Below are positions 1 through 64,000 of a stretch of DNA of 64,000 nucleotides, in pieces. This DNA is from Halichondria panicea. Taxonomy: Eukaryota > Porifera > Demospongiae > Suberitida > Halichondriidae. The position numbers and the translations under genes are program-made. The stretch lies in NCBI RefSeq assembly GCF_963675165.1, contig NC_087381.1, forward strand, positions 1,488,001-1,552,000. The letters run 5' to 3'. Every line of letters begins with the position of its first letter. Positions within the stretch are counted from its first letter, which is position 1. The notes below the pieces were generated by a model. The model was not told the DNA's origin. It worked only from the letters and a program-made list of their open reading frames with translations, and searched no databases.

Positions 1-1381
1 AACCTTGGTAGCAGTTGACAAACATGTCAAGACGTTGACGTTGAATTTTCAAAACATTGAGATATTTCTGGAACCATTTCATTGGATATACAATCAGAAA
101 CACTATAGGAAGTATTACAACAAAAACTCCGACAAACAAAGCTACTATTGCGTACGGAAGATGGTCATGTCCAAAGTATTCCACTGTGGCATCATAGTAA
201 AGGACATACTTTATAACATATTCTCTGCTGTTCGGCTTCAGTACATACATTGTAGTAAATATTAGCAAATCAACAGTAGTGTTGAGAAATTTTAAGTAGG
301 AGAGTAAAAAGAAGGTAGCAAAAGCATTCACAATCGATCCTTCCATATCCCAGTTTTGACCAACTAAACTGAAAACTTTATGAAAAGGTCTCCACAACCA
401 AACAACTATACGCACATCACGGCTATGCAAACTAATGAGAAAGTAAGTCAGAATAACCAGTACCAATGGATAAAAGGCAATAGCATAATCCAAAGCAAAC
501 ACTTGTATTTGACTAATGTCCATTGCACAAATAGGTGGAATGACGGTACGAAAGAAATCCAAATTCCAGATACCATAAAAGCTACCTAAAGCTTTAGTAA
601 ATTTTTCAATATAAACTAATTTCTTTGAAACAACGGAAAGAAAAGCTCTTGAGGCTATAGGTGAAAAGATTCCTTGGGACAAGCCAATGAACAACTTCAG
701 CAAAGGATAAGTTCCGTTAAATTTAAACAGGACAATGAAGAAAAAGAAGAATGTTAATGGAATGTAAGCAACTGCTATGTACTTGATCCAGTTGTAGGTC
801 ATGTTCTCTCCTGTGCAGTTCATGCATTTCATTTCATATGAGTACAAGAGTGGTGAATATCCCGGTAGACACTTCCCACATAGTGTTGAATCGCGGTTCA
901 TATTTCCACAAGAGTATGAATTAAGATTGTCTGTGTTATTTGGAAGTGGATAAAACACAGTGTCCGTTTTATGTCCGCAACCATACACACATCTTCCTAG
1001 TTGAGTTTCATTGCTCTCACTATCGTAAGTCATACAATAGCAATCTAGAATGGATGTCCTGCTGATTTCAACATCACATAGTACAGAGTGAAGTGGAATG
1101 TTACTACATTCACATTTTCCATTTGTTGAATTACGAAACATCCAAGGATAACAATCCAGGTCATGATCTTCGATCACTGTTGAACCAATAGACTTCTTTG
1201 AGCTGAGATCTTTTATTAAACCAGCTGGTGTCGTTGATGTAATTTCACATGGTATTTGTATCTTTGTCCAGCAAGTATTGTTATCCACTGCTTCAGTGTT
1301 TGCTTCTACTGGTACAGAATTAGCAGTAGCAATCATAAGATGAGAGGAGATTGTTAACATTAGGAGGTAATAGAACTCCAT
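1..1381 (-). CDS. Array copy 1: multi-pass membrane protein with Cys-rich ectodomain (3' part beyond window)
   Basis: Reading the minus strand from the ATG at 1381-1379 gives 460 uninterrupted codons, which run off the left edge inside the loop before the YKDGTNGT motif. About 190 C-terminal residues of a normal copy are therefore unseen. The signal peptide begins MEFYYLLMLT, and the ectodomain has the family Cys pattern. The membrane part carries the KKLVYIEKF variant otherwise seen only in the copy at 14362, its closest relative here. It is the only full-type copy in minus orientation, so it and the array to its right are divergent. No defect is visible in the part present. The family role is unknown; see the copy at 9552 for the architecture. 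Confidence 0.85.
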   Translation of the reverse strand, partial: MEFYYLLMLTISSHLMIATANSVPVEANTEAVDNNTCWTKIQIPCEITSTTPAGLIKDLSSKKSIGSTVIEDHDLDCYPWMFRNSTNGKCECSNIPLHSVLCDVEISRTSILDCYCMTYDSESNETQLGRCVYGCGHKTDTVFYPLPNNTDNLNSYSCGNMNRDSTLCGKCLPGYSPLLYSYEMKCMNCTGENMTYNWIKYIAVAYIPLTFFFFFIVLFKFNGTYPLLKLFIGLSQGIFSPIASRAFLSVVSKKLVYIEKFTKALGSFYGIWNLDFFRTVIPPICAMDISQIQVFALDYAIAFYPLVLVILTYFLISLHSRDVRIVVWLWRPFHKVFSLVGQNWDMEGSIVNAFATFFLLSYLKFLNTTVDLLIFTTMYVLKPNSREYVIKYVLYYDATVEYFGHDHLPYAIVALFVGVFVVILPIVFLIVYPMKWFQKYLNVLKIQRQRLDMFVNCYQG

Positions 1382-1449
1382 ATCTAAATCTTATAACTGA
1401 GGGATCTTGTTCTCTATTCGGTAAGCGTAAGCCTATTTAGTAGAGCACC
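1382..1449 (-). promoter_or_regulatory. Flank type A conserved 5' block of copy 1
   Basis: A roughly 68-bp block directly upstream of the ATG reads, on the minus strand, GGTGCTCTACTAAATAGG, then CTTACCGAATAGAG, then CCCTCAGTTATAAGATTTAG. The same block precedes the copies starting at 7458, 14362, 39428 and 51275 and, degraded, the stub at 27738. Conservation against the coding start suggests a proximal promoter or 5' UTR. The identity also reflects duplication history, so function is inference. Confidence 0.4.
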
Positions 1450-1650
1450 AGCGTTCCACTGGTCAAATGTATTGCTTTGGAGATGAAAGTGAAACAGTAA
1501 ACAATAATAGAATGTTTCATTTATGTATTGCACGGAATTTTAATTATGAATACTCTGTTTTCTTTCGTCTGTATGTCTAGTCAACTGAAATAGTCAATCA
1601 ACTGAAATAGTCAACTTGTGTATATGCATTCAATTAAGCCCAAATAGGAT

Positions 1651-1788
1651 GTTTTCGTGGTTGCTGCTTGCACTGCAGGTAAAGGTAGGCAGGTCCCTTC
1701 CATTCGTGGGTAAAATATTCGTGGTCAGACCGTCAATCACGAAAACCACGAATATTTTGCCCCACGAAAATTACCCGCTATACGGTAT
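1651..1788 (-). repeat. Truncated copy of the ATACCG-ended MITE
   Basis: Matches, in reverse orientation, the first two thirds of the 212-bp element at 7065-7276: the end ATACCGTATAGCGGGTAATT, the internal CCACGAATATTTTGCC arms and the CTGCAGTGCAAGCAGC core. The other terminal repeat is missing. An apparent 130-residue plus-strand reading frame across this stretch and the next element (1616-2008) is judged fortuitous. Confidence 0.7.
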
Positions 1789-2247
1789 ATTATATAAAGC
1801 CTCGATCCCAGGCCGAGTTTTCGCTTTTATAACGGTTAGGCGAACAACTAGGCCTGGTACTAGTTGTCTGCGCATGCGTCAGTCGTTGTCAGATTCTGAC
1901 AAATGGATATTCTCGTTCACTTTCGTGACATTTATATTCGTGTACTATCGTGTACTAGAAGTCAGTTCCCGTTTTATCATTATTGGAATCGATTGGAATG
2001 GCTCTTAGCTGAAGCTTCTCTCTTCTCTGAAGCTTATTCTGAAGACTGAACAACAAGGGAAGAGGTATAAAGCTTTGTCAAGCTTGTTAAGGTCAGATAT
2101 TTTTGTGTGGGCCCTATGGCTATGCTATCAAGTCTTGTTCATGTTTGGCAAGATCTACCGGTAGGTAGACTATAGTTTCATCATTAATATGGTGGATCAA
2201 GTGAAGAGTGTGAGAACTTGGTGCTGCCATCATCAGCTCGTCGACAA

Positions 2248-2308
2248 TGACACTATAACCTGTTTAATACATATGTATTACATATGTATTAAACAGGTTA
2301 TAGTGTCA
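2248..2308. repeat. Perfect 28-bp inverted repeat with 5-nt loop
   Basis: Arms 2248-2275 and 2281-2308 are exact reverse complements (TGACACTATAACC outward, CATATG next to the loop). It lies inside the 1798-2949 element and may be a nested foldback or an internal structural site. Confidence 0.8.
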
Positions 2309-2726
2309 ACAGTATATAGATCTACACGTATTTAGAATGTCTACTTCTCTGTACAGGAGCAATGGCTAATATCCAGCTATCCCAACAGTGCTCCTCTTGG
2401 CTATACTAACGAACGAGACTGGACAGTTTGAGGTAAAGGTTTAACCATCTTTGGTTTCTTTTAATATTGTCCTATGCTCACAGGACTGGAGTATGACCTG
2501 CTCATTCGAGCGTTGCTGGATAGCTCAGAGACATCAAGAGAATCTACGTTTTCTCAAGCAAAATTTAACTGAGCTACGAGTTGGGGCCTAGAATCAGAGA
2601 AGTCCAGCAGCCTGCTAAATCTTTTTGAAACGTAATTTGAAGGCATTCAATCATCCTGAAGTTGTCCTGGGTCACTGTAATTGTGCTGCAGCACAACTGG
2701 CAACTCCCCAGGCCTTTGTGAAGCAG

Positions 2727-2799
2727 CTCCCTATGTGCACCTTTTGTGTACTCCCTATGTGCATCTTTTGTGTACTCACTCTGTGCATTTTTCTGTGTA
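2727..2799. repeat. Three 24-25-bp tandem units
   Basis: Units begin at 2727, 2751 and 2775 (CTCCCTATGTGCACC and variants, each ending TTTTGTGTA or similar). The first two differ at one base and the third is more divergent. Reading frames through it are low-complexity and not credible as genes. Confidence 0.75.
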
Positions 2800-2961
2800 C
2801 AAATTTCGATTGTTGATTTATTAAATATTTTTGCCAACCACAAATAATTTTATACAATGAAAATTTGACGCATGCGCAGACAACTAGTACCAGGCCCAGT
2901 TGTTCGCCTAACCGTTATAAAAGCGAAAACTCGGCCTGGGATCGAGGCTATTTAAAATGAT

Positions 2962-3225
2962 ATGGAGTTCTATTACCTCCTAATGTTAGCACTCTATTCA
3001 TATCTTATGATTGCTACTGCTAATTCTTCACCAGTAGAAGCATGCAAACACTGAAGCAGTGGATAACAATACTTGCTGGACAAAGATACAAACATCCTGT
3101 GAAACTTTATCAGCTAGTTTATTGAGTTCAGTGAAGGTTATTGGCTCAACGATAATGAAGATCATGACAAGGATTGTTATCCATTTCGTAATCCCAGAAA
3201 TGAAAAATGTGAATGTAGTAGCATT
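2962..3225 (+). pseudogene. Orphan 5' stub of an array gene
   Basis: Starts ATGGAGTTCTATTACC and follows the family signal peptide and the CWTK region up to the GKCEC block. It carries a 4-nt insertion near 3045 (frame lost after PVEA) and several small deletions, including the WMF codons. Similarity stops at 3225, where the long intergenic repeat begins. A second stub with the same ending is at 31175. Confidence 0.8.
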
Positions 3226-4092
3226 AGGTGATGTCATTGTATATAAAGAGATGAATAATGGATATGGGTATAATTATAACACCAGAATCACTGTTAAGGA
3301 TGATGTAATCACTGTCAATTCTCACTACCCTGGAATAAGCGGTTGCTGATCTATATCACTGGTACTAGTCACTGCTGTATACACAGGACCATAGATAGCA
3401 GGGGGTGGGGCAATTACGGTCAATTACCCCCCTAGCATTCTAGATAGCATTGCAGGATGCATGATGGATGATCCACTAGTAGCAAAGAAACCTCCCGCAA
3501 TTTCTGCTTTAGTAAATGTAATTTTGCTAACAAACTCTATATAGGTACATGCAGTGGATTGCACAAGCACACTGCATATTATGTTTCCTCTTGTATATTA
3601 AACCTGATATTACGAAGAAGAAAAAAGGGGCCACCGCTGTAAATCTAAGCTATCTACGGACCTATACTGAGTATCTAGATCTATAATGACAGCTAGGCAA
3701 GTATCTTTTACTGATGTTAGTAACTCACATGTCTGTTTGAGTATACAGAAACAAACTTACAAAACGAAAATGAAATTACTGTATCCCCACACAGTAAGTT
3801 AGAAAAAAGCAAACCAACGGATGAGGCTTAAATGTTACTTAAAGCTGTATTTCATTTTTTCCCCTGTTCTCCCTATAATAATTATAGAGTCAACCTACTG
3901 CACTTAGAATATGCAAATTGCAATGATTTTATATCCACATGTAGATCACCTTGCTAGATCTATTATTGAATTAAATTAGCTCCAGTACATATTTTATGGC
4001 TTATATGCAATATCTGAATATAGTCGATTTGAACAACATTATTTGAGTCAGGCTAATAACAATAATTATATACATGTGCTTATTTTAAGCAT
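3226..4092 (+). repeat. Long intergenic repeat R1 (copy 1)
   Basis: Begins AGGTGATGTCATTGTATATA and runs to the upstream block of the gene at 4277. The same order of blocks (GAATAAGCGGTTGCTG, GGACCATAGATAGCAG, GGGGCCACCGCTGTAAATC, CACACAGTAAGTTAG) recurs at 19841, 31284 and 34584. No protein gene is visible. It has travelled with MDFFY-type genes during duplication. Confidence 0.75.
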
Positions 4093-4276
4093 ACACTATA
4101 TATGCTAGGCAAGCCTCTACTTACCGAACTCTCAGGTGAAATAAACAGAAGTTGATTATTATTTTAATTAAACGTACTGTTTTCAACTTCATTCACGTGT
4201 ATATCATGTGCAGGTGTCGCTATAATTAGTGGATTTACTCCATCAAAATATCAATAGCTATTATTAAGATATAGGC
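4093..4276 (+). promoter_or_regulatory. Flank type C upstream block with GAACTCTCAGGTGAAATA box
   Basis: A roughly 185-bp block ends in AAGATATAGGC just before the ATG and contains the box GAACTCTCAGGTGAAATA at 4126-4143. Near-identical blocks precede 32322, 35632 and 57843. A related box (GAACTATCAAGTGAAATA) lies upstream of several MEFLY-type copies. Function is inferred from recurrence only. Confidence 0.4.
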
Positions 4277-6231
4277 ATGGATTTCTTCTATCTTCTAATG
4301 TTAACACTCACTTCACTTCTTATGATTACTACTGCTAATTCTGTACCAGTAGAAGCAAACACTGAAGCAGTGGACAACAATACTTGCTGGACAAAGATAC
4401 AAATACCCTGTGAAACTTTATCAACAACACAAGCTAGTTTAATGAAAGATCTCAGCTCAAAGAAGTCTATTGGTTCAACAGTGATCGAAGATCATGACAT
4501 GGATTGTTATCCGTGGATGTTTCGTAATTCAACAAATGGAAAATGTGAATGTAGTAACATTCCACTTCACTCTGTACTATGTGATGTTGAAATCAGCAGG
4601 ACATCCATTCTTGATTGCTATTGTATGACTTACGATAGTGAGAGCAATGAAACTCAACTAGGAAGATGTGTGTATGGTTGCGGACATAAAACAGACACTG
4701 TCTTTTATACACTTCCAAACAGCACAGACGATCTTAATTCATACTCTTGTGGAAGACTGAACCGCGATTCAACACTGTGTGGGCAGTGTCTACCAGGATA
4801 TTCACCACTCTTGTACTCGTATGAAATGAAATGCATGAACTGCACGGGAGAGAACATGACCTACAACTGGATCAAGTACATAGCAGTTGCTTACATTCCA
4901 TTAACATTTTTCTTTTTCTTTGTCGTAATCTTTAAATTTAACGGAAATTCTCCTTTGCTGAAGTTGTTCATTAGTGTGTCCCAGGGAATCTCTTCACCCA
5001 TAATATAGTGGCAAGAGCTTTTCTTTCAGTTGTTTCAAGGAAAGCTTATATTGAGAATTTCACTAGTGCTTTAGGTAGCTTCTATGGTATCTGGAATTTG
5101 GATTTCTTTCGTACCGTCATTCCACCTATTTGTGCAATGGACATTAGTCAAATACAAGTGTTTGCTTTGGATTATGCTATTGCCTTTTATCCATTGGTAC
5201 TGGTTATTCTGACTTACTTTCTCATTAGTTTGCATAGCCGTGATGTACGTATAGTTGTTTGGTTGTGGAGACCTTTTCATAAGGTTTTCGGTTTAGTTAG
5301 TCAAAGCTGGGATATGGAAGGGTCAATTGTGAATGCTTTTGCTACCTTCTTTTTACTCTCCTACTTAAAGATTCTCAACACTACTACTGATTTGCTAATA
5401 TTTACGAAAATGTATGTACTGAAAGACAACAGCAAAGAATACGCTAAAAAGCATGTACTTTACTATGATGCCACAGTAGAATACTTGGGACAAGAACATC
5501 TTCCGTACGCAATAGTAGCTTTGTTTGTCGGAGTTTTCATTGTAATACTTCCTATAGTGTTTCTGATTGTATATCCAATGAAATGGTTTCAGAAATTTCT
5601 CAATGCTTTGAAAATTCAGCGTCAACGCCTTGACATGTTTGTCAACTGCTACCAAGGTTACTACAAGGACGGAACAAATGGTACCAGAGATTATCAATGG
5701 TTTTCTGTGTCATACTTCATATTTCAGCTGATTATGTTCGTACTATTCACAGTCACGCAAAGTATCTATTGTTTTTCTATTGGAGCGTTATTCACAGTTA
5801 CTCTCATATTTATGCACCTTTCATAACGACCATACAAGGAAGAATTCAAAGTTTACGACATAACAGATGCCTTAATGCTACTAAGTATGAGTGGAGTGTT
5901 CATTATGGCAATCGCAGGAGATGAAGCTGACATCAAAGCTTCTTACTTCAGTACATTTTCTTATTCATTTCTAGCACTCCTTGGAATTATCCCGATAATC
6001 TACTTTCTTGTAGTAACTATTTGGTGGCTCCTGGTAAAGAAACAACTCAAAACTTGGTGCATCAGCAAACTTCGTAGCTTTCGAGCTCAGCCTGAAATCC
6101 CACAAATTGAAGAGTCGTTTTCAGACAGTGATATTCCACACAGGTTGGAAAATCCATCAGATTACTCATCACCAAATACCCCACTGATTTCTGCCACTGG
6201 AAAAGATGCAAAGTATGGCTCCGTTGCTTGA
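4277..6231 (+). pseudogene. Array copy 2: full-length but disrupted
   Basis: Covers the whole family length. Relative to the copy at 9552, a net 5-nt insertion at about 5001-5008 (between CCCAT and GGCAAG) makes a stop after SPI and shifts the frame. A T-to-A change at 5824-5826 then gives TAA in the conserved LSLRPYKEEF segment. The rest is nearly identical to 9552-11504 from about residue 98 onward, while the first third matches the MDFFY type with KDLSSKKSIGST. It is therefore a mosaic. The reading frame downstream of the stop (to 6231, ending GSVA) is otherwise intact, so inactivation looks recent; assembly error at two sites is less likely. Confidence 0.85.
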
Positions 6232-7064
6232 AGTGTCATTCCAGAGCCATGGTTGTAATGCTAAAGTTGACTGTACGGAAAGTGTAGCTTCCCTTCACAT
6301 ACAAGTATATAGGTGTTTGTGCACAGTGCACAACTATAGTGGTAGAGACAACATGTCATAATTATTAATTTTCCTAGAGCACTACAGTGCAAAACCCTCA
6401 GTGTTAGTCGAGGTTGAATAGCTTTATAAGTGACAGAAAATATAGTTATTGTTACTGCATGAGTCATCGATATAATAATTCAGTATCATATATATAGTTG
6501 ATGTACAATTCTTGCAACTTTATATTGTTCTACTATATTATAGGTAGTCCACCAGTATTGAGTCTTCACATGGAAATAACAGGGCTCCTCCACATGGTAT
6601 ACGTGCATGTATGGAATGTGCTTGGCTAAGATTGACTTAGTCTCATGTACCTCAGATGTAATGTTTTGTTACTACTATAATTTATTGGTCATTTGTTTCG
6701 TGCATATGTATATAGCCTCGTTCGGCCTGGGAACAAGGCTAATGCTAATTAATCTTAAAAAATTGAGATTCTCGTGTGATATCTCCTCTGGTACATGTGT
6801 GCATGGCGAAAACGCGTTCGAAAGTGAATATCATTAAGTACAATGAAAATCTTAGCAGCACTTAGCAGTTTGACATAGCATAATTTGCATACCAGAATCC
6901 GCATAGTAAGACGCTCCATCGCCGCATGTGCTCCTGGTATACGTTAAGAGACTTTTTATGACAAATTGGTTTAGTACCTCGTATATAGTCTGTCTGAACA
7001 TAGTATTAGCAAGATTGTTGAAACTCACCGTCACTGCATATATCAATGGGTTTCATTATATAAT
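6232..7064 (+). other. 3' flank duplicated with 11505-12390; no gene seen
   Basis: Nearly base-for-base the same as the 3' flank of the copy at 9552. It contains the ghost of an extended C-terminus (GTGTCATTCCAGAGCC), a small palindrome with tips TAGCCTCG and CAAGGCTA at about 6714-6741, and remnants of the foldback element better preserved at 38774. Short frames are not credible genes. Confidence 0.6.
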
Positions 7065-7276
7065 ATACCGTATAGTGGGTAATTTTCGTGGGGCAAAATA
7101 TTTGTGGTTTTCGTGATTGACGGTCTGACAACGAATATTTTACCCACGAATGAAGCGACCTTGCCTACCTTTACCTGCAGTGCAAGCAGCAACCACGAAA
7201 ACATTATCTACCAAATGACTAAATACTGCTCAACCACGAATATTTTGTCCTCCAAAAATTACCCGCTAGACGGTAT
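7065..7276. repeat. 212-bp MITE (ATACCG family), complete
   Basis: The left end ATACCGTATAGTGGGTAATT and the right end AAATTACCCGCTAGACGGTAT form terminal inverted repeats. Internal CACGAATATTTT motifs occur in both orientations. There is no coding capacity. The paralogous copy at 12391-12602 occupies the same duplicated block, while the related block near 50950 lacks it. Confidence 0.8.
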
Positions 7277-7389
7277 ATATAGCATTTTTAAATTAGTGAC
7301 ATCTTGTAATAATTATTAATGGTATACACACAGCGGAATTTTCATGATGGTATTACGCAATGTAGCGTAAGGATATAATTTAGCCCTTA

Positions 7390-7457
7390 GGTGCTCTACT
7401 AAATAGACTTACGCTTACCGAATAGAGAACAAGATCCCTCAGTTATAAGATTTAGAT
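7390..7457 (+). promoter_or_regulatory. Flank type A conserved 5' block
   Basis: Same 68-bp block as upstream of 14362, ending CAGTTATAAGATTTAGAT at the ATG. It begins exactly where similarity to the 12.7-kb duplicate ends (7391 against 12710), so it marks a recombination junction. Confidence 0.4.
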
Positions 7458-8307
7458 ATGGAGTTCTATTACCTCCTAATGTTAACAACCTCCTCTCATC
7501 TTGTGATTGCTACTGCTAATTCTGTACCAGTAGAAGTAAACACTGAAGTAGTGGATAACAATACTTGCTGGACAACGGTACAAATACCCTGTGAAACTTC
7601 ACCAACCACACAAACTGGTTTAAGAAGAAGTATCAGCTCAGAGAAGTTCATTGGCTCAAAGGTAATCGAAGATCGTTACATGGATTGTTATCCATGGATG
7701 TTTCGTAATTCAATAAATGGAAAATGTGAATGTAGTAGCATTCCACATCACTCTGTACTTTGTGATGCTGAAATGGTTTTCTGTGACTTACTTTTTTCTT
7801 CAGCTGATTGTGTTCGTACTATTTACGTTCTCGCAAAGTATCTATTGTTTTTCTATCGCAGTGTTATTCATAATTACCCTCATGTTTATGCAACTCTCAC
7901 TACGACCATACAAGGAAGAATTCAAAGTGTACGACATAACAGATGCCTTCATGCTACTGATTCTTAGTGGAGTGTTCATTATGATAATCGCGGGAGATGA
8001 AGCTGACATCAAAGCTTCCTACTTTAGTCAATTTTCTTATTCATTTCTAGCCCTCATTGCAATTGTCCCGATAATCTACTTTCTTGTAGTAACTATTTGG
8101 TGGCTCTTGGTAAGGAAACAATTCAAAACTTGGTGCATAAACAAACTTCTTAGCTTTCGAGCTCAGCCTGAAACTCCACAAATTGAAGAGTCATTTTCAG
8201 AGAGTGATATTCCACACCGGTTAGAGAATCCATCAGATTACTCATCATCAAATACCTCGCTGATATCTGCCCCAGGAAAAGATTCGAAGTATGGCTCTGT
8301 TGCTTAA
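7458..8307 (+). pseudogene. Array copy 3: large internal deletion
   Basis: The first 104 or so codons (MEFYYLLMLT to SVLCDAE) are normal. The sequence then jumps within GCTGAAATGGTTTTC to the TM5 region (WFSVTYFF) of the family and continues to GSVA at 8307 in a different frame. About 370 codons covering most of the ectodomain and TM1-TM4 are lost, leaving a frameshift. The breakpoint shows at most 2 bp (AT) of microhomology. Both halves are otherwise well preserved and resemble the copy at 14362. Confidence 0.9.
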
Positions 8308-9345
8308 TTGTGCTGTATAGAGCCATGATTGTATGCTGAGTAGTAGATTGTACTGTCTGAAAGTGTAGCTTAAGCCTACACAAATAGGTGTTTGTGTACA
8401 GTGCACAGTATACATGCATAGAGACTATGTTTTTGTGTTCTTAAAAACTATATAGAGCGCAATAAAGTGCAACCCCCTCAGTGTTATTCGGATTCTATTT
8501 TGGTATGGGAACGTATGATGAAATAGTTATGGGTGTGAGCAGCCTCCACTACACACATTGCCTATAGCTATCTATAGTGCTATTAAATGAAGTTATAGGC
8601 TCCAAAAGAGTGTCATGTATAGAGCACGCATACATGCACACAACAATAAAATAATGGATAAAACAATCAACTATAAATATAAAATTATTATACACAAGAG
8701 TACCTGATATGAACTTATTTGTGGACCCACTATATAGCTATATTACAAGTTTTCAGGCCTGGTATAGTATGATGAAAGCACCGCGGGTACTGATACCTCG
8801 GCGGATGAATCAAAGCTACATAACATAAAGCCATAGGTATTGCTAATACACACGTGATACCATTTATCACGACAGAAGAGGTTTAAAGGTAAAGAACCTG
8901 CAGCGTACAAGCTGAGACCCACACATGAGAAGCAAGTGTTGTTGGCTATTTTATACATGCAGTTAACATAATAAATGCAGGTCGCAGGAAAAAAACATGT
9001 ACTATAGTGCACTTGACTTGTGTATACAACCGTTTTGACAACAGCAAAATCGATTAGTTAGTTCCACAACAACATTCTTTTCTACCCTCTTTCTGTCCCG
9101 AGTCCCCAACACTCACTCCTGGCACTGGAATGCTGATATGTGTTACACCGGCCTGTCCGTATCAACATTCTACACATGAAAACAAATTTGATACGACAAA
9201 CAAGTAAACCATAGAAATTATAGTCTATCTACGAACAATCAGTATTAATAGTCCATTTTGAATTTATTTGGGACCACTATCATAAATCTATTTAGCCACG
9301 CTGGTAAAATATACTATCCCAAAACGAGCCATAATTATCATAAAT
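8308..9345 (+). other. Intergenic block paired with 16306-17367
   Basis: The 3' flank of copy 3 and the spacer to the next gene match 16306-17367 with small indels, so copies 3 and 4 form a unit duplicated with the copies at 14362 and 17570. An AATAAA lies near 8461. No gene was found. Confidence 0.6.
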
Positions 9346-9363
9346 GAACTCTCAAGTGAAATA
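9346..9363 (+). promoter_or_regulatory. Flank type B box GAACTCTCAAGTGAAATA
   Basis: Lies about 206 bp before the ATG at 9552, preceded by CCCAAAACGAGCC and followed by TTACATGCAGGAGGTGC. It occurs with the same order upstream of 17570 and in part upstream of 23320, 24690, 28289 and 46285. The CAG near the end could be a 5' UTR splice acceptor; neither role is proven. Confidence 0.35.
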
Positions 9364-9551
9364 CAGACTCTATATTTTCAACTTCATTCCTTACATGCAG
9401 GAGGTGCTTGCTAGTAGATTATTATTTTATAAACTGTATTCAACTTCATTCACAATCTTATCATGTGCAGGTGTCACTATAGTGGACTTACCCCTACTCC
9501 ATGCATGAATGTAGAGAACAATAATTATTATAGTCAGTCTAAGAGATAGAT

Positions 9552-11504
9552 ATGGAGTTCCTTTACCTACTATTGTTAACTCTCTCTTCCCATCTTATGA
9601 TTGCTACTGCTAATTCTTCACCAGTAGAAGCAAACACTGAAGCAGTGGATAACAATACTTGCTGGACAAAGATACAAATACCATGTGAAACTTTATCAAC
9701 GACACAAAATGGTTTAATAAGAAGAGGTATCAGCTCAGAGAAGTTCATTGGCTCAAAGGTAATCGAAGATCATGACATGGATTGTTATCCATGGATGTTT
9801 CGTAATCCCATAAATGGAAAATGTGAATGTAGTAACATTCCACTTCACTCTGTACTATGTGATGTTGAAATCAGCAGGACATCCATTCTTGATTGCTATT
9901 GTATGACTTACGATAGTGAGAGCAATGAAACTCAACTAGGAAGATGTGTGTATGGTTGCGGACATAAAACAGACACTGTCTTTTATACACTTCCAAATAG
10001 CACAGACGATCTTAATTCATACTCTTGTGGAAGACTGAACCGCGATTCAACACTGTGTGGGCAGTGTCTACCAGGATATTCACCACTCTTGTACTCGTAT
10101 GAAATGAAATGCATGAACTGCACGGGAGAGAACATGACCTACAACTGGATCAAGTACATAGCAGTTGCTTACATTCCATTAACATTTTTCTTTTTCTTTG
10201 TCGTAATCTTTAAATTTAACGGAAATTCTCCTTTGCTAAAGTTGTTCATTAGTGTGTCCCAGGGAATCTCTTCACCCATTGCGGCAAGAGCTTTTCTTTC
10301 AGTTGTTTCAAGGAAAGCTTATATTGAGAATTTCACTAGTGCTTTAGGTAGCTTCTATGGTATCTGGAATTTGGATTTCTTTCGTACCGTCATTCCACCT
10401 ATTTGTGCAATGGACATTAGTCAAATACAAGTGTTTGCTTTGGATTATGCTATTGCCTTTTATCCATTGGTACTGGTTATTCTGACTTACTTTCTCATTA
10501 GTTTGCATAGCCGTGATGTACGTATAGTTGTTTGGTTGTGGAGACCTTTTCATAAGGTTTTCGGTTTAGTTAGTCAAAGCTGGGATATGGAAGGGTCGAT
10601 TGTGAATGCTTTTGCTACCTTCTTTTTACTCTCCTACTTAAAGATTCTCAACACTACTACTGATTTGCTAATATTTACGAAAATGTATGTACTGAAAGAC
10701 AACAACAAAGAATACGCTAAAAAGCACGTACTTTACTATGATGCCACAGTAGAATACTTGGGACAAGAACATCTTCCGTACGCAATAGTAGCTTTGTTTG
10801 TCGGAGTTTTCATTGTAATACTTCCTATAGTGTTTCTGATTGTATATCCAATGAAATGGTTTCAGAAATTTCTCAATGCTTTGAAAATTCAGCGTCAACG
10901 CCTTGACATGTTTGTCAACTGCTACCAAGGTTACTACAAGGACGGAACAAATGGTACCAGAGATTATCGATGGTTTTCTGTGTCATACTTCATATTTCAG
11001 CTGATTATGTTCATACTATTCACAGTCACGCAAAGTATCTATTGTTTTTCTATTGGAGCGTTATTCACAGTTACTCTCATATTTATGCACCTTTCATTAC
11101 GACCATACAAGGAAGAATTCAAAGTTTATGACATAACAGATGCCTTCATGCTACTAAGTATGAGTGGAGTGTTCATTATGGCAATCGCAGGAGATGAAGC
11201 TGACATCAAAGCTTCTTACTTCAGTACATTTTCTTATTCATTTCTAGCACTCCTTGGAATTATCCCGATAATCTACTTTCTTGTAGTAACTATTTGGTGG
11301 CTCCTGGTAAAGAAACAACTCAAAACTTGGTGCATCAGCAAACTTCGTAGCTTTCGAGCTCAGCCTGAAATCCCACAAATTGAAGAGTCGTTTTCAGACA
11401 GTGATATTCCACACAGGTTGGAAAATCCATCAGATTACTCATCACCAAATACCCCACTGATTTCTGCCACTGGAAAAGATGCAAAGTATGGCTCCGTTGC
11501 TTGA
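9552..11504 (+). CDS. Array copy 4 (reference): signal peptide, Cys-rich ectodomain, 8-9 TM protein, 650 aa
   Basis: Single exon. Residues 1-21 form a signal peptide (MEFLYLLLLTLSS). Residues 22-197 form an ectodomain with 15 Cys (37, 45, 78, 91, 93, 103, 115, 117, 132, 136, 159, 169, 172, 187, 190), including CGQCLPGYSP and CMNCTG. Sequons lie at about 34, 125, 149, 189 and 194. Hydrophobic segments by eye: 199-221, 292-318, 349-376, 409-432, 476-492, 496-515, 529-547 and 560-586, plus a weak one at 228-255. The loop at 455-470 holds NCYQGYYKDGTNGT. The tail 587-650 is basic, then Ser/acidic (EESFSDSD). An 8-TM count puts the tail outside and 9 TM puts it inside. A plasma-membrane receptor or channel-like role is inference. 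I recognise no named family with confidence. Confidence 0.9.
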   Translation: MEFLYLLLLTLSSHLMIATANSSPVEANTEAVDNNTCWTKIQIPCETLSTTQNGLIRRGISSEKFIGSKVIEDHDMDCYPWMFRNPINGKCECSNIPLHSVLCDVEISRTSILDCYCMTYDSESNETQLGRCVYGCGHKTDTVFYTLPNSTDDLNSYSCGRLNRDSTLCGQCLPGYSPLLYSYEMKCMNCTGENMTYNWIKYIAVAYIPLTFFFFFVVIFKFNGNSPLLKLFISVSQGISSPIAARAFLSVVSRKAYIENFTSALGSFYGIWNLDFFRTVIPPICAMDISQIQVFALDYAIAFYPLVLVILTYFLISLHSRDVRIVVWLWRPFHKVFGLVSQSWDMEGSIVNAFATFFLLSYLKILNTTTDLLIFTKMYVLKDNNKEYAKKHVLYYDATVEYLGQEHLPYAIVALFVGVFIVILPIVFLIVYPMKWFQKFLNALKIQRQRLDMFVNCYQGYYKDGTNGTRDYRWFSVSYFIFQLIMFILFTVTQSIYCFSIGALFTVTLIFMHLSLRPYKEEFKVYDITDAFMLLSMSGVFIMAIAGDEADIKASYFSTFSYSFLALLGIIPIIYFLVVTIWWLLVKKQLKTWCISKLRSFRAQPEIPQIEESFSDSDIPHRLENPSDYSSPNTPLISATGKDAKYGSVA

Positions 11505-12390
11505 AGTGTCATTCCAGAGCCATGGTTGTAATGCTAAAGTTGACTGTACGGAAAGTGTAGCTTCCCTTCACATACAAGTATATAGGTGTTTGTGCACAGT
11601 GCACAACTATAGTGGTAGAGACAGCATGTCATAATTATTAATTTTCCTAGAGCACTACAGTGCAAAACCCTCAGTGTTAGTCGAGGTTGAATAGCTTTAT
11701 AAGTGACAGAAAATATAGTTATTGTTACTGCATGAGTCATCATGTAATAATTCAGTATCATATATATAGTTGATGTACAATTCTTGCAACTTTATATTGT
11801 TCTACTATATTATAGGTAGTCCACCAGTATTGAGTTTTCACATGGAAATAACAGGGCTCCTCCACATGGTATACGTGCATGTATGGAATGTGCTTGGCTA
11901 AGATTGACTTAGTCTCATGTACCTCAGATGTAATGTTTTGTTACTACTATAATTTATTGATCATTTGTTTCGTGCATATGTATAGCCTCGTTCGGCCTGG
12001 GAACAAGGCTAATGCTAATTAATCTTAAAAAATTGAGATTCTCGTGTGATATCTCCTCTGGTACATGTTTGCATGGCGAAAACGCGTTCGAAAATGAATA
12101 TCATTAAGTACAATGAAAATCTTAGCAGCACTTAGCAGTTTGACATAGCATAATTTTTACATAGCTAGAATCCGCATAGTAAGACGCCCCATCCCCGCAT
12201 GTGCTCCTGGTATACGCTAAGAGACTTTTTATGACAAATTGGTTTAGTACCTCGTATATAGTCTGTCTGAACATAGTATTAGCAAGATTGTTGAAACTCA
12301 CCGTCACTGCATATATCAATGGGTTTTATTCTCAATACTGCATGTTTATGTAGCAATCAGTTAATTGCAGTCCTTGCATGCTTATATAAT
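11505..12390 (+). other. 3' flank duplicated with 6232-7064; no gene seen
   Basis: Same blocks in the same order as after the copy at 4277, with a few substitutions and short indels. Duplicate identity continues through the MITE to about 12710. Confidence 0.6.
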
Positions 12391-12602
12391 ATACCGTATA
12401 GCAGGTAATTTTCATGCGGCAAAATATTCGTGGTTTTCGTGATTGACGGTCTGACCACGAATATTTTACCCACGAATGAAGCGACCTTGCCTACCTTTAC
12501 CTGCAGTGCAAGCAGCAACCACGAAAACATTATCTACCAAATGGCTAAATACTGCTCAACCACGAATATTTTGTCCTCCAAAAATTACCCGCTAGACGGT
12601 AT
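12391..12602. repeat. 212-bp MITE (ATACCG family), complete
   Basis: Ends ATACCGTATAGCAGGTAATT and CCCGCTAGACGGTAT. Carried in the same duplicated block as 7065-7276, so the insertion predates that duplication. Confidence 0.8.
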
Positions 12603-12724
12603 AGCATTTTAAATTAGTGACATCTTGTAATAATTATTAATGGTATACACACAGCGGAATTTTCATGATGGTATTACGCAATGTAGCGTAAGGATATAAT
12701 TTAGCCCTTAGCTCAGCTATAACT

Positions 12725-13283
12725 ATCCGTCTAGAAAAACATTTGCAATGTGAAAAATTGCTAGGATTGGCCAGGGGAACCACAAAAAAGCGTGGAAACA
12801 AGAAATCAGACGAGAGCATAACTCCAATCCGTTACAACGTCAATCACATGTACTGGTAGTTTCCCATGTTTTCCCAGCCAATAATATGCCATGCAATTTT
12901 TACTGGTGGAGTGATGACAAATCCCTATATATTTATTATACATCCATTTTGGAATGTGCGGGCACATAATCATGATGATTTGTGATGAATTGATGTTCCT
13001 AATACATGCAGTGTTGAGCACAGGTATACACACAGTACATCCATGCGTAGTAACATGCACGGGACCGTACTGGTGACCTGCATGGAATGATGTGGTGGAT
13101 GGAAGCTGGTAGATAGATCTGGAACACTGTCTATTATTTAATATACTATGTATTGTACATGTTCATGATGTTGTAACGGATTGGAGTTATGCTCTCGTCT
13201 GATTTCTTGTTTCCACGCTTTTTTGTGGTTCCCCTGGCCAATCCTAGCAATTTTTCACATTGCAAATGTTTTTCTAGTCGGAT
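12725..13283. mobile_element. 559-bp element with about 115-bp terminal inverted repeats (ATCCG/CGGAT tips)
   Basis: The left arm from 12725 (ATCCGTCTAGAAAAACATTT) through TCCGTTACAACGTCAA reappears reverse-complemented at 13171-13283. The interior (CATGCGTAGTAACATGC, CATTCCAAAATGG) has no protein gene. A second full copy is at 44496-45042 in opposite orientation, and a right-end fragment is at 56260-56479. Long inverted ends without a transposase point to a non-autonomous DNA transposon. Confidence 0.8.
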
Positions 13284-14102
13284 TCCCTTTCTTTTTCAGT
13301 ACAGTTTACGTATCATGACATGCATAAGTGGAACGTCAAGAGGCAGTACAGAAGTTCAAGAAGAGAAGACAGGACTAATCAGATATCTTCTCTGGACTAA
13401 TAATAATGAGCTATTATAATTAATAAATTATAGTAATGAGTAATATTGCTTGTATGTTGAATTTGTGAATCAGTATTAAATGACAGCCATTTTAAGAGCA
13501 TGCCTGTCAGAGAAAGGGAGCTAGAGCTGAACAGTGTGAAGAAAAGCAACACCTCAGGCTCTGGAAAAGCTGATTTAGGCACGGTTTATTAGCCACGCCT
13601 ATCTATTATTAATTGGCCACAACGCAATAAAATTATTGCTGAGTCATTAAAGATGGCGGAATTGTCTAGGTAAGAGAAATAGAGACTGGGAGGTCATCTG
13701 CCTCGGGAAGCAATCGCAAATCTGAAGAAGCGCTTTGTAATCCAGGTTGTAGTCGTTTGGAAACCCTGTGCAGAATGTCCTGGAGATGGCTGTACTTGGA
13801 GCAAATGCTGGGCAAGAAACTTGCTCACTTACTTAGTCAGTCAACAAAGAGCGGTGAAACGTCGAAATAGTACAATTTTTAAAATGACAATATTCATTCA
13901 TTAAAATGTTCATGGATTATGAAATGAGAGATACAAAGAGAGAAAAGGCTAAATAAACTATCTGTCTAGCCAGTTCCTTGATGTGGCCTTTCCCTGCAGA
14001 GATAGAACAGTTTGAACATGAGTCAAAATAATTGAAATATTGCTAAACATGGGCAAACCCACTGCCAATCCATATGTAAAACCTACTGGTTTTACTAATA
14101 TT
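13284..14102 (+). repeat. 819-bp block present inverted at 43654-44495
   Basis: Continues outward from the inverted-end element, and the same combination occurs in reverse at 43654-45042; a partial third copy is at 54031-54294. It contains ATGGCGGAATTGTCTAG followed by GTAAGAG at 13653-13676, which looks like a tiny first exon with a splice donor and is kept in the second copy. No longer reading frame is credible. Confidence 0.7.
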
Positions 14103-14293
14103 ATCCTATTTGGGCTTAATTGAATGCATATACACAAGTTGACTATTTCAGTTGATTGACTATTTCAGTTTACTATACATACAGACGAAAGAAAACAAAG
14201 TATTCATAATTAAAATTCCGTGCAATACATAAATGAAACATTCTAATATTGTTTACTGTTTCACTTTCATCTCCAAAATAATATACTTTACCA

Positions 14294-14361
14294 GGTGCTC
14301 TACTAAATAGGCTTACGCTTACCGAATAGAGAACAAGATCCCTCAGTTATAAGATTTAGAT
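14294..14361 (+). promoter_or_regulatory. Flank type A conserved 5' block
   Basis: GGTGCTCTACTAAATAGG to AAGATTTAGAT, abutting the ATG. Further upstream (about 14100-14290) the sequence also matches, inverted, the upstream region of copy 1 at 1450-1650, including a doubled GACTATTTCAGTTGATT motif. Confidence 0.45.
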
Positions 14362-16305
14362 ATGGAGTTCTATTACCTCTTAATGTTAACAACCTCCTCT
14401 CATCTTGTGATTGCTACTGCTAATTCTGTACCAGTAGAAGCAAACACTGAAGCAGTGGATAACAATACTTGCTGGACAACAGTACAAATACCCTGTGAAA
14501 CTTCACCAACCACACAAACTGGTTTAATAAAAGATCTCAGCTCAAAGAAGTCTATTGGTTCAACAGTGATCGAAGATCATTACCTGGATTGTTATCCTTG
14601 GATGTTTCGTAATTCAACAAATGGAAAATGTGAATGTAGTAACATTCCATATCGCTCTGTACTATGTGATGTTGAAATCAGCAGGACATCCATTCTTGAT
14701 TGCTATTGTATGACTTACGATAGTGAGAGCAATGAAACTCAACTAGGAAGATGTGTGTATGGTTGCGGACATAAAACGGACACTGTGTTTTATCCACTTC
14801 CAAATAACACAGACAATCTTAATTCATACTCTTGTGGAAATATGAACCGCGATTCAACACTGTGTGGGAAGTGTCTACCAGGATATTCACCACTCTTGTA
14901 CTCATATGAAATGAAATGCATGAACTGTACGGGAGAGAGTATGACCTACAATTGGATCAAGTACATAGCAGTTGCTTACATTCCATTAACATTTTTCTTT
15001 TTCTTCATTGTCATGTTTAAATTTAACGGAACTTATCCTTTGCTGAAGTTGTTCATTGGCTTGTCCCAAGGAATCTTTTCACCTATAGCCTCAAGAGCTT
15101 TTCTTTCCATTGTTTCAAAGAAATTAGTTTATATTGAAAAATTTACTAGAGCTTTAGGTAGCTTTTATGGTATCTGGAATTTGGATTTCTTTCGTACCGT
15201 CATTCCACCTATTTGTGCAATGGACATTAGTCAAATACAAGTGTTTGCTTTGGATTATGCTATTGCCTTTTATCCATTGGTACTGGTTATTCTGACTTAC
15301 TTTCTCATTAGTTTGCATAGCCGTGATGTGCGTATAGTTGTTTGGTTGTGGAGACCTTTTCATAAAGTTTTCAATTTAGTTGGTCAAAACTGGGATATGG
15401 AAGGATCGATTGTGAATGCTTTTGCTACCTTCTTTTTACTCTCCTACTTAAAATTTCTCAACACTACTGTTGATTTGCTAATATTTACTAGAATGTATGT
15501 ACTGAAGCCGAACAGCAAAGAATATGTTATAAAGCATGTACTTTACTATGATGCCACAGTGGAATTCTTTGGACATGACCATCTTCCGTATGCAATAGTA
15601 GCTTTGTTTGTCGGAGTTTTTGTTGTAATACTTCCTATAGTGTTTCTGATTGTATATCCAATGAAATGGTTCCAGAAATGTCTCAATGTTTTGAAAATTC
15701 AACGTCAACGTCTTGACATGTTTGTCAACTGCTACCAAGGTTACTACAAGGATGGAACGAATGGTACCAGAGATTATCGATGGTTTTCTGTGGCATACTT
15801 TCTTCTTCAGATGATTCTGTTCGTACTATTCTCAGTCTCGCTAAGTATCTATTGTTTTTCTATTGGAGTGTTATTCACAATTACCCTCATGTTTATGCAA
15901 CTTTCATTACGACCATACAAGGAAGAATTCAAAGTGTATAACATAACAGATGCTTTCATGCTGCTGATTCTTAGTGGAGTGTTTATTATGGCAATCGCAG
16001 GAGATGAAGCTGGCATCAAAGCTTCCTACTTCAGTACATTTTCTTATTCGGTACTAGCACTCATTGCAATTTTCCCGATGATCTACTTTTTTGTAGTAAC
16101 TATTTGGTGGCTCTTGATAAAGAAACAACTCAAAACTTGGTGCATTAGCAAATTTCGTAGCTTTCGTGCTCAACCAGAAATCCCACAAATTGATGAGTCA
16201 TTTTCGGAGAGTAATATTCTAGAGAATCCATCAGATTACTCATCATCAAATACCCCGCTGATTTCTGCCCCAGGAAAAGATTCAAAGTATGGCTCTGTTG
16301 CTTAA
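14362..16305 (+). CDS. Array copy 5: multi-pass membrane protein, 647 aa
   Basis: Open throughout with the family architecture. Specific features: signal peptide MEFYYLLMLTTSSHLV; variable ectodomain stretch TTVQIPCETSPTTQ and KDLSSKKSIGST; loss of the NMT sequon before TM1 (GESMTYNW); the VSKKLVYIEKF variant after TM1, one residue longer than usual; TM5 read as VAYFLLQMILFVLFSV; and a 3-residue deletion in the tail (SESNILENPS in place of DIPHRLENPS). It ends GSVA. Copies 1 and 3 are its nearest relatives in the N-terminal third. It forms a two-gene unit with the next copy, parallel to copies 3 and 4. Confidence 0.9.
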   Translation: MEFYYLLMLTTSSHLVIATANSVPVEANTEAVDNNTCWTTVQIPCETSPTTQTGLIKDLSSKKSIGSTVIEDHYLDCYPWMFRNSTNGKCECSNIPYRSVLCDVEISRTSILDCYCMTYDSESNETQLGRCVYGCGHKTDTVFYPLPNNTDNLNSYSCGNMNRDSTLCGKCLPGYSPLLYSYEMKCMNCTGESMTYNWIKYIAVAYIPLTFFFFFIVMFKFNGTYPLLKLFIGLSQGIFSPIASRAFLSIVSKKLVYIEKFTRALGSFYGIWNLDFFRTVIPPICAMDISQIQVFALDYAIAFYPLVLVILTYFLISLHSRDVRIVVWLWRPFHKVFNLVGQNWDMEGSIVNAFATFFLLSYLKFLNTTVDLLIFTRMYVLKPNSKEYVIKHVLYYDATVEFFGHDHLPYAIVALFVGVFVVILPIVFLIVYPMKWFQKCLNVLKIQRQRLDMFVNCYQGYYKDGTNGTRDYRWFSVAYFLLQMILFVLFSVSLSIYCFSIGVLFTITLMFMQLSLRPYKEEFKVYNITDAFMLLILSGVFIMAIAGDEAGIKASYFSTFSYSVLALIAIFPMIYFFVVTIWWLLIKKQLKTWCISKFRSFRAQPEIPQIDESFSESNILENPSDYSSSNTPLISAPGKDSKYGSVA

Positions 16306-17367
16306 TTGTGCTGTATAGCCATGATTGTATGCTGAGTAGTAGAGTGTACTGTCTGAAAGTGTAGCTTAAGCCTACACAAATAGGTGTTTGTGCACAGTGC
16401 ACAGTACATGCATATATAGAGACTATGTTTTTGTGTTCTTAAAAACTATATAGAGCGTACTAAACTAAAGTGCAGTGTTATTTGGATTCTATTTTGGTAT
16501 GGGAACGTATGCTGAAATAGTTATGGGTGTGAGCAGCCTCCACTACACACATTGCCTATGGCTATCTATAGTGCTATTAAATGAAGTTGTAGGCTCCAAA
16601 AGAGTGTCATGTATATTATAGAGCACGTGTAGTGCATGCACACAACGATAAAATAATGTTGATAAAACATTCAGCTATAAATATAATTATTATATTATAT
16701 ACACAAGAGTACATGTACTCCTGATATGAACTTATTTGTGGACCCACTATAGCTATATTACAAGTATTCAGGCCTGGTATAGTATGATGAAAGCACCGCG
16801 GGTGCTGATACCTCGGCGGATGAATCAAAGCTACATAACATAAAGCCATAGGTATTGCTAATACACACGTGATACCATTTGTCACGACAGAAGAGATTTA
16901 AAGGTAAAGAACCTGCAGCATACAAGCTGAGACCCACACATGAGAAGCAAATGTTGTTGGCTGTTTTATACAGTTAACATAATAAATGCATGTCGCAGGA
17001 AAAAAACATGTACTATAGTGCACTTGACTTGTGTATACAACCGTTTTGACAACAGCAAAATTGATCAGTTAGTTCCACAACAACATTCTTTTCTACCCTC
17101 TTTCTATCCCGAGTCCCCAACACTCACTCCACTGGAATGCTGATATATGTGTTACACCGGCCTGTCCGTATCAACATTCTACACACGAAAACAAGTTTGA
17201 TACGACAAACAAGTAAACCATAAAAATTATAGTCTATCTACGAACTATTGTATTGTTCGAACAATCAGTATTAATAGTCCATTTTGAATTTATTTGGGAC
17301 CACTATCATAAAGCTATTTAGCCACGCTGGTAAAATGTACTCTCCCAAAACGAGCCATATCATAAAT
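16306..17367 (+). other. Intergenic block paired with 8308-9345; no gene seen
   Basis: Matches the spacer between copies 3 and 4 with small indels. Short frames here differ between the two versions and are not conserved. Confidence 0.6.
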
Positions 17368-17385
17368 GAACTATCAAGTGAAATA
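17368..17385 (+). promoter_or_regulatory. Flank type B box GAACTATCAAGTGAAATA
   Basis: About 202 bp before the ATG at 17570, with the same neighbours as at 9346. Proposed as a shared cis element from recurrence only. Confidence 0.35.
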
Positions 17386-17569
17386 CAGACTCTATATTTT
17401 CAACTTCATTCCTTACATGCAGGAGGTGCTTGCTAGTAGATTATTATTTTATAAACTATATTCAACTTCATTCACAATCTTATCATGTGCAGGTGTCACT
17501 ATAGTGGACTTACCCCTACTCCATGAATGTAGAGAACAATAATTATTATAGTCAGTCTAAGAGATAGAT

Positions 17570-19522
17570 ATGGAGTTCCTTTACCTACTATTGTTAACTC
17601 TCTCTTCCCATCTTATGATTGCTACTGCTAATTCTTTACCAGTAGAAGCAAACACTGAAGCAGTGTATAACAATACTTGCTGGACAAAGATACAAATACC
17701 CTGTGAAACTTTATCAATGACACAAAATGGTTTAATAAGAAGAGGTATCAGCTCAGAGAAATTCATTGGCTCAAAGGTAATCGAAAATCATGACATGGAT
17801 TGTTATCCTTGGATGTTTCGTAATCCCATAAATGGAAAATGTGAATGTAGTAACATTCCACATCACTCTGTACTATGTGATGTTGAAATCAGCAGGACAT
17901 CCATTCTTGACTGCTATTGTATGACTTATGATAGTGAGAGCAATGAAACTCAACTAGGAAGATGTGTGTATGGTTGCGGACATAAAACAGACACTGTCTT
18001 TTATACACTTCCAAATAACACAGATGATCTTAATTCATACTCTTGTGGAAGACTGAACCGTGATTCAACACTGTGTGGGAAGTGTCTACCAGGATATTCA
18101 CCACTCTTGTACTCGTATGAAACGAAATGCATGAACTGTACGGGAGAGAACATGACCTACAACTGGATCAAGTACATAGCAGTTGCTTACATTCCATTAA
18201 CATTTTTCTTTTTCTTTGTCGTAATCTTTAAATTTAACGGAAATTCTCCTTTGCTGAAGTTGTTCATTAGTGTGTCCCAGGGAATCTTTTCACCCATAGC
18301 GGCAAGAGCTTTTCTTTCAGTTGTTTCAAGGAAAGCTTATATTCAGAATTTAACTAAAGCTTTAGGTAGCTTTTATGGTATCTGGAATTTGGATTTCTTT
18401 CGTACTGTCATTCCACCTATTTGTGCGACGGACATTAGTCAAACACAAGTGCTTGCTTTGGATTATGCTATTGCCTTTTATCCATTGGTACTGGTTATTC
18501 TGACTTACTTTCTCATTAGTTTGCATAGCCGTGATGTACGTATAGTTGTTTGGTTGTGGAGACCTTTTCATAAGGTTTTCAGTTTAGTTAGTCAAAGCTG
18601 GGATATAGAAGGGTCGATTGTGAATGCTTTTGCTACCTTCTTTTTACTCTCCTACTTAAAATTTCTCAACACTACTACTGATTTGCTAATATTTACGAAA
18701 ATGTATGTACTGAAAGACAACAGCAAAGAATACGCTAAAAAGGATGTACTTTACTATGATGCCACAGTAGAATACTTGGGACAAGAACATCTTCCGTACG
18801 CAATAGTAGCTTTGTTTGTCGGAGTTTTCATTGTAATACTTCCTATAGTGTTTCTGATTGTATATCCAATGAAATGGTTTCAGAAATGTCTCAATGCTTT
18901 GAAAATTCAGCGTCAACGCCTTGATATGTTTGTCAACTGCTACCAAGGTTACTACAAGGACGGAACAAATGGTACCAGAGATTATCGATGGTTTTCTGTG
19001 TCATACTTCATATTTCAGCTGATTATGTTCGTACTATTCACAGTCACGCAAAGTATCTATTTTTTTTCTATTGGAGCGTTAGTCACAGTTACTCTCATGT
19101 TTATGCACCTCTCATTACGACCATATAAGGAAGAATTCAAAGTGTATGACATAACAGATGCCTTAATGCTACTAAGTATGAGTGGAGTGTTCATTATGGC
19201 AATCGCAGGAGACGAAGCTGGCATCAAAGCTTCCTACTTCAGAACATTTTCTTATTCATTTCTAGCCCTCATTGCAACTGTTCCGATGATCTACTTTCTT
19301 GTAGTAACTATTTGGTGGCTCCTGGTAAAGAAACAATTCAAAACTTGGTGCATCAGCAAACTTCGTAGCTTCCGTACTCCGCCTGAAAATCCACAAATTG
19401 ATGAGTCATTTTCAGAGAGTGATATTCCACACCGGTTAGAAAATCCATCAGATTACTCCTCTCCAAATATCCCACTGATTTCTGCCATTGGAAAAGATGC
19501 AAAGTATGGCTCAGTTGCTTGA
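17570..19522 (+). CDS. Array copy 6: multi-pass membrane protein, 650 aa
   Basis: Closest to the copy at 9552 and of identical length. Differences include AVYNNTCW (D to Y), MTQNGL, IENHDMDC, YETKC before TM1, FSPIAARAF with IQNLTKALG after it, the IYFFS variant that loses the usual Cys in TM6, and a tail reading RTPPENPQIDESF. It ends GSVA, and the TGA is followed by codons that would read SVI in the same frame. Its flanks switch from the type seen after 9552 to the repeat-R1 type, so the 3' side has a different duplication history from the 5' side. Confidence 0.9.
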   Translation: MEFLYLLLLTLSSHLMIATANSLPVEANTEAVYNNTCWTKIQIPCETLSMTQNGLIRRGISSEKFIGSKVIENHDMDCYPWMFRNPINGKCECSNIPHHSVLCDVEISRTSILDCYCMTYDSESNETQLGRCVYGCGHKTDTVFYTLPNNTDDLNSYSCGRLNRDSTLCGKCLPGYSPLLYSYETKCMNCTGENMTYNWIKYIAVAYIPLTFFFFFVVIFKFNGNSPLLKLFISVSQGIFSPIAARAFLSVVSRKAYIQNLTKALGSFYGIWNLDFFRTVIPPICATDISQTQVLALDYAIAFYPLVLVILTYFLISLHSRDVRIVVWLWRPFHKVFSLVSQSWDIEGSIVNAFATFFLLSYLKFLNTTTDLLIFTKMYVLKDNSKEYAKKDVLYYDATVEYLGQEHLPYAIVALFVGVFIVILPIVFLIVYPMKWFQKCLNALKIQRQRLDMFVNCYQGYYKDGTNGTRDYRWFSVSYFIFQLIMFVLFTVTQSIYFFSIGALVTVTLMFMHLSLRPYKEEFKVYDITDALMLLSMSGVFIMAIAGDEAGIKASYFRTFSYSFLALIATVPMIYFLVVTIWWLLVKKQFKTWCISKLRSFRTPPENPQIDESFSESDIPHRLENPSDYSSPNIPLISAIGKDAKYGSVA

Positions 19523-19840
19523 AGTGTCATTCCATGCAGAGCCATGGTTGTAATGCTAAAAAGCTGACTTAGTAGAGTTTACTGGCAGTATATAGTTTTC
19601 TTTCACATACATAGATCACATGCAGAAAGTTGTTGTGTACCTCTGTGAAATCTAATTATTTATAGCTAAATGTACCTTTCAGTTTGTACTTATACTATTA
19701 TGATTGTCCACCTATATACAACTGTCCACTGACATTTGTATATAAGTGTGGGTATTTGTTGTATAGTGCATATAATTATTGTGTGGGTGTAAATCTATTT
19801 ATCAAAATGAAACTACTACACAACAACGAATGACAAATTC

Positions 19841-20519
19841 AGGTGATGTCATTGTATATAGATGAGTAATGGCTTAATGGGTATAATTATAACTCCAGAA
19901 TCACTGTTAAGGATGATGTAATCACTGTCAATTCTCACTACCCTGGAATAAGCGGTTGCTGATCTATATCACTGGTACTATAGTCACTGCTGTATACACA
20001 GGACCATAGATAGCAGGGGGTGGGGCAATTACCCCCTGGCATTCTAGATAGCATTGCAGGATGCATGATAGATGATCCACTATAGCAAAGAAACCTCCCG
20101 CAATTTCAGCTTTAGTAAATGTAATTTTGCTACCTACAAAACTCTATATAGGTACATGCAGTGGATCACAAGCACACTGCATATTATGTTTCCTCTTGTA
20201 TATTAAACCTGATATTACGAAGAAGAAAAAAGGGGCCACCGCTGTAAATCTAAGCTATCTACGGACCTATACTGAGTATCTAGATCTATAATGACAGGCA
20301 AGTATCTTTTATTGATGTTAGTTACTCACAGTCTGTTTGAGTATACAGAAACAAACTTACAAAACGAAAATGAAATTACTATATCCCCACACAGTAAGTT
20401 AGAAAAAAGCAAAGCAACGGATGAGGCTTAAATTTAATGTTGCTTAAAACTGTATTTCATTTTTTTTCTTGTTCTCCCTATAATAATTATAGAGTCAACC
20501 TACACTTAGAATATGCAAA
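19841..20519 (+). repeat. Long intergenic repeat R1 (copy 2)
   Basis: Starts AGGTGATGTCATTGTATATA and keeps the blocks listed for 3226. It stops after TTAGAATATGCAAATT and joins the middle of an array gene, so this copy lacks the promoter part. The 3' flank 19523-19840 matches 34293-34583 and 53246-53554. Confidence 0.7.
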
Positions 20520-21401
20520 TTCTCAATGTTACTGTTGATATACTAGTGTTCACTGAAATGTATGTACTGAAACCCAACAGCAAAGAATATGATATAAAGC
20601 ATGTCCTTTACTATGATGCCACAGTGGAGTTCTTTGGACAGGAACATCTTCCGTATGCAATATTAGCTTTGTTCGTCTGAATTTTTGCTGTAATACTTTC
20701 TATACTGTTTCTGATTGTATATTCAATGAAATGGTTCCAAAAATTTCTCAATGTTTTTAAAATTCAGCGTCAATGTCTTAACATGTTTATCAACTGCTAC
20801 CAAGGTTACTACAAGGATGGAACGAATGATACCAGAGATTATCGGTGGTTTTCTGTGTCATACTTTTTTCTTCAGCTGATTATGTTCGTACTATTCACAG
20901 TCTCGCAAAGTATCTATTGTTTTTCTATTGGCTCATTAGTCACAGTCACCCTCATGTTTATGCAACTCTCATTGCGACCATACAAGGAAGAATTTAAAAT
21001 CTATAACATAATAGATGCCTTCATGCTACTGATTCTTAGTGGAGTGTTTATTATGGCAATCGCAGGATGAAGCTGGCATCAAAGCTTCTTACTTTAGAAA
21101 ATTTTCTTATCTGTTTCTAGCCCTCATTGGAATTGTCCCGATAATCTACTTTCTTGTAGTAACTATTTGGTGGCTCCTAGTAAAGAAACAACTCAAAACT
21201 TTGTGCAAAGCAAACTTCGTAGCTTTCGAGCTCAGCCTGAAATCCCACAAATTGATGAGTCGTTTTCAGAGAGTGATATTCCAGACCAGTTGGTGAATCC
21301 ATCATATTACTCATCACCAAATACCCCGCTGATTTCTGTCACTAGAAAAGATGCAATGCAAATTATGGCTCATGATCAGTATTGCGTTATTCCAGATCTA
21401 T
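20520..21401 (+). pseudogene. Array fragment: C-terminal half only
   Basis: Begins at the codons after TM3 (LNVTVDILVF equivalent) and runs to the tail. Defects: TGA at about 20678 in the TM4 region, a 2-nt deletion at about 21066 (GCAGGATGAAGC for GCAGGAGATGAAGC), and a further indel near 21207 (TTGTGCAAAGC). The 5' half was lost at a junction with repeat R1. The remaining sequence is otherwise easily aligned, so decay is moderate. Confidence 0.85.
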
Positions 21402-23319
21402 GGCTAGTAGAATGTACTGACAGTGTAGCTTCCCATTGCATACCAGTATGAATAGATCTATATTTTTGTGTATTCCGTATATGCATATGCTAGAGATTTG
21501 AGGGACCTCGTGGACGGTAATAACTATGTATAGAATCGTAACTTCATACTAGAATGCAATCAGTCTGGAAACAAGGTACTGAAGCAATAAAGATCAGGTA
21601 CTATATAACTGAACAAAGGAAATAATTATTATGGTGCGATTATAGGCTCGATTCGTTTTAAAAATCGTCATGGCATTATACTTGCATAATCTTGTAGAGA
21701 ACAATAGTAACATCATATATATAGCGTACAGTTAACTCTATAAATTATATATAAATGTCAAAGAGAAAAAAACTTTTTGAGCACATGACTGTACATGTAT
21801 GTTCATGCAACATTGACTGTATATATAATTATATGCACATAGATCTCTATACTATATTTATACGCAACAAAAAACAGTATTTTGTCTGCCCTCATGCAGT
21901 ATTAATATTCTAATGAAAGCAAGAGGTAAACAATTGTGTTTAGTAACTCACAGTCTGTCTGAGCACATAATTATATATAGTTATATTATTGAGCTGAAAG
22001 AGTTATAGGATACACATAATGGACCCATTAATATAGACTATAGTTATTATTTTAGTCAGGCTAGTAAAAGACTCTCCCAAAACGGGCCAAATCAACAAAG
22101 GAACTATCAAGTGAAATACAAAAGCTGTAATACAAAATGTAATACATGCAGCTAGATGCAGTTGAGCAGTTACATTTGGAACAGACATAGCCTCGATTCA
22201 AGGCCAATTAAAATATGTGGCTAGAACAGACCATAGCTTATCTATGAACAGACACAGCCTGACTGAGACACTGTCAGCTACGCCTGGAGGCATAATAATG
22301 CAGTGAATCTTCTACTGCAGTGCAAAACAGCATGCTAGAACTGAAGGAGCATGTGCAGTACAGAATCTTAGTCTCTATTAAGTGTTGCATGCTATCATTG
22401 CTATGGATGTCAATGTTGAGAGAGAATCCTTTCCAAGTCTTCCAGACCAGCTCACCATCCAGCTAATTTGTTGTTCCCAAGCGGTCATTTGGAAAGTCCA
22501 AACCAATTCTGTCCTCTTGCCAAAACTTGGCTGTTTCTCCATTATGATGTGAATCAAGATGTTATGTTCTGTAACATTTGTGTTAGGGCTTTAAAGCTAA
22601 ACAGAATCAAGTCCAGCAGTAGCCTCGAATCCAGGCCGATTAAAATACGTATTTTAATCGGCCTGATCTCGAGGCTAGTCCAGCATTAGACACTAGTTGA
22701 TAAGATCTACATGGGAAGTACATGGGAAAAGTGCCTCAGAGCAGGTATACTCTGGAACTTAGTATACCTGCAAATTGAATATACCTCGCTTGCACATTGC
22801 ACACTATTATACGATAGGACATTAGATATAGTGTATAATATACAATAAATGCATGTCGCAGGCAAAAACATGTACTATACAATATAGCTCTGACAACAGT
22901 AAGAAATGGTGATAAAACATTCAGCCACTTTTGTTTTAGCTCAACAACAGCATTCTTTTCTGCCCTCGATCTTTCTATCCCGAGTCCCCACAATACTCGC
23001 TCCACTTATAGAATGCTGATCTGTTACACCTGTCAGCATTAATATTCTACATGAAAATAAGTTTAATACATTCTATCCGAGCGCCATAATAATTATTGTC
23101 ACGAATAATCAATAAAATTTATTTAGGACCTACTATTATCTGTTAGTCACGCTAGTAAAATACACTCTCCTAAAACAAGCCGTATCACAATGAAACTATA
23201 AAGTGAAATACAGAAACTATTTTCAACTTCCTTACATGCAGGAGGTGCTTGTTAGTAGATTTACAAACGTCAGTTACTGAAAATACAGAACAAGATATCA
23301 ACAGTATATAAGGCTAGAT
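21402..23319 (+). other. Gene-free spacer with flank-B remnants
   Basis: Contains a further copy of the box GGAACTATCAAGTGAAATAC at about 22100-22119, a second weaker one near 23200, a partial TAGCCTCGATT element at about 22191, and the palindrome at 22620. The last 250 bp match the upstream region of 9552. No protein gene recognised. Confidence 0.5.
22620..22677. repeat. 58-bp near-perfect palindrome with TAGCCTCG/CGAGGCTA tips
   Basis: TAGCCTCGAATCCAGGCC pairs with GGCCTGATCTCGAGGCTA around a centre of TAAAATACGTATTTTA. It shares tips with the 1.15-kb element at 1798 and with short elements at about 6714, 11985 and 30519, suggesting minimal derivatives of one transposon family. Confidence 0.75.
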
Positions 23320-23391
23320 ATGGAGTTCCTTTACCTACTATTGTTAACTCTCTCTTCCCATCTTATGATTGCTACTGCTAATTCTGTACCA
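23320..23391 (+). pseudogene. Orphan 5' stub: signal peptide only
   Basis: The first 24 codons are those of the MEFLY type (MEFLYLLLLTLSS to NSVP). The sequence then enters an A-rich stretch unlike the family and reads KKQKHKHHQQ. The frame stays open to 23553 but has no family similarity, so it is not a plausible receptor. Upstream DNA keeps the type B flank. Confidence 0.85.
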
Positions 23392-24035
23392 GCAAAAAAA
23401 CAAAAACACAAACACCATCAGCAAAGCAAAGTGCTTTCAGTAGCCGTAAGAAAACAAAACAGATCACATGCATTTAAGAGCAAAGAGTATATCTGTGCAA
23501 TATACATGCATAAACAGAGCATTGCAATTCAAGCTATAATTCCAATACACTAGGTATTCAATGCACCCCCTTCGGTATAAGATAATATTTCTTTTTTAAC
23601 AGTTAATTTTGTAGAGAAAAGCAAAGTACAGTGATCGTTAATGGAGGTTCCACGTACTGTATACTGCACATAATTACACATATACGTTTTAATGGTAACA
23701 TTAATATAGCACTCGACCATTACGTTGTTGTCGACTGCCTCCTTTTCCTTCCTCCTTCTGTGCTGAATTCCCCCCATCTATATACTCGATTCCATGCACT
23801 CCACTGGAATACTAATCTGTTACACCTGTCAGTAATAAGTAACTCACAGTTTGCCTCACTACCGAAACTCTATAATTATTTTATCAGTTGATGATCAGTT
23901 GCTTGAGATACCATAATTATGCTATATAGGTTACTATAATTATAGTAGTATAAATTATGTATAATGTCATAGTAAAAAACTTATTGTGCACATTCATGAC
24001 TGTACATGTATGTATTTCTACATTGACTGTTGCAC
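23392..24035 (+). other. Spacer, nothing recognised
   Basis: AT-rich, with short overlapping frames on both strands, none with family similarity or a recognisable motif. Confidence 0.4.
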
Positions 24036-24233
24036 ATACCGTATATAGCGGGTAATTTTCGAGGGACAAAATATTCGTGGGTTGAAGGTCTGACCACGAA
24101 TATTTTACTCACGAATGAATCCACCCTAATTGCCTACCTTTACGTGCAGTGCAAGCAGCAACCACGAAAATATTACCCACGAAATGTCTCAATATTGCTG
24201 AAACACTGTCCCTCAAAACTTACCCGCTAGATA
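24036..24233. repeat. MITE (ATACCG family), slightly shortened
   Basis: Begins ATACCGTATATAGCGGGTAA and ends near TTACCCGCTAGATAG. More diverged than 7065 and 12391, with a deletion in the left arm (the GTGATTGACGG segment is altered). Confidence 0.7.
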
Positions 24234-24689
24234 GATCTCTGTATTTATACACAACAGAAAAGGTTTAGCAAACAGTGTTTTGTCTGCCCTCATGCAGTAT
24301 CAATACTCTAATGAAAAGCAAGAGGTTTAATAACAAACAAGTAATTCATAGTCTGTCTGAGCACAGATATATAGTTATGTTATTGAGTTGAAAGAATATA
24401 GGTGTTTTTATATTCATAATGGACCCATTAATAGAATTAATCGATAGTTATTATTTTAAGTCAGGCTAGTGAAACACTCTCCCAAAACGGGCCATATCAA
24501 CAATTAAAGGAACTATAATTATCAAGTGAAATACAAAACTGTAATACAAAGTGTAATACATGCAGTATAGGTGCTTTGTAGATTTAAAGACGTCAGTTTA
24601 TACCATAGATAGTAGATGGTTATACTGAATCGATACAGAAGAAGACATCAATAGTCTAAGATTTAGATACGGAGTTCTATTACCTACTA

Positions 24690-26633
24690 ATGTTAACAGT
24701 TTTCTCTTTCCATCTTATGATTGCTACTGCTAATTCTGTACCAGTAGAAGCAAACACTGAAGCAGTGGATAACAATACTTGCTGGACAAATATCTGTGAA
24801 ACTTCACAAACCACACAAACTGGTTTAATAAAAGATCTCAGCTCAACTGGTTTAGCGATAATCGAAAATCATGACATGGATTGTTATCCTTGGATGTTTC
24901 GTAATTCAACAAATGGAAAATGTGAATGTAGTAACATTCCACTTCACTCTGTACTATGTGATATTGAAATCAGCAGGACATCCATTCTTGATTGTTATTG
25001 TATGACTTACGATAGTGAGAGCAATGAAACTCAATTAGGAAGATGTGTGTATGGTTGCGGACACAAAAGAGACACTGTCTTCTATACACTTCCAAATGAC
25101 ATAGACGATCTTAATTCATATTCTTGTGGAAATATAAACCGAGATTCAACACTGTGTGGGAAGTGTCTACCAGGATATTCACCACTTTTGTACTCGTATG
25201 AAATGAACTGCATGAACTGCACGGGAGAGAACACGACCTACAACTGGATCAAGTACATAGCAGTTGCTTACATTCCTTTAACATTCTTCTTTTTATTTGT
25301 CGTAATCTTTAAATTCAATGGAACTTCACCAATGCTGAAGTGGTTCATCAGTGTATCCCAGGGAATCTTTTCACCTATTGCTGTTAGAGGCTATTTTTCT
25401 GTATTTTCAAAGAAATCACATATTGAGAAATTTATTAAAGCTATAGGCTGCTTTTATGGCATCTGGAATTTAGATTTCTTTCGTGCTGTCAGTCCACCAA
25501 TTTGTGTGACGGACATCAGTCAAATACAAGTGCTTGCTTTGGACTATGCAATTGCCTTTTATCCATTGGTACTGATTATTCTGACTTACTTTCTCATTTG
25601 TTTGCATAGCCGTGATGTACGTATAGTCATTTGGATGTGGAGACCTTTTCGTAAGCTTTTCAGTTTAGTTGATCAAAAATGGGATATGGAAGGGTCAATT
25701 GTGAATGCTTTTGCGACCTTTTTATTACTCTCATACTTAAAAGTTCTCAACAAAACTGTTGATTTACTAGTATTTACTAGAATGTATGTACTGAAAGCCA
25801 ACAGCAAGGAATATGATATAAAGCTTGTACTTTACTCTGATGCTACAGTGGAATACTTCGGACAGGAACATCTTCCGTATGCAATATTAGCTTTGTTTGT
25901 CGGAGTTTTTGCTGTAATACTTCCTATAGTGCTTCTGATGGTATATCCAATGAAATGGTTCCAAGAATGTCTCAATGCCTTGAAAATTCAGCGTCAACGT
26001 CTTGACATGTTTGTCAACTGCTACCAAGGTTACTACAAGGATGGAACGAATGGTACCAGAGATTATCGATGGTTTTCTGTGACTGGATTTCTTCTTAAGT
26101 TAATTGTGTTCCTACTATTTGCACTCTCACCAAGCATCTATTGTTACTCTATTGGAACTTTATTTATAATTACCCTCATGTTTATGCATCTTTTGCTACG
26201 ACCATACAAGGAAGAATTCAAAGTGTACGACATAACAGATGCCTTCATGCTACTGATTCTTAGTGGAGTGTTTATTATGGCAACTGCAGGAGATGAAGCT
26301 GACATCAAAGCTTCCTACTTCAGTGCATTTTCTTATTTGCTTATAGGACTCTTTGCAAGTGTCCCGATAATTTACTTTCTTGTAGTAACTATTTGGTGGC
26401 TCTTGATAAAGATAAAGAAACAACTCAAAACTTGGTGCATAAGCAAATTTTGTAGCTTTCGAGCTCAGCCTGAAATCTCACAAATTGAGGAGTCATTTTC
26501 AGATAGTGATGATATTCCACACCGGTTGGAGAATCCATCAGATTACTCATCACCAAATACCCTGCTGATTTCTGCCCCAAGAAAGGATGCAAACTATGGC
26601 TCAGTTGCTTGTGCTGTCATTCCAGAGCCATAA
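24690..26633 (+). CDS. Array copy 7: divergent multi-pass membrane protein, usual start codon lost
   Basis: The position of the normal ATG (24669-24671) reads ACG, so the first in-frame ATG is 7 codons later. The resulting 647-aa protein keeps only a short signal-like segment (MLTVFSFHLM). This is the most divergent full copy: four residues missing at CWTNICETSQ; AVRGYFSVFSKKSHIEKF after TM1; FFRAVSPPICVTD; VIWMWRPFRKLF; an extra IK in WWLLIKIKKQLK; an extra D in DSDDIPHR; and a tail extended by CAVIPEP because TGT replaces the TGA seen in other copies. Coding sequence is intact. Whether it is secreted and inserted normally is open; ACG initiation is possible but unproven. Confidence 0.8.
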   Translation: MLTVFSFHLMIATANSVPVEANTEAVDNNTCWTNICETSQTTQTGLIKDLSSTGLAIIENHDMDCYPWMFRNSTNGKCECSNIPLHSVLCDIEISRTSILDCYCMTYDSESNETQLGRCVYGCGHKRDTVFYTLPNDIDDLNSYSCGNINRDSTLCGKCLPGYSPLLYSYEMNCMNCTGENTTYNWIKYIAVAYIPLTFFFLFVVIFKFNGTSPMLKWFISVSQGIFSPIAVRGYFSVFSKKSHIEKFIKAIGCFYGIWNLDFFRAVSPPICVTDISQIQVLALDYAIAFYPLVLIILTYFLICLHSRDVRIVIWMWRPFRKLFSLVDQKWDMEGSIVNAFATFLLLSYLKVLNKTVDLLVFTRMYVLKANSKEYDIKLVLYSDATVEYFGQEHLPYAILALFVGVFAVILPIVLLMVYPMKWFQECLNALKIQRQRLDMFVNCYQGYYKDGTNGTRDYRWFSVTGFLLKLIVFLLFALSPSIYCYSIGTLFIITLMFMHLLLRPYKEEFKVYDITDAFMLLILSGVFIMATAGDEADIKASYFSAFSYLLIGLFASVPIIYFLVVTIWWLLIKIKKQLKTWCISKFCSFRAQPEISQIEESFSDSDDIPHRLENPSDYSSPNTLLISAPRKDANYGSVACAVIPEP

Positions 26634-27089
26634 TTGTAATGCTAAAGTGAACTTATAGACTTAGTATAGAGTTTGCTGGAAGTATATACATAGGTCACAT
26701 GCATGCAGAAAGTTGCTTTACTTTGTGTATTGAACTATCCTTTGTACGGTTATAATTCTGTGTTTAGGCAAGATACTTTTTACAAATTGTTTTTAATACC
26801 TAGTAGTACGTCTGTCTGCATGAGATTGTTGAAAACCACTGAGAAAATTGAGACATTTTTATTATATTTCCATGGATATAATTATATATAAATTATTATG
26901 TCCATGCATGGGTATTAATAAATGTCAGGGGAAATGTGTATATCTCAGTGGATATTTGTCATAGGTATGCATGGTATTTATTGTGTGCATATATTGTGTG
27001 GGTATTATTTATCAAAGTGCAGATATTCAAATTCAGGTATTTGCAAAAGTGTTAATATTGAACAAAGTCAGGGTATTTATAAGAAGGTG
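26634..27089 (+). other. 3' spacer, nothing recognised
   Basis: A short stretch still resembles the 3' flank of other copies (AGTTTGCTGGAAGTATAT). The rest is AT-rich, without a supported gene. Confidence 0.4.
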
Positions 27090-27345
27090 ATGATACTTTT
27101 CAAGGTGTGGTTTTGTTACATTACAAGTGATAGTCTCGTGACTGTTACATCACCTGCCACACCAGCTGAAAGCTTGCTTGACTCTGGTTGGTAAAGGGAC
27201 CACCACTTGTTGGCACTTGAGGGCCACTAGATGCTTGGGGGCATATAAAGACAACACTACGACATTCACATTTACTGAGCCTTCAGCAACCATGTGGTAG
27301 GTTATGTGACAGTCAGTAACAAAACCACATTTTGAAAAGTATCAT
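27090..27345. mobile_element. 256-bp element with 30-bp terminal inverted repeats
   Basis: ATGATACTTTTCAAGGTGTG followed by GTTTTGTTAC at 27090-27119 is mirrored by GTAACAAAAC followed by CACATTTTGAAAAGTATCAT at 27316-27345, with one or two mismatches. The interior is non-coding. No second copy was noticed, so target duplication cannot be judged. Confidence 0.7.
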
Positions 27346-27737
27346 TACTTTCTGGACAATAACCTGACTTATGTTCAAATCCACTAGGTGCCAACGTCCA
27401 AAGAAAAATTTCGGAACAAAAAAATTGAGGGGTTTAGCCCCATTTTGTAATGACACTATAATAATTATAGATGAGATTTATTATTAGCAGTCGCTTTCTG
27501 CGCATGCATGCTCAGTATGATCATGATGGAGAGCCCCACCCACAAAAACTGCAAAACAGTGCAGCAGCCCAGAGGATAAACTTTGTATTATAAAATAAAC
27601 ACTATAGCAAAAAAATTGTTTACTGTTTCACTTTCATCTCCAAAGCAATACATTTTATTAGGTGCATGCTGGTGCTCTACTAAATAGGCTTACACTTACC
27701 GAAATTAACAAGATCCCTTATAGTCTAAGAGATAGAT

Positions 27738-27852
27738 ATGGAGTTCTATTACCTCCTAATTATGTATAACACTCTCCTCAAATCTTATGATTACTACTGC
27801 TAATCCTGCATGCACCAGTAGAAGCAGACACTGAATCAGTGGATAACAATAG
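27738..27852 (+). pseudogene. Orphan 5' stub with type A flank
   Basis: ATGGAGTTCTATTACC with an insertion in the Leu codons, then LMITTAN-like and PVEADTESVDNN-like sequence, ending abruptly after GGATAACAATAG. The upstream 27640-27737 carries a degraded type A flank. It is followed by flank-B-like DNA, so the stub is a recombination scar. Confidence 0.75.
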
Positions 27853-28059
27853 CATAAGTAGCAGTATTTTGTCTGCCCTCATGCAGTATCAATAATATTC
27901 TAATGAAAGCAAGTGTGTTTAGTAACTCACAGTCTGTCTGAGCGCAGATATATATTGAGTTATAGGATATACATAATGGACCCATTAACATAATAATTTA
28001 TAGTTAGTATTTTAGTCGGGCTAGTAAAAGTCTCCCAAAATGGGCCATATCAACAAAAG

Positions 28060-28077
28060 AACTATCAAGTGAAATAC
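28060..28077 (+). promoter_or_regulatory. Flank type B box GAACTATCAAGTGAAATA
   Basis: Lies about 229 bp before the ATG at 28289 and after CTCCCAAAATGGGCC, the same order as at 9346 and 17368, but separated from the gene by the small stub at 28155. Confidence 0.3.
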
Positions 28078-28154
28078 AAAATCTGTAATACAAAATGTAA
28101 TGCATGCAGCTAGATTCAGTGGACGAAACAGAACAAGACATCAGATTTATAGAT

Positions 28155-28173
28155 ATGGAGTTCTATTACCTGT
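28155..28173 (+). pseudogene. Minimal 5' stub (about 6 codons)
   Basis: ATGGAGTTCTATTACCTG, preceded by GATTTATAGAT as in real starts, then directly AATGCATGCAGTAGGTGCTT from flank B. It may come from misaligned repair between upstream regions. Too short to mean anything by itself; listed because it repeats a pattern. Confidence 0.5.
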
Positions 28174-28288
28174 AATGCATGCAGTAGGTGCTTGCTGAAT
28201 TTAAAGAAGTCAGTTATACCATAGATAGTAGATATAGTTATATACTGCATCGATACAAAACAAGACATCAATTGTCTAAGATTTAGAT

Positions 28289-30265
28289 ATGGAGTTCTAT
28301 TACCTCCTAATGTTAACTCTCACTTTCCATCTTATGATTGCTACTGCTAATTCTGCACCAGTAGAAGCAAACACAGAAGCAGTGGATAACAATACTTGCT
28401 GGACAAAGATACAAATACCCTGTGAAACTTTATCAACCACACAAGCTAGTTTAATGAAAGATCTCAGCTCAAAGAAGTCTATTGGTTCAACAGTGATCGA
28501 AGATCATGACATGTCTTGTTATCCTTGGATGTTTTACAATTCAACAAATGGAAAATGTGAATGTAGTAACATTCCATATCACTCTGTACTATGTGATGTT
28601 GAAATCAGTAGGACATCCATTCTTGATTGCTATTGTATGACTTACGATAGTGAGAGCAATGAAACTCAATTAGGAAGATGTGTGTATGGTTGCGGACATA
28701 ATATAGACACTGTCTTTTATACACTTCCAAATAACACAGACGATCTTAATTTGTACTCTTGTGGAAATATGAGTCGCAATTCAACACTGTGTGGGAAGTG
28801 TCTACCAGGATATTCACCACTCTTGTACTCGTATGAAATGAAATGCATGAACTGCACGGGAGAGAACATGACCTACAACTGGATCAAGTACATAGCAGTT
28901 GCTTACATTCCTTTAACATTCTTCTTTTTCTTCGTCGTAATCTTTAAATTCAACGGAACTTCGCCAATGCTGAAAGGTTTCATTACTATTTCCCAAGGAC
29001 TTTTTTCACCTATAGCTGCAAGAGCTTTTCTTTCTGTTGTTTCAAGGAAAGGTTATAGAATTATTAAGAATTTAACTACAACTTTAGGTAGTTTCTATGG
29101 TATCTGGAATTTGGATTTCTTTCGTACCGTCATTCCAAATATTTGTGTGATGGACATCAGTCAAATACAAGTGCTTGCTTTGGATTATGCGATTGCCTTT
29201 TATCCATTGGTACTGGTTATTCTGACTTACTTTCTCATTAGTTTGCATAGCCGTGATGTACGTATAGTTGTTTGGTTGTGGAGACCTCTTCGTAAGCTTT
29301 TCAGTTTAGTTAGTCAAAACTGGGATATGGAAGGGTCGATTGTGAATGCTTTTGCGACCTTCTTTTTACTTTCTTACTTCAAGATTCTCAATGTTACTGC
29401 TGACTTGCTAGTATTTACTACAATGTATGTACTGAAGGACAACAGCAAAGAATATGTTATAAAGTATGTACTTTACTATGACGCCACAGTGGAATTCTTT
29501 GGACATGAACATCTTCCGTACGCAATAGTAGCTTTGTTTGTCGGAGTTTTTGCTGTAATACTTCCTATAGTGTTTCTGATTGTATATCCAATGAAATGGT
29601 TTCAGAAATGTCTTAATGCTTTGAAAATTCAGCGTCAACGTCTTGACATGTTTGTCAACTGTTATCAAGGTTACTACAAGGATGGAACGAATGGTACCAG
29701 AGATTATCGATGGTTTTCTATGACTTACTTTCTTTTTCAGATGATTTTGTTTGTACTATTCACAGTCTCGCAAAGTATCTATTGTTTTTCTATTGGCGCA
29801 TTAGTTATAGTCACTCTCATGTTTATGCAACTCTCACTACAACCATACAAGGAAGAATTCAAAGTGTACAACATAACAGATGCCTTCATGCTACTGATTC
29901 TTAGTGGAGTGTTCATTATGGCAATCGCAGGAGATGAAGCTGGCATCAAAGCATCCTACTTCAGTACATTTTCTTATTCGTTTCTAGCCCTCATTGCAAT
30001 TGTCCCGATAATCTACTTTCTTGTAGTAACTGTTTGGTGGCTCGTGGTAAGGAAACAACTCAAAGTATGGTGTATAAGCAAACTTCGTAGCTTTCGAGCT
30101 CAGCCTGAAATCACACAAATTGAAGAGTCATTTTCAGAGAGTGATATTCCAGACCGGTTGGTGAATCCATCAGATTACTTATCTTCAAATACCCCGCTGA
30201 TTTCTGCCCCAAGAAAGGATGCAAAGTATGGCTCAGTTGTGTGTGCTGTCATTCCAGAGCCATGA
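28289..30265 (+). CDS. Array copy 8: multi-pass membrane protein, 658 aa
   Basis: The longest copy, fully open. Features: MEFYYLLMLTLTFHLM signal peptide; KDLSSKKSIGST ectodomain type; MFYNSTNG in place of MFRN; GHNIDTVFY; NMSRNSTLCGKC, which gains a sequon; a 2-3-residue longer segment after TM1 (SRKGYRIIKNLTTTLG); IPNICVMD; RPLRKLF; SLQPYKEEF in place of SLRPYKEEF; and tail DIPDRLVNPSDYLSS. The C-terminus is extended (VVCAVIPEP). Confidence 0.9.
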   Translation: MEFYYLLMLTLTFHLMIATANSAPVEANTEAVDNNTCWTKIQIPCETLSTTQASLMKDLSSKKSIGSTVIEDHDMSCYPWMFYNSTNGKCECSNIPYHSVLCDVEISRTSILDCYCMTYDSESNETQLGRCVYGCGHNIDTVFYTLPNNTDDLNLYSCGNMSRNSTLCGKCLPGYSPLLYSYEMKCMNCTGENMTYNWIKYIAVAYIPLTFFFFFVVIFKFNGTSPMLKGFITISQGLFSPIAARAFLSVVSRKGYRIIKNLTTTLGSFYGIWNLDFFRTVIPNICVMDISQIQVLALDYAIAFYPLVLVILTYFLISLHSRDVRIVVWLWRPLRKLFSLVSQNWDMEGSIVNAFATFFLLSYFKILNVTADLLVFTTMYVLKDNSKEYVIKYVLYYDATVEFFGHEHLPYAIVALFVGVFAVILPIVFLIVYPMKWFQKCLNALKIQRQRLDMFVNCYQGYYKDGTNGTRDYRWFSMTYFLFQMILFVLFTVSQSIYCFSIGALVIVTLMFMQLSLQPYKEEFKVYNITDAFMLLILSGVFIMAIAGDEAGIKASYFSTFSYSFLALIAIVPIIYFLVVTVWWLVVRKQLKVWCISKLRSFRAQPEITQIEESFSESDIPDRLVNPSDYLSSNTPLISAPRKDAKYGSVVCAVIPEP

Positions 30266-30794
30266 TTGTATGCTAAAGCTGACTATATGTATGTAGAGTG
30301 TACTGGCAGTTCCCTTCGTAATTATAAGCATTTGTGAAAAGTTTTTCGTGTGTGTCTAGAATAATTTATTTTGCTTTGACTGATTGAGTCAGACATTTTC
30401 TCAGTGCTATTAAGATTTCGAATCAATGTACCCAATGCTCATTCTTCCCCCGTGCAACTCTATGGAACAAACTTATAGTTTACTGCCAAATTAATGTTTC
30501 TGATGACTGTACACATATAGCCTTGGTTTGGGCCTGAATACGAGGCTATAGTACACATGCAATGTATTTCTTACGATTATTTTACAATTTGGCCTGTTTT
30601 TGGCAGTCACACCACACCATGCAGTACTGAAATAGCACACTAATTTAGGTGTGATCCAAACAATAATCTAGCACACCAATTTAAGTGTGACTGTCACACC
30701 AACTATAGTGTACCCTACACATCAAAACTGGTGTGTGCATGTATTGGGATCAGTGTGGCAAACCACTATTTTTAGAGTGTATAAGTCACATGAA
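30266..30794 (+). other. 3' spacer with short palindromic motifs
   Basis: Contains a TAGCCTTGG...CGAGGCTA mini-palindrome at about 30519-30548 and two near-palindromic copies of CACACTAATTTAGGTGTG about 36 bp apart (30632, 30668). No gene found. Confidence 0.5.
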
Positions 30795-30798
30795 TTAA

Positions 30799-31014
30799 GG
30801 TGACATAATTTCGCGAGTATTAATTTCTGCTATTTTTGCGAATGAGAGTAAATCGCAAAAATTTGAAATTACAATGTTAAAACCACTCGCGAGTACATAG
30901 AAACACTATGATTTCACAACTTGAGCAAGAATTAGCAGAATTTAATACCAGCAAAATGAGCTAAACAGTGAATTTGCAAACAAATCTAGAATCTACCTGT
31001 GAAAAGATGTCACC
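30799..31014. mobile_element. 216-bp TTAA-flanked MITE
   Basis: TTAA at 30795-30798 and 31015-31018 flanks an element whose ends are GGTGACAT and ATGTCACC. Interior CGCGAGTATTAA and ACTCGCGAGTA are also mirrored. TTAA target choice is characteristic of the piggyBac and Kolobok groups. No coding capacity. Confidence 0.7.
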
Positions 31015-31174
31015 TTAAGGTATATTATACTCACGGAGTCAACACTTGGCTTACCAAACTGCCTCTACTTCTATATTGCAACGAAACTCTCAGGTGAAAT
31101 ACAAACAGATTTATAAACTGTTTTCAACTAATAGAACAAGTCAATAATTTAGTCAGTTTAAAATAATGATAGAT

Positions 31175-31283
31175 ATGGAGTTCTATTACCTCCTAATGTA
31201 TTGGCTCAACGATAAATGAAGGTCATGACAAGGATTGTTATCCATGGATGTTTCGTAATCCCAGAAATGAATGTAGTAGCATT
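31175..31283 (+). pseudogene. Orphan 5' stub with internal deletion
   Basis: ATGGAGTTCTATTACC and CTCCTAATG join directly to TTGGCTCAACGATAAATG and ATGACAAGGATTGTTATCC, skipping about 45 codons. It ends at the same junction with repeat R1 as the stub at 2962, so both derive from one ancestral scar. Confidence 0.8.
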
Positions 31284-32124
31284 AGGTGATATCATTGTAT
31301 ATAAAGATGAATAATGGATATGGGTATAATTATAACACCAGAATCACTGTTAAGGATGATGTAATCACTGTCAATTCTCACTACCCTGAAATAAGCGGTT
31401 GCTGATCTATATCACTGGTACTAGTCACTGCTGTATACACAGGACCATAGATAGCAGAGGGTGGGACAATTACCCCTCTGGCATTCTAGATAGCATTGCA
31501 GGATGCATGATGGATGATCCACTAGTAGCAAAGAAACCTCCCGCAATTTCTACTTAGTAAATGTAATTTTGCTAACAAAACTCTATATAGGTACATGCAG
31601 TGGATCACAAGCACACTGCATATTATGTTTCCTCTTGTATATTAAACCTGATATTACGAAGAAGAAAAAAGGGGCCACTGCTGTAAATCTAAGCTATCTA
31701 TGGACCTATCTAGATCCATAATGACAAAACAGGCAAGTATCTTTTACTGATGTTAGTTACTCACAGTCTGTTTGAGTATTCAGAAACAAACTTATCACAA
31801 AACAAAAATGAAATTAATGTATCCCCACACAGTAAGTTAGAAAGCAAAGCAACAGATGAGGCTTAAATGTTGCTTAAAGCTGTAGTTCATTTTTTCCCCT
31901 GTTCTCCCTATAATAATTATAGAGTCAACCTACACTTAGAATATGCAAATTGCAATGATTTTATATCCACATATAGATCACCTTGCTAGATCTATTATTG
32001 AATTAATTAGCTCCAGTACATGTTATGGCTTATAATTATAGTATGCGATGTCTGAATATAGTCAATTTGAACATCATTATTTGAGTCAGGCTAATAACAA
32101 TAATTATATACATGTGTTTATTTT
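31284..32124 (+). repeat. Long intergenic repeat R1 (copy 3)
   Basis: Same block order as 3226-4092, with small indels. Together with the preceding stub it shows that stub, R1, flank C and an MDFFY gene moved as one unit. Confidence 0.75.
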
Positions 32125-32321
32125 AAGCATGCACTATATATGCTAGGCAAGCCTCTACTTACCGAACTCTCAGGTGAAATAAACAGAAGTTGATTATTAT
32201 TTTAATTAAACGTACCATTTTCAACTTCATTCACATGTATATCATGTGCAGGTGTCGCTATAATTAGTGGATTTACTCCATCAAAATATCAATAGCTATT
32301 ATTATAGTCTAAGATATAGGT
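32125..32321 (+). promoter_or_regulatory. Flank type C upstream block
   Basis: Contains GAACTCTCAGGTGAAATA at 32164-32181 and ends GATATAGGT at the ATG. ATCATGTGCAGGTGTCGC could be a 5' UTR splice acceptor. Shared with 4277, 35632 and 57843. Confidence 0.4.
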
Positions 32322-34292
32322 ATGGATTTCTTCTATCTCCTAATCTTAACACTCACTTCGCTTCTTATGATTGCTACTGCTAATTCTTCACCAGTAGAAG
32401 CAAACACTGAAGCAGTGGATAACAATACTTGCTGGACAAAGATACAAATACCCTGTGAAACTTTATCAACCACACAAGCTAGTTTAATGAAAGATCTCAG
32501 CTCAAAGAAGTCTATTGGTTCAACAGTGATCGAAGATCATGACATGTCTTGTTATCCGTGGATGTTTCGTAATTCAACAAATGGAAAATGTGAATGTAGT
32601 AACATTCCATATCACTCTGTACTATGTGATGTTGAAATCAGCAGGACATCCATTCTTGATTGCTATTGTATGACTTACGATAGTGAGAGCAATGAAACTC
32701 AATTAGGAAGATGTGTGTATGGTTGCGGACATAAAACAGACACTGTCTTTTATACACTTCCAAATAACACAGACGATCTTAATACCTACTCTTGTGGAAG
32801 AATGAACCGAGATTCAACACTGTGTGGAAAGTGTCTACCAGGATATTCACCACTCTTGTACTCGTATGAAATGAAATGCATGAACTGTACAGGAGAGAAC
32901 ATGACCTACAACTGGATCAAGTACATAGCAGTTGCTTACATTCCTTTAACATTCTTCTTTTTCTTCGTCGTAATTTTTAAATTCAATGGAACTTCACCAA
33001 TGCTGAAAGGTTTCATTAATGTTTCCCAAGCACTTGTTTCACCTATAGCTGCAAGAAGTTTTCTTTCTGTTACTTCAAGGAAAGCTTATATTGAGAATTT
33101 CACTAGAGCTTTAGGTAGCTTTTATGGCATCTGGAATTTGGATTTCTTTCGTACTGTCATTCCACCTATTTGTGCGACGGACATCAGTCAAATACAAGTG
33201 CTTGCTTTGGATTATGCTATTGCCTTTTATCCATTGTTACTGGTTATTCTGACTTACTTTCTCATCAGTATGCATAGCCATGATGTGCGTATAGTTGTTT
33301 GGTTGTGGAGACCTTTTCATAAGGTTTTCAGTTTAGTTGATCAAAGCTGGGATATGGAAGGATCGATTGTGAATGCTTTTGCTACCTTTTTTTTACTCTC
33401 CTACTTAAAATTTATCAACACAACTGTTGAGTTGCTAATATTCACGACAGTGTATGTACTGAAGGACAACAGCAAAGAATACACTATAAAGTATGTACTT
33501 TACTATGATGCCACGATGAAATACTTGGGACAAGAACATCTTCCGTACGCAATAGTAGCTTTTTTTGTCGGTGTTTTCAGTATAATACTTCCTATAGTGT
33601 TTCTGATTGTATATCCAATGAAATGGTTTCAGAAATTTCTCAATGCTTTGAAAATTCAGCGTCAATGCCTTGACATGTTTGTCAACTGCTACCAAGGTTA
33701 CTACAAAGACGGAACAAATGGTACCAAAGATTATCGATGGTTTTCTGTCTCATACTTCATATTTCAACTGATTATGTTCGTACTATTCACAGTCACGCAA
33801 AGTATCTATTGTTTTTCTATTGGAGCGTTAGTCATAGTTACTCTCATGTTTATGCACCTCTCATTACGACCATACAAGGAAGAATTCAAAGTGTACGACA
33901 TAACAGATGCCTTTATGCTACTAAGTATGAGTGGAGTGTTCATTATGGCAATCGCAGGAGACGAAGCTGGCATCAAAGCTTCCTACTTCAGGAAATTTTC
34001 TTATTCATTTCTAGCCCTCATTGCAATTGTTCCGATGATCTACTTTCTTGTAGTAACTATTTGGTGGGTCCTGGTAAAGAAACAACTCAAAACTTGGTGC
34101 GTAAGCAAATTTCGTAGCTTTCGTGCTCCACCTGAAATCCCACAAATTGAGGAGTCTTTTTCAGAGAGTGATATTCCACACCGGTTAGAGAATCCATCAG
34201 ATTACTCCTCTCCAAATACCCCGCTGATTTCTGCCATTGAAAAAGATGCAAAGTATGGCTCAGTTGCTTGTGTTGTCATTCCAGAGCCATAA
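32322..34292 (+). CDS. Array copy 9: multi-pass membrane protein, 656 aa
   Basis: MDFFYLLILTLTSLLM signal peptide. Distinctive residues: MSCYPWMFRN; AARSFLSVTSRKAYIENF; PLLLVILTYFLISMHSHDV, where H replaces the usual R in SRDVR; LINTTVELLIF-like TM3 end with TTVYVLKD; DATMKYLGQ; FFVGVFSI; QRQCLDMF, giving a Cys in place of the usual Arg; and GTKDYRW. Tail RAPPEIPQIEESF and extended end CVVIPEP. All family landmarks and frame are intact. Confidence 0.9.
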   Translation: MDFFYLLILTLTSLLMIATANSSPVEANTEAVDNNTCWTKIQIPCETLSTTQASLMKDLSSKKSIGSTVIEDHDMSCYPWMFRNSTNGKCECSNIPYHSVLCDVEISRTSILDCYCMTYDSESNETQLGRCVYGCGHKTDTVFYTLPNNTDDLNTYSCGRMNRDSTLCGKCLPGYSPLLYSYEMKCMNCTGENMTYNWIKYIAVAYIPLTFFFFFVVIFKFNGTSPMLKGFINVSQALVSPIAARSFLSVTSRKAYIENFTRALGSFYGIWNLDFFRTVIPPICATDISQIQVLALDYAIAFYPLLLVILTYFLISMHSHDVRIVVWLWRPFHKVFSLVDQSWDMEGSIVNAFATFFLLSYLKFINTTVELLIFTTVYVLKDNSKEYTIKYVLYYDATMKYLGQEHLPYAIVAFFVGVFSIILPIVFLIVYPMKWFQKFLNALKIQRQCLDMFVNCYQGYYKDGTNGTKDYRWFSVSYFIFQLIMFVLFTVTQSIYCFSIGALVIVTLMFMHLSLRPYKEEFKVYDITDAFMLLSMSGVFIMAIAGDEAGIKASYFRKFSYSFLALIAIVPMIYFLVVTIWWVLVKKQLKTWCVSKFRSFRAPPEIPQIEESFSESDIPHRLENPSDYSSPNTPLISAIEKDAKYGSVACVVIPEP

Positions 34293-35450
34293 TTGTAATG
34301 CTAAAAAGCTGGCTTAGTATATATAGAGTTTACTGGAAGTATATCACATACATAGGACTGGTTACATGCAGAAATGTTATTGTGTACCTCTGTGACATCT
34401 AATTATTTATACCTTTCAGTTTGTATGTTTATATTATTATGATTGTCCACCTATATACACTGCCCACTGACATTTGTATATAGGTGTGGGTATTTGTTGT
34501 ATAGCGCATATAATTATTGTGTGGGTGTAGATCTATCAATTTTATCAAAGTGAAACTACTACACAAACACAAATGACAAATTCAGGTGATGTCATTGTAT
34601 ATAAAGAGATGAATAATGGATATGGGTATATTTATAACACCAGAATCACTGTTAAGGATGATGTAATCACTGTCAATTCTCACTACCCAATAAGCGGCTG
34701 CTGATCTATATCACTGGCACTATAGTTACTGTTGTATACACAGGACCATATATAGATAACATGCAGGGGTGGGGCAATTATTTCCCCCCTGGCATTCTAG
34801 ATAGCATTGCAGGATACATGATAGATGATCCACTTTTGGTAACTACAAAAGTCTATAATAATTATATAGGCACATGCAGTGGATCACAAGCACACTCATG
34901 TTGTGCTGATACATTTCCTCTTGTATATTAAACCTGATATTACAAAGAAGAAAAAAGGGGCCACCGCTGTAAATCTAAGTTATCTACGGCTGCCCTGCTG
35001 AGTATTTATATAATGATAGGCAAGTATATCTTTTACTGATGTTAGTAACTCACAGTCTGTTTGAGTATTCAGAAACAAACTTACAAAAAGAAAATGAAAT
35101 TACTGTATCCCCACACAGTATAAGTTAGAAAAAAGCAAAGCAACGGATGAGGCTTAAATGTTGCTTAAAGCTGTATTTCATTTTTTCCCCTGTTCTCCCT
35201 ATAATAATTATAGAGTCAACCTATACACTTAGAATATGCAAATTGCATAATTATTATGTTTCCTCTTGTATATTTATTATATAAATATAATAAATTATAT
35301 CCACATGTAGATCACCTTGCTAGATCTATTATTGAATTAATTAGCTCCAGTACATGTTATGGCTTATATAGTATACAATATCTGAATATAGTCAATTTGA
35401 ACATCATTATTTGAGTCAGGCTAATAACAATATATACGTGTGCTTATTTT
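34293..35450 (+). repeat. 3' flank plus long repeat R1 (copy 4)
   Basis: 34293-34583 matches 19523-19840 and 53246-53554. From 34584 the R1 blocks follow, with an inserted TATTTATTATATAAATATAA stretch near 35270. No gene seen. Confidence 0.7.
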
Positions 35451-35631
35451 AAGCATGCACTATTATATGCTAGGCAAGCCTCTACTTACCGAACTCTCAG
35501 GTGAAGTTGATTATTATTTTAATTAAACGTACTGTTTTCAACTTCATTCACATGTATATCATGTGCAGGTGTCGCTATAATTAGTGGATTTACTCCATCA
35601 AAATATCAATAGCTATTATTAAGATATAGGC
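35451..35631 (+). promoter_or_regulatory. Flank type C upstream block
   Basis: GAACTCTCAGGTGAAG at 35491-35506 has lost the final ATA of the box through a short deletion relative to 4126 and 32164. The rest is the same up to the ATG. Confidence 0.35.
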
Positions 35632-37569
35632 ATGGATTTCTTCTATCTTCTAATGTTAACACTCACTTCACTTCTTATGATTGCTACTGCTAATTCTGTA
35701 TTAGTAGAAGCAAATGCCGAAGCAGTTGATAACAATACTTGCTGGACAAAGATACAAATACCCTGTGAAACTTTATCAACGACACCAGCTAGTTTAATAA
35801 AAGATCTCAGCTCAAAGAAGTCTATTGGTTCAACAGTGATCGAAGATCATGACCTGGATTGTTATCCGTGGATGTTTCGTAATTCAACAAATGGAAAATG
35901 TGAATGTAGTAACATTCCATATCGCTCTGTACTATGTGATGTTGAAATCAGCAGGACATCCATTCTTGATTGCTATTGTATGACTTACGATAGTGAGAGC
36001 AATGAAACTCAACTAGGAAGATGTGTGTATGGTTGCGGACATAAAACAGACACTGTCTTTTATACACTTCCAAATAACACCGGTGATCTTAATACCTACT
36101 CTTGTGGAAGAATGAACCGCGATTCAATACTGTGTGGGAAGTGTCTACCAGGATATTCACCACTCTTGTACTCGTATGAAATGGAATGCATGAACTGTAC
36201 GGGAGAGAACATGACGTACAACTGGATCAAGTACATAGCAGTTGCTTACATTCCTTTAACATTCTTCTTTTTCTTCATCGTAATCTTTAAATTCAATGGA
36301 ACTTCGCCAATGCTGAAAGGTTTCATTAGTGTTTCCCAAGCACTTGTTTCACCTATAGCTGCAAGAGCTTTTCTTGTTGTTACTTCAAGGAAAGCTTATA
36401 TTAGACCTTTAGATGCCTTTTATGGTATCTGGAGTTTGGATTTCTTTCGTGCTGTCATTCCACCTATTTGTGCGACGGACATCAGTCAAATACAAGTGTT
36501 TGCTTTGGACTATGCTATTGCCTTTTATCCATTGGTACTGGTTATTCTGACTTACTTTCTCATTAGTTTGCATAGCCGTGATGTACGAATGGTTGTTTGG
36601 TTGTGGAGACCTTTTCATAAGGTTTTCAGTTTAGTTGGTCAAAACTGGGATATGGAAGGGTCGATTGTGAATGCTTTTGCTACCTTCTTTTTACTATCCT
36701 ACTTAAAATTTCTCAACACGACTATTGAGTTATTAGTATTTACTAGAATGTATGTACTGGAAGCTAACAGCAAAGAATATGTTATAAAGTATGTACTTTA
36801 CTATGATGCCACAGTGGAATTCTTTGGACATAAACATCTTCCGTACGCAATAGTAGCTTTGTTTATTGGAGTTTTCATTGTAATACTTCCTATAGTGTTT
36901 CTGATCATATATCCGATGAAATGGTTTCAGAAATTTCTCAATGCTTTGAAAATTCAGCGTCAACGTCTTGACATGTTTGTCAATTGTTATCAAGGTTACT
37001 ACAAGGATGGAACGAATGGTACCAGAGATTATCGATGGTTTTCAGTGACTTCCTTTTTTCTTCAGCTGATTGTGTTCGTACTATTTACGTTCTCGCAAAG
37101 TGTATATTGTTTTTCCATCGGAGTGTTATTCATAATTACCCTCATGTTTATGCAACTCTCGTTACGACCATACAAGGAAGAATTCAAAGTGTATAACATA
37201 ACAGATGCCTTCATGCTACTGATTTTTAGTGGAATGTTCATTATGGTAATCGCGGGAGACGAAGCTGACATCAAAGCTTCCTACTTCAGTGCATTTTCTT
37301 ATTTGATTCTAGCACTCATTGCAATTGTCCCGATAATCTACTTTTTTGTAGTAACTATTTGGTGGCTCCTGGTAAAGAAACAACTCAAAACTTGGTGCAT
37401 AAGCAAGTTTCGTAGCTTTCGTGCTCCACCTGAAATCCCACAATTTGAAGAGTCTTTTTCAGAGAGTGATATTCCACACCGGTTAGAGAATCCATCAGAT
37501 TACTCCTCACCAAATACCCCGCTGATTTCTGCCACTGGAAAAGGTGCAAAGTATGGCTCAGTTGCTTAA
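35632..37569 (+). CDS. Array copy 10: multi-pass membrane protein, 645 aa
   Basis: The shortest intact copy because the segment after TM1 is reduced (VVTSRKAYIRPLDAFYG, about 5 residues fewer). Others: VLVEANAEAV; NTGDLNTYSCGRMNRDS; YEMECMN; GIWSLDFFRAV; EANSKEYVIKYVL after TM3; LFIGVFIV; IIYPMKWF; IFSGMFIMVIAG. The tail RAPPEIPQFEESF ends GSVA at TAA. Its C-terminal third and 3' flank are close to the copy at 46285. The long 5' side matches 32322, so it is another mosaic. Confidence 0.9.
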   Translation: MDFFYLLMLTLTSLLMIATANSVLVEANAEAVDNNTCWTKIQIPCETLSTTPASLIKDLSSKKSIGSTVIEDHDLDCYPWMFRNSTNGKCECSNIPYRSVLCDVEISRTSILDCYCMTYDSESNETQLGRCVYGCGHKTDTVFYTLPNNTGDLNTYSCGRMNRDSILCGKCLPGYSPLLYSYEMECMNCTGENMTYNWIKYIAVAYIPLTFFFFFIVIFKFNGTSPMLKGFISVSQALVSPIAARAFLVVTSRKAYIRPLDAFYGIWSLDFFRAVIPPICATDISQIQVFALDYAIAFYPLVLVILTYFLISLHSRDVRMVVWLWRPFHKVFSLVGQNWDMEGSIVNAFATFFLLSYLKFLNTTIELLVFTRMYVLEANSKEYVIKYVLYYDATVEFFGHKHLPYAIVALFIGVFIVILPIVFLIIYPMKWFQKFLNALKIQRQRLDMFVNCYQGYYKDGTNGTRDYRWFSVTSFFLQLIVFVLFTFSQSVYCFSIGVLFIITLMFMQLSLRPYKEEFKVYNITDAFMLLIFSGMFIMVIAGDEADIKASYFSAFSYLILALIAIVPIIYFFVVTIWWLLVKKQLKTWCISKFRSFRAPPEIPQFEESFSESDIPHRLENPSDYSSPNTPLISATGKGAKYGSVA

Positions 37570-38773
37570 AGTGTCATTTCAGAACCATGATTGTAATGCT
37601 AAAATAAAGTTGACAGTACACTGAATGTAGTTTCCCTTCACATACAAGTATATAGGTGTTTGTGCACAGTGCACAACTATAGTGGTAGAAACAGCATTAT
37701 TTTTGTTCCTAGAGCACTACAGTGCAAAACCCTCAGTGTTAGCTTAGAAAATAATTATTGTTACTGCATGCACAAGCTATTGATAATAATTCAGTATCAT
37801 AGTTAGCTTTAATTTAAATGCAACTTTAGTGTTCTAGATAGTTCCACCGATATTGAGTCTTCACATGGAAAAAACAGGGCTCTTCAACATGCATGATATA
37901 CATGCATGTATGGAATATGCATAGGGCTATCCTCTTCCTCAGGCCTATAAAATAACACCGGCTAGATGAACTCCCTTCTGAAATAAAATTGGCCTGGGAA
38001 CAGAGTACAGTTGTAGGACGTGATATGATAAGTTAATTATTGATTGTGTGAGCAGCCTCGAGGCCCTCAATTCTACTCACTTTCAGCATTGCTTGCCTAT
38101 AGGTACAGAGAGGATAATTATCATTGCATAAAATCACACAGTTAACAGTATTAAAATTAATGTCGTAGGTCCCAAAGGTTATGTATACATACAGTGTGAA
38201 AACATTCAACCAGTTTTCACTATAAATATAAACATATAGCAACAGCATATCCTATTTGCCTTCCCTCTCTGTCGCTTAATTCCTCAACTCTGGAATAGGC
38301 AAAACTGTATAGCTTCGGTCGGTCCCAGTATTAATCAGTATGGCACTGTAATGAATGCATATTGATGCTAGTAACCACTGTAACTGTATAATGGATGATA
38401 TGATCACTGTATATAATGGATATCCGGTTTCCCAACTCAATCTCTCATGCACTAGACAGGAATAAATTAATGGCTGCTGCTGATCTGTATACGGGAATCT
38501 GTCAGTATTGTAATGATAGGCAAAAGACTTTTAGCTAACTCACAGTCACAGAAGCACACCACTATAAAATGAAAATGAAATCACTATCCAGGTTGCATGT
38601 ATTATATACCCCATACAGTCAGTTAAAAAAACCAACAGATGAAGCTCAACTGTTTTAAAATTGTTCTCCCTCAGTAGATTCAATCTACACCTAGAGTATA
38701 ATTATGCAAGCATTGAAAACCATGCAGGTCCTGTAATTATCTATGGTGAATATTTTATCTCCTCTGTATGCGC
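37570..38773 (+). other. Spacer paired with 48244-49469; no gene seen
   Basis: Nearly the same as the 3' flank of the copy at 46285, including AATAAAGTTGAC shortly after the stop (possible polyadenylation signal at 37603). The stop is followed by codons still readable as SVISEP. Confidence 0.6.
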
Positions 38774-39083
38774 AGGAGCACATGAGGGGATAGAGTGTCT
38801 TTAGTATTGCGGATTCACTATCGTCTCTACCACATTTCCTTTTGTAATGTACTAAGTGCTCTGTACATGTGCAGAGGAGGTATGACACGAGTACCTCAAT
38901 TTTACAATTAGCCTCTGCAATAACGTCGAGCGTGGGCGGATGATGTTATTGCAGGCTATAAATTGCTAAATTGAGGTACTCATGTCGTACCTCCTCTGGT
39001 ACATGTGTGGCGATAAAGCGTTCGATATAGACGATTCAGAATATATCCGCGTATTAAAACGCTCCATTCCCTCATGTGCTCCT
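38774..39083. repeat. Roughly 310-bp foldback element
   Basis: The outer arms AGGAGCACATGAGGGG (38774) and CCCTCATGTGCTCCT (to 39083) and the inner arms TGACACGAGTACCTCAATTT and AAATTGAGGTACTCATGTCG form a long hairpin centred on GTCGAGCGTGGGCGGATG. A second copy is at 49454-49791, and degraded remnants lie near 6780-6950 and 12055-12220. Confidence 0.7.
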
Positions 39084-39359
39084 GCCCTCATGTGCTCCTG
39101 GTATACGTCGACAAGATGGTATACACACAGCAGAATCTTAATGCACGCATGATAGTATTACGCAATGTAGCATAAGGGCTACCTTAGCTCAGCTATAGTT
39201 ATTTATTCTATTTGGACTGACTTACATACACACAAGTCTTTCAGTTGACTATACAAACAAACAAAAGAAAACAGAGTATTCATAATTAAAATTCCGTGCA
39301 ATACATAAATGAAACATTCTAATATTGTTTACTGTTTCACTTTCATCTCCATTTGACCA

Positions 39360-39427
39360 GGTGCTCTACTAAATAGGCGTACGCTTACCAAACAGAGAAC
39401 AAGATCCCTCAGTTATAAGATTTAGAT
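39360..39427 (+). promoter_or_regulatory. Flank type A conserved 5' block
   Basis: GGTGCTCTACTAAATAGGCG to AAGATTTAGAT before the ATG at 39428. It carries the CGTACGCTTACCAAACAGAG variant shared with the copy at 51275. Confidence 0.4.
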
Positions 39428-41388
39428 ATGGAGTTCTATTACAATAACATCCTAATGTTAACACTGTCTTCTCATTTTATGATTGCTACTGCTGATTCTG
39501 TAACAGTAGAAGCAAACACTGAAACAGTGGATAACAATACTTGCTGGACAAAGATACGAATACCCTGTGAAACTTCATCAACCACACAAACTGGTTTAAT
39601 AAAAGATCTCAGCTCAAAGAAGTCTATTGGTTCAACATTGATCGAAGATCATGACATGTCTTGTTATCCGTGGATGTTTCGTAATTTAACAAAGGGAAAA
39701 TGTGAATGTAGTAACATTCCATATCGCTCTGTACTATGTGATGCTGAAATCAGCAGGACATCCATTCTTGATTGCTATTGTATGACTTACGATAGTGAGA
39801 GCAATGAAACTCAATTAGGAAGATGTGTGTATGGTTGTGGACATAAAATAGACACTGTGTTTTATACACTTCCAAATAACACCGGTGATCTTAATTCATA
39901 CTCTTGTGGAAGAATGAACCGCGATTCAACACTGTGTGGGAAGTGTCTACCAGGATATTCACCACTCTTGTACTCGTATGAAATGAAATGCATGAACTGC
40001 ACTGGAGAGAACATGACAGACCTACAACTGGATCAAGTACATAGCAGTTGCTTACATTCCTTTAACATTCTTTTTTTTCTTCGTTGTAATCTTTAAATTC
40101 AATGGAACTTCACCAATGCTGAAAGGTTTCATTAATATTTCCCAAGGACTTGTTTCACCTATAGCTGCAAGAGCTTTTCTTTTTGTTACTTCAAGGAACG
40201 CTTATATTAGAGCTTTTGATACCTTTTATGGTATCTGGAGTTTGGATTTCTTTCGTACCGTCATTCCACCTATTTGTGTGACGGACATCAGTCAAATACA
40301 AGTGCTTGCTTTGGACTATGCTATTGCCTTTTATCCATTGGTACTGGTTATTCTGACTTACTTTCTCATTAGTTTGCATGGTCGTGATGTACGTATAGTT
40401 GTTTGGTTGTGGAGACCTTTTCATATATTTTTCAGTTTAGTTAGTCAAAGCTGGGATATGGAAGGGTCGATTGTGAATGCTTTTGCTACCTTCTTTTTAC
40501 TATCCTACTTAAAATTTCTCAACACTACTATTGAGTTATTAGTATTTACTAGAATGTATGTACTGGAAGCTAACAGCAAAGAATATGTTATAAAGTATGT
40601 ACTTTACTATGATGCCACAGTGGAATTCTTTGGACGCGAACATCTTCCGTATGCAATAGTAGCTTTGTTTGTTGGAGTTTTTGCTGTAATACTTCCTATA
40701 GTGTTTCTGATCATATATCCGATGAAATGGTTTCAGAAGTGTCTTAATCCTTTGAAAATTCAGCGTCAACGTCTTGACATGTTTGTCAACTGTTACCAAG
40801 GTTACTACAAGGATGGAACGAATGGTACCAGAGATTATCGATGGTTTTCTGTGGCATTCTTTATTCTTCAGATGATTGTGTTCGTACTATTTACATTATC
40901 GCAAAGTATCTATTGTTTTTCTATTGGAGCGTTAGTCACAGTTACTCTCATGTTTATGCAACTTTCGTTACGACCATACAAGGAAGAATTCAAAGTGTAC
41001 AACATAACAGATGCCTTCATGCTACTGATTCTTAGTGGACTGCTCATTATGATAATCACAGGAGATGAAGCTGGCATCAAAGCTTCCTACTTCAGTACAT
41101 TTTCTCATTTGATTCTAGCACTCATTGGAATTATCCCAACCATCTATTTTTTTTGCGTTGATCATTTGGTTGCTTCTGGTAAAGAAACATCTCAAAACTT
41201 GGTGCATAAGCAAATTTCGGAGCTTTTGAGCTCAGCCTGACATCCCACAAATTGAAGAGTCATTTTCAGAGAGTGATATTCCACATCGGTTAGAGAATCC
41301 ATCAGATTACTCCTCTCCAAATACCCCGCTGATTTCTGCCCCCCAAAAAGATGCAAAGTATGGCTCAACAGTTGTTCCAGAGCCATGA
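39428..41388 (+). pseudogene. Array copy 11: two frameshifts
   Basis: The signal peptide has an insertion of about three codons (MEFYYNNILMLTLSS). A 4-nt insertion at about 40016 (ATGACAGACCTAC for ATGACCTAC) breaks the frame just before TM1. The frame continues in the new register from about 40038 to 41150, where a T run has 8 instead of 7 residues (compare 59551) and shifts again. The tail then reads to the stop at 41386-41388. From about 40110 it is nearly identical to the intact copy at 57843. Both lesions are short-repeat or homopolymer indels, so a sequencing check is worthwhile. Confidence 0.85.
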
Positions 41389-41808
41389 TTGTATACTAAA
41401 GTTGACTATAATTATTAGTATATAGTGTACTGTCTAGTGTAGCTTCCTTTGGCATTTTTATACTCAGACCGATTTTTATGAAAAGACAACTCGGCCTGGG
41501 ATCGAAGTTTAAAAAAAAAAAAGTTTACGTGTCTTATTATAATTATGCTCGGCGGGGGAAGAAGAGAGAAAAGTAATCCTAAACTCTACTTGATTTTGTC
41601 CCCAATTTGATTAGCCTAGGTTTGGCCCCCATATTATAATATTCTTATACAGCACAGAGTAGCCCGAGCCCGACTCCACTACCAAGAGCGCGTATTGACG
41701 AAGTCATAATTGTCAGTAGTGGGCTCATAATCACTGATGACAAATTCTGGCGATGTCATTGTCTAATGAGTAATGGCAGTACTCATGCAGAGGAGGTCAG
41801 ACATGCGT
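41389..41808 (+). other. Spacer paired with 59793-60214
   Basis: Near-identical in both places: GGCATTTTTATACTCAGACC, CTCGGCCTGGGATCGAAG, an A run at 41512-41522 (10 residues in the other copy), and GAGCGCGTATTGACG. No gene. Confidence 0.6.
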
Positions 41809-43030
41809 GCTTACATTCCTTTAACATTCTTTCATAATTTTTAAATTTAACGAAACTTTTCCTTTGCTGAAGTTGTTCATTGGTGTGTCCCAGGGACTTT
41901 TTTCACCTATTTCCATTCGAGCTTTTCTTTCTGTCATTTCAGGGAAGGCGTACATTGAGAATTTCTATAGGCTGCACCCTATAGCACCTGGAATTTGGAT
42001 TTCTTTCGTACTGTCATTCCACCTATTTGTGCGACCGAAATCAGTCAAATACAGGTGCTTGCTTTGGACTATGCAATTGCCTTTTATCCATTGGTACTGG
42101 TTATTCTGACTTACTTTCTCATTAGTTTGCATAGCCGTGATGTACGTATAGTTGTTTGGTTGTGGATACCTTTTCATAAGGTTTTCGGTTAAGTTAGTCA
42201 AAGCTGGGATATGGAAGGGTCGATGGTGAATGCTTTTGCTACCTACTTTTTTACTTTCTTACTTCGATGTTACTGCTGACTTGCTTTTATTCACCAAAAT
42301 ATACATGGTAAAAGCAAACAGCAAAGAATACACCATAAATCATGTTTTTTACTATGATGCCACAGTGGAATTCTTTGGACATGACCATCTTCTGTACGCA
42401 ATAGTAGCTTTGTTTGTCGGAGTTTTTGTCATAATACTTCCTATAGTGTTTTTGATCATAATTATATCCAATGAAATAGTTTCAGAAAAAATTCAGCATC
42501 AACTGCTACCAAGGTTTCCACAAGGATGGAACGAATGGCACCACACATTATCAATGGTTTTCTGTGACTGGCTTTCTTCTTCATCTAATTCTTATTACAG
42601 TCTCACAAACTATCTATTTTTATTCAATCGGAGTCTTAGTCGTAGTCATCCTCATGTTTTTACACCTCTCATTGCGACCATACAAGGAAGAATTAAAGTG
42701 TATAACATAACAGATGCCTTCATGCTACTGATTTTTAGTGGAGTGTTTATTATGGCAATCGCAGGAGATGAAGCTGACATCAAAGCTTCCTACTTCAGTA
42801 CATTTTCTTATTCGTTTCTAGCACTCATTAGAATTGTCCTAATAATCAGTGTTGATCATTTGGTGGCTCCTGGTAAAGAAACAACTCAAAACCTGGTGCA
42901 TAAGCAAATTTCACAGCTTTAGAGCTCCTGAAAATCCACAATCATTTTCAGACAGTGCTATTTCACACCCGGTAATCTAATGGATTACTCCTCATCAAAT
43001 ACCCCGCTGATTTCTGTAACATCAAAATAA
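41809..43030 (+). pseudogene. Array fragment lacking the ectodomain
   Basis: Starts at the TM1 codons (AYIPLTFF equivalent) with no signal peptide or Cys-rich part. Frames are broken repeatedly: a deletion in the Phe run near 41830, a shortened segment near 41970, a stop at about 42190, a lost stretch at about 42480-42520 where KIQRQRLDMFVN is missing, and indels to the tail at 43030. The first 430 bp are nearly identical to 60215-60640; beyond 42245 the two differ. Confidence 0.85.
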
Positions 43031-43653
43031 TACGATAGATACGTTATTCAAGTAATTTTATTAATAGTAGAAAATATATACATGGTTAATTATGATGGTA
43101 GGCGCTCGTGAGTGTCCCTTCTCGGCCACCGTGTGTACAGCTATAATTACACAACATGAAGAAAAGAGTTGTATTAACAGTACATCACGAGGGCATGACG
43201 TTTATTTACAAGCTAACACATCAATGCAAGTGGAGCTTTCATGCATGCATCGTGTATTATATACCCTAGGGGTATAGTTTTTGTTATCGTCTTGGACATG
43301 AATGTATACAAAGTAGCTTTCAATTGACCCACACAGAGGCAAAAGAAAAACAACATTTAAGCCTAACGTTTTACATCGCTTTGGCTATAAGGTACATCAA
43401 GAGTCGACATAATTATATAATTATCCGTGTAATAAAATTTATACAAATGGAGCATGAAAACTACTTTCTCCACAATGGCATATAAAAAATATTTCTCAGA
43501 ATTATCTCAACATAATTTATTGGAAGTGTAGCTCCCCTTCATTACCACTTTGTGTATGTGCAATTAATGAAGGAGAATTAAATTTTGTACGCAGGTCTAT
43601 TAGACATTCAGCCAGGGATCAAAGTGTCAATCATGCATGCAGCGATAATTATT
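43031..43653 (+). other. Spacer, nothing recognised
   Basis: No family similarity and no reading frame longer than about 60 codons with credible content. Confidence 0.4.
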
Positions 43654-44495
43654 AGTAAAACCAGTAGGTTTTACATAGGATTGGCAGTGGGTTTGCCCGT
43701 GTTTAGCAATATTTCACTTATTTTGACTCGTGTTCAAACTGTTCTATCTCTGCAGGGAAAGGCCACATCAAGAAACTGAATAGACAGATAGTTTATTTAG
43801 CCTTTTCTCTTTTTGTATCTTTCATTTCATAATCCATGAAGGTTTTAAATGTATGAATATTGTCATTTTAAAAATTGCACTATTTCGACGTTTCACCGCT
43901 TGTTGTCTGACTGACTAAGTAGAAGTGAGTAAGTAAGTGAGTGAGTGAGTAAGTTTCTTGCCCAGCATTTACTCGAAGTACAGCCCTCTCCAGGACATTC
44001 TGCACAGGGTTTCCAAACGACTACAACCTGGATTACAAAGTGCTTCTTCAGATTTGCGATTACTTCCACGAGGCAGATGACCTCTCAGTCTCTATTTCTC
44101 TTACCTATAGACAATTCTGCCATCTTTAATGACTCAGCAATTGCGTTGTGGCAAAAATTAATAATAGATAGGCGTGGTTAAGAAACCGTGCGCCTAAAAT
44201 CATTGGATGAGTGCAGGCTTTTCCAGAGCCTGAGCACTGTTCAGCTCTAGCTCCCTTTCTCTGACAAGCATGCTATATGCACTGGCTAGATATCATGCTC
44301 TTAAAATGGCTGTCATTTAATACTGATTCACAAATTCAACATATCAAGCAATAATATTATTACTCGTGACTATAACATGCTATAATTATTAGTCCAGAGA
44401 TATTCTAGAAGATATCTGATTAGTCCTGTCTTCTCTTCTTGAACTTCTGTATACTGCCTCTTGTGACGTTCCACTTGTACTGAAAAAGAAAGGGA
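43654..44495 (-). repeat. Inverted copy of the 13284-14102 block
   Basis: Starts AGTAAAACCAGTAGG and continues, reverse-complemented, as the block at 13284-14102. It keeps the small ATG-plus-donor motif (minus strand, ATG at 44123) and adds a (GTGA/GTAA)n microsatellite at about 43924-43955. Confidence 0.75.
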
Positions 44496-45042
44496 ATCCG
44501 ACTAGAAAAACATTTGCAATGTGAAAAATTGCTAGGATTGGCCAGGGGAACCACAAAAAAGCGTGGAAACAAGAAATCCAACGAGAGCATAACTCCAATC
44601 CATTACAACGTCATGAACATGTACAATACATAGTATATAGACTGTGTTCCAGATCCATCTACCAGCTTCCATCCACCACATCATTCCATGCAGGTCACCA
44701 GTACGGTCCGTGCATGTTACTACGCATGGATGGACTGTGTGTACCTGTGCTCAACACTGCATGTATTAGGAACATCAATTCATCACAAATCATCATGATT
44801 ATATGCCCGCACATTCCAAAATGGATGTATAATAAAAGGATTGGTCATCACTCCACCAGTAAAAATTGCGTATTTATATTATATTGGCCGGGAAAACATG
44901 GAAAACTACCAGTACATGTGATTGACGTTGTAACGGATTGGAGTTATGCGTTCTTGTCGGATTTCTTGTTTCCACGCTTTTTTGTGGTTCTCCTGGCCAA
45001 TCCTAGCAATTTTTCACATTGCAAATGTTTTTCTAGTCGGAT
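44496..45042. mobile_element. 547-bp element with about 115-bp terminal inverted repeats (second copy)
   Basis: Tips ATCCGACTAGAAAAAC and GTTTTTCTAGTCGGAT. The interior is in opposite orientation to 12725-13283. A 155-residue plus-strand frame that crosses it (44714-45181) is not conserved in the other copy and is rejected as a gene. Confidence 0.8.
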
Positions 45043-45120
45043 AAAGTTTATGATAGCAGCCTTCACACCAGGTATTCCATTTTGCAGTATACACCTGCTT
45101 TGTCATGGCATTACTTGCAA

Positions 45121-45365
45121 TGCATTAACCCTCAGTACACTTAATAGATACCGTATTAAGATTAACCCTCGGTACACTTAATAGATACCGTATTAAGATT
45201 AACCCCTCGGTACACTTAATATATATCATAATTATTTATTTAAAATTAACTCGGTACACATAATATATAATACCATATTAAGATTAACCCTCGGTGCACT
45301 TAATAGATACCGTATCAAGATTAACCCTCAATACACTTAATAGATACCGTATTAAGATAATATAT
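45121..45365. repeat. Minisatellite with about 37-bp unit
   Basis: About six units of the form ATTAACCCTCGGTACACTT plus AATAGATACCGTATTAAG, some shortened or altered (near 45220-45290). Adjacent to the inverted transposon copy. Confidence 0.85.
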
Positions 45366-46175
45366 ACTTTCTATATAGTGCATATAGTTAATTTCGGAGG
45401 CAAAAACAAAGCATAGTCTACAAAAACATTGCAGTGTGTTGTTGTCAACAGTCTGAGTCCTCTTTTTCCTACCTTCTGTGCTGAATCACCCCCCACACTC
45501 TCAAACACGTACTCCACTGGAATGCTGATCTGTTACACATGTCAGTAATATTTGCAGTTTGTTTGAGCACAGAAAGAAACCCACCATATAATTTTCTGCT
45601 AAGGGCGGATCAATTAAACTTCATCTAAGATGCTGTCAACATATAATAGCTGAAGAAGTTTATACATGATTTAGAAACTCAAAGGGCTTGTTGCAGTCCG
45701 AACGTAGTGGCGGTTCTACTAGCCCTGAGGGCTTCTAAATCATGTCCTAAACAGTGTCTAGATCATAGCAACCATGAGTCTCTAGCTATAGCCAATCTAA
45801 TCTTCACTACATGATTGTGTAAGTGAGTATGATTGTCTACATAAGTACATGATTTTCTAAGTTGGGTAGAACAGTACCTTTAGCCAATAATATTGCAGGA
45901 TTTATGGCTAACATGATCTAACTACAGATAGAATATGAACACGAAGACTACAGCAAATTTTCTGCATTTAGAATGCCCCACATGTAGCTGACTATAGACT
46001 ACTTGTCTATCTATCAAATATTGTTGGCTTGCAGTACACAGTGAATATGTTATGGCTGTAATATTGCCCATTTTGAAATTTTTGAGACCACTATCATATT
46101 ACATCTACAGCTATTAATTTTTTAGTCAGGATTAGTAAAGTAATGTACTCTCCCAAAACGAGCCATATCACAACG
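45366..46175 (+). other. Spacer with one small foldback
   Basis: AT-rich; holds the foldback at 45664-45745 and, from about 46060, diverged type B flank sequence. No gene. Confidence 0.4.
45664..45745. repeat. 82-bp foldback
   Basis: ACATGATTTAGAAACTC...GGGCT pairs with AGCCCTGAGGGCTTCTAA and TCATGT, about 20 of 25 positions, around a loop with CCGAACGTAGTGGCGG. Confidence 0.6.
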
Positions 46176-46193
46176 GAACTATCAAGTGAAATA
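46176..46193 (+). promoter_or_regulatory. Flank type B box GAACTATCAAGTGAAATA
   Basis: About 109 bp before the ATG at 46285, closer than in other copies. This copy pairs a type B flank with an MDFFY coding start, so the promoter type and the gene 5' end have been reassorted. Confidence 0.35.
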
Positions 46194-46284
46194 CAAAAAC
46201 TGTTATCAACATCATCTACATGCAGGTTGTTGCTAGATAAAAAGTAAGACATCAGTTAATGAATTTATAAAGATACGTATAGGT

Positions 46285-48243
46285 ATGGATTTCTTCTATC
46301 TCCTAATGTTAACACTCACTTCGCTTCTTATGATTACTACTACTGATTCTGTAACAGTAGAAGCAAACACTGAAGCAGTGGATAACAATACTTGCTGGAC
46401 AAAGGTACAAATACAAATACCCTGTGAAACTTCATCAACAACACAAACTGGTTTATTGAAAGATCTCAGCTCAGCTCAGTCTATTGGTTCAATGGTTCTC
46501 AATAATCACGATTTCATGGACTGTTATCCTTGGATGTTTCGTAATCCCAGAAATGGAAAATGTGAATGTAGTAACATTCCATATCACTCTGTACTATGTG
46601 ATGTTGAAATCAGCAGGACATCCATTCTTGATTGCTATTGTATGACTTATGATAGTGAGAGCAATGAAACTCAATTAGGAAGATGTGTGTATGGTTGCGG
46701 ACATAAAAGAGACACTGTGTTTTATCCACTTCCAAATAACACGGACGATCTTAATTCATACTCTTGTAAAAAAGTGAACCGCGATTCAACACTGTGTGGG
46801 AAGTGTCTACCAGGATATTCACCACTCTTGTACTCGTATGAAATGAAATGCATGAACTGCACAGGAGAGAACATGACCTACAACTGGATCAAGTACATAG
46901 CAGTTGCTTACATTCCATTAACATTCTTTTTTTTCTTCGTTGTAATCTTCAAATTCAATGGAACTTCACCAATGCTGAAAGGTTTCATTAGTATTTCCCA
47001 AGGACTTGTTTCACCTATATCTGCAAGAGCTTTTCTTTCTGTTATTTCAAGGAAAGCTTATATTGAGAATTTCACTAGAGCTTTAAGTAGCTTTTATGGC
47101 ATCTGGAATTTAGATTTCTTTCGTACTGTCATTCCACCTATTTGTGCGACGGACATCAGTCAAATACAAGTGCTTGCTTTGGACTATGCTATTGCCTTTT
47201 ATCCATTGGTGCTGGTTATTCTGACTTACTTTCTCATTAGTTTGCATAGCCGTGATGTACGTATAGTTGTTTGGTTGTGGAGACCTTTTCATAAGGTTTT
47301 CAGTTTAGTTAGTCATAGCTGGGATATGAAAGGATCGATTGTGAATGCTTTTGCTACCTTCTTTTTACTCTCCTATTTAAAATTTCTCAACACTACTACT
47401 GAGTTGCTAATATTCACGACAGTATATGTACTGAAGGACAACAGCAAAGAATACGATATAAAGCATGTACTTTACTATGATGCCACGATGAAATACTTGG
47501 GACATGAACATCTTCCATATGCAATAGTAGCTTTGTTTGTCGGAGTTTTTGTTGTAATATTTCCAATAGTGTTTCTGATTGTATATCCAATGAACTGGTT
47601 TCAAAAATGTCTCAATTCTTTAAAAATTCAGCGTCAACGTTTTGACATGTTTGTCAACTGTTTTCAAGGTTACTACAAGGATGGAACGAATGGTACCAGA
47701 GATTATCGATGGTTTTCTGTGTCATGCTTTCTTCTTCAGCTGATTATGTTCGTACTATTCTCATTCTCGCAAAGTATCTATTGTTTTTCTTTTGGAGCGT
47801 TAGTCACAGTTACTCTCATGTTTATGCAACTTTCGTTACAACCATACAAGGAAGAATTCAAAGTGTATAACATAACAGATGCCTTCATGCTACTGATTTT
47901 TAGTGGAATGTTCATTATGGCAATCGCGGGAGACGAAGCTGACATCAAAGCTTCCTACTTCAGTGCATTTTCTTATTTGATTCTAGCACTCATTGCAATT
48001 GTCCCGATAATCTACTTTCTTGTAGTAACTATTTGGTGGCTCCTGGTAAAGAAACAACTCAAAACTTGGTGCGTAAGCAAATTTCGTAGCTTTCGTGCTC
48101 CACCTGAAATCCCACAAATTGAAGAGTCTTTTTCAGAGAGTGATATTCCACACCGGTTAGAGAATCCATCAGATTACTCCTCACCAAATACCCCGCTGAT
48201 TTCTGCCACTGGAAAAGGTGCAAAGTATGGCTCAGTTGCTTAA
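46285..48243 (+). CDS. Array copy 12: multi-pass membrane protein, 652 aa
   Basis: Open throughout. Features: signal peptide MDFFYLLMLTLTSLLM followed by ITTTDSVTVEAN; IQ repeated in KVQIQIPCETSS; divergent hypervariable stretch LSSAQSIGSMVLNNHDFMDC; NPRNGKCEC; GHKRDTVFYPL; SYSCKKVNRDS; SWDMKGSIV (charge change from E to K); YPMNWFQ; QRFDMFVNCFQGYY; and IFSGMFIMAIAG. The tail RAPPEIPQIEESF ends GSVA at TAA, as at 35632, and the 3' flanks of these two match. Confidence 0.9.
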   Translation: MDFFYLLMLTLTSLLMITTTDSVTVEANTEAVDNNTCWTKVQIQIPCETSSTTQTGLLKDLSSAQSIGSMVLNNHDFMDCYPWMFRNPRNGKCECSNIPYHSVLCDVEISRTSILDCYCMTYDSESNETQLGRCVYGCGHKRDTVFYPLPNNTDDLNSYSCKKVNRDSTLCGKCLPGYSPLLYSYEMKCMNCTGENMTYNWIKYIAVAYIPLTFFFFFVVIFKFNGTSPMLKGFISISQGLVSPISARAFLSVISRKAYIENFTRALSSFYGIWNLDFFRTVIPPICATDISQIQVLALDYAIAFYPLVLVILTYFLISLHSRDVRIVVWLWRPFHKVFSLVSHSWDMKGSIVNAFATFFLLSYLKFLNTTTELLIFTTVYVLKDNSKEYDIKHVLYYDATMKYLGHEHLPYAIVALFVGVFVVIFPIVFLIVYPMNWFQKCLNSLKIQRQRFDMFVNCFQGYYKDGTNGTRDYRWFSVSCFLLQLIMFVLFSFSQSIYCFSFGALVTVTLMFMQLSLQPYKEEFKVYNITDAFMLLIFSGMFIMAIAGDEADIKASYFSAFSYLILALIAIVPIIYFLVVTIWWLLVKKQLKTWCVSKFRSFRAPPEIPQIEESFSESDIPHRLENPSDYSSPNTPLISATGKGAKYGSVA

Positions 48244-49453
48244 AGTGTCATTTCAGAACCATGATTGTAATGCTAAAATAAAGTTGACAGTACACTGAAT
48301 GTAGTTTCCCTTCACATACAAGTATAGGTGTTTGTGCACAGTGCACAACTATAGTGGTAGAGACAGCATTATTTTTATTCCTAGAGCACTACAGTGCAAA
48401 ACCCTCAGTGTTAGCTTTAGAAGTGATAGAAAATAACTATTGTTACTGCATGAGCTATCGATAATAATTCAGTATCATAGTTTGTTAGCCTTAATTTAAA
48501 TGCAACTTTGGTGTTCTAGATAGTTCCACCAGTATTGAGTCTTCACATGGAAAAAACAGGGCTACTCCACATGGTATACATGCATGTATGGAATATGCAT
48601 AGGGCTATCCTCGTCCTCAGGCCTATAAATAACATCGGCTAGATGAACTCCCTTCTGAAATAAAATTGGCCTGGGAACAGAGTACAGTTGTAGGACGTGA
48701 TACGATAAGTTAATTACTGATTGTGTGAGCAGCCTCGAGGCCCTCAATTCCTCTCACTTGCAGCATTGCTTGCCTATATAGGTATAGAGAGGATAATTAT
48801 CATTGCATAAACCACACAGTTAACAGTATTAAATGTCGTAAGTATCAAAGGTTATGTATACATACAGTGTGAAAACATTCAACCAGTTTTCACTATAAAT
48901 ATAAACATAGCAACAGCATAATTATTATCTTATTTGCCTTCCCTCTCTGTCGCTTCCTCAAATCTGGAATAGGCAAAATTGTATAGCTTCAGTCGGTCCC
49001 AGTATATTAATCAGTATGGCACTGTAATGAATGCATATTATAATATTATAATGATGCCAGTAATCACTGTATAATGGATGATATTATGATCACTGTATAT
49101 AAATGGATATCCAGTTTCCCAACTCAATCTCTCATGCACTAGACATGAATAAATTAATGACTGCTGCTGATCTGTATATGGGCATCTGTCAGTATTGTAA
49201 TGATAGGCAAAAGACTTTTAGTATACTATAGCTAACTCACAGTCACAGAAGCACACCAGTATATAAAATGAAAATGAAATCACTATCCAGGTTGCATGTA
49301 TTATATACCCCATACAGTCAGTTAAAAAAAGCAACCGATGAAGCTCAACTGTTTTAAAATTGTTCTCCCTCAGTAGATTCAACCTACACCTAGAGTATAA
49401 TTATGCAAGCATTGAAAACCATGCAGGCCCTGCAATTATCTATGGTGAATATT
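48244..49453 (+). other. Spacer paired with 37570-38773; no gene seen
   Basis: Same blocks and order as after 35632, including AATAAAGTTGACAG near 48281. Short frames are not conserved between the pair. Confidence 0.6.
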
Positions 49454-49791
49454 TTATCTCCTCTGTATGCACAGGAGCACATGAGGGGATAGAGTGTCTT
49501 TAGTATTGTGGATTCACTATCGTCTATACCACATTTCCTTTTGTAATGTACTAAGTGCTCTGTACATGTACCAGAAGAGCTAGGTATGACACGAGTACCT
49601 CGATTTTGCAATTAGCCTCTTCAATAACGTCGAGCGTGGGCGGATGACGTTATTGCAGAGGCTATAATTGCTAAATTGAGGTACTCATGTCGTACCTCCT
49701 CTGGCACACGTGTGGCGATAAATGGTTCGATATAGACGATTCAGAATCCGCGTAGCTCCATTCCCTCATGTGCTCCTGCCCTCATGTGCTC
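49454..49791. repeat. Foldback element, second copy
   Basis: Same structure as 38774-39083. Its right end is interrupted by the 982-bp element, giving an occupied site to compare with the empty one at 39095-39105. Confidence 0.7.
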
Positions 49792-49795
49792 CCGG

Positions 49796-50777
49796 TGTCA
49801 TAAAATTTTGGGCCCCCCGGGCCTAGAATGTTAACAGTTTAGGCCCCCCAGGGGGTCCAAACTGTTAACATTCTAGGCCCCCCACTGTGAGATTAGGCCT
49901 CCCTCTTCTGCTATCCTTTTCTGCACGATAGAACGAAGTCAAAGAGATATAATAATATGGTAAGGTTAGCTCTATTAGTTGACAAAGCATCAAAGAGACT
50001 GCATGCATGCAAAGACTCTGTATCAAAGTAGCAAAAATGTTTGCATTATTATTCTATCAAAGTGAAGGAAGATTTACCTTTCAAGTTACTCATGCTTTAC
50101 CTATAAGAGCTTTGATGCAGCTCTGCAATGTTGGATCTGCCTGTAAGACAATCGATGTTGTTGTATAGCTATCGCCATAATTATTTGCAACTTCGTGCTT
50201 ACTTTCTCAGCCAAATTTCAGGACAAAAAAGTATAAAACACACAATTTCAGTGCAAAGACAACAATTCATATCTTCCTCCATGTTTTCCTATACATAGAA
50301 GATGTAAATTGTTGTGGGGATGCCCCAATAGCATCACTGGCTCAGCTCTCAAGTAATGTGGAATCACAGATAGAAGTCAAGAGAGAAACTGTTGTATCAT
50401 GGTGGAATCACAATAGCAGTTTCCTTTCAGAACAAGGGTAATCTTGGACAGTCCTGATCAATTCGGGACAGTTGGCACCTATGTGCTTCGTGCTGCATGA
50501 GGCCTGATTCATAGAATGACATGGTGCAGTGTGATGGCTGTGAGACCAGTGGTATATACTACTGTACATGCATGAAATGTGTGTGTGTGAGGAGAGCTGC
50601 ATTCAGTAACTGGCACTGCATAGACTGTGAAGACCATAGAAGACTGTATTGGTGTATTTTGAGAATGCACTGTCACATAATGTTACCGCTGTTGTGCTGT
50701 TAATGGGGGGCCTAAAATGTTAAAATTCTAGGCCCGGGGGGGGCCCAATCTCATGGGGGGCCTAAAATTTTATGACA
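49796..50777. mobile_element. 982-bp DNA element with 14-bp ends TGTCATAAAATTTT and CCGG target duplication
   Basis: The left end TGTCATAAAATTTT is at 49796 and the right end AAAATTTTATGACA ends at 50777, flanked by CCGG (49792-49795 and 50778-50781). The paralogous empty site near 39100 reads GCTCCTGGTATACG, so the insertion is precise and duplicates 4 bp. A G/C-homopolymer-rich subterminal hairpin (arms about 49819-49849 and 49851-49880, GGCCTAGAATGTTAAC) lies next to the left end, and a related GGGGGGCCTAAAAT motif lies at the right. It carries no transposase, only a decayed PHD-like stretch. Confidence 0.85.
50482..50634 (+). pseudogene. Decayed PHD-finger-like segment inside the 982-bp element
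   Basis: In one frame from 50482 the sequence reads CASC, then a stop at 50512, then NDMVQCDGC, then IYYCTCMKC and NWHCIDC. C-x2-C, MVQCDGC and W-x-C-x2-C occur in PHD-finger order with plausible spacing; the expected H is replaced and there is an in-frame stop. PHD fingers bind histone tails and also occur at the ends of some transposon proteins. This looks like a remnant of a transposon or captured host protein. The assignment rests on motif reading only. Confidence 0.4.
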
Positions 50778-50781
50778 CCGG

Positions 50782-51206
50782 TATACGTCGACAAGAAACT
50801 TTTTAGTTTAGTCATACATTATACATCGTATAGTCTGTCTGAACATACTATTAGCAAGATTGTTGACTTACCGTCACTGCATCTCAATCAATTTTTTTAT
50901 CATGTTCATGCATGTGTATGTGGCAATCAGTATGTCCATGAATGCTTATAATTATTATACATGCTGCGTTTTTAAATTAGTGACATCTTGTAACGGTATA
51001 CACACAACAGAATTTTAATGCACGCATGATAGTATTGCAATGTAGCATAAGGGCTACCTTAGCTCAGCTACTTTCAGTTGACTATACAAACAAACAAAAG
51101 AAAACAAAGTATTCATAATTAAAATTCTGTGCAATACATAAATAATGATACATTCTTATTATAAAATGATATTGTTTACTGTTTCACTTTCATCTCCATT
51201 TGACCA
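50782..51206 (+). other. Spacer related to 39102-39359 and to 6940-7389
   Basis: TATACGTCGACAAG to TTAGCTCAGCTA. It corresponds to the block that carries the ATACCG MITE at 7065 and 12391 but lacks the MITE here. Confidence 0.5.
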
Positions 51207-51274
51207 GGTGCTCTACTAAATAGGCGTACGCTTACCAAACAGAGAACAAGATCCCTCAGTAATAAGATTTAGGT
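51207..51274 (+). promoter_or_regulatory. Flank type A conserved 5' block
   Basis: GGTGCTCTACTAAATAGGCG to AAGATTTAGGT directly before the ATG, matching 39360-39427. Confidence 0.4.
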
Positions 51275-53245
51275 ATGGAGTTCTATTACATCCTAATGTT
51301 AATACTGTCTTCTCATCTTATGATTGCTACTGCTGATTCTGTAACAGTAGAAGCAAACACTGAAGCAGTGGATAACAATGCTTGCTGGACAAAGATACGA
51401 ATACCCTGTGAAACTTCATCAACCATACAAACCGGTTTAATAAAAGATCTCAGCTCAAAGAAGTCTATTGGTTCAACAGTGATCAAAGATCATGACCTGG
51501 ATTGTTATCCTTGGATGTTTCGTAATTCAACAAATGGAAAATGTGAATGTAGTAACATTCCATATCGCTCTGTACTATGTGATGTTGAAATCAGCAGGAC
51601 ATCCATTCTTGATTGCTATTGTATGACTTACGATAGTGAGAGCAATGAAACTCAATTAGGAAGATGTGTGTATGGTTGCGGACATAAAACAGACACTGTG
51701 TTTTATACGCTTCCAAAAAACACAGACGATCTAAATTCATACTCTTGCGGAAGACTGAATCGCGATTCAACACTGTGTGGAAAGTGTCTACCAGGATATT
51801 CACCACTCTTGTACTCGTATGAAATGAAATGCATGAACTGTACGGGAGAGAACATGACCTACAACTGGATCAAGTATATAGCAGTTGCTTACATTCCCTT
51901 AACATTCTTCTTTTTCTTCGTCGTAATCTTTAAATTTAACGGAACTTCACCAATGCTGAAGTTGTTTATTAGTGTTTCCCAAGGAATCTTTTCACCTATT
52001 GCTGTTAGAGCATTTTTTTCTATTATTTCAGAGAAAGCTTATATTGAGAATTTCATTAAAGCTATAGGCTGCTTTTATGGTGTCTGGAATTTGGATTTCT
52101 TTCGTACAGTCATTCCACCTATTTGTGCAATGGACATCAGTCAAATACAAGTGTTTGCTTTGGACTATGCTATTGCCTTTTATCCATTGGTACTGGTTAT
52201 TCTGACTTACTTTCTCATTAGCTTGCATAGCCGTGATGTACGTATAGTTGTTTGGTTGTGGAGACCTTTTCATAAGGTTTTCAGTTTAGTTAGTCAAAGC
52301 TGGGATATGGAAGGATCGATTGTGAATGCTTTTGCTACCTTCTTTTTACTCTCCTATTTAAAATTTCTCAACGCTACTACTGATTTGCTAATATTTACGA
52401 AAATGTATGTACTGAAAGACAACAGCAGAGAATATGCTAAAAAGCATGTACTTTACTATGATGCCACAGTGGAATACTTTGGACAAAAACATCTTCCGTA
52501 TGCAATAGTAGCTTTGTTTGTCGGAGTTTTCATTGTAATACTTCCTATAGTGTTTCTGATTGTATATCCAATGAAATGGTTTCAGAAATGTCTCAATTCT
52601 TTGAAAATTCAGCGTCAACGTCTTGACATGTTTGTCAACTGCTACCAAGGTTACTACAAGGATGGAACGAATGGTACCAGAGATTATCGATGGTTTTCTG
52701 TGGCATATTTTTTTCTTCAGCTGATTGTATTCGTACTATTTACGTTCTCGCAAAGTATCTATTGTTATTCTATTGGAGCGTTAGTCACAGTTACTCTCAT
52801 GTTTATGCAACTCTCATTTCAACCATACAAGGAAGAATTCAAAGTGTACAACATAACAGATGCCTTCATGCTACTGATTCTTAGTGGAATGTTTATTATG
52901 ATAATTGCTGGAGATGAAGCTGGCATCAAAGCTTCCTACTTCAGGAAATTTTCTTATTCGTTTCTAGGACTCTTTGTAACTATCCCCTTAATGTACTTTT
53001 TTGTAGTAACTATTTGGTGGCTCCTGGTAAAGAAACAACTCAAAACTTGGTGCATAAGCAAGCTTTGTAGCTTTCGTGCTCAGCCTAAACTCCCACAAAT
53101 TGAAGAGTCATTTTCAGATAGTGATATTCCACACCCGTTAGAGAATCCATCAGATTACTCATCATCAGTTACCCCGCTGATGCCTTCCACAAGAAAAGAT
53201 TCGAAGTATGGCTCAGTTGCTTGTGCTGTCATTCCAGAGCCATGA
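51275..53245 (+). CDS. Array copy 13: multi-pass membrane protein, 656 aa
   Basis: Intact. Specific residues: MEFYYILMLILSSHLM; ADSVTVEAN; NNACW, which changes the usual NNT sequon; STIQTGLIKDL; VIKDHDLDC; AVRAFFSIISEKAYIENF with IKAIGCFYGVW after TM1 (resembles 24690); NATTDLLIF; FGQKHLPYA; QLSFQPYKEEF; TIPLMYFFVVTIWW; and a divergent tail (QPKLPQIEESF, HPLENPSDYSSSVTP, MPSTRKDSK) with the CAVIPEP extension. The tail differences are unusual because this region is otherwise uniform. Confidence 0.9.
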   Translation: MEFYYILMLILSSHLMIATADSVTVEANTEAVDNNACWTKIRIPCETSSTIQTGLIKDLSSKKSIGSTVIKDHDLDCYPWMFRNSTNGKCECSNIPYRSVLCDVEISRTSILDCYCMTYDSESNETQLGRCVYGCGHKTDTVFYTLPKNTDDLNSYSCGRLNRDSTLCGKCLPGYSPLLYSYEMKCMNCTGENMTYNWIKYIAVAYIPLTFFFFFVVIFKFNGTSPMLKLFISVSQGIFSPIAVRAFFSIISEKAYIENFIKAIGCFYGVWNLDFFRTVIPPICAMDISQIQVFALDYAIAFYPLVLVILTYFLISLHSRDVRIVVWLWRPFHKVFSLVSQSWDMEGSIVNAFATFFLLSYLKFLNATTDLLIFTKMYVLKDNSREYAKKHVLYYDATVEYFGQKHLPYAIVALFVGVFIVILPIVFLIVYPMKWFQKCLNSLKIQRQRLDMFVNCYQGYYKDGTNGTRDYRWFSVAYFFLQLIVFVLFTFSQSIYCYSIGALVTVTLMFMQLSFQPYKEEFKVYNITDAFMLLILSGMFIMIIAGDEAGIKASYFRKFSYSFLGLFVTIPLMYFFVVTIWWLLVKKQLKTWCISKLCSFRAQPKLPQIEESFSDSDIPHPLENPSDYSSSVTPLMPSTRKDSKYGSVACAVIPEP

Positions 53246-53920
53246 TGGTAATGCTAAAAAGCTGACTTAGAGTTTACTGGCAGTATTATATAGTTTTCTT
53301 TCACATACATACGACCGTGGTTACATGCAGAAAGTTGTTGTGTACCTCTGTGACATCTAATTATTTATAGCTAAATGTACCTTTCAGTTTGTACATTTAT
53401 ATTATTATGATTGTCCACCTATGTACAACTGCCCACTGACATTTGTATATAGGTGTGGGTATTTGTTGTATATACTGCATATAATTATTGTGTGGGTGTA
53501 GATCTATCAATTTTATCAAAGTGAAACTACTACACAAACACGAATGACAAATTCAGGTGATGTCATTGTATATAAAGAGATGAGTAATGGCAAGAGTAGA
53601 TAAGAATAATGATATGGGTATAATTATAACGCCAGCAGAGGAGGTTGGTCACAATTGTTAATTAATCTTCTAATTTTCTCCGTATAACCTTCAATTCCAT
53701 GGAAACTTGCAGAGAAAGTAGCTATCCTAGCTAAGCCAAAAGGCTGCAAACGATCATAGCTTTGTACTAGTAGGAAATGATTCTAACAATACTCAGTGAC
53801 ACTAGAAAGTGAGTAGCATAGTCATACTCGAAGTAATATTAAGCAGAAACTAAGATTAGTCACAAAGTTCCAGTTGTTGCTGCACTTTCCTTGTTTCTTT
53901 GACTCCTGTCTTAATATTAT
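53246..53920 (+). other. 3' flank and spacer
   Basis: 53246-53554 matches 19523-19840 and 34293-34583. About 45 bp of repeat R1 follow (53555-53600), then unrelated sequence with no supported gene. Confidence 0.5.
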
Positions 53921-54030
53921 TAGACTACATTACATCATCTGTAATTGATCTGATTGGCTAAAAACAGTAGATTACATGGAAGCATAATCTACAGGAAGCA
54001 CACTTATTCTACAGGAAATGGGCGCATATT
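53921..54030 (+). repeat. Left-end fragment of the TAGACTACA element
   Basis: TAGACTACATTACATCATC to GAAATGGGCGCATATT, the same as the first part of 55381-56245. It is cut by the start of the next repeat. Confidence 0.75.
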
Positions 54031-54294
54031 AGTAAAACCAGTAGGTTTTACATAGGATTGGCAGTGGGTTTGCCTGTGTTTAGCAATATTTCAATTATTT
54101 TGACTCATGTTCAAACTGTTCTATCTCTACAGGGAAAGGCCACATCAAGGAACTGGCTAGACAGATAGTTTATTTAGCCTTTTCTCTCTTTGTATCTCTC
54201 ATTTCACAATCCATGAACATTTTAATGAATGAAATATTGTCATTTTAAAAATTGCACTATTTCGAAGTTTCACCGCTCTTTGTCTGACTGACCA
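54031..54294 (-). repeat. Partial third copy of the 13284-14102 block
   Basis: AGTAAAACCAGTAGG to the TTTCACCGCTCTTTGTCTG motif, same orientation as 43654. Stops at GACTGACC. Confidence 0.75.
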
Positions 54295-55380
54295 TAGATG
54301 TAGGAGAGAGGGATTGGAAACGGAAGTAGATTTCAATGTACTTCACATATGACCTCGATAAACATCCGCGCCTCGCTTAATGAGGGCTAATCTATTCCCC
54401 AGGAACTTCGCGGGTAACTGAGATTATTGCAAATCTAGGATTTTATGAGTTGTCACTAGTATTCTGTTAAGTTTTCCAGTATCCAGTGCAACTGTGCTTT
54501 ATATAGATAGTGAATAACCATTATTCAAGCTCTATTTACCGTTGCAACTATCTTCTTCATTGAATTTAGGTAAGTTTAATCTTGTATTGTACACATTTAT
54601 CCCTTTTTCTCTGAAATGATTAATGTTTAGGTCGTATACTTCAATATGCTTGTTGGTAAATCATGTGGTATCACCCCAAGCCAAAGAAAATTAGTCATAC
54701 ATCAGCTGGTAGAATTTAGTGCTAGAAAAAAGTTGAATTAAAGAGCACCACTAAAGATCCCTTTTTTGGGAATACGCTAAGCGTTACAGAAATTTTAATT
54801 TTAGGCATACATTCCCTTATGATTGGTGATCACCCCAAGAGCATTAGTTTTGGATCAGGTGGATGTATAGCTTTTGTGTGCATGAATGTGTAGTCACCTA
54901 TTTTTACCTCATAATTGTTATTGGCCCGGTAGTAGATTGTGGTGAAGGGCCTGTAGGCCCGAGATATTTAACTACTACAAATGCTGTTTCATATAGCAAT
55001 ACCTCGCAAGCCAAAACTTACTGAGTACGCTGAAGAAAAGAAGACAGAAGAATATCCCTCCTCTCTACACCCCTACACGTCACCGCCCTCGTAAATGTTA
55101 TCGGCTGTTCCGGCTATATATACACCCTTGTATACCTCACCAGCTTCTCTCCATCTAAGACTGTCTGATTAGAGTGCTAAACTAATCATAATTATAGCTG
55201 TATAATAATCATTTTTATCGTGTAAGTTTTTGTTAATGTTGTTCGGTTTGATCCCACTCGTTTTACACTTAGAAAGCAACTGGCAGTGCTGTGGAGTGTT
55301 TTTGCTGTCTCCAAGTGTATGTAATTATACTTAATGAATTGGAAATTGAAATGTACGCTCACCAGCCTAGTATATATATT
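54295..55380 (+). other. Spacer, no gene recognised
   Basis: Composition is less AT-rich than the array. A TATA-like CTATATATACACC with downstream CTCACCAGCTTC lies at about 55113, but no open frame follows, so it is not called a promoter. Confidence 0.35.
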
Positions 55381-55463
55381 TAGACTACATTACATCATCT
55401 GTAATTGATCTGATTGGCTAAAAACAGTAGATTACATGGAAGCATAATCTACTGGAAGAACTT

Positions 55464-55546
55464 ATTCTACAGGAAATGGGCGCATATTCTACAGGAAATG
55501 GGCGCATATTCTACAGGAAGTGGACGCATATTCTACAGGAAGTGAC
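55464..55546. repeat. 22-bp tandem repeat
   Basis: ATTCTACAGGAAATGGGCG plus CAT, repeated at 55464, 55486 and 55508 and in part at 55530, with AAATGGG changing to AAGTGGA across units. Similar units occur at 56480-56530. Confidence 0.85.
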
Positions 55547-55869
55547 AATAATTTGCAGGAAGTTCTCAAAAGTTGGAATGAAATTTTTAGTGAAAGTGAC
55601 AAGAAGATGACAAAAACATTATAAAAAACACAGAATGCAATAGTTTGTTCAGTCAATATCCATTCTTTCCATGTCCACTGTTGCTTTGTATTGCTTTTTC
55701 CAGTTGGGCATGGGCAAGGGGGCCAGGAAGCATCAAAAACACTTTAGCAGTTGCTTGACACTTTCTATTGAGGTTCCATGCCGGTCCAGTCTGCTCTATA
55801 CCCCCTCCACTCCACCACAGTGCTTCATTCTTCTTCTTGTAGTGTTGCAGAGTCAGTTCTAGCATAGTT

Positions 55870-55998
55870 CTATGTTCTTTTTACTTGTCTGTTCTTTCCA
55901 GTATCTTCAGGAAGCGTTTCACAAGCTTTACTAAGTTTTACTGTAGTTTTTCGTTGTTTTGAAGCCGTCTTCTTGTCTTTTTCTGTCAACTGGTACAT
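55870..55998 (-). CDS. Small basic protein, 42 aa, inside the 865-bp element (doubtful)
   Basis: On the minus strand a TTATAAAAAGCC (56073-56063) lies about 65 bp upstream of ACCATGTACC. The frame reads MYQLTEKDKKTASK, then a Lys-rich stretch, then PEDTGKNRQVKRT. The frame can be extended upstream to 56103. The second copy of the element (56480-57190) has indels in the leader and lacks this ATG context, which argues against a conserved gene. No family recognised. Confidence 0.2.
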   Translation of the reverse strand: MYQLTEKDKKTASKQRKTTVKLSKACETLPEDTGKNRQVKRT

Positions 55999-56259
55999 GG
56001 TGTCTCTCACAGCTCGTCCAGCTCGCACAAATTCAATTTCTGTTGCTACGCACCAAACCTGGCTTTTTATAACCACGCCTCGCGCATGCGCAATGAAGTC
56101 CAAGTTAGATAGACCACACCCACTCGTAGAATATGCGTCTTAGTAACCGCCTTGGTTACGGTTAGATTCCCTCGGCTTTGCGCCTCGGGCTAACCGCAAC
56201 CGCGGAGGTTACATAGACACATATTCTACTCTTAGGTGTAGTCTATCCTATACTTATGT

Positions 56260-56479
56260 GCCCCACATTCCAAAATGGATGTATAATAAATATATATAGG
56301 GATTGGCCACCAGTAAAAATTGCGTGGGATATTGGCTGGGAAAACTACTAGTACATGTGATTGACGTTGTAACGGATTGGAGTTATGCTCTCGTCTGATT
56401 TCTTGTTCCCACGCTTTTTTGTGGTTCCCCTGGCCAATCCTAGCAATTTTTCACATTGCAAATGTTTTTCTAGTCGGAT
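56260..56479. mobile_element. Right-end fragment of the 12725-type element
   Basis: CCCCACATTCCAAAATGG to TTTTTCTAGTCGGAT, with only one terminal repeat. It lies exactly between the two copies of the TAGACTACA element. Confidence 0.75.
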
Positions 56480-57190
56480 TCTACAGGAAGTGGACACATA
56501 TTCTACAGGAAATGGACGTATATTCTACAGGAAGTGACAAATAATTTGCAGGAAGTTCTCAAAAGTTGGAATGAAATTTTTAGTGAAAGTGACAAGAAGG
56601 TGACTAAAAACACAGAATGCAATAGTTTGTTCAGTCAATATCCATTCTTTCCATGTCCACTGTTGCTTTGTATTGCTTTTTCCAGTTGGGCATGGGCAGG
56701 GGGGCCAGGAAGCATCAAAAACACTTTAGCAGTCGCTTGACACTTTCTATTGAGGTTCCATGCCGGTCCAGTCTGCTCTATACCCCCTCCACTCCACCAC
56801 AGTGCTTCATTCTTCTTCTTGTAGTGTTGCAGTCAGTTCTAGCATAGTCTTTTTACTTGTCAGTTCTTTCCAGTATCTTCAAGAAGCGTTTCACAAGCTT
56901 TACTAAGTTTTACTGTAGTTTTTTGTTGTTTTGAAGCCGTCTTCTTGTCTTTTTCTGTCAACTGGTGTCTCTCACAGCTCTCCAGCTTGTCCAGCTCGCA
57001 CAAATTCAATTTCTGTTGCAAACCTGGCTTTTTATAACCACGCCTCGCGCATGCGCAATGAAGTCCAAGTTAGATAGACCACACCCACTCGTAGAATAGG
57101 TTACGGTTAGATTCCCTCAGCTTTGCACCTCGGGCTAACCGCAACCGCGGAGGTTACATAGACGCATATTCTACTCTTAGGTGTAGTCTA
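56480..57190. repeat. Second, left-truncated copy of the 865-bp element
   Basis: Follows 55530-56245 closely, with short deletions (near 56610, 56850 and 57090). The right-end foldback is partly deleted. Confidence 0.75.
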
Positions 57191-57644
57191 TCCTATACTA
57201 AATTGGCACCTCAGGGCTACAAGGGAAAATATGGCTCATAAATTGGCACCTCAAGCATATGCAGTAAAAATGTGTTTTCGATGAATGAAAATGTCTTGCA
57301 TGAGAAACAAAATGTCATAAATGAAAACATAGAGACAGAGGGTGTAGTCTGTAGACTAGTTCATCAAAAATTCTGCTGTGTGCTTGCAGAAGGAGCTGCT
57401 TTAGAGACACTCTGGGAGAGGGCTAGGGCTCAGGCTGAGCCTTGCTCAGTAGCACTAGTACTGCACGCACTGCACTAGGCCTGTTCAGCTTCTGTATTTA
57501 AATAAAAAGAAGCCAGTTTAGTAATAATATAGGAGTGGCTATTTTAAGCTTACCTTTGCTTGCCTACTAGCCTGGCATAGCTGAAGAGAGCTGGTCTAGA
57601 CACCGTCTAGAGCTAGCTGTGTTGTTTCTTAACTAATACATATT
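57191..57644 (+). other. Spacer, nothing recognised
   Basis: AAATTGGCACCTCA occurs twice (about 57200 and 57240). A 68-codon frame at 57272 has no recognisable content. Confidence 0.35.
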
Positions 57645-57842
57645 TTAAGCATACACTATATATGCTAGGCAAGCCTCTACTTACCGAACTCTCAGGTGAA
57701 ATAAACAGAAGTTGATTATTTAATTAAACGTACTGTTTTCAATTTCATTCACATGTATATCATATGCAGTCGCTATAATTAGTGGATTTACTCCTACTGC
57801 ATCAAAATATCAATAGCTATTATTATAGTCTAAGATATAGGT
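57645..57842 (+). promoter_or_regulatory. Flank type C upstream block
   Basis: AAGCATACACTATATATGC to GATATAGGT, with GAACTCTCAGGTGAAATA at 57686-57703. The long repeat R1 usually upstream is absent here, so the conserved block alone marks this flank type. Confidence 0.45.
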
Positions 57843-59792
57843 ATGGATTTCTTCTATCTCCTAATGTTAACACTCAATTCGCTTCTTATGATTGCTACTG
57901 CTAATTCTGTGCCAGTAAAAGCAAACACTGAAGCAGTGGATAACAATACTTGCTGGACAAAGATACAAATACCCTGTGAAACTTTATCAACAACACAAGC
58001 TAGTTTAATGAAAGATTTGAGTTCAGAGAAGTTTATTGGTTCAATGGTAATCGAAGATCATGACATGTCTTGTTATCCGTGGATGTTTCGTAATTCAACA
58101 AATGGAAAATGTGAATGTAGTAACATTCCATATCGCTCTATACTATGTGATGCTGAAATCAGTAGGACATCCATTCTTGATTGCTATTGTATGACTTACG
58201 ATAGTGAGAGCAATGAAACTCAATTAGGAAGATGTGTGTATGGTTGCGGGCATAAAACAGATACTGTGTTTTATCTACTTCCAAATAACACAGACGATCT
58301 TAATACATACTCTTGTGGAAGAATGAACCGCGATTCAACACTGTGTGGGCAGTGTCTACCAGGATATTCACCACTCTTGTACTCGTATGAAATGAAATGC
58401 ATGAACTGCACTGGAGAGAACATGACCTACAACTGGATTAAGTACATAGCAGTTGCTTACATTCTTTTAACATTCTTCTTTTTCTTCGTCGTAATCTTTA
58501 AATTCAATGGAACTTCACCAATGCTGAAAGGTTTCATTAATATTTCCCAAGCACTTGTTTCACCTATAGCTGCAAGAGCTTTTCTTTTTGTTACTTCAAG
58601 GAAAGCTTATATTAGAGCTTTTGATACCTTTTATGGTATCTGGAGTTTGGATTTCTTTCGTACCGTCATTCCACCTATTTGTGCGACGGACATCAGTCAA
58701 ATACAAGTGCTTGCTTTGGACTATGCTATTGCCTTTTATCCATTGGTACTGGTTATTCTGACTTACTTTCTCATTAGTTTGCATGGCCGTGATGTACGTA
58801 TAGTTGTTTGGTTGTGGAGACCTTTTCATATGTTTTTCAGTTTAGTTAGTCAAAGCTGGGATATGGAAGGGTCGATCGTGAATGCTTTTGCTACCTTCTT
58901 TTTACTATCCTACTTAAAATTTCTCAACACTACTATTGAGTTATTAGTATTTACTAGAATGTATGTACTGGAAGCTAACAGCAAAGAATATGTTATAAAG
59001 TATGTACTTTACTATGATGCCACAGTGGAATTCTTTGGACGCGAACATCTTCCGTATGCAATAGTAGCTTTGTTTGTTGGAGTTTTTGCTGTAATACTTC
59101 CTATAGTGTTTCTGATCATATATCCGATGAAATGGTTTCAGAAGTGTCTTAATGCTTTGAAAATTCAGCGTCAACGTCTTGACATGTTTGTCAACTGTTA
59201 CCAAGGTTACTACAAGGATGGAACGAATGGTACCAGAGATTATCGATGGTTTTCTGTGGCATTCTTTATTCTTCAGATGATTGTGTTCGTACTATTTACA
59301 TTATCGCAAAGTATCTATTGTTGTTCTATTGGAGCGTTAGTCACAGTTACTCTCATGTTTATGCAACTTTCGTTACGACCATACAAGGAAGAATTCAAAG
59401 CGTACAACATAACAGATGCCTTCATGCTACTGATTCTTAGTGGACTGCTCATTATGATAATCGCAGAAGATGAAGCTGGCATCAAAGCTTCCTACTTCAG
59501 TACATTTTCTCATTTGATTCTAGCACTCATTGGAATTATCCCAACCATCTATTTTTTTGCGTTGATCATTTGGTTGCTTCTGGTAAAGAAACATCTCAAA
59601 ACTTGGTGCATAAGCAAATTTCGGAGCTTTCGAGCTCAGCCTGACATCCCACAAATTGAAGAGTCATTTTCAGAGAGTGATATTCCACATCGGTTAGAGA
59701 ATCCATCAAATTACTCCTCTCCAAATACCCCGCTGATTTCTGCCCCCCAAAAAGATGCAAAGTATGGCTCAACAGTTGTTCCAGAGCCATGA
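57843..59792 (+). CDS. Array copy 14: multi-pass membrane protein, 649 aa
   Basis: Intact. Features: VPVKANTEAV; SSEKFIGSMVIED with MSCYPWMFRN; YRSILCDAE; FYLLPNNTDDLNTY; AYILLTFF in TM1; shortened segment FVTSRKAYIRAFDTFYG; SLHGRDVR; RPFHMFFSLV; IYCCSIGAL; KAYNITD; IIAEDEAGIKAS, where E replaces the G of GDEA; and ALIIWLLLVKKHLK. The tail QPDIPQIEESF ends KYGSTVVPEP. It is the intact partner of the pseudogene at 39428 over the last two thirds, which shows what that copy lost. Confidence 0.9.
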   Translation: MDFFYLLMLTLNSLLMIATANSVPVKANTEAVDNNTCWTKIQIPCETLSTTQASLMKDLSSEKFIGSMVIEDHDMSCYPWMFRNSTNGKCECSNIPYRSILCDAEISRTSILDCYCMTYDSESNETQLGRCVYGCGHKTDTVFYLLPNNTDDLNTYSCGRMNRDSTLCGQCLPGYSPLLYSYEMKCMNCTGENMTYNWIKYIAVAYILLTFFFFFVVIFKFNGTSPMLKGFINISQALVSPIAARAFLFVTSRKAYIRAFDTFYGIWSLDFFRTVIPPICATDISQIQVLALDYAIAFYPLVLVILTYFLISLHGRDVRIVVWLWRPFHMFFSLVSQSWDMEGSIVNAFATFFLLSYLKFLNTTIELLVFTRMYVLEANSKEYVIKYVLYYDATVEFFGREHLPYAIVALFVGVFAVILPIVFLIIYPMKWFQKCLNALKIQRQRLDMFVNCYQGYYKDGTNGTRDYRWFSVAFFILQMIVFVLFTLSQSIYCCSIGALVTVTLMFMQLSLRPYKEEFKAYNITDAFMLLILSGLLIMIIAEDEAGIKASYFSTFSHLILALIGIIPTIYFFALIIWLLLVKKHLKTWCISKFRSFRAQPDIPQIEESFSESDIPHRLENPSNYSSPNTPLISAPQKDAKYGSTVVPEP

Positions 59793-60214
59793 TTGTATAC
59801 TAAAGTTGACTATAATTATTAGTATATAGTGTACTGTCTAGTGTAGCTTCCTTTGGCATTTTTGTACTCAGACCGATTTTTATGAAAAGACAACTCGGCC
59901 TGGGATCGAAGTTTAAAAAAAAAAAGTTTACGTGTCTTATTATAATTATGCTCGGCGGGGGAAGAAGAAGAGAGGAAAGTAATCCTAAACTCTACTTGAT
60001 TTTGTCCCCAATTTGATTAGCCTAGGTTTGGCCCCCATATTATAATATTCTTATACAGCACAGAGTAGCCCGAGCCCGACTCCACTACCAAGAGCGCGTA
60101 TTGACGAAGTCATAATTGTCAGTAGTGGGCTCATAATCACTGATGACAAATTCTGGCGATGTCATTGTCTAATGAGTAATGGCAGTACTCATGCAGAGGA
60201 GGTCAGACATGTGT
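59793..60214 (+). other. Spacer paired with 41389-41808
   Basis: Near-identical over its full length, continuing into the truncated fragment that follows in both places. Confidence 0.6.
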
Positions 60215-60764
60215 GCTTACATTCCTTTAACATTCTTTCATAATTTTTAAATTTAACGAAACTTTTCCTTTGCTGAAGTTGTTCATTGGTGTGTCCCAGG
60301 GACTTTTTTCACCTATTTCCATTCGAGCTTTTCTTTCTGTCATTTCAGGGAAGGCGTACATTGAGAATTTCTATAGGCTGCACCCTATAGCACCTGGAAT
60401 TTGGATTTTTTTCGTACTGTCATTCCACCTATTTGTGCGACGGAAATCAGTCAAATACAGGTGCTTGCTTTGGACTATGCTATTGCCTTTTATCCATTGG
60501 TACTGGTTATTCTGACTTACTTTCTCATTAGTTTGCATAGCCGTGATGTACGTATAGTTGTTTGGTTGTGGATACCTTTTCATAAGGTTTTCAGTTTAGT
60601 TAGTCAAAGCTGGGATATGGAAGGGTCGATGGTGAATGCTTTTGCTACCTTCTTTTTACTCTCCTATTTAAAATTTCTCAACACTACTACTGAGTTACTA
60701 ATATTCACGACAGTATATGTACTGAAGGACAACAGCAAAGAATACGATATAAAGCATGTACTTT
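60215..60764 (+). pseudogene. Array fragment, TM1 to post-TM3, cut at both ends
   Basis: Begins like 41809 with the same small deletions. From about 60580 it follows the intact copy at 46285 instead (KVFSLVSQSWDMEG, NTTTELLIFTTVYV) and stops inside CATGTACTTT. The next bases belong to an inverted fragment. Confidence 0.85.
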
Positions 60765-60769
60765 GATTA

Positions 60770-60995
60770 TACGAAAGAAATCTAAATTCCAGATGCCATA
60801 AAAGCTACCTAAAGCTCTAATGAAATTCTCAATATAAGCTTTCCTTGAAATAACAGAAAGAAAAGCTTTTGCAGATATAGGTGAAACAAGTCCTTGGGAA
60901 ATACTAATGAAACCTTTCAGCATTGGTGAAGTTCCATTGAATTTGAAGATTACAACGAAGAAAAAGAAGAATGTTAAAGGAATGTAAGCAACTGC
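60770..60995 (-). pseudogene. Inverted array fragment at the array edge
   Basis: Reverse-complemented, it reads from AVAYIPLTFF to GIWNLDFFR, including MLKGFISISQGLVSPISAKAF, closest to the copy at 46285. It joins the plus-strand fragment at 60765-60769 (GATTA) and meets Sin3-like sequence at about 60996. Confidence 0.85.
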
Positions 60996-61011
60996 AATTA
61001 GGAAGATAAAA

Positions 61012-61677
61012 CTAAACTAAAAGTTCAAAGGTCAAAGTGTAGTCTTTCTTCTGAATAAAGATAGAGTGAAATTGAAAGCCAATCACTTAATTTGCAATTA
61101 CACATGTACCGGTACATGTACTTACAAAGACAACTCGGCAGCAATTGTCATCTCCCATCAGAGACTCCGCCTTCCTCTGGTAGGCTGACTCCGCCCCCAA
61201 TCGAGACTCTCCACGTACAAAAGAGGGTGGTATGTTCTCAACAAAGCTTGTGTACAGGAATCATCTTATAGCAACTCTCTTCCGAGATAATAGCGTGAAG
61301 CTGTAGATGTGTGTGTGTGTGAAGGGGAGTGGGTTATTTTAATTTTTCAAATAACTATAAAAAAAACTCGTAGTCGGCAGGATTTGAACCTGCGCGGCAG
61401 AGCCCAATAGATTTCTAGTCTATCACCTTAACCACTCGGCCACGACTACACACACAAGTACTTCCACATCTACTGCATATGGGTGCATATCATAATAATA
61501 TTGCTCACCAAAGCTCGTAGAAGCACGCTAACGACATGTAATTAGCCCCTCCCATTGCTAGACCCCTCACCTGTCTGACGATGTTCTGTACGAGTCGGTC
61601 GATGGTGAACACGACGTAGGCATTGACTCCGAACATCTCACGACACGTGTCTTCATACGTCGTTGTGTCGATATTTC
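61012..61677 (-). CDS. Sin3: Sin3 co-repressor homologue, three C-terminal-region exons, apparently truncated
   Basis: Minus-strand exons with GT-AG borders: 61677-61571, 61300-61126 and 61050-61012. Exon 1 reads [19 protein letters not shown] and [16 protein letters not shown], characteristic of the C-terminal half of SIN3. Exon 2 starts [13 protein letters not shown] and ends [18 protein letters not shown]. Exon 3 reads [12 protein letters not shown], then TAG. Sin3 scaffolds histone deacetylase complexes in the nucleus. Exon 1 ends and exon 3 starts in phase 0, but exon 2 is 175 nt, one too many. Frames match only if a base near 61261 is skipped, or if a very short intron lies inside. About 150 residues normally follow FELL in animal SIN3; here a stop comes 16 bp before the array. 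Upstream exons must lie beyond the window. Confidence 0.75.
61359..61366 (-). terminator. Pol III terminator of the tRNA
   Basis: A run of eight T on the minus strand begins two bases past the discriminator base. Confidence 0.7.
61369..61449 (-). tRNA. tRNA-Ser(AGA)
   Basis: On the minus strand GTAGTCG pairs with CGACTAC, followed by discriminator G. Type II with a long variable arm (TTGGGCTCTGCCGC). The anticodon loop is CTAGAAA with AGA at 61416-61414. A box TGGCCGAGTGG is at 61442-61432 and B box GGTTCAAATCC at 61390-61380. CCA is not encoded, as expected for a nuclear gene. The gene lies inside the 270-bp intron between Sin3 exons, in the same orientation. Confidence 0.92.
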
Positions 61678-62035
61678 CTGTACATGTACAAGTATGTGTA
61701 TGGGATAACCTTTGACGTGGTCAGTTCAATGAGATCGATTGCTACATAAAAGCTTGCATGGTTTAGTATATCTATTCGGATATCGTAGACAAAAGTCTAC
61801 TGAATTCTCTTGTAATTGCGTACATGTAGATACCCTAACTCAAGTAATGGACAGTAAACAGTACCTACCTACAATAAGTATTATACTAAAAAAGGCCTCA
61901 CTCTGAGCAAGGAGCAGATTACAGAACCCCCCCTCATAACAAACAAATAAAGTACACCAAACAAGGGAGCCACACACCAGTAAACCCAACCCCAAACTAG
62001 GGAATCACAAGGTACCTTCTGTAATCTGCTCTTAC
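61678..62035 (-). other. Sin3 intron sequence with a 15-bp inverted pair
   Basis: GAGCAGATTACAGAA at 61912-61926 is mirrored by TTCTGTAATCTGCTC at 62017-62031, perhaps a small element. No further Sin3 exon was recognised. Confidence 0.45.
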
Positions 62036-62039
62036 TTAA

Positions 62040-63979
62040 AGGGAAGGTACCATGAAAAAATAAAGTATTATTTTTTTGCCTTAAAATGTTCTTTGTGAGA
62101 TATAAAATAACCTTGATGCAAAAAAATTTTTTTTAAAATTAAAGTTTCTGAGGAACAGGATTGTTAAGAAAGGCTTAAAATTTTACTTCCTGTTGAGGTC
62201 AAATGTGGGCGCGGTCAAACGTGACGTCAGAGTAGGTACTAGTAAACATTGAATTGATGCATACTGGTGGCTGCATGAGTCTGACTGACAGACACATGTG
62301 ATTTTAGCTATGATTTTCAAGCCAGTTGAGTTTTTCCTACTCCTTCTCATCTGTTGAGCATGAAAAAAGCTGCAGTGAAGATAAAGCAAGCGCTGTGGAG
62401 CCATATCTGTATGAGCGAGAAAGCCTTCCCATGCTAGTTCGAGTGGTGATGATGATGGTGACAATGAAGGCAGGATAGGAAATGTTAATTGACTAATTAG
62501 TATATAGACTAGGTCTATATGTATAAGTATACAGTCATGCAATTGAGTGTGTCAGGTGTGAATGCATGCGGTAGTACGTTGTGTAGAAATGTATATACCA
62601 ATAGAGAATCAGTGTGATGGATTTGATCCTTGATATGTGGGTGCTACAGATGGCGTACACTGCCCACAAACACAGATATGGTGAGGCAGATGAGAATGAA
62701 GTATACACCAGTAAGTTTATCAGTGCGAAAGGTATAACTTTCTTAACTAGTCGGTTGTGCTGGGGCTGGCTTGGAAGACATATAATTATACGAGTTGTTC
62801 TACCAAGCTGTGCATGCAGTATAGCTGCGATTCGTAACAAATTTCCTTCTTCTTCACATGCAGGATTATTGACTCAACCTGTATTACGTGTATTACTCTT
62901 GAGACAATTTAAAAGTTACGTTTTTGTCAATGTCGCGACAAACGTTTAGGAGAAGAAGATGCTGGGCTCAAAATTAGGTTGTATGGGATTTGACAACAGG
63001 GGGAGAGTCACCATGCATGAGTCCAAGCACTTCACACTAAATATCGACATCCTTGGTAGTTATAATTTATAATTTAGATGGGGTTTGAGTTACTATCGGT
63101 AATCTTTACATTATTAACACGTCAAGTTTTAGTTTCACTGGTCTTTGCATGACAATGAGACCCTTGCTGAAGTTGTTTCCAACATGAAAATAGGAAGAGA
63201 GGTACTGCATGCATATGTAGTCTGATCAGGAGTCTCAGTTGCATGCCGGGTCTACATGCAGGAGTCACGGTATAGAGAGGTTGTCTCTTGTAAAGCATCA
63301 AGTATCAACTGCAGCGAGGTATTATAATTATACATGATTGAACAAAAACAGAAGCTATTAACCTGTCTCCGTTCTCGCTTTTCCGTATACAGTGGCCGAC
63401 CGGGCACTTCTCTATAGGGCTATCTCTCCATTCCATGACTCTGATCTCAGGGCCTCTCTTTTTACAGGACAATATGGCAGTTTATTTCTGAATAACTGCC
63501 TTATAGAAAACAGTTAGAATGGCTTCAGACCTCAGATCTCAGCTTCTTCCTCTTTTGGATCCCAAACTGAGCAGCAAGGGAGGTCATATCTGTGAGTTTT
63601 CACTGTACACAGAAACAGGATTCTGTTGCTTTTCAGTGAGCTCTGGTAAATAGGACTTGTTTTTCCCACTCATATTTCAACTGAGAGAACTGTATGACTG
63701 CTAGATGTAAAGGAGCAACCAGCTGCAACACACTCAACACACACAGAATACATTTTACATGCAGCACAAATGCCTACTCTGACGTCACGTTTGACCGCGC
63801 CCACATTTGACCACAACAGGAAGCAAAATTTTAAGCCAGAAATTGTGTTTCTACAGTCCTGTTTCTCTGAAAAGTTAATTTTCAGAAAAATATTTTTTTG
63901 TCTCAGGGCTATTTTATACCCCACAAAGAACATTTTAAGGCAAAAAAATAAAACTTTATTTTTTCATGGTACCTTCCCT
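62040..63979. mobile_element. 1.94-kb TTAA-flanked element with about 200-bp terminal inverted repeats
   Basis: TTAA (62036-62039 and 63980-63983) flanks ends AGGGAAGGTACCATG and CATGGTACCTTCCCT. Arms extend to about 62246 and 63771 and include GACCGCGCCCACATTTGACC with its mirror. TTAA duplication fits the piggyBac or Kolobok groups. The interior has frames of 87-119 codons on both strands (62183-62542, 62535-62840, 62614-62949, 63670-63933), none with recognisable transposase motifs, so it looks non-autonomous. It sits upstream of the visible Sin3 exons, probably in an intron. Confidence 0.8.
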
Positions 63980-64000
63980 TTAAAAGGCCTTCTACATGTA

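What the first reader, a model, noticed from the sequence alone, without database searches (positions are those of the whole stretch)
1..60995. Large array of an unnamed single-exon receptor-like family
Seen: at least 11 open copies and more than 10 pseudogenes or fragments of one 645-658-codon gene fill 61 kb. Each has a signal peptide, 15-Cys ectodomain, 8-9 hydrophobic segments and acidic Ser tail. Known: dense arrays of intronless membrane proteins with high turnover are typical of chemosensory, immune or recognition receptors. Inferred: this is a lineage-specific expanded surface-protein family whose function is undescribed. The conserved NCYQGYYKDGTNGT and RDVR/WRPF landmarks offer handles for finding relatives.
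Basis: partly seen in the sequence, partly recalled or inferred. Interest (0 to 1): 0.85.

Follow-up and report, generated by a model that had tools for sequence, protein, structure and literature searches.

The report
Array of shortened beta-helix receptor-like genes
An animal genome carries a dense array of single-exon genes for multi-pass surface proteins, and these prove to be a trimmed branch of a far larger unnamed family, many of whose members wear a long beta-helix domain outside the cell.

Summary
The array is real: 10 intact 645-658-codon ORFs and about 10 broken copies, part of a 137-kb array with outliers elsewhere. Synonymous divergence between the window's intact copies is 0.08-0.30, so they are not assembly duplicates. 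Fourteen short proteins scanned singly reach no Pfam cut-off, and PDB profile searches find nothing related. A weak DUF7630 hit led to the main finding: the window genes belong to a superfamily of at least 326 loci, broken ones included, on all 17 large contigs. Many relatives are giants, uninterrupted ORFs of about 1170-1600 codons, with a beta-helix ectodomain and the same Cys-rich region and transmembrane core. In trees, short forms nest within giants twice; a single short clade is rejected. The window subfamily keeps a probable relic of the beta-helix N-cap (not significant in a first test). A tail motif marks 49 of 53 short proteins and none of 18 giants. Best reading: expanded surface recognition receptors, window copies having lost the outer domain. 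Function is inferred; phylum untested.

The parts
2..1381 (-). partial copy, inverted, cut by the window edge
   Evidence: 95% identical to copy 14362 over residues 1-460
2962..3225 (+). fragment (N-terminal part, frame-broken)
4277..6228 (+). full-length copy with a frame break near 5002 and a stop in the 3' part; 5' piece best matched by copy 32322 (93%), 3' piece by copy 9552 (98.5%)
7458..8304 (+). internally deleted copy (residues 1-106 then 468-645)
9552..11504 (+). intact ORF, 650 aa: hydrophobic N-terminus, probable beta-helix N-cap relic, Cys-rich region, multi-TM core, tail with PHRLENPSDY
14362..16305 (+). intact ORF, 647 aa (tail motif altered)
17570..19522 (+). intact ORF, 650 aa
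20516..21355 (+). C-terminal fragment with stops and a frame break
24690..26633 (+). intact ORF, 647 aa
28289..30265 (+). intact ORF, 658 aa
31200..31283 (+). small fragment
32322..34292 (+). intact ORF, 656 aa
35632..37569 (+). intact ORF, 645 aa
39428..41385 (+). full-length copy with frame breaks
41810..43027 (+). degraded copy (about residues 209-639)
46285..48243 (+). intact ORF, 652 aa
51275..53245 (+). intact ORF, 656 aa (tail motif altered)
57843..59792 (+). intact ORF, 649 aa
60240..60763 (+). fragment of the TM core, near-copy of part of the 41.8-kb relic
60765..61025 (-). inverted fragment of the TM core; last trace of the array seen inside the window

Best explanation
The array encodes short cell-surface proteins with an outside N-terminus and a probable cytosolic C-terminus. 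They derive from giant beta-helix/Cys-rich/multi-TM proteins by loss of roughly 600 residues of beta-helix. SHOWN: homology of the Cys-rich and TM parts to the giants; nesting of short forms inside giants with two changes of form; DNA-level tandem duplication with recombination-type site patterns; purifying selection. SUPPORTED, with one negative test: an N-cap relic in the window subfamily. INFERRED: that the changes are losses; that the giants bind extracellular, probably glycan-type, ligands through the beta-helix; that the Cys-rich region and TM core (probably 9 helices, N-out, C-in) pass on the signal; that in the main short clade the tail motif [PA][DH]RxxNPxxY recruits one shared cytosolic partner. 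The short forms would work as stripped receptors: either recognition through the Cys-rich region and the loops, or signalling partners of the giants. Overall role proposed: a large recognition repertoire, for microbes, self/non-self or chemical cues.
For: Profile-profile match of the window-type alignment A2 to the giants' Cys+TM region (A3): probability 99.9, E 2.9e-31, 412 columns. A single-sequence search with the Cys+TM part of giant L047 finds window genes at E down to 5.9e-23, 26% identity over about 430 aa. Ectodomains: 8 of 18 giants exceed the Pfam cut-off for Beta_helix or Chlam_PMP, and each of the other 10 matches one of those 8 by blastp at E <= 2.7e-12. Trees of 51 and 38 rows each need 2 changes between giant and short; a single short clade is rejected, p-AU 1e-54. 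N-cap relic: L001 scores 60 against sister giant L064, shuffled mean 26.6, 0 of 500 as high; window copy 28289 scores 44 against L063, mean 27.5, 2 of 500. A tblastn of 18 giant ectodomains against the window and 45 short loci gives one hit at E <= 0.01, at that N-terminus (L064 against L002, E 0.001); in the control 18 of 18 giant loci are hit by another giant's ectodomain. Tail motif: 49 of 53 short proteins outside the L055/L056 pair, 0 of 2 of that pair, 0 of 18 giants (one of them, L044, ends before the tail); 0 of 10,600 shuffled tails. At least 326 loci, 363 with DUF7630-only places. Incompatible sites within 100 bp: 0.317 against 0.411 permuted, 0 of 300 permutations as low. Median dN/dS 0.34 over 190 pairs of 20 copies.
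Against: No function, ligand, expression or localisation was tested. No region shows dN/dS clearly above 1. The N-cap relic was not significant against a first set of 12 giants (34 and 52 of 300 shuffles as high); it became so only against four sister giants fetched afterwards. The tail motif was written from these same sequences. The trees carry long-branch warnings, and trees do not give the direction of change. The structure prediction failed (mean pLDDT 31.8), so the TM count and fold are unconfirmed. Transcripts were not seen, so 'single-exon' means an uninterrupted genomic ORF.
Confidence: 0.5

Rival explanations
1. Chemosensory receptors: the short proteins detect small molecules with the TM core and loops, like the large insect or nematode chemoreceptor families.
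For: Dense tandem array of uninterrupted ORFs, about as many broken as intact copies; among 20 intact copies the N-terminal region, residues 225-268 and several TM helices carry many replacements.
Against: No GPCR or chemoreceptor model among the Pfam hits listed; many members of the superfamily carry a beta-helix ectodomain, more typical of glycan or surface binding (recalled).
Confidence: 0.2
2. Ion-channel-like or exocytosis-triggering sensors: the TM core gates ions or triggers secretion on contact, as proposed for the CRMP proteins of ciliates and apicomplexans.
For: Similar layout in the giants: extracellular adhesive-type domain, Cys-rich region, several C-terminal TM helices, probable cytosolic C-terminus (CRMP layout from PMC9670195; here).
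Confidence: 0.15
3. Short forms are co-receptors or decoys that pair with the giants through the shared TM core, and have no ligand of their own.
For: Two separate short groups among giants; the tail motif is seen only in the main short group; the Cys-rich/TM unit is shared with the giants.
Against: The giants have their own tails; no interaction data.
Confidence: 0.15
4. Artefact or junk: assembly duplicates or retrocopies without function.
For: No introns in the ORFs; about as many broken as intact copies.
Against: dS between the window's copies 0.08-0.30, and median dN/dS 0.34 over 20 copies; flanking DNA is shared for up to 1.8 kb between some pairs, which retrocopies would not show; diverged relatives at hundreds of loci also sit in long open frames.
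Confidence: 0.03

Closest known systems
Pfam DUF7630 (PF24633)
   Same: A 45-column model that matches the Cys-rich stretch (C..RxGxLCGxCxxGxS..C..C) of giants, sub-threshold or just over its cut-off.
   Different: It covers only that stretch and has no function; the one paper search for the name found none. Window proteins scanned did not hit it.
Right-handed beta-helix / Chlamydia PMP repeat proteins (PF13229, PF02415)
   Same: The giants' ectodomains score over cut-off in 8 of 18; L037, L038, L040 and L041 show GGx rungs, many 25-27 aa apart.
   Different: Chlamydia PMPs are bacterial autotransporters (recalled). Here the helix is joined to a Cys-rich region and a multi-TM core, and the window copies lack it.
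Cysteine repeat modular proteins (CRMPs) of apicomplexans and ciliates
   Same: Extracellular adhesive domain, Cys-rich region, multiple C-terminal TM helices, C-terminus in the cytosol (PMC9670195: passages and section 11 read).
   Different: Homology not testable here; apicomplexan CRMPs carry MAR/Kringle domains and the families named there are small.
Expanded animal surface receptors such as sponge and sea-urchin SRCR genes
   Same: Large tandem expansion: 296 sponge SRCR genes, 158 of them in arrays (PMC10855680, passages read).
   Different: Those genes have introns and SRCR domains; no SRCR model was among the Pfam hits listed here.

Membership tests
G-protein-coupled receptors | match to a Pfam 7TM family | tested here: not met
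   no 7TM model among the hits listed, at E limits 1, 0.1 and 0.01
G-protein-coupled receptors | seven transmembrane helices | tested here: inconclusive
   hydropathy and charge of a 38-row alignment suggest 9 crossings, N-out/C-in; no usable structure
TRP / polycystin-like channels | match to a Pfam TRP or PKD channel model | tested here: not met
   none listed; no related PDB sequence
TRP / polycystin-like channels | pore-forming fold | not testable with these tools
   structure model failed
CRMP proteins | extracellular adhesive domain + Cys-rich region + C-terminal multi-TM with cytosolic tail | tested here: inconclusive
   layout met by the giants, beta-helix absent in window copies; tail location inferred only
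CRMP proteins | sequence homology to CRMPs | not tested
   no CRMP sequence available
Beta-helix/Cys-rich/TM superfamily described here | homologous Cys-rich + TM core | tested here: met
Beta-helix/Cys-rich/TM superfamily described here | beta-helix ectodomain present | tested here: not met
   window copies lack it; at most an N-cap relic remains
DUF7630 (PF24633) | score over curated cut-off (27 bits) | tested here: inconclusive
   9 of 131 places in the genome marked over cut-off, 5 of them only with their neighbours in the frame, none in the window; hmmscan of giants gives at most 21.9 bits; window proteins show no hit

The most novel reading that the evidence does not exclude
An undescribed, genome-wide recognition system of an animal (phylum untested, early-branching by guess): more than 300 loci for beta-helix/Cys-rich/9-TM surface receptors encoded in uninterrupted ORFs, diversified by tandem duplication, recombination and changing beta-helix rung number. 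Branches have shed the ligand-binding helix at least twice; the larger one kept a tail motif and forms a class of short partner or signalling receptors.
Probability: 0.35. Interest if true: 0.85.

Novelty: new variant of a known kind. Interest (0 to 1): 0.62.

Why it matters
How animals without a nervous system or adaptive immunity recognise microbes, kin and chemical cues is largely open (general knowledge). A repertoire of this size with no named family would be a major unstudied part of such a genome: at least 326 loci, broken ones included, in 131 Mb, compared with 296 SRCR genes reported for a sponge. The repeated change of the outer domain, with the core kept, gives a natural experiment for separating ligand binding from signalling.

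Tried and rejected
Assembly-duplicate reading: rejected by dS 0.08-0.30 among the window's copies. Retrocopy reading: rejected by shared flanks. Named-family reading: Pfam scans of 5 window ORFs (3 intact copies, 2 from broken copies) and 9 relatives give only sub-cut-off hits; PDB profile searches give nothing related. Prokaryotic or viral origin: no relatives found in viral contigs, prokaryotic genomes or phages; the contig scans rest on short peptide patterns, so they are limited. Structure: one AlphaFold2 job from the 10 window proteins gave mean pLDDT 31.8; no fold search was run on it, and the second job was not used, because the more diverse sequences came from the fetch from genomes, which is not among the sources that tool lists. 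N-cap relic: the first test, against 12 giants, was not significant; a second, against four sister giants fetched for the purpose, was, and one search agrees. Positive selection: regional and sliding dN/dS gave none. RNA fold of one 5' leader: nothing. Papers: eight searches aimed at such a family, one at CRMPs and one at DUF7630; I saw no description of this family in the listings, which show only the best-ranked papers of an open-licence PubMed Central library.

Rows dropped: L039 (mostly N) and L046 (broken ORF) from the trees and the tail and ectodomain counts. The tree of 51 rows also leaves out L024 (partial), L044 (ORF ends inside the core) and 11 near-duplicates, and takes 5 of the 10 window genes; the tree of 38 drops 17 further rows, mostly near-duplicates, and adds 4 giants.
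Full report
WHAT IS IN THE WINDOW. Ten ORFs of 645-658 aa lie on the + strand between 9552 and 59792. The other nine are 82-94% identical to the first. Ten further places hold broken or partial copies (15 aligned pieces), including inverted ones at both ends. A tRNA-Ser lies just beyond. The window is G000:C5:1,488,001-1,552,000 of a 131-Mb, 39-contig genome, and the array continues to both sides, C5:1,435,564-1,572,558, with further close copies at C5:1.23 Mb, C8 and C15.

EVOLUTION OF THE ARRAY. Twenty intact copies (10 in the window and 10 fetched) have median dS 0.228, dN 0.076 and dN/dS 0.34 over 190 pairs. The lowest ratios are in TM1 (0.08) and the YYKDGT loop (0.09). Higher ratios are in the N-terminal part (0.54), 225-268 (0.46), the loop 377-406 (0.51) and the last helix (0.59). 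The ratio of 0.94 in 319-346, and the highest 21-codon window (1.02, residues 16-36), come with very low pS, and no region is clearly above 1. Self-comparison shows similarity running different distances past the genes: 9552 and 17570 share about 1.8 kb upstream, 35632 and 46285 about 1.5 kb downstream. This fits DNA-level tandem duplication with shifting breakpoints. Incompatible site pairs within 100 bp are rarer (0.317) than after permutation (0.411, 0 of 300 as low), a sign of recombination or gene conversion (296 sites).

NO NAMED FAMILY. Pfam gives no hit over cut-off for 5 window ORFs or 9 relatives, both at E up to 1. Over the 22 members of A4, 10 families appear at E up to 0.1, and only DUF7630 recurs (8 members, best E 7e-5); cut-offs are not shown there. 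PDB profile searches find nothing related.

THE SUPERFAMILY. The sub-threshold DUF7630 hit of one relative (E 0.037) was used to search the genome: 131 places, many inside open frames of 1000-1700 codons; 9 are marked over the model's cut-off, 5 of those only with their neighbours. Fetched giants are uninterrupted ORFs of about 1170-1600 codons: hydrophobic N-terminus, long beta-helix ectodomain, a Cys-rich stretch (CPxGF...C.C...RxGxLCGxC...C..C), the TM core and a tail. Two are imperfect: L044 ends inside the core, and the N-terminus of L058 lies in another frame. Of 18 giants scanned, 8 exceed the Pfam cut-off for Beta_helix or Chlam_PMP; the ectodomains of the other 10 each match one of those 8 at E <= 2.7e-12. 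Homology of the core to the window family is shown by profile comparison (probability 99.9, E 2.9e-31, 412 columns) and by direct search from giant L047 to window genes (E down to 5.9e-23, 25-28% identity). Merging the places of eight searches gives 363 loci, 326 without those seen by DUF7630 alone. They lie on all 17 large contigs; 316 are matched over at least 350 codons, 284 of these with no internal stop flagged; 268 of 363 lie within 30 kb of another. These are lower bounds, since each search scores only its best candidates.

CHANGE OF THE ECTODOMAIN. In trees of 51 and of 38 rows, short and giant forms need two changes, both forced by well-supported branches. The main short clade, which holds the window, groups with giants L063/L064 (support 96/94), and short L055/L056 sit inside another giant clade (100/99). 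Holding all short rows together is rejected (p-AU 1e-54). The program warns of long branches in both trees. Trees do not by themselves give direction; because giants lie on both sides and are paraphyletic as drawn, two losses is the simplest reading. The window subfamily seems to keep a relic: the N-terminal 'YVxx...C...PC.SL' stretch of L001 scores 60 against giant L064 (shuffled mean 26.6, 0 of 500), and window copy 28289 scores 44 against L063 (2 of 500). An earlier test against 12 mostly more distant giants was not significant (34 and 52 of 300). A tblastn of 18 giant ectodomains against the window and 45 short loci gave a single hit at E <= 0.01, at this same stretch (L002), while all 18 giant loci were hit in the control. 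So no other beta-helix remnant was seen in the window, or in the DNA held upstream of the short genes (about 2 kb for L048-L056, a few hundred bases for most others).

TOPOLOGY AND TAIL. Averaged hydropathy and charge over 38 rows fit about nine crossings, with the N-terminus outside and the C-terminus inside (inference). Several Cys, Arg and Tyr positions of the Cys-rich and TM parts are invariant or nearly so across the superfamily rows. The motif [PA][DH]RxxNPxxY, written from these sequences (the script allowed N, H, Y or K before the P), occurs in the tails of 49 of 53 short proteins (missing in L028, L029 and window copies 14362 and 51275), 0 of 2 of the L055/L056 pair and 0 of 18 giants (L044 lacks a tail), and in 0 of 10,600 shuffled tails. 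The 53 include near-duplicates, so this counts sequences, not events.

ORGANISM. Ten Wnt exon matches in three regions, with 0 of 14 control genomes matching, indicate an animal (that Wnt is confined to animals is recalled).

MECHANISM. Shown: surface-type architecture, shared core, two changes of ectodomain, purifying selection, recombination-type patterns. Inferred: loss as the direction, ligand binding by the giants' beta-helix, signalling through the core, a shared effector on the short clade's tail, and a role in recognition. CRMP proteins (PMC9670195: passages and section 11 read) work in a comparable way by layout; homology is untested.

LITERATURE. Eight searches aimed at such a family and one for DUF7630 showed no description of it in their listings. 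Passages were read in PMC9670195, PMC12716839, PMC4302439, PMC11526382 and PMC10855680.

Corrected: aligned pieces (15, not 14), DUF7630 places over cut-off (9 of 131), worst ectodomain link (2.7e-12), scope of the Pfam and paper claims.

Noticed in passing
L040, L041 (G000 C14 and C4): Giant ectodomains with 22 and 20 GGx rungs, many at 25-27 aa spacing; rung number differs between paralogues, a possible source of diversity.
   Followed up: partly
window about 35530-35600 and matching places upstream of several other copies: A stretch ending in 'tgtgcag' some 75 bp before the ATG resembles a 3' splice site, so a 5' UTR intron is possible.
   Followed up: no
window 41500-43027 and 59800-60764: Two near-identical blocks with the same lead-in, each followed by a similar broken TM-core copy.
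   Followed up: no
window 61368-61450: tRNA-Ser (AGA), minus strand, just past the array.
   Followed up: no
G000 C6: 80 of the 363 superfamily loci lie on this one contig, many of them in giant-sized frames.
   Followed up: no
L037, L038, L040, L041 tails: These giants carry a PPxY-type motif (PPYT) in the tail, a possible WW-domain ligand (recalled motif).
   Followed up: no
L063 (C16), L064 (C2), L058 and L062 (C13), L065 (C12): Giants closest to the main short clade; useful for dating the change of the ectodomain.
   Followed up: partly
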